Shown here: one piece after another, positions 1 to 37,414 of the stretch
Numbering within the stretch: the first letter of the stretch is position 1
Layout of the letters: each line of letters opens with the position of its first letter
From: an uncultured Prevotellaceae bacterium
GTDB taxonomy: Bacteria > Bacteroidota > Bacteroidia > Bacteroidales > Bacteroidaceae
Assembly (NCBI GenBank): GCA_946617675.1
Contig: CAMOKH010000098.1
Coordinates: forward strand, 1 to 37,414
Direction of reading: 5' to 3'
Length of the DNA: 37,414 nucleotides
Position numbers and translations under genes: made by a program
The notes under the pieces: generated by a model
The model's input: the letters and a program-made list of their open reading frames with translations, nothing else
Databases searched by the model: none
Told to the model about the DNA's origin: nothing

Positions 1-3000
1 GAACCACTGTGGCCTGTCCGCTGGCGTCGAGCGTCAGTTCTCCTTCCTTGTGGCTGACGATTCCATCGTCAGCACCGCTCACCTTGAGCTGCTTACCTTT
101 GGCTGCCTCGGCGGGCAGGATACTCACGGTGACGGTGCGCTCGCTGCCTTCGGCCATGTAGAGCAGGGTGTCGGTGACAATGGCCGTGATACGCTGTTCC
201 ACGTCGAACTCCTGCTGGAAGTCCTGCTCCATCTGCAGGCCTGCGTAGCTCTCTACGGTCTTACGGACTGTCAGGCCCACCCCTGACCCCTCCCCAAGGG
301 AGGGGAGGTTGGGTATGAAGCGTATTTTCGAGGCGTAGACGGAGTCGGGTGTCTCGTAGCCACTGTCGGCATTTAGTAGCTCTATGGTGCCGCCGATGGT
401 CTGTCCGCCGACGGTGACGAAGATATTGTCAGTGCTGAGCGTTGCCGGCCTCATATACTTGTCGAAGGTAATCTCGATGCCGTCGGTATATGCTTTCACC
501 TTCTTCACGCTGGGCTGTCGCAGCTGCGTCATGCCCACGTTCACCTCCAGTTGCGGCGGGGGCACGGGGAGCCACTCGCTGTAGGCGGTCTCGTAGCCCT
601 GCTTCTCGAACTTCACCTGCCACAGGCCCCGGGGAACGTCCCAGCCGTACTTGCCTTCAGCGTCGGTCAGCTGCGGGTTCACCTGCTCATAGTTCTCGGC
701 ATCCCACACCACGGTGCGCTCATGCAGGTCGCCATACATATCCTCCACCTCTTCCCTATAATAGCAGGTAGCGGTGACGCCCTCCAGCCGATTGCTGCTC
801 ACGCCCTCGTAAACGTAGCCCGAGGGGTCGCGCGTAGGCGTTGACTGTAGGTGTCGTTGCAGCTTGACAGCGCGGTTCAGGTTACCCGTTCCGTGCACCT
901 GGCGGTTCCAGCCACCCAGGGTACCGTCGGTCACCTCCCAGTCGGTCACAGGTGGCTCGGGGTCGGGCGGTACGCACTTCAGCCTTGAAATCCAGTTGCG
1001 GATATTTTGCTTGTCCTGATTTGAGATGTTAGGATGGACGAAACTCGTGGTAATCGATGCAATATCAATGGCCAGCGATACAAACCAGTGAGGAGCCAAA
1101 GGCAAGTCGAACACGTCGATAAGTAGCGATGCTGCGTCGGCGCCAATCTGTGTGATGTCAATACCACTGTGCCATGTGCAGTCGGTCTTGACCTGAGAAT
1201 AAAGCGCCGCCCAGTTAGCCTCGTCACCTATACAGGGGTCGTAACTCTTGACTATATCTACGAGTTCGCTCCATTCAAAGATGTCCTTGAAGTTGTCCTG
1301 AATCAGAATGACCAGCGGCGCTATCTGGAAGAAGGCACCGATGACCGTTCCGAAAACCTTGGCAAGGAATCCGCTGCCCTTGATAGCAAAGGAGCCCGAC
1401 GCCTTGATGGCTTCAATCGACTTCGGTATCTGCTCAAACAGAGCCTCAATCGGGGCTTTGTTCTTCAGAATGCCCTTCAGCAGATTCTTGATCTTGCCAA
1501 TCTCCGTTTCAAAGCCCTTCATGATGAAGTTACAACTCTTGGCGAAATCTTTCGTTTCTTCAGCCACACGGTCAACCTTCTGTATGGCGTTGCGCACCGA
1601 CTCCAGGTCGGCTTCTAAGCGACGGGCCATCTCCGGGTGCTGGGTTGTCTTCAAGCACTCTTGCAATATCTTCTCGCTTTCCTTCAATCGCGGGTAGTTC
1701 TGCTGGAGACGGGTTAGACGGGCCTCCTTCTCAGCCAGCTTCTTCCTATATCTTTCTATGTTGCTCTCCTCCTTGGCTATCCTCTCTTCGGCCTCGCGGG
1801 TGGCATTGGCTCCATATTTCTCTTTAATCTCTCTGTCCAGCGACGCCATGCCCTCTTTATACATACATTTCAAGGCCTCATCCAGCTTGTCACGCAGGCT
1901 CTTAGCCTCTGCGAGCGCGGTGCGGAACTGCTCCATCATTCCAATGCTTTGCTTCATCTTCTCGCCAATAGACACAAACTGGGTGGGCAAGACCGTGAAC
2001 GTGCGGATACACTCCTTGCTGATGAAGGCCTTCGGTGTGCCAATGCCGCCGTCGTGGATAATTTTGCCGTTCATGCGGGCGGGAGCGGCGCCCGTGCCGG
2101 GCTTCATCTCCATCTCGCGCTTGAGCATGGTCTTGGTGTCGATGATGCAGTAGTGTCCACCCTCCTGCAGCACGTAGAGTTTGTAGCCGTCGTCGGTGTC
2201 GTATTCCAGATAGCCGTCGCGCTTCAGCTGGGCGGTGTCGATGGCGGCGAGCGTCTTTTGTGTGTAGTAGCGGTCTACGCTGTCGCCGGGCGCCACAAAC
2301 TCGATGTCGCCCGTGGGCACCTCCAGTTCGTCATCGTAGCCGGCGTAGCAGAGCGACAGCATGTCCATGGTGTTGTCATACATCCGCTGACGCATCTCCT
2401 CCGTCAGCTTCTCCTCCTGCTCCAGGGTGGCTATTTCCTGCTTCAGGGCAGCTATCTCGCTCTGCAGGTCCTGCTCCTCATCGAGCACGCCGTTGGTCAT
2501 GGCCAGCAGCTTCTCAGTGAGCTGCAGCACCTCCTCGGCATCGGGGTTCTCACGGTTGCGGGCCAGGGCGGCATCAATCTCCGTGTAGTCAACCTGATAC
2601 TTCCGCCGGGCCTCGTCCATCAGGTCGTTGCCCACGATGATGCGCACCAGACTGTCGCGGCGCTGCAGGTCAGCCTGTGTAGGCTCGGCTATGTCATAGA
2701 GGGCGTCCAGCGCGTCATACTCCTTGGCGTGCTCAGCCTCCACGCCGCTGATGTCGAAGTCGGCCTTGGCGTCGAGATACATCTGCTGACCCTCTTTGTA
2801 GCCGAGCAGGATGTCCTTCTCTATATCGTCAATCTGAGCACGGCTGATGGTGGTGCTGCCAACGACGCTCCACTCCACCCACACGTTGCGGGGTAGGGCT
2901 TCGGTGTCGATGTCGCGCTCCACCATCCAGCAGCCTTTCTTCGTGTTGAAGCGTGCCGGCAGCAGCACCTGTGCGCTGTTGTCGAGTTCGATGCCCAGCA

Positions 3001-6000
3001 TCACGTCTGGGATTTTTGTAGGGTCGTTCACCACATCGTCGCCTGACATGAAGTTAATCTCAAACTTCACCGGCAGACTCGAGTGGTCGAGTGGCCAGCC
3101 GTATGACTGCTTGTTGACGGTCGAAGTGCGGAAGTCCCAGATGACGTGCTCTGTCAAGAAGTGCAGATTGTTGTAGAACGACATATCGACCACTGGCATC
3201 AGGTCGTTGATTGCAACGCGTACAATGGTTTTGGCCGTCTGCATGGTGTGGCCTTCGGGCGTGGTGATGACGGCATACACCTCGTGCTGCGACATATTAT
3301 ATGGCCTCACCAGGTTCACCTGAGCCGACCACGCTCCGCTCAGCAGGGCCTGCGTGTGGCCGATGAGTGCCGTGCCGTCGAAGATGTCAATCTGGGCATT
3401 CGCCGGAGCCATGCCGTTCACGGAAAGATGGCCCGTAGCCGAAGAAGTCTGCATGTCTATGGCCATGTCCTCAGCGTCGAAGGGAGCCGTGCCGATGGGC
3501 TGCTGGCGCTGCTGGCCAAAGAGGCTGAAGGTCACTGTGGCCGTAGGCAGCTGCTGGCCGCTCGCCGTGGGCACCACGCAGAAGCGCACCACGTCGGTAG
3601 CCTGCGGCAGGGGAACTATCACCTGACGATCCTTGACGGTGTAGTCGCCGCTGATGCTGTTGCCCACCATGATGCTGCCCTCCACCAGCTGGCAGCCCTC
3701 GGGCAGGTCGTACACCATGCTCACGTCGTCCAACTCCGCAGCGTAGGCGGCTTTGAAGTCGAGCTGCGTGCGCAGGCTGACATACTGGCCCACGATGACG
3801 TGGGTCTTGTTCACCGAGAAGCGCGTCTGCTCGCCAGTGTAGCTGAATTCGCTGTCGTCCATCAGGGGTATGGTGGCGTTGCTGACCTTCGTCACGTGGC
3901 CGCTCTTGATGTTCACGGGGTTCTCCACGATATGTCTGGCCGTCAGCCCCATCTGGCGGAGGGCCTCCAGGGTGGGTGCCGCCGTCACGATGCTGCTGTA
4001 GCCCATCGTGATGAGGGTGTAGTCGCCGTCGGGCAGGGTTCCCACGGTGAGCGTCGTGCCATTATAGCGGGCGTTGCCCACGAGGCGGCCGCCAGTGTCG
4101 TAGACGGCGCCCATCACCACCTGGTTGTCGGTGCTGGTGAACGATGCCTGGAGTATGCCCAGCTGGGTAATGCCGATGGTGGCCGTGGCATGCCCCATGG
4201 AGTCTACGCGGCAAGTGGTCTCCACAGGCATGAAGGCTCCGCTCTTGCTCGTGGCCGTGATGCGCAGCTGGGTGCCGGGTGCCCTGACGCTGTCGGTGAG
4301 TACCAGCAGGGGGAACTGCTCGCTCAGGGCGGTGACGTCGAGCTGATGGGTCATGTCATAGACGCTATAGCTCACGTCCGACGGGTTGTCGAAGTAGTCA
4401 TCCTCGTTAGTGTTCTCCTCATCGTCGGCCAACGACGGATGGTAATAGAGGTCGAGGTTGATGATGGTGCCTTCGAGGTTCTCCAACTGGCTGCTTACCG
4501 ATTGCTGGTCGGCCATGCTGGTTAGCTCCTGCGTCTGTTTCAGATAGCCGCCGGCGATGGCGGTAATGGTCGTCGGGGCGTCATAGACGGTCAGCGTCCA
4601 TCGGCCATCGTCGTCGGTCTGTACGGTCTGCGTCGTGGCATACAGGCCGTTGAGGCGCTGCACCACGGCCACACTGGCACCGCGCAGGGGCTGACCAGTG
4701 GTCGCGCTGCTGACGAGGCCGCTCACGACGACCTGTCGCAGGGGTGCCAGCGTCAGTCTGAGGATGCCCTCATTGGTGACGTGATAAGTGCTGTCGGCGG
4801 GCTGGCAGTAGCGGGTGCCGAGCGCGTCGCCCAGGCGGATGCTAAAGCGCACGCTGTCGCCTGTCACCTGGCCGGGGAGCGTAAGGCCCTTGGCGAGGTA
4901 ATTGCCACGGGTGTCGCTCCAGGTGCAGGTCACTCCCTGTCCTTCCGAAGCGGAAAGGATTGGCTTGCCTTGCAAGTCTGAGAACTGTAGGGTGACATCG
5001 ACGGGACGCTTCAGGTCGGCGAAGGCGGCCTTCACGTCGTGGTCGATGACGGCGATGGTGTCGATACGCCCGACGACGGCGCCGTTCTGCGTGCGCACGT
5101 ATGCGTTATAAGCGGTGTTGTGCAGCAGGTTGTTGAAAGTGTACTCCTTGCGGTCGGTCAGTATGTAGCGCTTCGCCAGTCCCGTCTGCAGGTTGACCAG
5201 TTCCAGGGCCATGTCGCGGTAGATGTCCATGTTGGTAATCAGCGGCAGGCTCAACGTCAGGCTGCTCACCTGCTCGGCCAGTGGCACAAGCGCCAAGTCC
5301 TTCCATCCGTCGGCAGCGGCATAGAGGCCCATCGACTCGGCTGGCACCTGGACGGTCAGGTTTTCGTTGGTGCCCTGAAACACGTCTTTGCCCAGGAGCG
5401 GCGGTGTGGTGGCATGACAGACCAGCTTCTGCAGATTGCTGCAGCCGGCAAAGGCACGTTCCTCGATGCGGGTGGTGGTGGCGGGCAGGTAGATGCTGGT
5501 GAGCTTCGTGTTGTTAGAAAACCGGCTCCAGCGTATGAAATCGAGTCCGGTGGTGCGGCTCATGTCTATAGAGAAGACATTGGGAAAGTCCTTGAATGCC
5601 GACCAGTCGTCGTAGGGGTTGTCAGCGTTGTTGTCCTGGGCACAGACGCCGGCCACGGTGACCGTCCGCAGCGCGCGGTAGTCGGGTGAGGCATTCTCGA
5701 TGGGCATGGCATCGCGCAGTGCATCGTAGAGCCGTCCGGGCTTGAAGTCAGTGACAATGAGGTCGCCGGTTTTCGCATTCCAGAAGTTGTGGCCAGGATT
5801 GGCGGGGTTCTCGGGGTTGTAGATGTAGTGGCAGACAATCTCGAAGTCGTGGTCGGGACAGGTGAAGACGTACTTCTGCTCACGCCCCACGACGTCGTCG
5901 CCCAGCGTCCAGTGACTGAAGTCGTAACCCGTGGCGGGATAGGCGGTGACAGCATATTCTTTGCCAGGTTCCACGTAATAGAAGTATTCGCTCTGTGCGC

Positions 6001-6187
6001 CCAGTCCCCAGGCGAAGGCACCGCCATTGGCGGGGTCCGACACGAGGTGGAGCACGACGTACTGCACGGTGTCGCCGTCCTCGCCCGGTCCGGGCGGATT
6101 CTCGGGGTTATAGCCGTCGGCACCGATTTGGGCATTCACGGCCAGCTGGCAGAGTAGCAGGCTGAGCAGGGTGATGATCTTTTTCAT
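1..6187 (-). CDS. Giant secreted multi-domain surface protein, C-terminus beyond window
   Basis: The frame is open from 6187 to the left edge, giving 2062 visible residues and no stop. It starts MKKIITLLSLLLCQLAVNAQ, a signal peptide. Approximate order: a Cys-poor N-terminal domain (25-160); BspA-type LRR_5 repeats (165-310, with LPATTTRIEERAFAGC); a carboxypeptidase-regulatory-like beta domain (485-555, VSGLVSSATTGQPLRGASV); Ig-like or beta repeats; a coiled coil (about 1210-1270); a second long coiled coil (about 1405-1580); a hydrophobic Gly-rich stretch (about 1600-1640, GSGFLAKVFGTVIGAFFQIA); another regulatory-like domain (about 1770-1870, DPSGYVYEGVSSNRLEGV); and a final beta domain cut by the window. 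The upstream gene ends 13 bases away and its stop overlaps the Shine-Dalgarno, so it is probably the last gene of a three-gene operon. The role is inferred as an adhesin or surface scaffold. No enzyme motif was seen. A C-rich palindrome is inserted in frame near residues 1960-1971. Confidence 0.85.
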   Translation of the reverse strand, partial: MKKIITLLSLLLCQLAVNAQIGADGYNPENPPGPGEDGDTVQYVVLHLVSDPANGGAFAWGLGAQSEYFYYVEPGKEYAVTAYPATGYDFSHWTLGDDVVGREQKYVFTCPDHDFEIVCHYIYNPENPANPGHNFWNAKTGDLIVTDFKPGRLYDALRDAMPIENASPDYRALRTVTVAGVCAQDNNADNPYDDWSAFKDFPNVFSIDMSRTTGLDFIRWSRFSNNTKLTSIYLPATTTRIEERAFAGCSNLQKLVCHATTPPLLGKDVFQGTNENLTVQVPAESMGLYAAADGWKDLALVPLAEQVSSLTLSLPLITNMDIYRDMALELVNLQTGLAKRYILTDRKEYTFNNLLHNTAYNAYVRTQNGAVVGRIDTIAVIDHDVKAAFADLKRPVDVTLQFSDLQGKPILSASEGQGVTCTWSDTRGNYLAKGLTLPGQVTGDSVRFSIRLGDALGTRYCQPADSTYHVTNEGILRLTLAPLRQVVVSGLVSSATTGQPLRGASVAVVQRLNGLYATTQTVQTDDDGRWTLTVYDAPTTITAIAGGYLKQTQELTSMADQQSVSSQLENLEGTIINLDLYYHPSLADDEENTNEDDYFDNPSDVSYSVYDMTHQLDVTALSEQFPLLVLTDSVRAPGTQLRITATSKSGAFMPVETTCRVDSMGHATATIGITQLGILQASFTSTDNQVVMGAVYDTGGRLVGNARYNGTTLTVGTLPDGDYTLITMGYSSIVTAAPTLEALRQMGLTARHIVENPVNIKSGHVTKVSNATIPLMDDSEFSYTGEQTRFSVNKTHVIVGQYVSLRTQLDFKAAYAAELDDVSMVYDLPEGCQLVEGSIMVGNSISGDYTVKDRQVIVPLPQATDVVRFCVVPTASGQQLPTATVTFSLFGQQRQQPIGTAPFDAEDMAIDMQTSSATGHLSVNGMAPANAQIDIFDGTALIGHTQALLSGAWSAQVNLVRPYNMSQHEVYAVITTPEGHTMQTAKTIVRVAINDLMPVVDMSFYNNLHFLTEHVIWDFRTSTVNKQSYGWPLDHSSLPVKFEINFMSGDDVVNDPTKIPDVMLGIELDNSAQVLLPARFNTKKGCWMVERDIDTEALPRNVWVEWSVVGSTTISRAQIDDIEKDILLGYKEGQQMYLDAKADFDISGVEAEHAKEYDALDALYDIAEPTQADLQRRDSLVRIIVGNDLMDEARRKYQVDYTEIDAALARNRENPDAEEVLQLTEKLLAMTNGVLDEEQDLQSEIAALKQEIATLEQEEKLTEEMRQRMYDNTMDMLSLCYAGYDDELEVPTGDIEFVAPGDSVDRYYTQKTLAAIDTAQLKRDGYLEYDTDDGYKLYVLQEGGHYCIIDTKTMLKREMEMKPGTGAAPARMNGKIIHDGGIGTPKAFISKECIRTFTVLPTQFVSIGEKMKQSIGMMEQFRTALAEAKSLRDKLDEALKCMYKEGMASLDREIKEKYGANATREAEERIAKEESNIERYRKKLAEKEARLTRLQQNYPRLKESEKILQECLKTTQHPEMARRLEADLESVRNAIQKVDRVAEETKDFAKSCNFIMKGFETEIGKIKNLLKGILKNKAPIEALFEQIPKSIEAIKASGSFAIKGSGFLAKVFGTVIGAFFQIAPLVILIQDNFKDIFEWSELVDIVKSYDPCIGDEANWAALYSQVKTDCTWHSGIDITQIGADAASLLIDVFDLPLAPHWFVSLAIDIASITTSFVHPNISNQDKQNIRNWISRLKCVPPDPEPPVTDWEVTDGTLGGWNRQVHGTGNLNRAVKLQRHLQSTPTRDPSGYVYEGVSSNRLEGVTATCYYREEVEDMYGDLHERTVVWDAENYEQVNPQLTDAEGKYGWDVPRGLWQVKFEKQGYETAYSEWLPVPPPQLEVNVGMTQLRQPSVKKVKAYTDGIEITFDKYMRPATLSTDNIFVTVGGQTIGGTIELLNADSGYETPDSVYASKIRFIPNLPSLGEGSGVGLTVRKTVESYAGLQMEQDFQQEFDVEQRITAIVTDTLLYMAEGSERTVTVSILPAEAAKGKQLKVSGADDGIVSHKEGELTLDASGQATVV
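273..308. repeat. C-rich palindromic element, single copy inside the giant protein gene
   Basis: A C-rich arm is followed by a hairpin CCCCTCCCC-AA-GGGAGGGG. It shares its arm and hairpin with the other copies in this window. On the coding strand it reads as PSLGEGSGVG and keeps the frame open, in a loop between two beta stretches. Confidence 0.75.
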
Positions 6188-6192
6188 AGTCA

Positions 6193-6201
6193 TTTCCTCC
6201 C
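6193..6201 (-). promoter_or_regulatory. Shine-Dalgarno deciding the start of the giant protein
   Basis: On the minus strand GGGAGGAAA precedes two in-frame ATGs, at 6193 and 6187. The GGAGG core is 8 bases from the ATG at 6187 and only 1 base from the other, so 6187 is chosen. The site overlaps the upstream gene's stop codon at 6201-6203, which suggests translational coupling. Confidence 0.6.
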
Positions 6202-9200
6202 TATTTTATGATGACTTTTCTGCCGTTCTTGCCTTGCAAGCGTCCTTCGGCCGAGCGGCGCACATAGACACCGGGCTGCGGGTTGGCGACGGGCCGCCCC
6301 TGTAGATCGAAGAGCTGTTCCGTTTGTTGCTGTAGTACAGCAACAGACTGGACGGAGGTGACGGCGGTGCCGTTGAGGCGGACGAGGAAGCGGGCCTCGG
6401 TGGTGCCGGCAGCGGCCTGGAAGGTGTAGCTGCTGGCGGTGAGGTCGGTCTCGGTGCCGGTCTCACGGTCGATGAGGGTGATGGAACCCGCCTGAGCGCT
6501 CGGCCCTTGGGACGCTTCGCTCTGCGAAGAACCGGCGGGCATGGAGGCCAGTGTGAGGGTATAGCTGCCGGCGGCGGGCAGTCTCATGCCGAGGCGGATG
6601 GTTCCGTCGTCGAAGGGACGCTCGTTGATGGCGTAGTGTACGCCGTTGCGGTGGGTATAGAGGTCGGTGCCGTCGGGATTGTCGAATTTGGCAGCATCGC
6701 GGCTCACCTCGTAGTCGAGCGTGGCGCCATCGTTGATGACGAAGCGCGTGCGGTCGAGGGTGGCAGTGGTTCCGGCAGTGAAGCCTTCGGGCACTTTACT
6801 GGTGCAGAGCACCAGGTTGAAGAGCTGGCGCCGGGGCTGTGGCTCCGTGGCACGAGCGGCATTAACCTCGTAGTATTCCCAGGGGCGCGGGTCGGTGTTG
6901 TGCTGGCGGCCGTCTTTGCGGAAGACGATGGTGCCGCCTTCCAGCGGTCGCTGCATGAAGAATCCCTGACCGGGATTCAGGATATAGTTGTCGTCGTTAG
7001 GCGAGTAGGCCACGTACTTCAGCGTTGAGCCCCACCAGCCCTGGTTCCACTCGTAAACGGTGATGGGTGCTGAGGTCTGCATGGCACGGATGTCGTAGAA
7101 TGCCGGATAGGGATTGCCTATGAAGTTCCATGAGCGGTCGAAGTCATACTCCGACGTGTACTCGTTGAGTTCGACAGCCACATCGTCGGTGGTGAAGAAC
7201 CGCGGCTTCGAGGCGTTCTGCATGGCCGGGAAGCGGAAGGTGTTGGTTCGGCGATCTACGCTGTTGGTGCTGCGGAAGATGTAGCCCTTGCCACCCTCCA
7301 TCACGTCGTCGGCGCCGAGGTTCACCCATGTGTCGTTAGGCTGGCGGTTGGCGCGCTTGAAACCGTCGTAGCCGCGCACCACGAAGGGCACCTTGCCCTC
7401 GTCGCTGCACAGGATGTCGCCCACGCGCACGTCGTAGGGGAAGGTGATGAAGTACCAGAAGTCTTTCTGCATGGGTATGGTGACACTCAGTTCGTCGGCT
7501 CTCGCCGTCCCGTTGTTGATAAACGAGGCGAACCATCCGCGGGTGACATAATCGTAGAGCCGCTGCTGGTCCCACACAAGATTGAGCTGGGCGGCATTGA
7601 GCTCGGCACCCTTGTTCACGGAGACGTGACCATACTGGGCATTATTCCCATTTTGGTCGGTGACGGCACCCAGCCAGACATTCGGACGGTAGGTAGCCGA
7701 CACATCGGCCGCCCACGACAGGTTGTACTGGCCGGTGACATAGACATCCTGCGGCAGAGGCAGCGAGGCATCGCCCTCGATGGGCAGGTCAGCCCACTTG
7801 GCCGTCTGCTTGAAAACAGGGGCCGAAATGACGGGCACGCGAACGGTAGGTGTAGCCGCCGTCACGGGGGCAGCATCGTAGAGCGCCGGCGGCATGATGG
7901 CCTTGCAGACAATGGTACTCAGATTTGGGCAGGCGCTGAACGGCGACCCGTAGAGCGCCGTCAGCGTGGTGGGCAGCGTGATGGTGCGTAGGGAGTCGTT
8001 GCTGTTAAACGCCTCTCGCTTGATAGTTTCCAGCCCCTCGTTCAGCTCTACTGCTGACAGACGGCGACAGTATTGGAAAGCCCATTCGCCGATGGCCTTC
8101 AGCGTCGACGGCATCTTGATGGCCGTCAGATGGCTGTCGTTATTGAAGGCTGAGTTGCCAATAGTCGTCTGTCCGTTAAGCTTGACGCTGTAGAGGTTCT
8201 GGCAGTCGCGGAAGGTATTCTCGCTGACGGTCGTCAGCGTGGCGGGCAGTTGCAGCGACAGCAGACCCGACTGGTTGTAGGCGTTGTCGCCCAGCGTGGT
8301 AACGCCCTCGGGGATGACGACCTCGCCGATGTTGTAGCAGCGGAAGAAGGCATAGGGACTGATGGTCTCCAGCGTGGCGGGCAGGGCTACGGAGCGCAGG
8401 CTCCAGTCCTCATAGAAACAGCTGCGCCCGATGCTCTTCAGCTTGGCGGGCAGGCGCAGCCACGTCAGATAGCTGTGGCGCGACAGCCCGTCGGCGGGCA
8501 GTTCGGTCACGAAAGCGTCCTCCAAGTCCAGCTCCACGAGATTGGTCAGCCGTTGGCGCAGGGTTGTCAGGTCGTCGTCACCCAGCGCACCGCTGACGCG
8601 CAGCATCTTCACGTCGCTGAAATTCTCTACCTGCTGCAGCAACAGGTCACCGAGGGTGCCCATCGTCTCTACCTCTATATTATAATAGGTATAGGCCATG
8701 CGCTGCCGTAGCTCCTTCAGGCGGTAGCAGTAGTTCACGGCTTCGTTGTCGGTATAACCGTCGTAGGCCTCGCCCATGATGGCGTTGGCGGCGGCCATGG
8801 TCATCGGCGACCGCTGGCGCTTCTCGGCCAGTAACTGCTCTACGGCCTTTCGCTGCTCAGCGATGTCGGCCCACAGGCTGCGCGAGGTCTCGGCGGCGGC
8901 CACGGCGGCCGGCAGCTGTCGGCCCACGCTCTGCTGCAGGCGCTCACGGGCCTGACGGCTCATGGGCAGTGCTTTCAGCTTGTCAGCGTAGGTCTTCAGC
9001 AGGGTGTCGGTGGCGAGGTAGGTCAGCTTGAAGTTGTCGAAGATGACCCAGGTGGCGCGGTCGCGGTCTGTCTTGCGCCAACCGAAATTGATGGTTCCAT
9101 TGGTGACGGCAGCCACGATGCTCTGCCGGTAGAGTCCCTGCTCCAGAGCTATGCCGTCGGCCTGCTGTCCGTTGCTGCTGGGGGCGCAGGCACCGTTGCC

Positions 9201-10091
9201 GGCAAAGAGGTAGTTGCCCGTCACGCCCTCATACCAGCGGTAGATGTTGACCCCGGTGAGGCGGTCGTCGAAGACGGTCTTCATGGGCACCTCCACATCG
9301 TTCATAAAGAGATAGGTATGCACGGTGTCCATCTTCTGCCACTGGTCGTAAGCCAAGTCGGGATTGCTGCTGACGTGGTCGAAGGCATTGGCCTCCAGCA
9401 GGTACAGACCGTCGGGCAGTGAGTTGACGGCCTGACTGACGGAACCGGTGTTAGTCAGGTCTGACATGGCGTAGAAATTGCCGCGGAACTCGTTCGAGAT
9501 ACGCAAGTTGGCATTCTCGCGGCTCCATCCCTGATTACCGCTGCTGAAGTCGGGGTTCGCCAGTTCCACCTCGTCGCCGGGCTGCAGCCGCAACGGCCGC
9601 TTGATGGCGATGTCGGCCAGGCGCGCCACGTAGTTGTTGCCCTCGCTGATGAAGTTGAAGACCAGGGTGTAGCGGCCCTTCTCCATCTTGCCGGTCTTCA
9701 CGGAGTAGCCGTAGTTGCACGTCCATGTGCCGTTGTTCACCAGCGGCACGTCGCTGCTTAACACTTCTGTGCCGTCGTCGGCGGTGATGGTAATGAGAAA
9801 CCATGTGTTGTCGAGCTGCGTGCCAGCCTTGAAACTGAGCAGGTAGTAGTCGGCGTCCTCGCGGTTGTCGAGGGTGAAGGTTGCCTTGTAGCCGTTGCGG
9901 CCGTTGTCAATCTCGTTGGCACTGTTGATGTTCAGGCCGTAGCCATCGAGCGTGCCGAGCTTCAGGTCAAACGGGTGGTCGGCATCGGTGGGGATGCTGA
10001 TGTCGTCAGCCAGTGCCGTGGTGGTCAGGCTGAAGGCCGCGACGGCCAGCATGAGCCGTCGCAGCAAGTTGGTAGTTCTTAGTTTTTTCAT
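6201..10091 (-). CDS. BspA-like leucine-rich repeat surface protein with C-terminal sorting tail
   Basis: It has 1296 residues and a signal peptide (1-28, ending TTTALA). Residues about 165-360 look like a beta-sandwich, carbohydrate-binding-like module (ANPDFSSGNQGWSRENANLR). Residues about 400-470 are helical. Residues about 480-740 are a run of LRR_5 (BspA/TpLRR) repeats such as LPATLETISPYAFFRCYNI and MPSTLKAIGEWAFQYC. The rest is beta-rich. The last 40 residues (LFDLQGRPVANPQPGVYVRR, ending NGRKVIIK) match the type A C-terminal signal used by type IX secretion in Bacteroidota, so surface export is inferred. It is the middle gene of a three-gene minus-strand set, 22 bases after the dockerin protein and 13 before the giant protein. 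Near residues 1186-1200 it carries a 45-base insertion flanked by a near-perfect 8-base direct repeat. The ligand is unknown; adhesion is inferred from the family. Confidence 0.88.
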   Translation of the reverse strand: MKKLRTTNLLRRLMLAVAAFSLTTTALADDISIPTDADHPFDLKLGTLDGYGLNINSANEIDNGRNGYKATFTLDNREDADYYLLSFKAGTQLDNTWFLITITADDGTEVLSSDVPLVNNGTWTCNYGYSVKTGKMEKGRYTLVFNFISEGNNYVARLADIAIKRPLRLQPGDEVELANPDFSSGNQGWSRENANLRISNEFRGNFYAMSDLTNTGSVSQAVNSLPDGLYLLEANAFDHVSSNPDLAYDQWQKMDTVHTYLFMNDVEVPMKTVFDDRLTGVNIYRWYEGVTGNYLFAGNGACAPSSNGQQADGIALEQGLYRQSIVAAVTNGTINFGWRKTDRDRATWVIFDNFKLTYLATDTLLKTYADKLKALPMSRQARERLQQSVGRQLPAAVAAAETSRSLWADIAEQRKAVEQLLAEKRQRSPMTMAAANAIMGEAYDGYTDNEAVNYCYRLKELRQRMAYTYYNIEVETMGTLGDLLLQQVENFSDVKMLRVSGALGDDDLTTLRQRLTNLVELDLEDAFVTELPADGLSRHSYLTWLRLPAKLKSIGRSCFYEDWSLRSVALPATLETISPYAFFRCYNIGEVVIPEGVTTLGDNAYNQSGLLSLQLPATLTTVSENTFRDCQNLYSVKLNGQTTIGNSAFNNDSHLTAIKMPSTLKAIGEWAFQYCRRLSAVELNEGLETIKREAFNSNDSLRTITLPTTLTALYGSPFSACPNLSTIVCKAIMPPALYDAAPVTAATPTVRVPVISAPVFKQTAKWADLPIEGDASLPLPQDVYVTGQYNLSWAADVSATYRPNVWLGAVTDQNGNNAQYGHVSVNKGAELNAAQLNLVWDQQRLYDYVTRGWFASFINNGTARADELSVTIPMQKDFWYFITFPYDVRVGDILCSDEGKVPFVVRGYDGFKRANRQPNDTWVNLGADDVMEGGKGYIFRSTNSVDRRTNTFRFPAMQNASKPRFFTTDDVAVELNEYTSEYDFDRSWNFIGNPYPAFYDIRAMQTSAPITVYEWNQGWWGSTLKYVAYSPNDDNYILNPGQGFFMQRPLEGGTIVFRKDGRQHNTDPRPWEYYEVNAARATEPQPRRQLFNLVLCTSKVPEGFTAGTTATLDRTRFVINDGATLDYEVSRDAAKFDNPDGTDLYTHRNGVHYAINERPFDDGTIRLGMRLPAAGSYTLTLASMPAGSSQSEASQGPSAQAGSITLIDRETGTETDLTASSYTFQAAAGTTEARFLVRLNGTAVTSVQSVAVLQQQTEQLFDLQGRPVANPQPGVYVRRSAEGRLQGKNGRKVIIK
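6484..6536. repeat. 45-base in-frame insertion with flanking 8-base direct repeat
   Basis: GAACCCGC at 6484-6491 and GAACCGGC at 6529-6536 (7 of 8 identical) are exactly 45 bases apart. Between them is an imperfect palindrome around CCCTTGGGAC. In the protein this gives AGS-SQSEASQGPSAQ-AGS, so the residues AGS are duplicated on both sides. It looks like a small inserted element with a target duplication. Confidence 0.45.
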
Positions 10092-10113
10092 ACTTCTATG
10101 TTGTTTTAGGTTT

Positions 10114-11085
10114 TCATTTCAGGATGATGGCGACGATGGCCTTCGCGTCGTTGATGTCGATGGAGCCGTTGCCGTCCATGTCGGCGGCCTCCTTGTCGAA
10201 GGGCACTGTCTGTGGGTCGAGGATGTAGCTGATGACAGCGGCCACGTCGGCGATGTCAACTTTTCCGCTGCCGTCAGCGTCGCCCTTGGTGCCAGTGGCG
10301 GGCAGCGGCACGATGCTTTCGCAGTTCCGGCTCCATCTATCATCTGCGTTGTAGGCGTCTATTGCCGTTGCCGGCACATGGAGCGTGATGCCCTCGATGC
10401 CATCCTCGCCAAACGACTCGGAGTCGAGGCTGGGCGGTGTCTCGGCATACAGGTAGATGTCGGTCAAGGCTCTGCAACCCGAGAAGGCACCCTCGTCGAT
10501 GCCTTCGGCCAGACTGCCCAGGATGGTGACTGTCGTCAGCTTCTCGCAGCCCGAAAAGACATCTTCGCCGATGGACACCACCGACTTGGGTATGACAATC
10601 GTCTCCAGGCTGGTGCCACCAAGGGCACCGTCGGCGAAGTAGATGATGCCCTCGGGTATGACCGTGTTCGTGCAGCCGGCGACCAGCTTGTTCTCCCGCG
10701 TCTCGATGATGGCATTGCAGCCGCCGCGTGAGTCGTAGGTGGGGTTGCCATCGGCCACGGTGATGCTCTCCAATGAGTTCTTCCAGATAAAGTTGTTGCT
10801 GGCTATGTAGGTAACGGTAGCCGGCAGGCTCAGCTTGGTCACCATGCTGATGTCCTGGAGTCCATACGAGTCGATGGCCGTCACGGTGTAGGTCTCGCCA
10901 TCGTAGGTGACGGTTGGGGGAATGATGAGCTCTCCACTGTAAGAAACTTTGGAATCCCGTTTCACTGCAGCGGTGTTACCCGTCTGGTTTTTACTCAGTC
11001 TGTAGCTGATGCCGTCGATTACCTCGGCCGTTGCCGCCGTTGCGCACAGCAGTGCGGCAAACATGGTAAGAATTGCTTTTTTCAT
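10114..11085 (-). CDS. Secreted LRR_5 protein with C-terminal dockerin-like domain
   Basis: It has 323 residues and a signal peptide (MKKAILTMFAALLCATAATA). Residues about 25-235 are BspA-type repeats (LPATVTYIASNNFIW, IPEGIIYFADGALGG, IPKSVVSIGEDVFSGC). Residues about 265-323 form a dockerin type I-like pair of calcium loops: GDADGSGKVDIADVAAVISY and DMDGNGSIDINDAKAIVAII. No sorting tail follows, so the protein ends in the dockerin. A dockerin normally binds a cohesin. No cohesin was recognised in the window, so the partner is unknown. This is the first gene of the three-gene surface operon. A promoter-like element lies 39 bases upstream, and a divergent sensor/regulator pair lies on the other side. 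Confidence 0.87.
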   Translation of the reverse strand: MKKAILTMFAALLCATAATAEVIDGISYRLSKNQTGNTAAVKRDSKVSYSGELIIPPTVTYDGETYTVTAIDSYGLQDISMVTKLSLPATVTYIASNNFIWKNSLESITVADGNPTYDSRGGCNAIIETRENKLVAGCTNTVIPEGIIYFADGALGGTSLETIVIPKSVVSIGEDVFSGCEKLTTVTILGSLAEGIDEGAFSGCRALTDIYLYAETPPSLDSESFGEDGIEGITLHVPATAIDAYNADDRWSRNCESIVPLPATGTKGDADGSGKVDIADVAAVISYILDPQTVPFDKEAADMDGNGSIDINDAKAIVAIILK

Positions 11086-11123
11086 CTTTCTATTGTATTA
11101 TTTAAGTTGGCATTAAGACGAGA

Positions 11124-11153
11124 CAAAGATACGAAAAAAGGCTGAAACGGCAA
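11124..11153 (-). promoter_or_regulatory. Bacteroidota-type promoter for the surface protein operon
   Basis: On the minus strand TATCTTTG (11124-11131) fits the -7 form TAnnTTTG. A TTG (11151-11153) lies 19 bases further upstream, as expected for the -33 element. Transcription would start near 11119 and run left into the dockerin gene. Confidence 0.65.
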
Positions 11154-11169
11154 TGATGCCGGGGGGCGG

Positions 11170-11220
11170 TTTTGGACGAGACCCCCGTTTTTTTGGACGA
11201 AGCAAAGATTTTGTTGACCA
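11170..11220. promoter_or_regulatory. Direct repeats, possible LytTR operator
   Basis: TTTTGGACGA occurs at 11170-11179 and again, identical, at 11191-11200 (period 21). A weaker third copy, TTGTTGACCA (7 of 10), is at 11211-11220. Two 9-10 base direct repeats about two helical turns apart is the known geometry of LytTR-type binding sites. The site lies between two divergent promoters and beside a LytTR regulator gene. The binding itself is inferred. Confidence 0.5.
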
Positions 11221-11247
11221 AAGGTGTCGATTTCCACGGAAAATGTG

Positions 11248-11255
11248 TAACTTTG
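11248..11255 (+). promoter_or_regulatory. -7 element of the sensor kinase promoter
   Basis: TAACTTTG fits TAnnTTTG and ends only 7 bases before the ATG at 11263, so the mRNA would be leaderless or nearly so. There is no TTG at the expected -33 position (about 11225-11228). That fits a promoter needing an activator bound at the repeats just upstream. Confidence 0.55.
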
Positions 11256-11262
11256 CACCGTT

Positions 11263-13794
11263 ATGAGACCAAGATGCATCATCTTTCTTGCCGCCGTTCT
11301 GGCACTGTGCAGCCTGAGCGCGGCTGCTCAGGTGGAGAGCCGGCTGGCCTTCCGCCGCTACACCACCCAGGACGGACTGCCACAGATGCTGACCGAGACC
11401 CTGTTCCAGGACAGTCGCGGCTATATCTACGTGGGCACGCTGTCGGGCTTCGTGCGCTTCGACGGGCGCGTGATGACACCCTTCCTGCGCGGCCATCGCT
11501 GGAACGTCGTGGGCTTCGTCGAGACTGCCGGGGGCGTCAGGGCACTGAGCTTCCGCCAGCAGTGGCTCATCGACGGCGACGACCTGCAACTGCTCCCCTT
11601 GGACCCTGAGGGCCGCTGGCTGCTGAACAACTTCAACGCCACCGACCTGCCCGACGGCTACGTGCTATTCGAGGACGAGCAGGAACAGCACCGCTGGCTG
11701 GCCAAGGCTGTCGGAGAGAGCGGCTATGAGCAGGTCAGCACCGACACGCTGATGGACGCGATGACTCCCGACCGCCACCTGTATGTCGATTCTGTCAAGG
11801 GCGTGCTCATACCTCAGGGCGCCGTCTACTGCTACCACCGCAGCGGCGGCGTGCTGCGCGCTTTTGCCAACGACGGCATCTACCGGGCCGACGGCGACAG
11901 CCTCGCCTTGGAGACGGCCTTCACCGACTGGGCACCCGACTACGGCCTGCTCGTGCGCACGGCGAAGGACGGCACGCTGATCGTTGCCGACAGCCATAGC
12001 CTGTACAGCTACGACGGCACAACTCTGACCAAGCTGGCCGGGGGCTTCAACCTCGTCAAGGATGTGCTCGTCGACCGCTGGGACCGCCTCTGGGTGGCCA
12101 CCTATCAGGGGCTCTACTGCTTCTTCGGCCGACAGTTCACCAACCACCGCCTGACCGACGGCGACGACATCGTGCGCGCCGTGACGCCGACAGTCCAGGG
12201 TACGCTCAACGGCAAGATTATCTGCGACGGGCGCATCGTCTACGACAATCCCGAGGACTTCTTCCAGCCGTCGGCCGCCGTCATCGGCGACACCGTCTAT
12301 ATGGCCGGGCGCAGCGACGTGGCCGCCGTCAGCGGCAACACCGTCACGTGGCTCCGCCTGCCCTTCGACCGCTATCAGTTCGTGACGGCGGCGCAGGGGC
12401 GCCTCATCTTAGGACTGCGGCACCTCATAGCCGCCTACGACCCCGCCACCGGGCGCACCGACACCCTCACGACCGACATTGCCCATCCCTGGTGCGCCAC
12501 TGCCGACGCTGACGGCCACCTCTGGGTAGGCAGCACCTTCGGCCTGTTCCGTCTGTCGCCATACCATGGCGACAAACAGGACAACTGGACCACCGAGCAG
12601 GTCGACTATAACGGCCAGAAGCTCATCGTTACCGCCATGGAGGCCGACGCGCGCGGGGCCGTCTTCTTTGCCAGCAACGACTCGCTGTTTGTCATCCGCC
12701 ACGGCGAGGTGCTGCCCCTCAACGGCCAGCTGCCACAGCTCAGCGGCCACGAGGTGCGCTCGCTGCACGTGTCGCCCCACGGCTACTTGGTGGTGGCCTT
12801 GACCGACGGCCTCCTGGTGGCCAGCATCGACAGCAGCTACACCATCGGCAAGTCGCGCCTGCTCGACCACCTGGACGGCTTCACCCTGCTCGAGCCGCTG
12901 CAGGCCACCATGGCCGAGCAGGCGGACGGCACGGTGTGGCTCTGCGGCATCGAGGAGATGACGACGTTCAAGCCCGCCGACCTGCTGACCCTCAGCGATG
13001 AAGACACCTACGTGGCACCGCCCCTGAAGTGGTACGAGCACTGGTGGGCATGGCTCGCCGCCCTGCTGCTGCTCACAGCCGTCATCTGGCTCATAGCCTA
13101 CGGCTACGTGCGCCGCCGCCATGCCAAGGAGATGCTGCGGCTGAAGCGCGAGAAGAAGCAGAAGGAGCTGCAGCTCAGCGCCATCCGCCTGAAGACCATC
13201 CCCCACTTCCACGCCAACGTGCTGGCCGCCATCGAGTACTTCGTGCTGAACAACTCGACCGAGGAGGCCGCCCGATACCTGAAGCTCTATTCCGACTTCA
13301 CCAACCAGACGCTGCAGGACATCGACCGCCCGGCACGCACCGTCGACGAGGAGGTGGACTACGTGACAAAGTACCTGGAACTGCAGAAGCTGCGCTACGA
13401 CGAGCGGCTCACCTACAACGTGATGGTGGCCGACAACGTCGACCGCAAGGCCCTGCTGCCCACCATGCTGCTCCACACCTACGTCGAGAACGCCATCAAG
13501 CACGGCATCAGTCCCAAACCCGAGGGCGGCCACGTCGACGTGGTCATCACCAGCTACGAGAACGATACCGTGGTCACCGTCGAGGACAACGGCATAGGCC
13601 GCCGCAAGGCCGCCCAGCTGAACCGCAACTCCACGAAGATGGGGCTGCGCATACTGAGCGAGCAGATACAACTCTACAACAAGAGCAACAAGCACCGCAT
13701 ACGCCAGCACGTGCGCAACCTGAAGGATGCCGACGGCAAGACTGCCGGCACACACTTCGACATGACGGTGCCAAAGGACTACGTGTATGAATAG
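11263..13794 (+). CDS. Sensor histidine kinase: periplasmic propeller plus LytS-type kinase
   Basis: It has 843 residues with a signal peptide (CIIFLAAVLALCSLSAAAQ). A large periplasmic region (about 25-585) has regulator-propeller repeats (YTTQDGLPQMLTETLFQDSR, GYIYVGTLSGFVRF, DRWDRLWVATYQGLYCF, DGHLWVGSTFGLFRLS). A membrane helix follows at about 594-616 (WWAWLAALLLLTAVIWLIAY), then a cytoplasmic His_kinase domain. The His box reads LKTIPHFHANVL with the probable phospho-His at H648. This is a variant of the family's usual QINPHFLFN, one residue shorter before PHF. N743 (TYVENAIKHGI) and EDNGIG form the ATP-binding part. Unlike hybrid two-component proteins it has no fused receiver. The gene for its partner overlaps it by 8 bases. 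It probably senses an extracellular signal, and the nearby divergent surface operon is a plausible target. Confidence 0.88.
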   Translation: MRPRCIIFLAAVLALCSLSAAAQVESRLAFRRYTTQDGLPQMLTETLFQDSRGYIYVGTLSGFVRFDGRVMTPFLRGHRWNVVGFVETAGGVRALSFRQQWLIDGDDLQLLPLDPEGRWLLNNFNATDLPDGYVLFEDEQEQHRWLAKAVGESGYEQVSTDTLMDAMTPDRHLYVDSVKGVLIPQGAVYCYHRSGGVLRAFANDGIYRADGDSLALETAFTDWAPDYGLLVRTAKDGTLIVADSHSLYSYDGTTLTKLAGGFNLVKDVLVDRWDRLWVATYQGLYCFFGRQFTNHRLTDGDDIVRAVTPTVQGTLNGKIICDGRIVYDNPEDFFQPSAAVIGDTVYMAGRSDVAAVSGNTVTWLRLPFDRYQFVTAAQGRLILGLRHLIAAYDPATGRTDTLTTDIAHPWCATADADGHLWVGSTFGLFRLSPYHGDKQDNWTTEQVDYNGQKLIVTAMEADARGAVFFASNDSLFVIRHGEVLPLNGQLPQLSGHEVRSLHVSPHGYLVVALTDGLLVASIDSSYTIGKSRLLDHLDGFTLLEPLQATMAEQADGTVWLCGIEEMTTFKPADLLTLSDEDTYVAPPLKWYEHWWAWLAALLLLTAVIWLIAYGYVRRRHAKEMLRLKREKKQKELQLSAIRLKTIPHFHANVLAAIEYFVLNNSTEEAARYLKLYSDFTNQTLQDIDRPARTVDEEVDYVTKYLELQKLRYDERLTYNVMVADNVDRKALLPTMLLHTYVENAIKHGISPKPEGGHVDVVITSYENDTVVTVEDNGIGRRKAAQLNRNSTKMGLRILSEQIQLYNKSNKHRIRQHVRNLKDADGKTAGTHFDMTVPKDYVYE

Positions 13795-14521
13795 GAGACT
13801 GAGAACCATCGTCGTCGAGGACGAACGGCTGCCGCGCCTCACGCTGCTCACGAAACTGCAGGCCCTGGCCGACGATGTCGAGGTGGTGGCCGCCTGCGAC
13901 AACTATGAGGCGGCCCGCGACAGCATCCGCACCCTCAGGCCCGACCTGTTGCTGATGGACATACAGCTGCAGGGGCGCGACAGCATTACCCTGCTCCGCG
14001 AGCTGGAGGACGAGATGCCGCTGCCCAGCGTCATCTTCACCACGGCCTACGACGACCGCAGCTACCTGATGAGTGCCATCAAGCTGCAGGCCACCGACTA
14101 CCTGCTGAAGCCCATAAGCCCCGACGAACTGCGACAGGCCGTCGCAAAGGTGAAGTGCAGCCTGCCCGACAGCCCCTCACCCCTGCCCCCTCACCCTTCG
14201 CCGGCAAAGCTCGCCTTCAGGACATCGGCAGGACGGGTGTGGGTGGCTCCTGACAGCATTGCCTACGTCAAGGCGGCACGCAACTATGCAGTGCTCGTCA
14301 GCTTCGACCGCGAGGAGCTGCTGCTCGACAGTCTGCACGCCATTGAGAACATGCTCGACCCGCAGCAGTTTGTGCGCGTGGACCGCAGCACCATCATCAA
14401 CCGCCGTGCCGTCGTCAAGCTCAACACGCGCAGCATGGTCTGCCACCTGCGCTCAGCCGACGGCGGGGAACTGGAACTCGAACTGACCAAGGTGGCCATC
14501 GACCACCTGAAAAACATATAA
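13787..14521 (+). CDS. LytTR-family response regulator
   Basis: It has 244 residues. The receiver domain (1-120) shows the acidic pair E11/D12, the phospho-acceptor D58 (LLLMDIQL), T85/T86 (VIFTTAYD) and K108 (DYLLKPIS). The linker (about 125-142) is Pro-rich (PDSPSPLPPHPSPAK), in DNA that resembles half of the C-rich element seen elsewhere. The LytTR DNA-binding domain (about 145-244) contains SIAYVKAARNYAVL and FVRVDRSTIINRRAV. The start overlaps the kinase gene by 8 bases, so the two are co-translated and surely a pair. It probably binds direct repeats; a good candidate lies at 11170-11220, next to its own operon's promoter, which suggests autoregulation and control of the surface operon. 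Confidence 0.92.
   Translation: MNRRLRTIVVEDERLPRLTLLTKLQALADDVEVVAACDNYEAARDSIRTLRPDLLLMDIQLQGRDSITLLRELEDEMPLPSVIFTTAYDDRSYLMSAIKLQATDYLLKPISPDELRQAVAKVKCSLPDSPSPLPPHPSPAKLAFRTSAGRVWVAPDSIAYVKAARNYAVLVSFDREELLLDSLHAIENMLDPQQFVRVDRSTIINRRAVVKLNTRSMVCHLRSADGGELELELTKVAIDHLKNI
14165..14200. repeat. Possible degenerate half of the C-rich element
   Basis: GCCCCTCACCCCTGCCCCCT resembles the C-rich arm of the palindromic element, but the G-rich return arm is missing. It codes for the Pro-rich linker between the receiver and the LytTR domain. It could equally be simple low-complexity linker DNA. Confidence 0.3.
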
Positions 14522-14533
14522 ACGACAAACACG

Positions 14534-15694
14534 ATGATCAATACAGAGGAATTACAGGACAAGCGCATCGCCGTGCTGCTCTCAGGCGGCGTCGACTCGT
14601 CGGTCGTCGTCTACGAGCTGGTGCGCCAGGGGCTGCACCCCGACTGCTTCTATATCAACATCGGCCCCGAGGAGCAAGAGCAGTGGGACTGCACGAGCGA
14701 GGAGGACCTGGAGATGGCCACGGCCGTCGCCGCGAAGTACGGTTGCCGCCTTGAGGTGGTCGACTGCCACCGCGAGTACTGGGACCAGGTGACGCGCTAC
14801 ACGATGGAGAAGGTACGCGCCGGGCTGACCCCCAACCCCGACGTGATGTGCAACCGTCTCATCAAGTTCGGTGCCTTCCACGAGAAGCGGGGCCACGACT
14901 ACGACCTCATCGCCACCGGGCATTATGCGCAGAAGGAGACCCACCCCCTGCCCCTCCCTGAATGGAGGGGAGTGGATAGTGATAGCGGTGGTAACTACTC
15001 CCCTCCCTGCAGGGAGGGGCTGGGGGAGAGTCTTTTCTGGCTCTGCACCAGCCCCGACCCCGTGAAGGACCAGACCGACTTCCTGGCCCAGATTTACGAC
15101 TGGCAGCTGGCGAAGGCCCTGTTCCCCATCGGCCACTACATGAAGGACGAGGTGAGGCTGATAGCCGAGCGCGAGCACCTCGTGAGCGCCCACCGGCGCG
15201 ACTCCCAGGGCATCTGCTTCTTAGGCAAGATCAACTACAACGACTACATACGCCGCTACCTCGGCGAGCAGCCCGGCGACGTCGTCGAGCTGGAGACGGG
15301 ACGCAAGATAGGCCAGCACCAGGGCCACTGGTTCCACACCATCGGCCAGCGCAAGGGGCTGGGCTTCGGTGGCGGACCGTGGTTCGTGGTCAAGAAGGAC
15401 GTCGGCCAGAACATCATCTACGTCAGCCACGGCTACGACCCCGCTACGGCCTACCGCCAGACGTTCCCCATCCGCGACTTCCACAGCATCAACGGCCAGC
15501 TGCCGCCGGAGCGCATCACGCTGAAGATACGCCACACGCCAGAGTTCCTGCCCGCCCGCCTGGAGCCGACCGGCGACGGCTGCTACACGGTCAGCGCCGA
15601 CGCCCCCATCCACGGCGTGGCTCCCGGCCAGTTCTGCGTCGTCTACGACGCTGCCCACCACCGCTGCTACGGTTCGGGCGAGATTACGGTCTGA
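14534..15694 (+). CDS. mnmA: tRNA 2-thiouridine synthase MnmA with an in-frame insertion
   Basis: It has 386 residues. MnmA uses ATP and sulfur to make 2-thiouridine at the wobble position (34) of tRNAs for Lys, Glu and Gln, in the cytoplasm. The PP-loop SGGVDSS (17-23) is intact. The catalytic Cys pair is present: C106 in NPDVMCNRLIKF and C228 in SQGICFLG. The C-terminal part carries GQRKGLGFGGGPWFV and a beta-barrel. Residues about 135-168 are abnormal: between TGHYAQKE and SLFWLCTSPDPVKDQ sits a Pro/Gly-rich stretch encoded by a C-rich inverted-repeat pair. The family has only a short loop there. The frame is preserved and the active-site motifs are whole, so the enzyme is probably functional. 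It follows the regulator gene by 12 bases and may be co-transcribed. Confidence 0.92.
   Translation: MINTEELQDKRIAVLLSGGVDSSVVVYELVRQGLHPDCFYINIGPEEQEQWDCTSEEDLEMATAVAAKYGCRLEVVDCHREYWDQVTRYTMEKVRAGLTPNPDVMCNRLIKFGAFHEKRGHDYDLIATGHYAQKETHPLPLPEWRGVDSDSGGNYSPPCREGLGESLFWLCTSPDPVKDQTDFLAQIYDWQLAKALFPIGHYMKDEVRLIAEREHLVSAHRRDSQGICFLGKINYNDYIRRYLGEQPGDVVELETGRKIGQHQGHWFHTIGQRKGLGFGGGPWFVVKKDVGQNIIYVSHGYDPATAYRQTFPIRDFHSINGQLPPERITLKIRHTPEFLPARLEPTGDGCYTVSADAPIHGVAPGQFCVVYDAAHHRCYGSGEITV
14935..15036. repeat. Paired C-rich palindromic element inside mnmA
   Basis: The left half (14935-14972) runs GGAGACCCACCCCCTGCCCC and then a TCCC...GGGG hairpin. The right half (14998-15036) is the same thing inverted, ending GGGGGAGAGTCTTTT. 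The two halves make one large inverted repeat around a 25-base centre, and each half has its own small hairpin. Confidence 0.85.
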
Positions 15695-15748
15695 CCGCAC
15701 ACGACACTACAACAATTAACAATAACAAAACAAACAAACTAAAACAAC

Positions 15749-16786
15749 ATGGAAATTATCATCGGATTACTAATCATCGCTGTTGGCGCCTTCTGCCAAA
15801 GCTCGTGCTACGTGCCCATCAACAAGATCAAGGACTGGTCGTGGGAGTCGTATTGGATTGTACAGGGTGTCTTCGCCTGGCTCGTGCTGCCGTTCTTAGG
15901 GGCACTGCTGGCCGTGCCCGAGGGGCAGTCGCTCTTCTCGCTGTTCGGCCAGACGCCGTCGTTCAACCTCTGGATGACCATCTTCTTCGGCGTGCTTTGG
16001 GGCGTCGGCGGACTGACCTTCGGACTGTCGATGCGCTACCTCGGCGTGGCCTTAGGACAGTCCATCGCACTGGGCACCTGTGCCGGACTGGGCACCATCA
16101 TGGGCCCCGTGCTGCTGAACATCTTCTTCCCTGAGCTCGACGCCCTGTCGAAGCTGACGTTTGCCGTCATCATGGGCGTGGTCGTCACGCTCATCGGTAT
16201 TGCCATCATCGGCGTGGCCGGTTCGATGAAGGCCGCCTCGCTGAGCGAGGAGGAGAAGAAGGCTGCCGTGAAGGACTTCAACTTCCCCAAGGGTCTGGCC
16301 ATCGCCCTGCTGGCCGGCTTCATGAGCGGCTGCTTCAACGTCGGACTGGAGTTCGGCAAGGACATCAACTTCGGCGAGCTGACCGACCCGATGTTCCGCA
16401 CGCTGCCCGCCACGTTCCTCGTCACGCTGGGCGGATTTCTGACCAACGCCGTCTACTGCTTCTACCAGAACCAGAAGAACCAGACGTGGGGCGACTACAA
16501 GAAGAGCGGTGTCTGGGGCAACAACCTGCTGTTCTGCCTGCTGGCCGGTGCGCTGTGGTACTCTCAGTTCTTCGGACTGTCGCTGGGCCGCTCGTTCTTC
16601 GAGGCCGGCGGCACGATGGACACGCTGTCGTTCTGCATCCTGATGGCTCTGAACGTGGTGTTCTCAAACGTCTGGGGCATCATCCTGAAGGAGTGGAAGG
16701 GCTGCTCGTCGAAGACCATCGCCGTGCTCGTCTGCGGCATCGTGGTGCTCATCGTCTCGTCGTTCCTGCCACAGCTTATTGGGTAG
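15749..16786 (+). CDS. rhaT: RhaT-family sugar/H+ symporter (L-rhamnose type)
   Basis: It has 345 residues and about ten hydrophobic helices throughout (IIIGLLIIAVGAFCQSSCYV at the start, IAVLVCGIVVLIVSSFLP at the end). That length and helix count are typical of RhaT, the inner-membrane L-rhamnose/proton symporter. Recognisable RhaT-like parts are the N-terminal GAFCQSSCYVPINKIKDWSW, the WGVGGLTFGLSMRYLGVALG segment, and the region SFCILMALNVVFSNVWGIIL. No rhamnose catabolic genes (rhaA, rhaB, rhaD) are present in the window, so the substrate is inferred from the family. A 54-base A-rich, unstructured leader separates it from mnmA. Its stop codon lies at the beginning of an 8-base tandem repeat. 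Confidence 0.85.
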   Translation: MEIIIGLLIIAVGAFCQSSCYVPINKIKDWSWESYWIVQGVFAWLVLPFLGALLAVPEGQSLFSLFGQTPSFNLWMTIFFGVLWGVGGLTFGLSMRYLGVALGQSIALGTCAGLGTIMGPVLLNIFFPELDALSKLTFAVIMGVVVTLIGIAIIGVAGSMKAASLSEEEKKAAVKDFNFPKGLAIALLAGFMSGCFNVGLEFGKDINFGELTDPMFRTLPATFLVTLGGFLTNAVYCFYQNQKNQTWGDYKKSGVWGNNLLFCLLAGALWYSQFFGLSLGRSFFEAGGTMDTLSFCILMALNVVFSNVWGIILKEWKGCSSKTIAVLVCGIVVLIVSSFLPQLIG

Positions 16787-16816
16787 GAGTTTAGGAGTTC
16801 TGGAGTTCAGGAGTTT
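16785..16816. repeat. Four tandem 8-base units after rhaT
   Basis: AGGAGTTT, AGGAGTTC, TGGAGTTC, AGGAGTTT follow directly and begin inside the rhaT stop codon (TAG at 16784-16786). It is a short gene-boundary array of the same style as the 7-base arrays elsewhere in the window. Confidence 0.75.
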
Positions 16817-16847
16817 AGACATGACTTTATCCGTCACCCATCATAAG

Positions 16848-16912
16848 CATCCGTCATCCCGTAACACCTTGACTATAAACAATATAGACAGAAAGTGACG
16901 GAATGACGGATG
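16848..16912. repeat. Inverted repeat, possible terminator or dispersed element
   Basis: CATCCGTCATCCCGT at 16848-16862 pairs with ACGGAATGACGGATG at 16898-16912 (14 of 15), with a 35-base loop. A further CCGTCACCCATCAT lies just upstream as a partial direct copy. It could end transcription from both sides, but the long loop and lack of a T-run fit a dispersed repeat better. Confidence 0.6.
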
Positions 16913-16934
16913 ACAAATAAAAAAAACAAATACT

Positions 16935-17137
16935 TTATGAATTTACTTTCCGGCGACGCTCGCAGTAACGCTCACACTGGGCACAGATGTCGTAGCCGAG
17001 CATCGCTCCGAGGATGAAGTCCTCCTCGGGCGAGAGCTCGTTGAGGAACCGTAAACTACAATTGTTGTCTTCATTTTCTTCTGTTTTTGCATCGGGCTGC
17101 GAGCCGGAAAGTACTGAAACGGAATTAACAAGAAGTA
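16935..17137 (-). pseudogene. Broken small reading frames, flavodoxin-like start fused to a Cys-rich tail
   Basis: One frame (ATG at 17092 or 17074) gives [12 protein letters not shown], which matches the start and FMN phosphate loop of flavodoxins, and then degenerates. A second frame, shifted relative to it, reads [20 protein letters not shown], then [15 protein letters not shown] and a stop at 16935. That second frame runs back to the TGA of the upstream gene without an ATG. Two protein-like pieces in different frames, neither complete, suggest a decayed or recombined gene. A functional small protein with a non-ATG start cannot be excluded. Confidence 0.3.
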
Positions 17138-17141
17138 GGTA

Positions 17142-17828
17142 TCAGTTCTTGCTCATCATGAACTGGATGTACATACCGCTCGCCGTCGAGACGGGCTTCT
17201 GGGTATCGTACATGTAGTCAGGCATCTCCGTAGCGAACGACGTAGGAACGTAGTCGATGAGGTAGACCTCCAGGTCGTAGATGCCAGCCTCGTCGGCATC
17301 TTCGTCTTCTATGAGTCGCACGCCGATGTAAGCCTCGTCGTCCTCGCTCTTGCTGTTGGCGTCGAAGTTGCGGTTCACGCCCTTCACCTTCAGCAACGAC
17401 AACGTAATGCCATCACCAAACATTCCAGTACGGAGGAAATAGGCGGGGTCAACTATCTCGTATGTAGCTTCACCTATAAAAAAATTCATAAAGTTTGACT
17501 TCAGGTTGGGTATAATCTTGCCGTCCTTGAAGGTCAGCTCGTCGTCGGCGGTGAACTCCGGATAAGCCTCGCCGTAGGTAATGCCAATAGCGCCCCACGT
17601 ATCCTCCATGTAGGTACGGTCGGTCACGAGTTTCTTCATCTTCCACGTGCCCTCAAAGGCGGGAGCGGCGGCGGGAGCGTCGTAGGCCTCGATATAGTCG
17701 AGCTCGGCAGCGGGAATGTCGATGGTCTCGCCACCGACCTTGTGGATTTTAACACCCTGTGCACTGACGGTTGAAGCACAGAAGAAGGCAGCCATGAGGG
17801 CTACGCAGGAAAGTATAATCTTTTTCAT
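17142..17828 (-). CDS. Secreted protein of unknown function, last gene of the protease/SusCD operon
   Basis: It has 228 residues and a signal peptide (MKKIILSCVALMAAFFCASTVSAQ). A short segment follows (GVKIHKVGGETIDIPAAELD), and from about residue 58 a domain that looks like a lipocalin-like beta barrel: FEGTWKMKKLVTDRTY at its start is the usual G-x-W opening. It then has alternating strands to the end. No lipobox Cys is present, so it should be free in the periplasm or exported. The start overlaps the previous gene's end by 4 bases. The family was not recognised; a ligand-binding barrel is an inference from the GTW opening only. Confidence 0.75.
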   Translation of the reverse strand: MKKIILSCVALMAAFFCASTVSAQGVKIHKVGGETIDIPAAELDYIEAYDAPAAAPAFEGTWKMKKLVTDRTYMEDTWGAIGITYGEAYPEFTADDELTFKDGKIIPNLKSNFMNFFIGEATYEIVDPAYFLRTGMFGDGITLSLLKVKGVNRNFDANSKSEDDEAYIGVRLIEDEDADEAGIYDLEVYLIDYVPTSFATEMPDYMYDTQKPVSTASGMYIQFMMSKN

Positions 17829-18310
17829 TTCTTGACGATTTTAAATGTTGACTTGTTGGTTTTTACAATATAGACGCCAGCCTTGAGGCCGGTGGTTGAG
17901 AGGTGGGCGCTGCCATCCTGGCCGACGCGGGCACTGAGAGCCTGACGGCCACCCACGGCGAAGACCAGAGCCTGGCTTCCGGGCTCGGCGCCACTGATAA
18001 GGATTTCGCCGGGAGCAAGGCGGAACGACGGTTCGGCCACGGCCTTCACCTCCTCGACAGCCGTCGGGGTAGGCTCGGTCTCGCGGACGGTCACCTTCTT
18101 CAGCTCGCTCCATGTGAAGGCGGTCACTTGCTCGCCGTAGCGCAGTTCGTAGCCGTCGGCCACGGTCTTGATGACGGGCTTCTGGTCGACACCGATGGCG
18201 ATGGTCTCGCCGCCTGCACTCTCTACGACGAGGCACCATTGTGCGTCTGCGGCGTGGCCACTTAGCGTCACGGCCAGCAGAAGCAACAGAGAGTAAAGTT
18301 TTTGCTTCAT
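17825..18310 (-). CDS. Small secreted protein with C-terminal sorting-like domain
   Basis: It has 161 residues and a signal peptide (MKQKLYSLLLLLAVTLSGHA). The mature part has two halves. The first, WCLVVESAGGETIAIGVDQK, resembles the segment found just after the signal peptide in the next gene, and short stretches of this kind recur in Prevotella secreted proteins. The last 65 residues (GEILISGAEPGSQALVFAVG to KAGVYIVKTNKSTFKIVKK) resemble the type A sorting domain of type IX secretion cargo. Function is unknown. It may carry a surface-anchored accessory part of the peptide uptake system. It is 40 bases after the small lipoprotein and overlaps the next gene by 4. Confidence 0.72.
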   Translation of the reverse strand: MKQKLYSLLLLLAVTLSGHAADAQWCLVVESAGGETIAIGVDQKPVIKTVADGYELRYGEQVTAFTWSELKKVTVRETEPTPTAVEEVKAVAEPSFRLAPGEILISGAEPGSQALVFAVGGRQALSARVGQDGSAHLSTTGLKAGVYIVKTNKSTFKIVKK

Positions 18311-18350
18311 AGAGAATCTTTGTTTTTTTAAAGGGTTAATACTAAAGTGG

Positions 18351-18554
18351 TTATTTTGCGTTCTGTTCGTACTCCGCCTGCTGGGCCGCCACGAAGGCGC
18401 TGTCCTCGGCGGTCATCGGCTCGGGGTCGGGCACGCGGAAATTGCTGTCGTAGCCACGGTTCAGCTCAGGCTCTTCGCTGACGTCCTTGCAGGCCGTTAC
18501 CCACACAACGGCCAGGGCGGCCATAATGATATACAATGTCTGCTTCATATTCAT
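18351..18554 (-). CDS. Tiny lipoprotein between susD and the small secreted proteins
   Basis: It has 67 residues. A short signal sequence ends in the lipobox VTAC (Cys22), so the mature chain has only 46 residues and is mostly acidic and polar (KDVSEEPELNRGYDSNFRVP). It starts 13 bases after the susD stop, so it is surely in the operon. No domain was recognised. A second in-frame ATG at 18548 is possible. It could be a small outer-membrane partner of SusC/SusD, but this rests on position only. Confidence 0.7.
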   Translation of the reverse strand: MNMKQTLYIIMAALAVVWVTACKDVSEEPELNRGYDSNFRVPDPEPMTAEDSAFVAAQQAEYEQNAK

Positions 18555-18567
18555 CTTGTGTTAAGTG

Positions 18568-20013
18568 TTAAAACGTCTCGTCGTAGCCCGGGTTCTGGAC
18601 GAGGCCGGGCTGCAGGCGCGTGTCATCAAGTTTAATGGGCCACGTAAACATATACTTGCGCGTCCAGAACTTCTGGCCGTTGACGGCCACCCACCACTCC
18701 GGCCGGCCGTTGCGCTTCAGCTCGAACCAGCGGTCGCCGTTCTCCAGGTAGAGTTCCTTGCGGCGCTCGCGGAGGATGGCCTGTATGAGCGGCGTCAGCG
18801 GGCGGCCCGTGGCGTCCTGCTTGACGAGGGTGTTGTTGTCCACCGCGGGCAGCGTCTCGATGGTGTAGGCATAGTCGGCGGTCAGTATGCGGTGGCGGCG
18901 GAAGTCGTTCAGCTCGGCCAGTGCCGAGTCCTGCTTGTCCAGGTGGTAGGCACACTCCATGGCGATGAGCGCCATCTCAGCCGAGCGCATACCCGAGAAC
19001 ATGAGCTTGCGGTTCTTGCGCTTGCGGTTGAAGAAGAGGTTGTTCTTACGGCGAATGTCGTTGGTACCCTCCACGAAGAGGTTGACGAAGTCGGCACTCA
19101 GCGGGCGCTCCGTCAGATACGTGTTAGCAGCGGCGATAGCCGCCTGATGCTCCGGTAGCCTGTTGCCCACAAGGAGCTGGTTGCCATTGATGCCATACTG
19201 CGTAGTCATCATCTTCACGTAGTCGTCGCCGGCGAGCAGGGGGTGGTTCCTGACCACCGTCTGGGCCTCGCGGCGGGCCTCCTGCCAGCGCCCGCACCAG
19301 TGGTAGAGGCGAGCCAGGTAGCCATGCAACACGTCATTGTTGAAGCGGTACATGTCGTTCTGAATGTCAAGGTTGAGGGCGGCTTTCAGGTCGCGCTCCG
19401 CCTGGTCGATGGTCTCCTGCATGGTTGAGCGCAGGGGGCGGGCCTCCATGTCGAACTCGGTGACGATGGGCACGCCGAGCTGGGCGTCGTCGGCCAGCGG
19501 CGGGGCGCAGAACATGCGCAGCAGCTGGTAGTAGGCCACGCCACGCAGGGCATAGGCCACGCCGAGGATGTCCTGTCCCTCGCGGGTGTCGCTGCCGTCC
19601 TTATAGTTGTCAAGGATGATGTTGCACTTGCCTATCAGTTCATACAAGTTGCCATAGAGACTCTGACGGGCCGACAGGTCGGTGCCGATGTAGGTGCGCA
19701 GGCGGTCGGTGCCTCCGGTCAGGTTGGTGGCCATGTTGTCGGCGTCGGCTTCCAGGAGCTCGGTCTCGCTGTACTCGCCGATGGCCTCGCCCGCTACGCC
19801 GGAGCCGTTGTCAATGTCATTGCAGAGGTTATGCACCAGGGCGGCGAAGTCCTCGGTGGTCTCAGGCACGGTGCGGTCGTAGGGCTTGATGTCGAGGAAA
19901 TCGTTGCAGGAGCAAAAGACCCCCACCCCGCCTCCCCCTATGAGGGGGAGGAGTAGATACACTGCATGCAGAAAACTGCTATATAAACCTTTCTTTATTC
20001 TATTCTTTTCCAT
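18568..20013 (-). CDS. SusD/RagB-type nutrient-binding lipoprotein with an altered signal peptide
   Basis: It has 481 residues. SusD-like lipoproteins sit on the outside of the outer membrane, bind a substrate and close over the SusC channel. Hallmarks are CNDFLDIKP after the lipid Cys, the TPR-like helices (AYALRGVAYYQLLRMFCAPP), and the C-terminal ILRERRKELYLENGDRWFEL. The signal peptide reads HAVYLLLPLIGGGGVGVFCSC, where the usual short L-S-S-C is replaced by a Gly-rich stretch encoded by a C-rich palindrome. The probable lipidated residue is C36, but C34 is also close. Export might be less efficient. SusC lies 52 bases upstream, and the whole translation start region lies between the two halves of the inverted element. 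Confidence 0.93.
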   Translation of the reverse strand: MEKNRIKKGLYSSFLHAVYLLLPLIGGGGVGVFCSCNDFLDIKPYDRTVPETTEDFAALVHNLCNDIDNGSGVAGEAIGEYSETELLEADADNMATNLTGGTDRLRTYIGTDLSARQSLYGNLYELIGKCNIILDNYKDGSDTREGQDILGVAYALRGVAYYQLLRMFCAPPLADDAQLGVPIVTEFDMEARPLRSTMQETIDQAERDLKAALNLDIQNDMYRFNNDVLHGYLARLYHWCGRWQEARREAQTVVRNHPLLAGDDYVKMMTTQYGINGNQLLVGNRLPEHQAAIAAANTYLTERPLSADFVNLFVEGTNDIRRKNNLFFNRKRKNRKLMFSGMRSAEMALIAMECAYHLDKQDSALAELNDFRRHRILTADYAYTIETLPAVDNNTLVKQDATGRPLTPLIQAILRERRKELYLENGDRWFELKRNGRPEWWVAVNGQKFWTRKYMFTWPIKLDDTRLQPGLVQNPGYDETF

Positions 20014-20067
20014 ACTTTTACATTTTGCTCCCCTCCCTCACAGGGAGGGGCTGGGGGTGGGTCTTTT
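19914..20067. repeat. Paired C-rich element enclosing the susD start
   Basis: The left half starts AAAAGACCCCCACCCC (19914) with a hairpin ending at 19953. The right half (20028-20067) is its inverse, ending CTGGGGGTGGGTCTTTT. The 74-base centre carries the susD start codon and most of its signal-peptide codons. The right half touches the susC stop codon. Confidence 0.85.
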
Positions 20068-23000
20068 AGAATCCGATGTTAAGTCCGAAACTGAAGCTGC
20101 GGCTCATGGGATAGACGGCACCGGGGGTCTCGGGGTTCAGTCCGCTGTAGGCCGTGATAATCCAGAGGTTGTTGGCCGTGAAGCTGAGGCCGAGGCTCGT
20201 GGCGCCAAAACGGCGGATGAGCCTGTCGGGCAGGCTGTACATCAGCGTCATCGACGAGATTTTCCAGTAGGAGCCGTTCTCGTAGAACACGCCGTTCTCG
20301 ACAGACGGCAGTTCCATATAGTCCTCTAAGTTCAGCGCCGTGCCGTGGGCATCAATCAGCCGCGGGTAGCCGTCGGTCACGGGATTGTCGGCCGTCCAGC
20401 GGTAGGCGGCGTCCTTCACCGCGTTGTTATGTGCCCGGTAGACGTCGTAGCGGCTGTTGTAGATGGTGTTGTAGTTCGACCTGGATATCTGATCCGCGGA
20501 ACTGGGCGAGTTGACGTAGTTGGAAATCTTGGCACCGAGCGAGAACGACGTGGCAATGCTCAGCGACAGCTGGCGCCACGACAGGCTGGTGGAGGCGCCG
20601 CCCGTCCAGGGGTAGCTGGCCGTACCGATATAGAAGAGGTAGTTCTTGTACGACTCCGACTTGGTGCGCGTCGGGTCGTAGTCGCTGCGCTTCTCGAAGG
20701 TGTAGAGTCCCGTCGCGGGGTCAATGCCCGCAGGCTTGCCGGCGAAGATCTTGCCGAGCGGATAGTCGGTATAGATGTCGCCGAGGGCTGTGCCGGTGGG
20801 CGAGTCGTACTTGGTCAGCACGTTCTGGTTGTAGGCAATGTTGCCGTTGAGCGTCCAGCGCCAGTCCTTGGTCTTCACGGGCGTGCCGCTGAGCATCAGC
20901 TCTACGCCCTGGTTCACCTGCTCCGAGGTGTTGTAGCTCTGGCGGCTGTAGCCCGTTGTCGTGGGCACGATGACCGACGTCACGAGGTCGGTGCCCTTGC
21001 GGTGGTAGAACGACAGGTTCATGTTGAGCCGGTTCTTCAGGAAGCCCACGTCGAGGCTGCCGTTGTAGTCGCGGGTGCGCTCCCAGCGCAGGTAGGGGTT
21101 GGGCGGCGTGTTGATATAGCCCATGCGGTAGGCCTGAATGTCGCTGTTGCGGAACTTCGACGAGTAGTTCATGATGAGCACGGGGTAGACGCTCTTGTTG
21201 ATGCCACCGGTGACGCCCGTCGACAGGCGCACGGTGGCATGGCTGACGATGTGCTTGATGCTCTGCAGCCAGCGCTCCTCGTCCATGTTCCAGGCCAATC
21301 CAAAGCTCCACGTCATGTTGAACTGCTCCTTGGCACCGAAGTTGTTGCTGCCGTCGCTGCGGGCGGTGAAGTTGGCCACGTAGCGGTTCATGAGCACATA
21401 GTCGACGGCGCCGTAGAACGAGGCCATGGCATTCTCAATGCGGCTCTGGCCCGACAGGCCGTTGGCAATCTGCTGGTAGTTCTGCATGTCGGCATCGGTG
21501 AACGAGCCGTCGGCCTTCGCCGACACTAAGAGCGGCAGCGAGAAGTTGCCCGTCACGGGGTCGTAGCCGTAAACCTTGCGGAAGATGCTCTTGGCGTAGT
21601 TGTTGCTCACCTCGGCACCGACGAGTGCACTGACGCGGTGGATGTCGCCGAAGGTCTGGCCGTAGTTCAGCTGGCCGCGCAGCTGCCAGTTGCGGTTGTA
21701 GTTGGCGCTCTGCGTCATGCTGCCGTAGATGCGGCGCGACTGCAGGTTAGCGCCCTCAAAGGGGCGGTCCTTCCAGGCATTATAGGTGTCCTGTCCCACT
21801 TCCGTGTCGGAGTTGTCGTTGCTGTAGCTGTAGGAAGCCAGTCCGTAGAGCCGGAAGTGCTCGCCTAAGCGCCAGGTGATGTCGCCGCGCAGCGTCAGTG
21901 CCGAGCTGGTGGCCTGCTGGTCGGTATTGTCAATCTCGCGCATCACGTTCACGCCGTTGTCGGGTAAGCGGGAAAATGAGCTGCCGTTAATCAGCGGCAA
22001 CGAAAAATAGGTGTTGTCGGAGGCGTATGAGCCATCGTCATTATAGGGTTTCTCATAGGGATTGGCATAGTAGGCATAGGTAAAGGGGTGGAACACCGAC
22101 GACTCGGCATACCCCAGGCTCTTGAGATAGCTGTACGAGACGTCGAAGTTCAGCGAGACGGCCTTCGAGGGGTTGGCCGAGATTTTCGACATGAAGTTGG
22201 CACCGTCCGACGAGGTCTTCTTGACGATACCCTTGTTGGTCTGCATGCCGCCTGAGACGTAGTAGGTCAGCTTGTCGGTGCCGCCGCTGAGGCTCAAGCT
22301 GTGGCTGGTCGAGACGGTGTTGCGGAAGAGCTCCTGGAACCAGTCGGTGTTGGTCTGCTTGAGCTGCTCGATGTAGGTGTCCTGCTCGGCGGTGGTCATG
22401 CCCTTGAACTGTCCGTAGCCGGAGCGTATCTGACCGATGATGCCGATGCGGGGGAACCACGAGCCGTTCTTGAAGCCCTCGGCCGAGAGCTCGTCCCAGA
22501 TGCTCTGCTCGTAGGCCAGCTTCTCTTCGCTGTTCATCAGGTTGTGGTCGCGCGACGGAGCTGTCTGCACGGTGACGTTGCCGCTGTAGCTGACGTGGAT
22601 GTTACCAGCCTGCCCCTTCTTGGTGGTGATGACGATGACGCCCGACTGAGCCTGCGAACCGTAGATGGCAGCGGCGGCAGCGTCCTTCAGCACGGTGATG
22701 CTCTCAATGTTCTGCGGAGCAATGCCGGCCACGCCGTTGGCATAGAGGGTGGAAAAGTCGCCCGAACGGATATACATGTTGCCCATCGCGGGGATGTTCT
22801 TCTGCAGGGGCACACCGTCGACCACCCACAGCGGCTCGTTGTTGCCGGTGATGGAGGCCGTACCGCGGATGCGGATCTTGGCCGACTCGCCCGGGCGGCC
22901 GCTGACGGCCTGCACGTTGACGCCGGCCAACTTGCCCTGCATGAGCATGTCGACGTTGGCCAGCGGCTGGTCCTTCAGTTCCTTCTCGGTCAGTATGCCT

Positions 23001-23392
23001 ACGGAACCTGTAGACTTGCGGATGTCGGTCTGCGAGTAGCCTGTGACGACCACTTGGTCGATGGTGGCCGTCTCGCTCTCCAGTGCGATGTCGCCCGTCA
23101 TGGCGTGGCTGACCTTCAGCGTGCGGGGCTTCATGCCGATGTAGCTGATGGTGATCGTGGCGCCACGGGCGGCCCAGAGCGAGACCTTGCCGTTGACGTC
23201 GCTGACCACGCCCACCGTCTTGTCCGACGCCTTGACGGTGGCACCGGGCAGCGGCTCGCCGGCATCGTCGACGATGGTGACGTCGATCTTCACCTGGGCG
23301 TCGCCGGCTGGTTTCTGGGCGAAAAGCTGCCCCGTCGGAGAAACGACGGGAACAGTGGCTGTCAGTAGTAGGAGTAAAAGCAGTTTCTTCAT
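20066..23392 (-). CDS. SusC/RagA TonB-dependent outer-membrane transporter
   Basis: It has 1108 residues and a signal peptide (to about residue 26, GQLFAQ). Next is a carboxypeptidase-regulatory-like domain (about 34-110, VTIVDDAGEPLPGATVKAS). A TonB-box-like segment and plug follow (about 112-235: DQVVVTGYSQTDIRKSTGSV, GTASITGNNEPLWVVDGVPL, VLKDAAAAAIYGSQAQSGVI). The rest is the barrel, ending in FSFGLNIGF with the terminal Phe typical of outer-membrane barrels. It imports the substrate captured by SusD. The gene is 4 bases after the protease gene, so the substrate is likely peptides. No glycoside hydrolase is present. No ECF sigma/anti-sigma pair is beside it. Confidence 0.94.
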   Translation of the reverse strand: MKKLLLLLLLTATVPVVSPTGQLFAQKPAGDAQVKIDVTIVDDAGEPLPGATVKASDKTVGVVSDVNGKVSLWAARGATITISYIGMKPRTLKVSHAMTGDIALESETATIDQVVVTGYSQTDIRKSTGSVGILTEKELKDQPLANVDMLMQGKLAGVNVQAVSGRPGESAKIRIRGTASITGNNEPLWVVDGVPLQKNIPAMGNMYIRSGDFSTLYANGVAGIAPQNIESITVLKDAAAAAIYGSQAQSGVIVITTKKGQAGNIHVSYSGNVTVQTAPSRDHNLMNSEEKLAYEQSIWDELSAEGFKNGSWFPRIGIIGQIRSGYGQFKGMTTAEQDTYIEQLKQTNTDWFQELFRNTVSTSHSLSLSGGTDKLTYYVSGGMQTNKGIVKKTSSDGANFMSKISANPSKAVSLNFDVSYSYLKSLGYAESSVFHPFTYAYYANPYEKPYNDDGSYASDNTYFSLPLINGSSFSRLPDNGVNVMREIDNTDQQATSSALTLRGDITWRLGEHFRLYGLASYSYSNDNSDTEVGQDTYNAWKDRPFEGANLQSRRIYGSMTQSANYNRNWQLRGQLNYGQTFGDIHRVSALVGAEVSNNYAKSIFRKVYGYDPVTGNFSLPLLVSAKADGSFTDADMQNYQQIANGLSGQSRIENAMASFYGAVDYVLMNRYVANFTARSDGSNNFGAKEQFNMTWSFGLAWNMDEERWLQSIKHIVSHATVRLSTGVTGGINKSVYPVLIMNYSSKFRNSDIQAYRMGYINTPPNPYLRWERTRDYNGSLDVGFLKNRLNMNLSFYHRKGTDLVTSVIVPTTTGYSRQSYNTSEQVNQGVELMLSGTPVKTKDWRWTLNGNIAYNQNVLTKYDSPTGTALGDIYTDYPLGKIFAGKPAGIDPATGLYTFEKRSDYDPTRTKSESYKNYLFYIGTASYPWTGGASTSLSWRQLSLSIATSFSLGAKISNYVNSPSSADQISRSNYNTIYNSRYDVYRAHNNAVKDAAYRWTADNPVTDGYPRLIDAHGTALNLEDYMELPSVENGVFYENGSYWKISSMTLMYSLPDRLIRRFGATSLGLSFTANNLWIITAYSGLNPETPGAVYPMSRSFSFGLNIGF

Positions 23393-23396
23393 AGGG

Positions 23397-26300
23397 TTAC
23401 TGGTGTTTTACGATGTCGATGTCGAATGCCTCAGGCCGCACGAGGTGGTCGAGGAAGTAGTAGCGGATGATGTTCTGGTAGTAGGGTCCGTACAGGCCGT
23501 GTCCCTGCTCGGGGAAGATCATCATGTCGAAGCGCTTGCCGGCCTTCTGCAGGGCGTCGGCCATGCGGTAGGTGGAGGCCACGGGGACGTTCTCGTCGAC
23601 CTCGCCGGTCATCAGCAGCAGGCGACCCTTCAGCCGGTCTGCCAGCTCCATGTTCGTGGGGATGGGCACCTTGTAGCCCTGGTAGGTGTCGGCCCACCAG
23701 TTGATGTAGACGTTGTTGTCGTGGTTGCCCGAGGCGGCGACGCCCACCTTGTAGAAATCGGGGTCCTGGAGCATGGCGGCCACGGTCTGGAAGCCGCCGC
23801 CGGAGTGGCCGTAGATGCCCACGCGGTCGAGGTCGATGAAGGGGTACTCATGTGCCAGCGTCTCGATGGTGTGGCGCGTGTCGGCCAGCGGGTAGTCGCG
23901 CAGGTTGCCGTAGCCGTAGCTGTAAAAGGCCTTGTCGCGCAGGGGCGACGAGCCGCGGGTCTGCACGTTGATGACGACGAAGCCCAGCTCGGCCAGCGAC
24001 TGGTTGCCGATGTCGTCGACGGTGAACTGGCGGGGAATCTGGTCGTCCTGCGGCCCGGGGTAGACGTTGGCGATGACGGGGAGCGTGTTAAGGGAAGAGT
24101 GAAGAGTGAAAAGTGAAGAGTGAAGGAAGGAGGGCGTGTACATCACACCGTAGAGGTCGGTCGTGCCGTCGGCGGCTTTCACCTTGACGAGTGTGGGCTT
24201 CACCCAGCCGGCCTTGAGGCAGTCGGCCTCAGAGGTACGGAAGAACTCGTGGTGGTTCTTGGGACGGCCGACGCTGACGACATTATAGACGGGCGGCAGG
24301 TCCATGCGCGAGTAGCGGTCGATGGCCCACTGGCCGTCGGCCGAGAACTGCAGGGAGTGCTCGCCCTCGCCGTAGCTGAGCAGCTGCTGGTGGCGGCCGT
24401 CGAGGTCCACCTTATAATAATAGGTGTAGTTGGGGTCGCCCGGTTCCTGACCGTAGCCGAGGAAGATGATGCTGCGGGCGGCGTCGTCGACCTTCTCTAT
24501 GCGGCCGGCCACGAGGCGGTCGCCCTGGGTGACGCGGTTCAGTAACTTTCCACTGCGGCCGTCGTAGAGATAGTAGTTGCCGCGGCCGGTGCGGTCGCTC
24601 CACCACAGCACCTGACGGCCGTGATCCAACAGGTGGTAACGGAACATATTGACGTTGACGTGGGGCTTGCACACCTCGCTGATGACAACACTGACGTCGC
24701 CTGTGGGAATGTCAATGCGGCAGAGCTGCAGGGTGTCCACCGTGCGCGAGCGGCGCAGGAAGTACTGCGCGTCGCCGGTCTTGTCGTAGTCCAGCTGAAC
24801 GAAGTCGTCGGCATTGGCGGCGATGGGCAACAGGCGCCCCTCGCCCTTGTCGGCGTTATACCAGTAGAGCCGGTACTTGCGTGCGCCGTTGCCACCGGGC
24901 AGCGGCATCTTCTTCTGCTCCAGCCTGGGCGGGTTATCCATCGTGTGGACGAGATTGAGGAAGTTCACCTCGGAGTCGTCGTAGACCATGCAGAAGTAGA
25001 CGTGGCCGCGCCAGAAGCCCGAGGCATTGCCTTCGCGCAGGGTGTCGCGGGCGCCGCGGCTGCAGTAGCTGGCGTATTCGCGGCCGTCGGTGGTCAGCTG
25101 GGTGACAGCGCCGGTCTTGTTGTTGCGGACATGGAGATTATAGCGGTCGCCGAGCATGGTGAAGGCCGAGTCGGCCGTATAGGCCTTGTAGCCGCCGAAG
25201 CGGAAACGGTCGCCGCTGGCGTCGAGCTTCTTGGGGTGATTCTTCTTGTAGGCGTCGATGACGGCCTGGTCCTTCAGCGTCGTCTTGCCGGTACGGCAGT
25301 CCACCATGTACGCCTTGCCCTCGTGCTTGTAGGTGACGTAGGGCGTGGCGTCGACGAACGATGGCGACGGTGACAGGTGCGAGGTGTGGACGTTCTTCTC
25401 GCTGACGGCCTCGGCGCGGTACCAGGCTTCGGCAGAGAGCAGGCGCTCCACGGCGCGCAGCATATCGACCGTGCCGCCGCTGATGCTGACCTTCGTGCCG
25501 TCCATAGGCCGCGCGGTCTCCATCAGCAGGTCTCTCACCTGGGCGGCCTTCAGGAAGGGGAAGTAGCTGCGTAGCAGGGCGGCCACGGCTGTGACGACGG
25601 GCGCCGAGAGGCTGGTGCCTTGCGACAGGCTGTACTTGTTGCCGGGGAAGACCGAGGCGATGTAGGTGCCGGGTGCAAAGAGGTGGACGGTCTTGCTGCC
25701 GTAGTTCGACATCTTGGCGCAGTGCCCCTGCTCGTCGTTGGCACCTATGCGTAGGAAGTTGGGCAGGAAGCGCCCCATGCGGTCGGTGCCTGAGGGGAAG
25801 GAGGCAATGCTGTCGAGGTCGTAGCTGTTGTTGCCGGCGGCACAAATGACGAGCACGTCGCGGTCGGCGGCATAGCGTATGGCGTCGTTCACCATGCGCT
25901 CCTGGGGCGAGTAGTACTTGCCGAGGCTGATGTTGATGACGCGGGCGCCATTGTCCACGGCATAGTATATAGCGGATGCAATGTCCTTGTCGTACTCGTC
26001 GCCGTCGGGGCTGGCGCGTACTATCATGAGCCGGGCCACGTCCTTGGCAATGCCGTCGAAACGGTGGTCCTGGCTACAGTCGCCGCCGATGACGCCGGCC
26101 ACAAACGTGCCGTGCTCGCAGCCCTCGAGGGTCAGTGTCGGGTTGCCATAGTAGCGGTCGTCGGCGTCGTCCATGTCGTCGCCCATGAGCAGGCGCTTGT
26201 CCTTGTCGTGCTCTATGCCGTGGATGTTCTTGGCCATCTCTTTCAGACGGACGAGCGACATGGAGTCGAGACGGTCCAACGACTGGCTGGCAATCTCGTA

Positions 26301-26813
26301 GTAGCGCAGGTAGCCGTCAATCTTTGCTTCCTTGCGCATGCGCAGATAGAAGTCGTACTCCTTCTTGTCCTCGACGGAGTCGCGGCTCGTGGTGTTCTTG
26401 TACTTGGGGTAGAGGCGCTTGAACTGGCGGTACTCCTCGGTGCCGGCGCTAATCATGTTGAACGTCCCGTCGGCGGTGCCGAGGAAGTTCCAGCCGTGCA
26501 GGTCGTCGGCATAGCCGTTCTGGTCGTTGTCGCGGCCGTCGGGGCGCTCGCCGGGGTTGGTCCACAGACTGCCCTTCAGGCTGACCACGGTGGTATCGAT
26601 GCCCGAGTCGACGACGCCTACCACCACGGGGCCGCTACTGGTCTTGCCATGCTTCTTGAGCAGATTGAGCGCCGCCTCGACATTGGCTCCCTGGCGCTCA
26701 GGGGTGAAGCCACGATGCCAACCGGCATAGTCGTTGAGCGACTCTGCCGTCTGTGCCGCCCCAGGCAGCATGACGGTCAGCAAGCATAATGTTATCAGTG
26801 ATTTAAGTTTCAT
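23397..26813 (-). CDS. Two-protease fusion: S8 subtilase plus S9 prolyl-oligopeptidase
   Basis: It has 1138 residues and a signal peptide (MKLKSLITLCLLTVMLPGAA). Residues about 40-465 are a subtilase with its full triad: D69 (GVVDSGID), H234 (GCEHGTFVAG) and S401 (GTSLSAP), and oxyanion N328 (AAGNNS). A long insert of about 130 residues separates D and H. Residues about 490-890 resemble the beta-propeller of dipeptidyl peptidase IV (YNLHVRNNKTGAVTQLTTDG). Residues about 900-1138 are an alpha/beta-hydrolase with S1004 (GHSGGG), D1073 (GEVDENVP) and H1105 (PEQGHG). Both active sites look intact. It leads a six-gene operon with its own promoter. Endo- and exopeptidase in one chain would cut proteins to small peptides beside SusC/SusD. 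There is no lipobox, so its site (periplasm or surface) is open. Residues about 898-907 come from a 7-base array. Confidence 0.88.
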   Translation of the reverse strand: MKLKSLITLCLLTVMLPGAAQTAESLNDYAGWHRGFTPERQGANVEAALNLLKKHGKTSSGPVVVGVVDSGIDTTVVSLKGSLWTNPGERPDGRDNDQNGYADDLHGWNFLGTADGTFNMISAGTEEYRQFKRLYPKYKNTTSRDSVEDKKEYDFYLRMRKEAKIDGYLRYYEIASQSLDRLDSMSLVRLKEMAKNIHGIEHDKDKRLLMGDDMDDADDRYYGNPTLTLEGCEHGTFVAGVIGGDCSQDHRFDGIAKDVARLMIVRASPDGDEYDKDIASAIYYAVDNGARVINISLGKYYSPQERMVNDAIRYAADRDVLVICAAGNNSYDLDSIASFPSGTDRMGRFLPNFLRIGANDEQGHCAKMSNYGSKTVHLFAPGTYIASVFPGNKYSLSQGTSLSAPVVTAVAALLRSYFPFLKAAQVRDLLMETARPMDGTKVSISGGTVDMLRAVERLLSAEAWYRAEAVSEKNVHTSHLSPSPSFVDATPYVTYKHEGKAYMVDCRTGKTTLKDQAVIDAYKKNHPKKLDASGDRFRFGGYKAYTADSAFTMLGDRYNLHVRNNKTGAVTQLTTDGREYASYCSRGARDTLREGNASGFWRGHVYFCMVYDDSEVNFLNLVHTMDNPPRLEQKKMPLPGGNGARKYRLYWYNADKGEGRLLPIAANADDFVQLDYDKTGDAQYFLRRSRTVDTLQLCRIDIPTGDVSVVISEVCKPHVNVNMFRYHLLDHGRQVLWWSDRTGRGNYYLYDGRSGKLLNRVTQGDRLVAGRIEKVDDAARSIIFLGYGQEPGDPNYTYYYKVDLDGRHQQLLSYGEGEHSLQFSADGQWAIDRYSRMDLPPVYNVVSVGRPKNHHEFFRTSEADCLKAGWVKPTLVKVKAADGTTDLYGVMYTPSFLHSSLFTLHSSLNTLPVIANVYPGPQDDQIPRQFTVDDIGNQSLAELGFVVINVQTRGSSPLRDKAFYSYGYGNLRDYPLADTRHTIETLAHEYPFIDLDRVGIYGHSGGGFQTVAAMLQDPDFYKVGVAASGNHDNNVYINWWADTYQGYKVPIPTNMELADRLKGRLLLMTGEVDENVPVASTYRMADALQKAGKRFDMMIFPEQGHGLYGPYYQNIIRYYFLDHLVRPEAFDIDIVKHQ
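24094..24125. repeat. Heptamer array inside the protease gene
   Basis: GAAGAGT, GAAGAGT, GAAAAGT, GAAGAGT in tandem, with a partial fifth. It codes on the minus strand for FLHSSLFTLHSSL, in front of the S9 core strand LPVIANVYPG, where a short linker would be expected. Confidence 0.75.
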
Positions 26814-26835
26814 TCCTTTGTCTTTTTAGGGGCTG

Positions 26836-26866
26836 CAAAGGTACGACTTTTTCTGCAAACAGCAAA
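26836..26866 (-). promoter_or_regulatory. Bacteroidota-type promoter of the protease/SusCD operon
   Basis: On the minus strand TTTG (26863-26866), 19 bases, then TACCTTTG (26836-26843). Transcription would start near 26830, giving a leader of about 17 bases. Confidence 0.75.
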
Positions 26867-26898
26867 GGATTTCGCACACAAATCGCTCCTGCCCGCCC

Positions 26899-28446
26899 CT
26901 ACTCCACCTGAGCTGCCGGCCAGTTGACGAGAAACAGCCGCTCAGTGGCCCGGGTGAAGGCGGTGTAGAGCCAGTGCAGATAGTCTGGGCCGAGCATGTC
27001 GTCGGTCATGTAGCCCTGGTCGATGTAGACGTGGCTCCACTGTCCGCCCTGTGCCTTGTGGCAGGTGACGGCGTAGGCGAACTTCACCTGCAGGGCGTTG
27101 TAGTAGCGGTCCTCCTTCAGCCGTTTCAGGCGGTCGGCCTTCAGGGACACGTCGGCGTAGTCGTCCATCACGCGATCGTAGAGCTGCTGTTGCTGCTCGC
27201 GGGTGAGCGACGGCGACTCCGACGTGAGCGTGTCTAAGAGCACCATCGCCGTCAGCTCGTAGTCGTCGTAGTCGGGCAGCAGCAGCGTCACCTCGGCGAA
27301 GTGGAAGCCGTACTGCTCGTGGACATTGCGTATGCGCTCAACCGTGGCCACGTCGCCGTTGGCAAGGAAAGCCCCCTCCAAACCTCCCCCCGAAGGGGAG
27401 GCTTCCTTTCCGCCCCATCCCTCCAAACCTCCCCCCGAAGGGGAGGCTTCATTTCCCCCTCTTCGGGAGGGGGTCAGGGGGAGGCTTTCACCTCTTCGCG
27501 AGGGGGGCAGGGTGAGGCTATAGTTGTTCTTCACGATCATGAGCCGGTCGCCCCGGCAGAGCAGTTCCTCGCGGTCGAGCACGGTATTACGGATGCCCTG
27601 GTTGTAGATGTTGGCGCGCTTGTTTGAGCGGGTGATGACGATGGTGTCGTCCTGGCCGACCTGGCTGTAGCTCGAGGCCAGCTGCTCTATCAGCTCGTCG
27701 CCGGGCACGACGCGGAGGTCGGCGAAGCCGCTGAGACGGACTTTGGGCGCAGCAGTTCCCCCTCCTTGGGAGGGGGCCAGGGGGAGGCTCCTGAAGCGCG
27801 TGGCGTTCCACAGTATGCCCGACTCGCTGGCCTGGCGCAGCACCTCGTTGAGCGCCGTCTCACAGACGGTCAGGCCGTAGCCGCGCAGCACGCCGGCCGA
27901 CAGGGCCGGACTCTGCGTCTCGCCCACCGGCGGCAACTGGGCCGCGTCGCCGATGAGCAGCAGGCGGCAGTTGCTGTCGGAGCCGTAGACGTAGGCGATG
28001 AGGTCGTCGAGCAGGCAGCCCGAGCCGAAGGCACTGTCGCCCAGCCCCTGGTTGGAGATCATCGACGCCTCGTCGACGATGAAGAGCGTGTCGCGCTGCA
28101 GGTTGACGTTCAGGTTGAACACAGAGAGGTCGCCTGCCGTCCGCTGGCGGTAGATGCGGCGGTGGATGGTGAAGGCGGGATGGCCGGCATACTGGGCGAA
28201 GACCTTGGCGGCGCGCCCCGTCGGCGCGAGGAGCACCATTTTCTGTTTCAGGGCGTCGAGGGCGCGGACGATGGCGGCGGCCAGCGTGGTCTTGCCCGTA
28301 CCGGCCGAGCCGCGCATGAGCATCACCACGCGGCTGTCCCTACAGGCCATGAAGTCGGCAAAGAGGCCGATGGCGCGCTCCTGCTCGGCCGTCGGCGGCA
28401 GGCCCAGCGACTGGCGTATGCGATATTTTATCTCGTCAGTTATCAT
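26899..28446 (-). CDS. RecD-like ATP-dependent DNA helicase with two repeat insertions
   Basis: It has 515 residues. It is a superfamily 1 helicase, acting on DNA in the cytoplasm. Walker A is GSAGTGKT (46-53), Walker B is LFIVDEAS (121-128), then GDAAQLPPVGETQSPAL. The C-terminal UvrD_C_2-like part has VTCHKAQGGQWSHVYID and LYTAFTRATERLFLVNW. Residues about 218-231 (LAPSQGGGTAAPK) and about 308-360 (PPSRRGESLPLTPSRRGG onward) are foreign-looking Pro/Gly/Ser-rich stretches from C-rich elements. All helicase motifs remain on either side. The gene is beside a DUF3822 gene in divergent orientation, as often in Bacteroidota. Whether it acts in recombination or repair is not known from sequence. 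It starts at 28446, just past a divergent promoter pair. Confidence 0.9.
   Translation of the reverse strand: MITDEIKYRIRQSLGLPPTAEQERAIGLFADFMACRDSRVVMLMRGSAGTGKTTLAAAIVRALDALKQKMVLLAPTGRAAKVFAQYAGHPAFTIHRRIYRQRTAGDLSVFNLNVNLQRDTLFIVDEASMISNQGLGDSAFGSGCLLDDLIAYVYGSDSNCRLLLIGDAAQLPPVGETQSPALSAGVLRGYGLTVCETALNEVLRQASESGILWNATRFRSLPLAPSQGGGTAAPKVRLSGFADLRVVPGDELIEQLASSYSQVGQDDTIVITRSNKRANIYNQGIRNTVLDREELLCRGDRLMIVKNNYSLTLPPSRRGESLPLTPSRRGGNEASPSGGGLEGWGGKEASPSGGGLEGAFLANGDVATVERIRNVHEQYGFHFAEVTLLLPDYDDYELTAMVLLDTLTSESPSLTREQQQQLYDRVMDDYADVSLKADRLKRLKEDRYYNALQVKFAYAVTCHKAQGGQWSHVYIDQGYMTDDMLGPDYLHWLYTAFTRATERLFLVNWPAAQVE
27368..27521. repeat. Cluster of four C-rich elements inside the helicase gene
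   Basis: Units at about 27368-27405, 27411-27450, 27453-27489 and 27491-27521. The first two are direct copies with a 45-base period, and the last two are inverted relative to them. The exact 45-base step gives a 15-residue repeat in the protein (EASPSGGGLEG twice). Confidence 0.85.
27755..27794. repeat. Single C-rich element, second site in the helicase gene
   Basis: TTCCCCCTCCTTGGGAGGGG then GCCAGGGGGAGGCTCCTGAAG, in the inverted orientation. It is translated as SLPLAPSQGGGT. Confidence 0.8.
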
Positions 28447-28464
28447 TATTCAGTTTTTTTTTCG

Positions 28465-28485
28465 TACCTTTGCGGCGCAAAGTTA
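28465..28485. promoter_or_regulatory. Face-to-face -7 elements of divergent promoters
   Basis: TACCTTTG on the plus strand (28465-28472) and TAACTTTG on the minus strand (28478-28485) are separated by 5 bases and form a near palindrome. The plus element would drive the small peptide and DUF3822; the minus element would drive the helicase. Each start site would fall in the other's -7 box, so the two polymerases would exclude each other. Neither has a clear -33 TTG. Confidence 0.6.
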
Positions 28486-28499
28486 CAAAAAAGAATTGA

Positions 28500-28595
28500 A
28501 TGACGGTTACAAATAAAGCGATAAATATCATCCTGGCACTCACGGCGGCTGCTCTGCTGGCCGTCTGCATGGCAAGCATTTTATCCGAAATGTAA
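28500..28595 (+). CDS. 31-residue single-helix membrane peptide upstream of DUF3822
   Basis: The ATG at 28500 gives MTVTNKAINIILALTAAALL then AVCMASILSEM and a stop. That is a short basic start and one membrane helix. It lies between the promoter element and DUF3822, which starts 11 bases after it. The consistent hydrophobic pattern argues for a real gene, but no strong ribosome site was seen. Confidence 0.5.
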   Translation: MTVTNKAINIILALTAAALLAVCMASILSEM

Positions 28596-28606
28596 GGAGA
28601 AGTGAT

Positions 28607-29449
28607 ATGGAAAACCAACTGAACCAACAAGGCAAGGGGCGCATCTTCATCCGCATCGGACAGCGCCATCTGTCGTTCTCGAGCATCGACGCCACACAGG
28701 TCGAGGCCCCCGTGACCTACGAGCCATACGTGGTGAAGAGCGGCATCTCGATGGCCGCCAACCTGCGCGAGGCACTCAAGGGCGCCGGACTCCGGCAGAT
28801 GGGCATCGTCAAGGCGATGGTACTGATAGACGAGCCGATACTGCTCGTCCCCGTAGAGGTGTTCGACGAGCAGACGATGGCCGAGATGTACCACCACTCG
28901 TTTCCCAGGAAGGAGCAGGTGCAGGTGCTCTTCAACGTGCTGCCCGACCTGAACGCCGTGGCCGTCTTCGCCGTCAACAAGGACCTGTACACGGTGCTGG
29001 CCGACAACTTCCCCGGGCTGACCGTCATTGCGGCGCTTACGCCCGTCTGGCGTCACCTGCACCGCCGCTCGTTCACCGGGGTGCGCAGCAAGCTCTACGG
29101 CTACCTGCACGAGCAGAAGCTCGACATCTTCTCGTTCCAGCAGAACCGCTTTAAGTTCTACAACCAGTTTGAGGCCCCCCACTCTCACGACGCCCTCTAC
29201 TACCTGCTCTACGTCTGGCGGCAGCTCAAGCTCAGCACCGAGCACGACGAGCTCCACCTGGTGGGCAGCCTCATGGGCTCCGACTCGCAAGCGGCCCAGA
29301 ACGAGCAGCAATGGCTGACCGACGAGCTGCGCCGCTACCTGCAGAACGTCTACACCATCAACCCGTCGGCCGAGTTCAACCGGGCCCCGGTCACCAAGAT
29401 CGGCGGCATGCCGTTCGACCTCATGACGCTGTTCACGAAGGGCCGGTAG
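28607..29449 (+). CDS. DUF3822-family protein
   Basis: It has 280 residues. It is a cytoplasmic protein with an ASKHA-like look (strands and helices, GRIFIRIGQRHLSFSSID, MAEMYHHSFPRK, LNVLP-type core NVLPDLNAVAVFAVNKDLYT, and LVGSLMGSDSQAAQ near the end). It matches the Bacteroidota family DUF3822 in length and neighbourhood. That family commonly sits beside rsmD and a RecD-like helicase; here rsmD lies 2 kb downstream on the other strand. It has a good ribosome site (AAGGAG, 8 bases from ATG). No catalytic residue was identified and the function is unknown. Confidence 0.72.
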   Translation: MENQLNQQGKGRIFIRIGQRHLSFSSIDATQVEAPVTYEPYVVKSGISMAANLREALKGAGLRQMGIVKAMVLIDEPILLVPVEVFDEQTMAEMYHHSFPRKEQVQVLFNVLPDLNAVAVFAVNKDLYTVLADNFPGLTVIAALTPVWRHLHRRSFTGVRSKLYGYLHEQKLDIFSFQQNRFKFYNQFEAPHSHDALYYLLYVWRQLKLSTEHDELHLVGSLMGSDSQAAQNEQQWLTDELRRYLQNVYTINPSAEFNRAPVTKIGGMPFDLMTLFTKGR

Positions 29450-29489
29450 CCGGCGCCGACAGGACACATTATTATATTATAGGAATGTG

Positions 29490-30110
29490 ATGAAGCAGTA
29501 CAGGATTAACGACATCTTCTACTCGCTGCAGGGCGAGGGGCGCAACACGGGGCGGGCGGCACTGTTCGTGCGCTTTGCGGGCTGCAACCTGCGCTGCCCG
29601 TTCTGCGACACTGACTTCGACGACTACCGCCTGATGAGCGCCGACGATATCGTGGCAGAACTTGCAGGCTACAGACCGCCGACGGCCGACGACCGGCTGC
29701 TGGTGGTGCTCACCGGGGGCGAGCCGACGCTGCAGGCTGACGAGGCGCTGGTCGACCTGCTCCACCGGCACGGCTTCGAGGTGGCGATGGAGAGCAACGG
29801 CACCCGGCCTGCGCCACAGAACCTCGACTGGCTGACGGTGTCGCCGAAGCTGACGGGAGGTGAGAGAACAGAGATGAGAGACGAGAATGGGTGGCGCCAG
29901 CCTGACGAGCTGAAGGTCATCTTCGACGAGCACACCGACCCCGAGACTTACCTGCCAGCGCCGAGCCACGCCGCACTCTACCTGCAGCCCTGCGACACGG
30001 GCAGCGCCGAGCGTAACGCCATGATCATTCAGCGCTGCATAGACTACATCAAGCAGCACCCACAGTGGCGCCTGTCACTGCAGACCCACAAACTGGCCAA
30101 CTTCAAATAA
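29490..30110 (+). CDS. queE: 7-carboxy-7-deazaguanine synthase (radical SAM)
   Basis: It has 206 residues. QueE rearranges 6-carboxy-tetrahydropterin to 7-carboxy-7-deazaguanine, a step of preQ0/queuosine synthesis, in the cytoplasm. It has the QueE-style cluster motif CNLRCPFC (C32, C36, C39), the substrate segment SLQGEGRNTG, the TGGEP motif (LTGGEPTLQ), and YLQPCD and LSLQTHK near the end. A GTG at 29487 would add one residue; the ATG at 29490 is preferred. Residues about 125-134 (ERTEMRDENG) come from four 7-base units and lengthen a loop. Its pathway partner queD lies at 32087. The cardiolipin synthase gene begins 7 bases downstream. Confidence 0.92.
   Translation: MKQYRINDIFYSLQGEGRNTGRAALFVRFAGCNLRCPFCDTDFDDYRLMSADDIVAELAGYRPPTADDRLLVVLTGGEPTLQADEALVDLLHRHGFEVAMESNGTRPAPQNLDWLTVSPKLTGGERTEMRDENGWRQPDELKVIFDEHTDPETYLPAPSHAALYLQPCDTGSAERNAMIIQRCIDYIKQHPQWRLSLQTHKLANFK
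29862..29889. repeat. Heptamer array inside queE
   Basis: GAGAGAA, CAGAGAT, GAGAGAC, GAGAATG. It encodes the loop ERTEMRDEN between the SPKL strand and the DELKVIFD strand, both conserved in QueE. Confidence 0.55.
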
Positions 30111-30117
30111 AAAGACG

Positions 30118-31536
30118 ATGCACGAACTGAACATCATACTGGTCGCTCTCTACTACGTCGCCGTAGTGCTGACGGTCGTCCACGTCGTGATGGACAACCG
30201 ACAGCCCGCCAAGACGGTGGCGTGGGCAATGGTGATATGGTTCGTGCCCGTTGCCGGCATCATCCTCTACCTCTTCTTCGGTCTGAACACGCGCAAGGAG
30301 CGAACGGTGAACCAGCGCCAGCTCGACGACCTCACGAAGCGCTCGATGCTGGGCTTCGTCGAGCAGCACGACCTGCGGCTGCCCGAGGCTCACAAGCCCA
30401 TTATCGACCTCTTCACCGGTCAGAGCCTGGCACTGCCCTTCAAGACCGACGAGGTGGACGTCTACACCGACGGCTACCAGTTCTTCCCGGCCCTGCTGCG
30501 CGACATTGCCAAGGCGGCCAGCCACATACACATCGACATGTACATCATCGAGGACGACGCACTGGGCCGGCTGGTGGCTGACGCACTGACCGCCAAGGCC
30601 CGGCAGGGCGTCGAGGTGAGGCTCATCTACGACGACGTGGGCTGCTGGCGCGTGCCCAACCGGTTCTTCGAGCAGATGCGCGAAGAGGGCATCGAGGCGG
30701 TGCCGTTCCTGCCCGTTCGCTTCCCCTCGTTCACCAGCAAGGTGAACTACCGCAACCACCGCAAGCTCGTCGTCATCGACGGCCGCGTGGGCTTCATCGG
30801 CGGCATGAACATCGCCCGCCGATATGTTGACGATAACTGGCGCGACACGATGGTGCGCGTCACGGGGCCCGCCGTCGATGCCCTGCAGCGGGCTTTCCTC
30901 ATCGACTGGTACTTCGTTGACCGCACACTGCTCAACGACCGCAAGTACTACCCCCAGCACCCGACGCAGGGCAACACCAAGCCGTCGCCGCTGCTGCAGG
31001 TGGTCACGAGCAGTCCCGTGGCGCCTTATCCGGAAATCATGCAGGGCTACGTGCGCACCATTCTGAACGCCCGACAGTACGTCTACATCGAGACGCCCTA
31101 CTTCCTGCCCAACGACCCCGTGCTGTTTGCACTGAAGACGGTGGCCGTGGCCGGTGTCGACGTGCGTATCCTCGTGCCCAAGAAGAACGACTCGCGCTTT
31201 GTCGACTGGGCCTGCCGCAGCTATCTGCGCGAGGCCGTCGAGGCCGGGGTCAAGGTGGGGCTCTACACGGGTGGGTTCCTGCACTCAAAGCTGATGGTGG
31301 CCGACGACAGCATCTGCACCTGCGGCTCGACGAACGTCGACTTCCGCTCGTTTGAGAATAACTTCGAGGCTAACGCCTTCTTATACGGCGAGAGCGTCGG
31401 CCGCCAGCTGAAACAGATATTCCTCGACGACGAACGGCAGTCGGTGCCGCTGTCGTCGCTGCCTGAAAGGATGAAGCCCCGGTTTATGGTACGGTTGTTC
31501 GAGGGACTGGTCAGACTGCTGGCGCCGCTGATGTAA
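30118..31536 (+). CDS. cls: Cardiolipin synthase
   Basis: It has 472 residues. It condenses two phosphatidylglycerols into cardiolipin in the inner membrane. Two N-terminal helices (IILVALYYVAVVLTVVHVVM and AWAMVIWFVPVAGIILYLFF) precede two phospholipase D domains. The first HKD motif is NHRKLVVID with H214; the second is LHSKLMVAD with H389. In each, the Lys and Asp are present, followed by G-G/N at GFIGGMN and GSTNVDFRS. The length suits the bacterial Cls family. It follows queE by 7 bases and so is probably co-transcribed with it. Its last 26 bases overlap the end of rsmD on the opposite strand. Confidence 0.92.
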   Translation: MHELNIILVALYYVAVVLTVVHVVMDNRQPAKTVAWAMVIWFVPVAGIILYLFFGLNTRKERTVNQRQLDDLTKRSMLGFVEQHDLRLPEAHKPIIDLFTGQSLALPFKTDEVDVYTDGYQFFPALLRDIAKAASHIHIDMYIIEDDALGRLVADALTAKARQGVEVRLIYDDVGCWRVPNRFFEQMREEGIEAVPFLPVRFPSFTSKVNYRNHRKLVVIDGRVGFIGGMNIARRYVDDNWRDTMVRVTGPAVDALQRAFLIDWYFVDRTLLNDRKYYPQHPTQGNTKPSPLLQVVTSSPVAPYPEIMQGYVRTILNARQYVYIETPYFLPNDPVLFALKTVAVAGVDVRILVPKKNDSRFVDWACRSYLREAVEAGVKVGLYTGGFLHSKLMVADDSICTCGSTNVDFRSFENNFEANAFLYGESVGRQLKQIFLDDERQSVPLSSLPERMKPRFMVRLFEGLVRLLAPLM

Positions 31537-32068
31537 AAAGGCTGAAGTTGACGCTGCCGTACTGACGATGCTCACGGAAGCAGCGATGCTGGGTGAAGTC
31601 GTGGTCGCGGCCATGCTCGAGCACGAAGACGCCGCCATCCTTCAGCAGCCCCTTGTCGATTACGAGGTCGGGAATCTGGGCCAGCTCCTTCAGCGCGTAG
31701 GGCGGGTCTGCAAAGACGAAGTCGAACTGCGCCTTACAACTCTTGACGAAGCGGAACACGTCGCCGCGCAGCGGCAGACAGCTGCCGTCGTCGTGGCGCC
31801 CGAGCTTCTTGACACACTCACAGATGAAGCGGTGGTGGTCGCGGTCGAGCTCGACGCTGACCACACGGCTGCAGCCGCGCGACAGCAGTTCGAGCGTGAT
31901 GCTGCCCGTACCCGAAAAGAGGTCGAGTGCCGTGGCGCCCTCGAAGTCGAGGTAGGCGCCGAGCACGTTGAAAATGTTCTCCTTGGCGAAGTCCGTTGTC
32001 GGCCTCGCCTTGAACGAGCGGGGAATGTCGAAGTGGCGCCCCTTGTAAATGCCTGTGATGATTCTCAT
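31511..32068 (-). CDS. rsmD: 16S rRNA (guanine966-N2)-methyltransferase RsmD
   Basis: It has 185 residues. It methylates G966 of 16S rRNA with SAM. It has the family start MRIITGIYKGRHF, the RPTTDFAKENIFN segment, the SAM loop ALDLFSGTGSITLELLSRG and the catalytic FADPPY. It usually lies beside DUF3822 in this group; here queE and cls separate them. It lies 18 bases after queD and overlaps the end of cls by 26 bases in convergent orientation. Confidence 0.92.
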   Translation of the reverse strand: MRIITGIYKGRHFDIPRSFKARPTTDFAKENIFNVLGAYLDFEGATALDLFSGTGSITLELLSRGCSRVVSVELDRDHHRFICECVKKLGRHDDGSCLPLRGDVFRFVKSCKAQFDFVFADPPYALKELAQIPDLVIDKGLLKDGGVFVLEHGRDHDFTQHRCFREHRQYGSVNFSLFTSAAPAV

Positions 32069-32086
32069 GTCACTGCTGTAGCGGAG

Positions 32087-32419
32087 TCAGTCTTTCTCGT
32101 AGATGGCGATGTTGCCCTCGCTCTCCTGGACGGAGGCCTTGTAGCAGTAGGGCACGCGCTCCACCACCCAGCGGGCCAGGTTCTCAGCCGTAGGGTTGAA
32201 GTCGAGCACGTCGTTGAGCACCTGGTGGTCGAGCGGCTTCTTGACGAGCCGCTTAATCTCGCTGAAGTCAACGACCATGCCGTTGCGGTCGAGCTGCTCG
32301 GAACGGCAGTAGACGATGATAATCCAGTTATGACCGTGTACGCGCGTACACTTACTCTCGTAGTCAAGGTCGAGCCTATGGCAGGCCGAAATCTCTATTT
32401 TCTTCTGAACGTAATACAC
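32087..32419 (-). CDS. queD: 6-carboxy-tetrahydropterin synthase (QueD)
   Basis: It has 110 residues. It makes 6-carboxy-tetrahydropterin from dihydroneopterin triphosphate, the substrate of QueE. Zinc ligands H14 (SACHRL), H28 and H30 (VHGHNW) and catalytic C24 (KCTRVHGH) are present. The start is GTG at 32419, since no in-frame ATG exists upstream. A 7-base array occupies the region directly before it. The dnaG stop lies 55 bases upstream and rsmD follows by 18 bases, so the three are likely one transcript. Confidence 0.9.
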   Translation of the reverse strand: MYYVQKKIEISACHRLDLDYESKCTRVHGHNWIIIVYCRSEQLDRNGMVVDFSEIKRLVKKPLDHQVLNDVLDFNPTAENLARWVVERVPYCYKASVQESEGNIAIYEKD

Positions 32420-32423
32420 CGAT

Positions 32424-32465
32424 ATTCTATTTACGATTTACTATTTTCGATTTACGATTTATAAT
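32424..32465. repeat. Heptamer array before queD
   Basis: Six units of about TTACGAT (ATTCTAT, TTACGAT, TTACTAT, TTTCGAT, TTACGAT, TTATAAT). It fills most of the 55-base gap between dnaG and the queD GTG, where a ribosome site would be. Confidence 0.7.
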
Positions 32466-32474
32466 TACCTCCTC

Positions 32475-34427
32475 TCACTTCATCACATCGCTGCCCAGTC
32501 GGCGGGCCAGCAGGTCGCGCAGCTGCTGCGTGTCCTTGTATTCAGCCATCAGCTGCATGATGCGCTCCATGTCGCCGGTAGCCTGACGCATGGCCGCCTG
32601 TATCTCCTTCAGCCGCTGGCTGACAATGGTCATGCGCAGGTCCATGACGAGATGGACGACGCGCTGGCGCAGCGAACCCTCGCGGGGCTGCAGCACGAAG
32701 CGCCCACCGAGCTGGTGGCGGTCAACGGCCAGCCGCGCCGCCGTCTGGCTCACGGCGATGTCGGGGTGACTCGTGAAGAAGGTCTCGGCCTTGAAGCCCA
32801 CGTCGCCGCTATGCTCAACGGCCTCGGCCAGCATCTGGTTGTAGAGCGGGTCGGCGAAGGTCAGCCCGTCCTGTCCCAGGTCGAAGGCAATATACTGGGC
32901 CACGTTGAAACTTGCGGTGGTGCCGTCGTCCATCTCGACGTCGGCGTAGATGACCTCTTCGCCGTGGCGCACGACCTCGCGCATCAGGAGGGTCTCTACG
33001 GCAGGCCCTCCCCCTGCCCCTCCAGAGGGGAGTGTGGGCTGAGTACTCTGCTGCGGACTGTCTGCCACTGTGGGCCCCGCGCTCTCCTCCCTTGGTGAGG
33101 AGCCGGGGGTGGGCCTTTCTTTCTCCTCACGGACGAAGTTGTTCATCGTCCTGATGAGCGTCGGCTCCTTCAGGCCCAGGCGTGCGGCGAGGGTACTGAG
33201 ATAGGTGTCGCGCAGTATGGGGTCGGGAATCACCGAGATGCTCTTGACGATGGCGGTGATGGCCTCTGAGCGCTTCACGGGGTCGCTGACGCCCTCGACG
33301 GTCAGCCGGGTCTTGAACTCGATAAAGTCCTGCTGGTTCTCGTCGATATACTGCTTCAGCTGTTCGGTAGAGTGCTTGCGGGCAAAGGAGTCGGGGTCGT
33401 CGCCGTCGGGCAGCAGCAGCACCTTCACGTTCATGCCCTCCTGGAGCAGCATGTCGGTGCCGCGCATGGCGGCGTGGATGCCGGCCTCGTCGCCGTCGTA
33501 GAGCAGGGTGATGTTGTTGGTGAACCGCCGCAGCATCTTAATCTGGTAGACCGAGAGCGCCGTGCCCGAGTTGGCCACCACGTTCTCGATACCCGCCTGG
33601 TGCATGGCGATGACGTCGGTATAGCCCTCGACCATGAAGACGCGGTCCTCCTTGACGATGGCCCGCTTGGCCTGATAGATGCCATAGAGCTCGCGCTCCT
33701 TGTGGTAGATGTCCGAGTCGGGCGAGTTGACGTACTTCTGGGCCACGCCCTTCGTCCGCGAGTCGAGTACGCGCCCGCCGAAGGCCACCACCTTGCCCGA
33801 GACGTTCAGCCAGGGGAAGATGGCCCGGCCGGCATAGCGGTCATACAACCCGCGCTCGTGCTCGATGCACAAGCCCGTCTTGACGAGGAATTCCTTCTGG
33901 TAGCCCTTGGCCGTGGCGGCCGTGTAGAGCGCGTCGCGACGCTGGGGCGAGTAGCCCAGCTGGAACTTCTCGATGATGTCGTCGCGAATGCCGCGGCTGC
34001 GGAAGTACTGCTTGCCGATGGCCAGCCCGTCGGGGTCGTTCTTCAGCACGCCGTGGAACCAGTCCTTGGCCCACTCGTTGACGATGAACATCGACTCGCG
34101 CTCGTTCTGCTGCTGGCGCTCCTCGTCGGTCAGCTCCTTCTCTACAATCTCGATGTTGTACTTCCGGGCCAGCCAGCGCAGCGCCTCGGGGTAGGTTATC
34201 TGCTCGTGCTCCATCAGGAACCCGGCGGGCGTACCACCCTTGCCGCAGACGAAGCAGTGGCAGATGTTCTTGGCCGGACTGACCATGAACGACGGGTTGC
34301 GGTCGTCGTGGAACGGGCACAGGCCCTTGTAGTTCACGCCGCTCTTGCGGAGCGTCACGAACTCGCTGACCACGTCGACGATTTGCGCCGCGTTGATAAT
34401 CTTGTCTACTGTCGCCCGGTCTATCAT
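32475..34427 (-). CDS. dnaG: DNA primase with a repeat-coded linker
   Basis: It has 650 residues. It makes RNA primers at the replication fork. The CHC2 zinc domain has C37, H40, C58 and C61 (GLCPFH, CHCFVCGKGG). The catalytic core has FGGRVLDSRTKG and the TOPRIM motifs MVEGYTD (about 265) and DGDEAG (about 309). A C-terminal DnaB-interacting-like helical region (about 480-650) follows. Residues about 436-475 (PTPGSSPREESAG, then QPTLPSGGAGGGP) are a Pro/Gly/Ser-rich linker encoded by a paired C-rich element, placed at the join between the core and the C-terminal domain. The start at 34427 lies 5 bases after a 7-base array that replaces a normal leader. It is downstream of the esterase gene. 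Confidence 0.95.
   Translation of the reverse strand: MIDRATVDKIINAAQIVDVVSEFVTLRKSGVNYKGLCPFHDDRNPSFMVSPAKNICHCFVCGKGGTPAGFLMEHEQITYPEALRWLARKYNIEIVEKELTDEERQQQNERESMFIVNEWAKDWFHGVLKNDPDGLAIGKQYFRSRGIRDDIIEKFQLGYSPQRRDALYTAATAKGYQKEFLVKTGLCIEHERGLYDRYAGRAIFPWLNVSGKVVAFGGRVLDSRTKGVAQKYVNSPDSDIYHKERELYGIYQAKRAIVKEDRVFMVEGYTDVIAMHQAGIENVVANSGTALSVYQIKMLRRFTNNITLLYDGDEAGIHAAMRGTDMLLQEGMNVKVLLLPDGDDPDSFARKHSTEQLKQYIDENQQDFIEFKTRLTVEGVSDPVKRSEAITAIVKSISVIPDPILRDTYLSTLAARLGLKEPTLIRTMNNFVREEKERPTPGSSPREESAGPTVADSPQQSTQPTLPSGGAGGGPAVETLLMREVVRHGEEVIYADVEMDDGTTASFNVAQYIAFDLGQDGLTFADPLYNQMLAEAVEHSGDVGFKAETFFTSHPDIAVSQTAARLAVDRHQLGGRFVLQPREGSLRQRVVHLVMDLRMTIVSQRLKEIQAAMRQATGDMERIMQLMAEYKDTQQLRDLLARRLGSDVMK
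33000..33120. repeat. Paired C-rich element inside dnaG
   Basis: The left half (33000-33034) is GGCAGGCCCTCCCCCTGCCC with a CCCTC...GAGGGG hairpin; the right half (33083-33120) is its inverse, ending GCCGGGGGTGGGCC. Together they form a pair around a 48-base centre. Confidence 0.8.
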
Positions 34428-34431
34428 ATTC

Positions 34432-34501
34432 TCTTACCTCTTATCTCTTACTTCTTACCTCTTACCTCTCACCTCTTACCTCTCACCTCTTACCTCTTAA
34501 G
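34432..34501. repeat. Ten-unit heptamer array between the esterase and dnaG
   Basis: Ten units close to TCTTACC run without interruption. Unit 9 holds the stop codon (34490-34492) of the esterase, and the last Arg codon comes from the array. The array starts 5 bases from the dnaG ATG, so it serves as the dnaG ribosome-binding region. Confidence 0.85.
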
Positions 34502-36187
34502 ATACTTGGCCAGCTCTGACTTCGCCTGGCGCAGACCCTTGGCAAACGACTGGGCGTTCATCTGGGCACCGAGCTTCGAGGTGTGCGTGTGGTCCTTCTT
34601 AAAGTACTTTGCGCCGGCCTTCTCCTTCAGTTCGGCCGTCTTGGCCTTGGCCTGCTCCTTGTCCTGAGGCAGCTGCTTGACGGCATACTTCTTGTCCAGG
34701 AAATCGGCCGAGATGTTGTGCAGGTCGATGAACTCCACGCCCGTCTCGGCCACCACCTCGCGGTACCACCGTCCGTAGCTGTCGTCGCGGCGCTCCACGC
34801 GGCCGCCGGGCCACTCGTTGCGGGGCGTCAGCGAGACGAGAATGGGCGTGGCACCCTTCTCGCGCACGTCGTCGATGAACTTCTTCAGATACCAGCCGAA
34901 CGAGTAGACCACCTCATACGTGCCGTTGTCCAGCTTGTAGACGTGCAGCGTGTCCTTCGTGCCGGGAATGACGCCGCGCGCCTTCTGGTCGGTGATGGGA
35001 CAGATGTCGTTATGGCCGAACTGGATGGTGACGAAGTCGCCGGGCTGGAGCGAGTTGTAGACCTCGTCCCAGAGACCTTCGCGCAGGAAGCTGCGGGTGG
35101 AGCGTCCGGCACGGGCAGCGTTGAAGAGCGTAATCTTCTGCTCGTCGAACACCGTCTGCGCCTGCGAGGCCCAGCCCCACATGCCGTCGTCCTCCTTGTC
35201 GGCGTTCTTCACCGTAGAGTCGCCGGTGAAGAAGACCACGGGCTTCCCTTTCTCACGCTTCACGGGCTTCACCTTGAGCGGCACGTTCTGCATCATCGCC
35301 TGCAGGGGCTGGAGCTGCGGGTCGTGGCTCGTCCACAGGCCCTCGGCAGCCGAGCGGGCGTTCATCTCGGCGCCAAACTTCGAAGTGTGTATCTTGTCGC
35401 CCAAGAAGTGGTACTTCTGCTTCCACGGGCTAAACGAGTCGAGCTTCTGCCCGCTCAGCTCGTTCAGGTCGACGAAGGGCACGCCCTCGGTAGCAGCCAC
35501 ATAGGCCGCCCACTCCGTCTGGGGCTTGCGCTGGGTCTTGCCCTTGTCGTCGTAGGCATCGCGCGGCGTCAGCGACATCAGTATCGGGTTGGCCCCGCGG
35601 GCACGTGTCTCACTGATGTAGCGGCGCAGGTAGTTGCCGTAAGAGTAGACGGTGTCCTGGCGCCCGGTGCGCTGGTTGAAACCGACGTAGCACGTGTCGG
35701 GGTCGACGCCGGGAATGACGGCGCGGGCACGGCGCTGGTCGAAGAACTCGCCGTTGTCGTTATGGCCTATCGAGACGATGACCCAGTCGCCGGGCTTCAG
35801 GGCGTCGCGAACAGCGGGCCACAGGTCGGTATAGAACGTACGCGTCGACATGCCGCCGAGGGCCTGGTTCTCTACCGAGATCTTAGCGGCGTTGAAGTAC
35901 TGGCTGGCGTAGTAGCCCCAGCCCCACTGGCCGTTGCTGCCGTCGCCGCGCGTGCCGTTGCGCATCGTGGAGTTGCCCACGAGGAAGAGCACGGGCTGAC
36001 TGCCCACGCGGGTGGAGCCGGGCTTGGGCCGCGACATCAGGGCCTTGGCTATCGAGTCGGGGGTATTGTCCACCACCTTGTTCACGTCCTCTATCGGGTC
36101 GGGCAGGTTGTCGAAGCCCTGAGCCTGGGCCGTGAAGAGTGAAAAGTGATAAGTAATCAGTGCTGTCAGCAGTAGTTTCTTGTTCAT
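34490..36187 (-). CDS. Secreted tandem SGNH esterase (rhamnogalacturonan acetylesterase-like)
   Basis: It has 565 residues with a signal peptide (MNKKLLLTALITYHFSLFTA). Two SGNH domains lie in tandem. Domain 1 (about 64-290): GNSTMRNG with S73, GHNDNGEF, and the D/H pair in GDKIHTSK. Domain 2 (about 312-550): GDSTVKNA, GHNDICP, and KDHTHTSK. In domain 1 the usual GDS is GNS; the Ser, Asn and His remain. The family removes acetyl groups from pectin (CE12). A start at 36271 was rejected because the promoter element lies between it and 36187. The last codons and stop come from a 7-base array, and the signal peptide contains another. With RhaT nearby, pectin use is possible but not shown. Confidence 0.85.
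   Translation of the reverse strand: MNKKLLLTALITYHFSLFTAQAQGFDNLPDPIEDVNKVVDNTPDSIAKALMSRPKPGSTRVGSQPVLFLVGNSTMRNGTRGDGSNGQWGWGYYASQYFNAAKISVENQALGGMSTRTFYTDLWPAVRDALKPGDWVIVSIGHNDNGEFFDQRRARAVIPGVDPDTCYVGFNQRTGRQDTVYSYGNYLRRYISETRARGANPILMSLTPRDAYDDKGKTQRKPQTEWAAYVAATEGVPFVDLNELSGQKLDSFSPWKQKYHFLGDKIHTSKFGAEMNARSAAEGLWTSHDPQLQPLQAMMQNVPLKVKPVKREKGKPVVFFTGDSTVKNADKEDDGMWGWASQAQTVFDEQKITLFNAARAGRSTRSFLREGLWDEVYNSLQPGDFVTIQFGHNDICPITDQKARGVIPGTKDTLHVYKLDNGTYEVVYSFGWYLKKFIDDVREKGATPILVSLTPRNEWPGGRVERRDDSYGRWYREVVAETGVEFIDLHNISADFLDKKYAVKQLPQDKEQAKAKTAELKEKAGAKYFKKDHTHTSKLGAQMNAQSFAKGLRQAKSELAKYLKR
36132..36159. repeat. Heptamer array in the esterase signal peptide
   Basis: GTGAAGA, GTGAAAA, GTGATAA, GTAATCA. 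It codes on the minus strand for ITYHFSLFT in the hydrophobic part of the signal peptide. Confidence 0.55.
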
Positions 36188-36248
36188 TGTCGAGCTTATC
36201 TTACGGTTTAACTCATGTATGCTTTCGTTGATTTCGAAAAGTCTGCTG

Positions 36249-36279
36249 CAAAGGTACTGTTTTTCCCGCAATCCTGCAA
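36249..36279 (-). promoter_or_regulatory. Bacteroidota-type promoter of the esterase/dnaG transcript
   Basis: On the minus strand TTG (36277-36279), 20 bases, then TACCTTTG (36249-36256). The start site would be near 36243, giving a leader of about 55 bases and ruling out an ATG at 36271. Confidence 0.7.
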
Positions 36280-36337
36280 GAGAATCGCTGAAAAAACCTG
36301 CACTTCCTGCAGACCCAGCGTCCCGCTGGCACCTTTG

Positions 36338-37339
36338 TCATTTCTTCTTATCCTCCAAGTACCTACGCTTCTTCGCACTCATGGGACGGGCTGCTTTGGC
36401 AGCCTTCGCTGCTGCACGGGCAGCGTTCTCCGCCTTGCGGATTTTCGCTGCCGCCTGACTGGCGCGCCGTTTGCGGTCCCTGGCCTGAGCAATCTCTTTC
36501 CACTTGGCCTTCTTCTCCTCACGGATAGCTTTCCTGCCAGCATCACGCGCCTCAATCTCTGCCTTGCGTTTAGCCCTCTCCTCTTCCTTACGGGCTAACA
36601 CACGGGCCTGATACTCCGGATTAGAGAGGATATACTTGCGAGCCGGCATAGACAGGATGTCGAGGGCCATCTTAGCGGCCTTGTGTCTGGCGTAGCGCCA
36701 ACTCTTGCTTTCCGCTGCACAGAGCAGAGTACCATCAGAAAGCACAGCTTTCGCCTTATGTAGTCCCTCCGTCGTCTGTTCCATCTCCAATGTCAGCCTC
36801 CGTCCGTCGGTCTTGTTCACGATATCATCGGCTTGCGCCAGCAGATTGGTGTTGCGTCGTTTGTGGCTCAGCAGATGCCCGGCCTCACCTATTATATATT
36901 TTGAGATAAACCACTGGCGGATGTCATCGTCGAGAGTGGAGACATAGCCGTAGATGGCATACACGAAGATATGCTTGTGTGTGCGGATGTCGAACTTCTC
37001 GCCTGCACGGGCAAACTGGCCCAGATGCCACTCGTCGAACTGTCGTTCCAGCCGTTCGTTGCGGAACAGGTTGCCCAGGATATGCTGCAGCCGGGTGCCC
37101 TCGCCTGCCGCATAGCGAAACAGCACCTCACCCACTTGGCCCTTGAACACGAACATCCCAGCAAACACCCATCGGCTATTGCCACGCCCCTCCTGCTCAT
37201 AGAAAGAACTATGCGTCAGAACCTCGCGCAATTTTGCACGCGAGAAAATGCGGCGAAGGTCCTCAAAGAGCGGGTCGTCCCACCGTTTGAAGTTGTCCTT
37301 TGCCTTCGGCTGTTGATGCAGTGTTTGCTCTTCGTCCAT
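36338..37339 (-). CDS. RNase III-like protein with lost catalytic residues, dsRNA-binding domain and basic tail
   Basis: It has 333 residues. Residues about 22-150 follow the RNase III fold: VLTHSSF (ALTHRSY in the family), NLFRNERLERQFDEWHLGQF, and the later IYGYVSTLDDDIRQWFIS. The catalytic signature, normally ERLEFLGDAVL, reads SRWVFAGMFVF here, so the metal-binding Glu and Asp are replaced by V and M. The second D..E pair at THKHIFVYAIYG is also absent. Residues about 180-235 fit a double-stranded RNA-binding domain, ending in ESKSWRYARHKAAKMALDIL. Residues about 240-333 are a Lys/Arg/Ala-rich charged tail. A dsRNA-binding non-cleaving protein is inferred. It starts 5 bases after a tRNA-like structure. 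I have not seen this architecture named. Confidence 0.75.
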   Translation of the reverse strand: MDEEQTLHQQPKAKDNFKRWDDPLFEDLRRIFSRAKLREVLTHSSFYEQEGRGNSRWVFAGMFVFKGQVGEVLFRYAAGEGTRLQHILGNLFRNERLERQFDEWHLGQFARAGEKFDIRTHKHIFVYAIYGYVSTLDDDIRQWFISKYIIGEAGHLLSHKRRNTNLLAQADDIVNKTDGRRLTLEMEQTTEGLHKAKAVLSDGTLLCAAESKSWRYARHKAAKMALDILSMPARKYILSNPEYQARVLARKEEERAKRKAEIEARDAGRKAIREEKKAKWKEIAQARDRKRRASQAAAKIRKAENAARAAAKAAKAARPMSAKKRRYLEDKKK

Positions 37340-37344
37340 CGTTG

Positions 37345-37414
37345 CACGGGCAGGCGGAGTCGAACCACCTCTGTCAGATTGGAAGCTGACATTCAGGCCC
37401 CGAAAACCTGTGTG
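37345..37414 (-). tRNA. Incomplete tRNA-like structure at the window edge
   Basis: Read on the minus strand there is a D-arm (CAGG...CCTG with GGGG in the loop), a T-arm (GGTGG-TTCGACT-CCGCC) and a 3' acceptor strand TGCCCGT followed by G. The 5' acceptor strand lies mostly outside the window. The anticodon arm is odd: TGTCAG and CTGACA pair as 6 bases around an 8-base loop CTTCCAAT, and only two bases remain for the variable loop. The anticodon could be read as TCC (Gly) or CCA (Trp). No CCA end is encoded. It may be a divergent or decayed tRNA. Confidence 0.45.

What the first reader, a model, noticed from the sequence alone, without database searches (positions are those of the whole stretch)
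273..33120. A palindromic element family inserted in frame inside conserved genes
Copies at 273-308, 14935-15036, 19914-20067, 27368-27521, 27755-27794 and 33000-33120 share an arm (AAAGAC or GCC, then C-rich) and a CCCCTCCC/GGGAGGGG hairpin. They are often paired head to head. All but part of one lie in reading frames that remain open, in linkers or loops of mnmA, dnaG, a helicase, susD and a surface protein. The Rickettsia palindromic elements are the known parallel. The family seems able to insert or persist as peptide spacers without killing the host gene.
Basis: partly seen in the sequence, partly recalled or inferred. Interest (0 to 1): 0.85.

Follow-up and report, generated by a model that had tools for sequence, protein, structure and literature searches.

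The report
Nuclease-linked palindromes inside conserved genes
A Prevotella-type gut bacterium carries dozens of short palindromic DNA repeats, many of them read in frame inside conserved genes, and copies of the same kind of repeat bracket the gene of a predicted endonuclease that in several bacteria itself sits in frame inside housekeeping genes, so this nuclease likely spreads the repeats.

Summary
In detail: all six places hold C-rich palindromes, in open frames of BspA-like, mnmA, susD, helicase and dnaG genes (one arm lies between genes). The genome, an incomplete Prevotella-type MAG, has 62 perfect copies (control 0). Close pairs are inverted, tags outward, in 24 of 25. The helicase cluster is absent from two relatives; in other species the same loops hold other palindromes or tandem repeats. 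New here: such units bracket a DUF559 gene (predicted nuclease, homing-endonuclease-like fold) at 30 of 42 testable loci, against 3 of 1000 random sites and 0 of 40 viral DUF559 loci; this includes the window's own genome. In 15 of the 42 the nuclease lies in a long open frame; 12 of 14 scanned carry a named host, among them LeuS, CCA-transferase, ABC-F, guanylate kinase, ArgB and IspF. Palindrome-rich genus genomes all carry DUF559 (7 of 7 versus 9 of 29); the RAYT transposase shows no such link. Best reading: the palindromes are likely non-autonomous ends of an unspliced, in-frame, nuclease-encoding mobile element. Mobility is inferred. It works like Rickettsia palindromic elements and REPs; membership in either is not shown.

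The parts
273..312 (+). single unit (CAA-loop type) in the BspA-like/CarboxypepD_reg ORF 2-6193 (-), read as PNLPSLGEGSGVGL
   Evidence: shared with sister G124; plain coding DNA of similar length in G125
14935..15036 (.). head-to-head pair in mnmA (14534-15694, +), units 14937-14976 (+) and 14993-15033 (-), read as THPLPLPEWRGVDSDSGGNYSPPCREGLGESL
   Evidence: shared with G124, other elements in the same loop elsewhere; AF2 residues 141-163 pLDDT<50 between two strands
19914..20067 (.). head-to-head pair around the susD start codon: arm 1 (19914-19957) inside the susD reading frame in its signal-peptide region (inferred; my gene caller put the start downstream of it), arm 2 (20028-20067) at the susC stop
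27368..27521 (.). cluster of four hairpin units in the helicase ORF 26899-28446 (-), read as SLTLPPSRRGESLPLTPSRRGGNEASPSGGGLEGWGGKEASPSGGGLEGAF
   Evidence: near-empty in G124 and G125; two of its four units are nearest to those around the DUF559 gene in the CCA-transferase of this genome
27755..27794 (-). single unit in the same helicase ORF, read as SLPLAPSQGGGTAA
   Evidence: in the alignment the window is 21 nt longer than G124 and 9 nt longer than G125, which carry other sequence there
33000..33120 (.). diverged head-to-head pair in the dnaG linker (32475-34427, -)
   Evidence: partly shared with G124; same unit family in the DnaG linker of G086 (L179)

Best explanation
The palindromes are likely the non-autonomous ends of a mobile element whose full form is two inverted palindromic units around the gene of a predicted DUF559 nuclease (PD-(D/E)XK type, homing-endonuclease-like fold), a form that is also found in frame inside host genes. 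Shown: the units, their orientation, their dispersal, the DUF559 gene between them, the in-frame host genes. Inferred: the nuclease cuts or nicks DNA at or near permissive sites; the element or a bare pair of units is copied in during repair, with the C/G-rich hairpins as ends; insertions that keep the reading frame and fall in surface loops survive as Pro/Gly-rich spacers, others are purged; the nuclease gene is then lost (it is shortened in sister G124), leaving head-to-head pairs and finally single degenerate hairpins. The nuclease is not spliced out of the host gene as far as sequence can tell.
For: (1) Units bracket DUF559 genes: 30 of 42 distinct cellular loci with both flanks have an inverted repeat of score >=14, 27 of them with a hairpin stem >=6, versus 3 of 1000 random cores (0 of 400) and 0 of 40 viral DUF559 loci. 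In all 26 bracketing arms of at least 24 nt the C-rich half is on the outside, as in the dispersed pairs (24 of 25). (2) In the window's genome three of the four DUF559 matches lie between units like the window's; the fourth has another palindrome (L280). All 12 window units score above the best of 200 shuffles against six bracketing units of this genome, two only just. (3) Genus genomes with >=20 palindromes: DUF559 in 7 of 7 versus 9 of 29 (p=0.0014); RAYT 4 of 7 versus 16 of 29 (p=1). (4) 15 of 42 DUF559 loci lie in open frames over 250 aa; Pfam or NCBIfam names a host in 12 of the 14 scanned: LeuS twice at the same site, CCA-transferase, ABC-F, guanylate kinase three times, ArgB, IspF, RNase H, a helicase, an aminotransferase. 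(5) Nuclease fold: 3hrl and homing endonuclease I-Bth0305I are the best PDB matches. (6) One site: intact nuclease in G000, shortened in G124, a different palindrome pair in G125, A+T-rich repeats in G126.
Against: No mobility or cleavage was observed. No target-site duplication or target consensus was defined. G032 (97% complete, 12 palindromes) has no DUF559 match, and with a threshold of one palindrome the co-occurrence is not significant (12 of 22 versus 4 of 14, p=0.18). 12 of 42 DUF559 loci show no inverted repeat by the test, and of the 15 in long frames only nine do. Only 2 of 9 plasmid DUF559 loci are bracketed. In the histidine kinase a native strand lies between the two units, which a block insertion does not explain. 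The same loops also collect tandem repeats without palindromes, so loop tolerance alone explains part of the pattern. The window holds no nuclease gene that I found.
Confidence: 0.66

Rival explanations
1. The units are REPs mobilised by a RAYT (HUH, Y1) transposase, as in enterobacteria; DUF559 is a bystander.
For: Inverted head-to-head hairpins with a tag are REP architecture (PMC3733652), and 7 of 50 aligned units carry GTAG one base outside the stem. Y1_Tnp is common in relatives, 39 of 60 genomes. RAYT loci have their own inverted repeats, 12 of 28.
Against: No Y1_Tnp in G000 (the MAG is 56% complete). No strong unit match in the 28 RAYT loci tested, one weak (L059); their repeats have other sequences. 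No association with palindrome number (4 of 7 versus 16 of 29). G019 (91% complete) has 47 palindromes and no Y1_Tnp.
Confidence: 0.12
2. DUF559 is a parasite of the palindromes: it cuts palindromic repeats that spread by some other means and inserts itself between the two units of a pair.
For: Units far outnumber nucleases (62 perfect palindromes versus 4 DUF559 matches in G000). G032 has palindromes without DUF559. Different unit families are bracketed.
Against: Palindrome-rich genus genomes all carry DUF559 (7 of 7). In G000 the bracketing units resemble the window's. In G016 the loop of the units around one nuclease (L264) is found in 11 of its 32 perfect palindromes, the two bracketing ones included.
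Confidence: 0.17
3. No mobility: G/C-rich hairpins arise and persist in permissive loops and gene ends by slippage, template switching and gene conversion.
For: Loops also hold unrelated tandem repeats. Some sites show replacement rather than insertion. Native spacer in the kinase.
Against: A 36-40 nt oriented consensus is shared by dozens of loci, the orientation rule is nearly absolute, and the same kind of unit brackets a nuclease gene.
Confidence: 0.05

Closest known systems
Rickettsia palindromic elements (RPE) and Wolbachia palindromic elements
   Same: Short palindromic repeats dispersed between and inside genes, in frame, without stops, in unrelated host proteins (passages read in PMC4316617 and PMC4224334).
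   Different: Sequences were not compared. No nuclease partner is described in the passages I read. Here close pairs have one fixed orientation and a DUF559 gene is bracketed by the units.
REP/REPIN with RAYT (REPtron), GTAG-tagged REPs
   Same: 20-40 nt tagged hairpins, mostly head-to-head pairs, a gene bracketed by the same repeats, some copies inside genes (PMC3733652: sections 6 and 15, part 1 of section 17, and passages).
   Different: A GTAG motif next to the stem is present in only 7 of 50 aligned units. The bracketed gene is a predicted PD-(D/E)XK nuclease, not an HUH transposase.
CGTC-tagged REPs (include RPE-4, RPE-6 and dRS3)
   Same: Head-to-head dimers, 8-9 bp stems, intragenic copies; reported to lack a dedicated transposase (PMC3733652).
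   Different: The described CGTC stems begin with A-T pairs, these with C-G pairs. Whether DUF559 partners CGTC repeats was not shown; four Azospirillum DUF559 loci have no bracketing repeat, three of the four were seen to have C/G hairpins nearby.
Inteins with homing endonucleases
   Same: A nuclease gene in frame inside conserved genes (that inteins occur in such genes is recalled and in abstracts seen in the listing).
   Different: No Hint splicing domain reported by Pfam in the ten fused frames scanned at E 1e-8. Palindromic ends are translated. The nuclease is a Vsr-like PD-(D/E)XK domain.
I-Bth0305I, a Vsr-like homing endonuclease (PDB 3r3p, 'mobile intron protein')
   Same: Same predicted fold and weak sequence similarity (E 0.003).
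   Different: No intron seen: no Rfam family in seven fused or bracketed loci.

Membership tests
Rickettsia palindromic elements | Dispersed palindromic repeat read in frame inside protein genes | tested here: met
Rickettsia palindromic elements | Sequence relationship to a described RPE family | not tested
   no RPE sequences were fetched
REP/RAYT (REPtron) | Inverted pairs of tagged hairpins | tested here: met
   24 of 25 close pairs '+-'; consensus
REP/RAYT (REPtron) | Unpaired GTAG tag at one end | tested here: inconclusive
   GTAG one base outside the stem in 7 of 50 units, not in the consensus
REP/RAYT (REPtron) | A Y1/RAYT gene bracketed by the same repeat | tested here: not met
   none found in G000, 56% complete; no strong unit match at 28 RAYT loci; their repeats differ
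CGTC REP | 8-9 bp stem that begins with A-T pairs | tested here: not met
   consensus stem CCCCTCCC/GGGAGGGG against the description in PMC3733652 section 6; the tag was not compared with the figures
MITE | Terminal inverted repeats around a short core | tested here: met
MITE | Target-site duplication of fixed length | tested here: inconclusive
   alignments show no clean duplication; not searched systematically
Intein | Hint splicing domain around the nuclease | tested here: not met
   Pfam on ten fused frames lists host domains and DUF559, no Hint domain (cut-off 1e-8, so a weak match could be missed)
Group I/II intron | Intron RNA around the nuclease gene | tested here: not met
   no Rfam match at gathering score in 7 loci; frames continuous
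Homing endonuclease | Fold of a homing endonuclease with conserved active-site-like residues | tested here: met
   D57, E68, D70 and H74 invariant in 46 of 46 homologues, all at least 76% identical to the first; catalytic role inferred
Homing endonuclease | Cleavage of the unoccupied site followed by copying | not testable with these tools
   needs biochemistry

The most novel reading that the evidence does not exclude
A new class of mobile element: an unspliced in-frame homing element, made of a Vsr-like DUF559 nuclease between translated palindromic ends, that inserts itself into conserved genes as a fusion partner. Its nuclease-free derivatives are the C-rich palindromes seen in Prevotella-type genomes; units of the same architecture bracket DUF559 genes in other Bacteroidales and on some cyanobacterial plasmids. 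DUF559 could be the missing mobiliser of the 'orphan' palindromic repeats that lack a transposase.
Probability: 0.42. Interest if true: 0.95.

Novelty: new variant of a known kind. Interest (0 to 1): 0.85.

Why it matters
Palindromic repeats inside bacterial genes have been known since the Rickettsia elements, but CGTC-type repeats, which include two RPE families, were reported to lack a dedicated transposase (PMC3733652). A predicted nuclease gene bracketed by palindromic repeats, and sitting in frame inside leucyl-tRNA synthetase, CCA-transferase and others, gives a concrete candidate driver that can be tested with one purified protein. If right, it also gives Pfam's DUF559, 'protein of unknown function', a role, and shows an element that lives inside conserved genes by being translated rather than spliced.

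Tried and rejected
RAYT as partner: rejected as the main reading. The idea that the units are specially stop-free: not supported. dN/dS of DUF559: only 2 of 66 pairs gave a finite dS, so not used; residue conservation is used instead. Intron: no Rfam match. Phage carriage: no match in the phage collection at E 1e-15; 41 distant viral-contig relatives served as a control. Plasmids: 9 records, none from Bacteroidota; 2 of 9 bracketed. A strict count of C-rich stems in the MnmA loop (stem >=6, GC >=0.75) gave only 6 of 37 long loops and 0 of 41 short ones; 18 of 37 have any stem >=6 against 25 of 234 control segments.

Papers: for PMC3733652 I saw sections 6 and 15, part 1 of 17, and passages; for PMC6006769 sections 23 and 25 and passages; PMC12907096, PMC1829167, PMC4316617 and PMC4224334 only passages; all others only search listings with the start of the abstract. 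'No report found' rests on searches, in an open-licence library without preprints; of the 14 papers that mention DUF559 I saw passages of two and the listing of the rest.
Full report
1. Observation. The window is contig C98 of an unnamed assembly, G000 (2.14 Mb, 117 contigs, 56% complete). The nearest named mnmA relatives are uncultured Prevotella/Prevotellaceae MAGs, several with rumen or reindeer in their names. G000 has 62 perfect CCCCTCCC..GGGAGGGG palindromes and none of the reversed control, plus 26 of the CCTCCCC..GGGGAGG form against 1 (the two sets overlap). Among 60 genomes searched (G000 counted) 23 have the first form: 22 of 36 in the genus and 1 of 24 outside it.

2. Anatomy. Fifty oriented copies align to a unit of about 38 nt: a tag (AAGCCC or AGACYC), a C tract, CCCCTCCC, a loop (CAA or TGTGA are commonest), GGGAGGGG, then often AGT(RRTTAC). 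With a profile of this unit I mapped 70 units in 27 own-genome stretches (151.7 kb, coding density 0.88 by a simple codon-score gene caller): 40 fully inside predicted genes, 12 partly, 18 between genes. The stretches were picked because they hold palindromes; one search listed 50 of the 62 palindromes, and the other 12 were not fetched. Of 25 neighbours no more than 120 nt apart, 24 point towards each other ('+-'), one is '--', none '-+'.

3. Hosts and empty sites. Host genes include an ABC exporter, an RND pump, a glycyl-radical enzyme, a histidine kinase and Mfd. In the first three the units fall in the gap between two segments aligned to a PDB homologue; in Mfd they lie in an unaligned stretch before the second segment. 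In the window, the helicase cluster is near-empty in sister G124 and in G125; at 27755 these two have other sequence, 21 and 9 nt shorter. The 273 unit and the mnmA pair are shared with G124 (95% identical over 15.6 kb). G125 has ordinary coding DNA of almost the same length at 273 and a different element in mnmA. So insertion and in-place replacement both seem to occur.

4. Hot loops. In 81 MnmA proteins (window and the best 80) the loop between GHYAQ and FWL could be measured in 78; 37 are at least 18 aa and 18 of these contain a stem of at least 6 bp, against 25 of 234 control segments. The inserts are different palindromes or tandem repeats in different species. DnaG and the helicase (29 relatives each) behave alike, as does the ABC exporter loop: among the query and the 120 best-scoring homologues it is short, or filled with unit pairs of differing spacer, or with Asn-Gly-Thr-like repeats. 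In the kinase (120 best homologues) an empty form is NAVESIGTTQGLVTLEVTTPATLTITDNGHG, and in the occupied form two units sit in the two turns that flank a native strand. An AlphaFold model of the window's MnmA puts residues 141-163 at pLDDT below 50 between two strands.

5. The nuclease. Two '+-' pairs with long gaps (L032 397 nt, L033 423 nt) each enclose one ORF, found again between units in G125 and G124; the one other '+-' pair more than 120 nt apart (L047, 197 nt) was not examined. The ORF is Pfam DUF559, PF04480 (1.4e-33). The closest PDB sequences are 3hrl (1e-16) and 3r3p, a 'mobile intron protein' (0.003). The AlphaFold model (of P0245, 98% identical; pLDDT 84) matches 3hrl and 3r3p (homing endonuclease I-Bth0305I) with E below 0.001, and Vsr further down (E 0.09). 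D57, E68, D70 and H74 are invariant in 46 of 46 homologues, all at least 76% identical to the first; that these are catalytic is inferred.

6. Bracketing. DUF559 was searched in the same 60 genomes: 28 have a match, 58 match rows. Nine rows, mostly partial, were not fetched. I examined 50 loci (L249-L296, L032, L033): three had no tblastn hit, one was a duplicate (L258 = L032), and four had a flank under 300 nt, leaving 42. An inverted repeat of score >=14 between the 400-nt flanks is present in 30, with an internal stem >=6 in 27. Controls: 3 of 1000 random cores, 0 of 40 viral-contig DUF559 loci (one of 41 lacked flanks). RAYT loci gave 12 of 28, with other sequences, their own repeats; for 16 of these the gene was assumed central. 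In all 26 DUF559 arms of 24 nt or more the C-rich half is outside, the same polarity as the dispersed pairs. In G000, DUF559 at C60, C70 and C76 lies between such units; C103 has another palindrome. Against the six units around the first three, the mnmA and susD units are nearest to C60, two of the five helicase units to C76, the rest to C60 or C70 (mononucleotide shuffles, and two of the 12 matches are marginal).

7. In-frame nucleases. Fifteen of the 42 DUF559 loci lie in an open frame over 250 aa; nine of these show the inverted repeat. Fourteen were scanned and 12 have a named host: LeuS in G054 and G037 (two families of the order, same site after GRSEGAE; in G037 the aligned T. thermophilus enzyme has three residues there), CCA-transferase in G000 itself, ABC-F (G028), guanylate kinase (G009, G029, G016), ArgB (G019), IspF (G028), RNase H (G016), a helicase (G030), an aminotransferase (G001). 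For CCA-transferase, RNase H and the aminotransferase the NCBIfam score is under the curated cut-off though the E-value is below 1e-49. L265 and L277 gave only DUF559; by eye they and the unscanned L291 continue into RNase H-like or acetyltransferase-like sequence. Junction peptides look like the palindromes in translation, for example KAPSNLPPLGEAS and KASPSGGRLEGAS in CCA-transferase beside EASPSGGGLEGAF in the window's helicase. For guanylate kinase, RNase H and IspF the nuclease forms the N-terminus, so fusion there could also be read as two genes without a stop between them. No Hint domain and no Rfam intron was found.

8. Co-occurrence. Counting four genomes with only partial DUF559 matches as negative (G007, G017, G020, G040), genus genomes with >=20 palindromes carry DUF559 in 7 of 7 (G000 among them), the rest in 9 of 29 (p=0.0014); with >=5, 10 of 13 versus 6 of 23 (p=0.0052); with >=1, 12 of 22 versus 4 of 14 (p=0.18). 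Spearman 0.51 (p=0.0013). RAYT shows none of this in the genus. The thresholds are mine, genomes are related and many are incomplete, and the palindrome count misses other unit families.

9. Turnover. At the L032 site G000 has the intact nuclease, G124 a shortened one (407 against 500 nt between flanks), G125 a 132-nt stretch with a different palindrome pair, G126 108 nt with A+T-rich repeats. The neighbouring pair at 1933-2102 is occupied in all four, with diverged units in G125 and G126.

10. Wider. Nine plasmid records hold a DUF559 relative at E 1e-15. Two cyanobacterial ones are bracketed (scores 40 and 16), one more scores 13, the other six 11 or less. The Pseudanabaena unit occurs at 20 places in 13 plasmid records, all of genera that I know as cyanobacterial, and a Bacteroidales DUF559 (L295) is bracketed by a very similar one.

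11. Reading. The bracketing, the shared polarity and the in-frame nucleases make a nuclease-encoding element with palindromic ends the simplest account, with the window's palindromes as its non-autonomous remains. The cutting and copying step is inferred. The kinase case, the missing target-site signature, and G032 are unexplained. It works like RPEs and REPs; membership in either is not claimed. In the searches listed I found no report of DUF559 bracketed by repeats. [quoted passage not shown]

Noticed in passing
window 34417-34506, 24067-24136, 36121-36162: Head-to-tail 7-mer arrays (CTCTTAC, GTGAAGA); similar tandem repeats fill the same protein loops in other Prevotella.
   Followed up: partly
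window 19914-20013: The first arm of the susD pair appears to supply the hydrophobic stretch before the lipoprotein cysteine (LLLPLIGGGGVGVFCSC); inferred from the reading only.
   Followed up: no
L048, L049, L050 (G016): Three RAYT genes bracketed by their own unrelated palindromes (AAGCCCCAYGTTGGCGAGC...), apparently ordinary REPtrons in the genus.
   Followed up: partly
L237/L238 (G126), the site of L032 2836-3336: A+T-rich palindromic repeats (ACGAATTATACGAATTAT) occupy the site where relatives carry the nuclease element or C-rich pairs.
   Followed up: no
L122, MnmA: Insert in the MnmA loop includes a second copy of the GHYAQTE stretch, a possible flank duplication.
   Followed up: no
L339 1298-1337 (Pseudanabaena plasmid): A CCCCCTAAATCCCCC..GGGGG unit brackets a cyanobacterial DUF559 gene and is repeated on cyanobacterial plasmids.
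   Followed up: partly
L032 1933-2102: A unit pair near a gene start is kept in four related genomes, with diverged units in two, which may mean a regulatory use.
   Followed up: no
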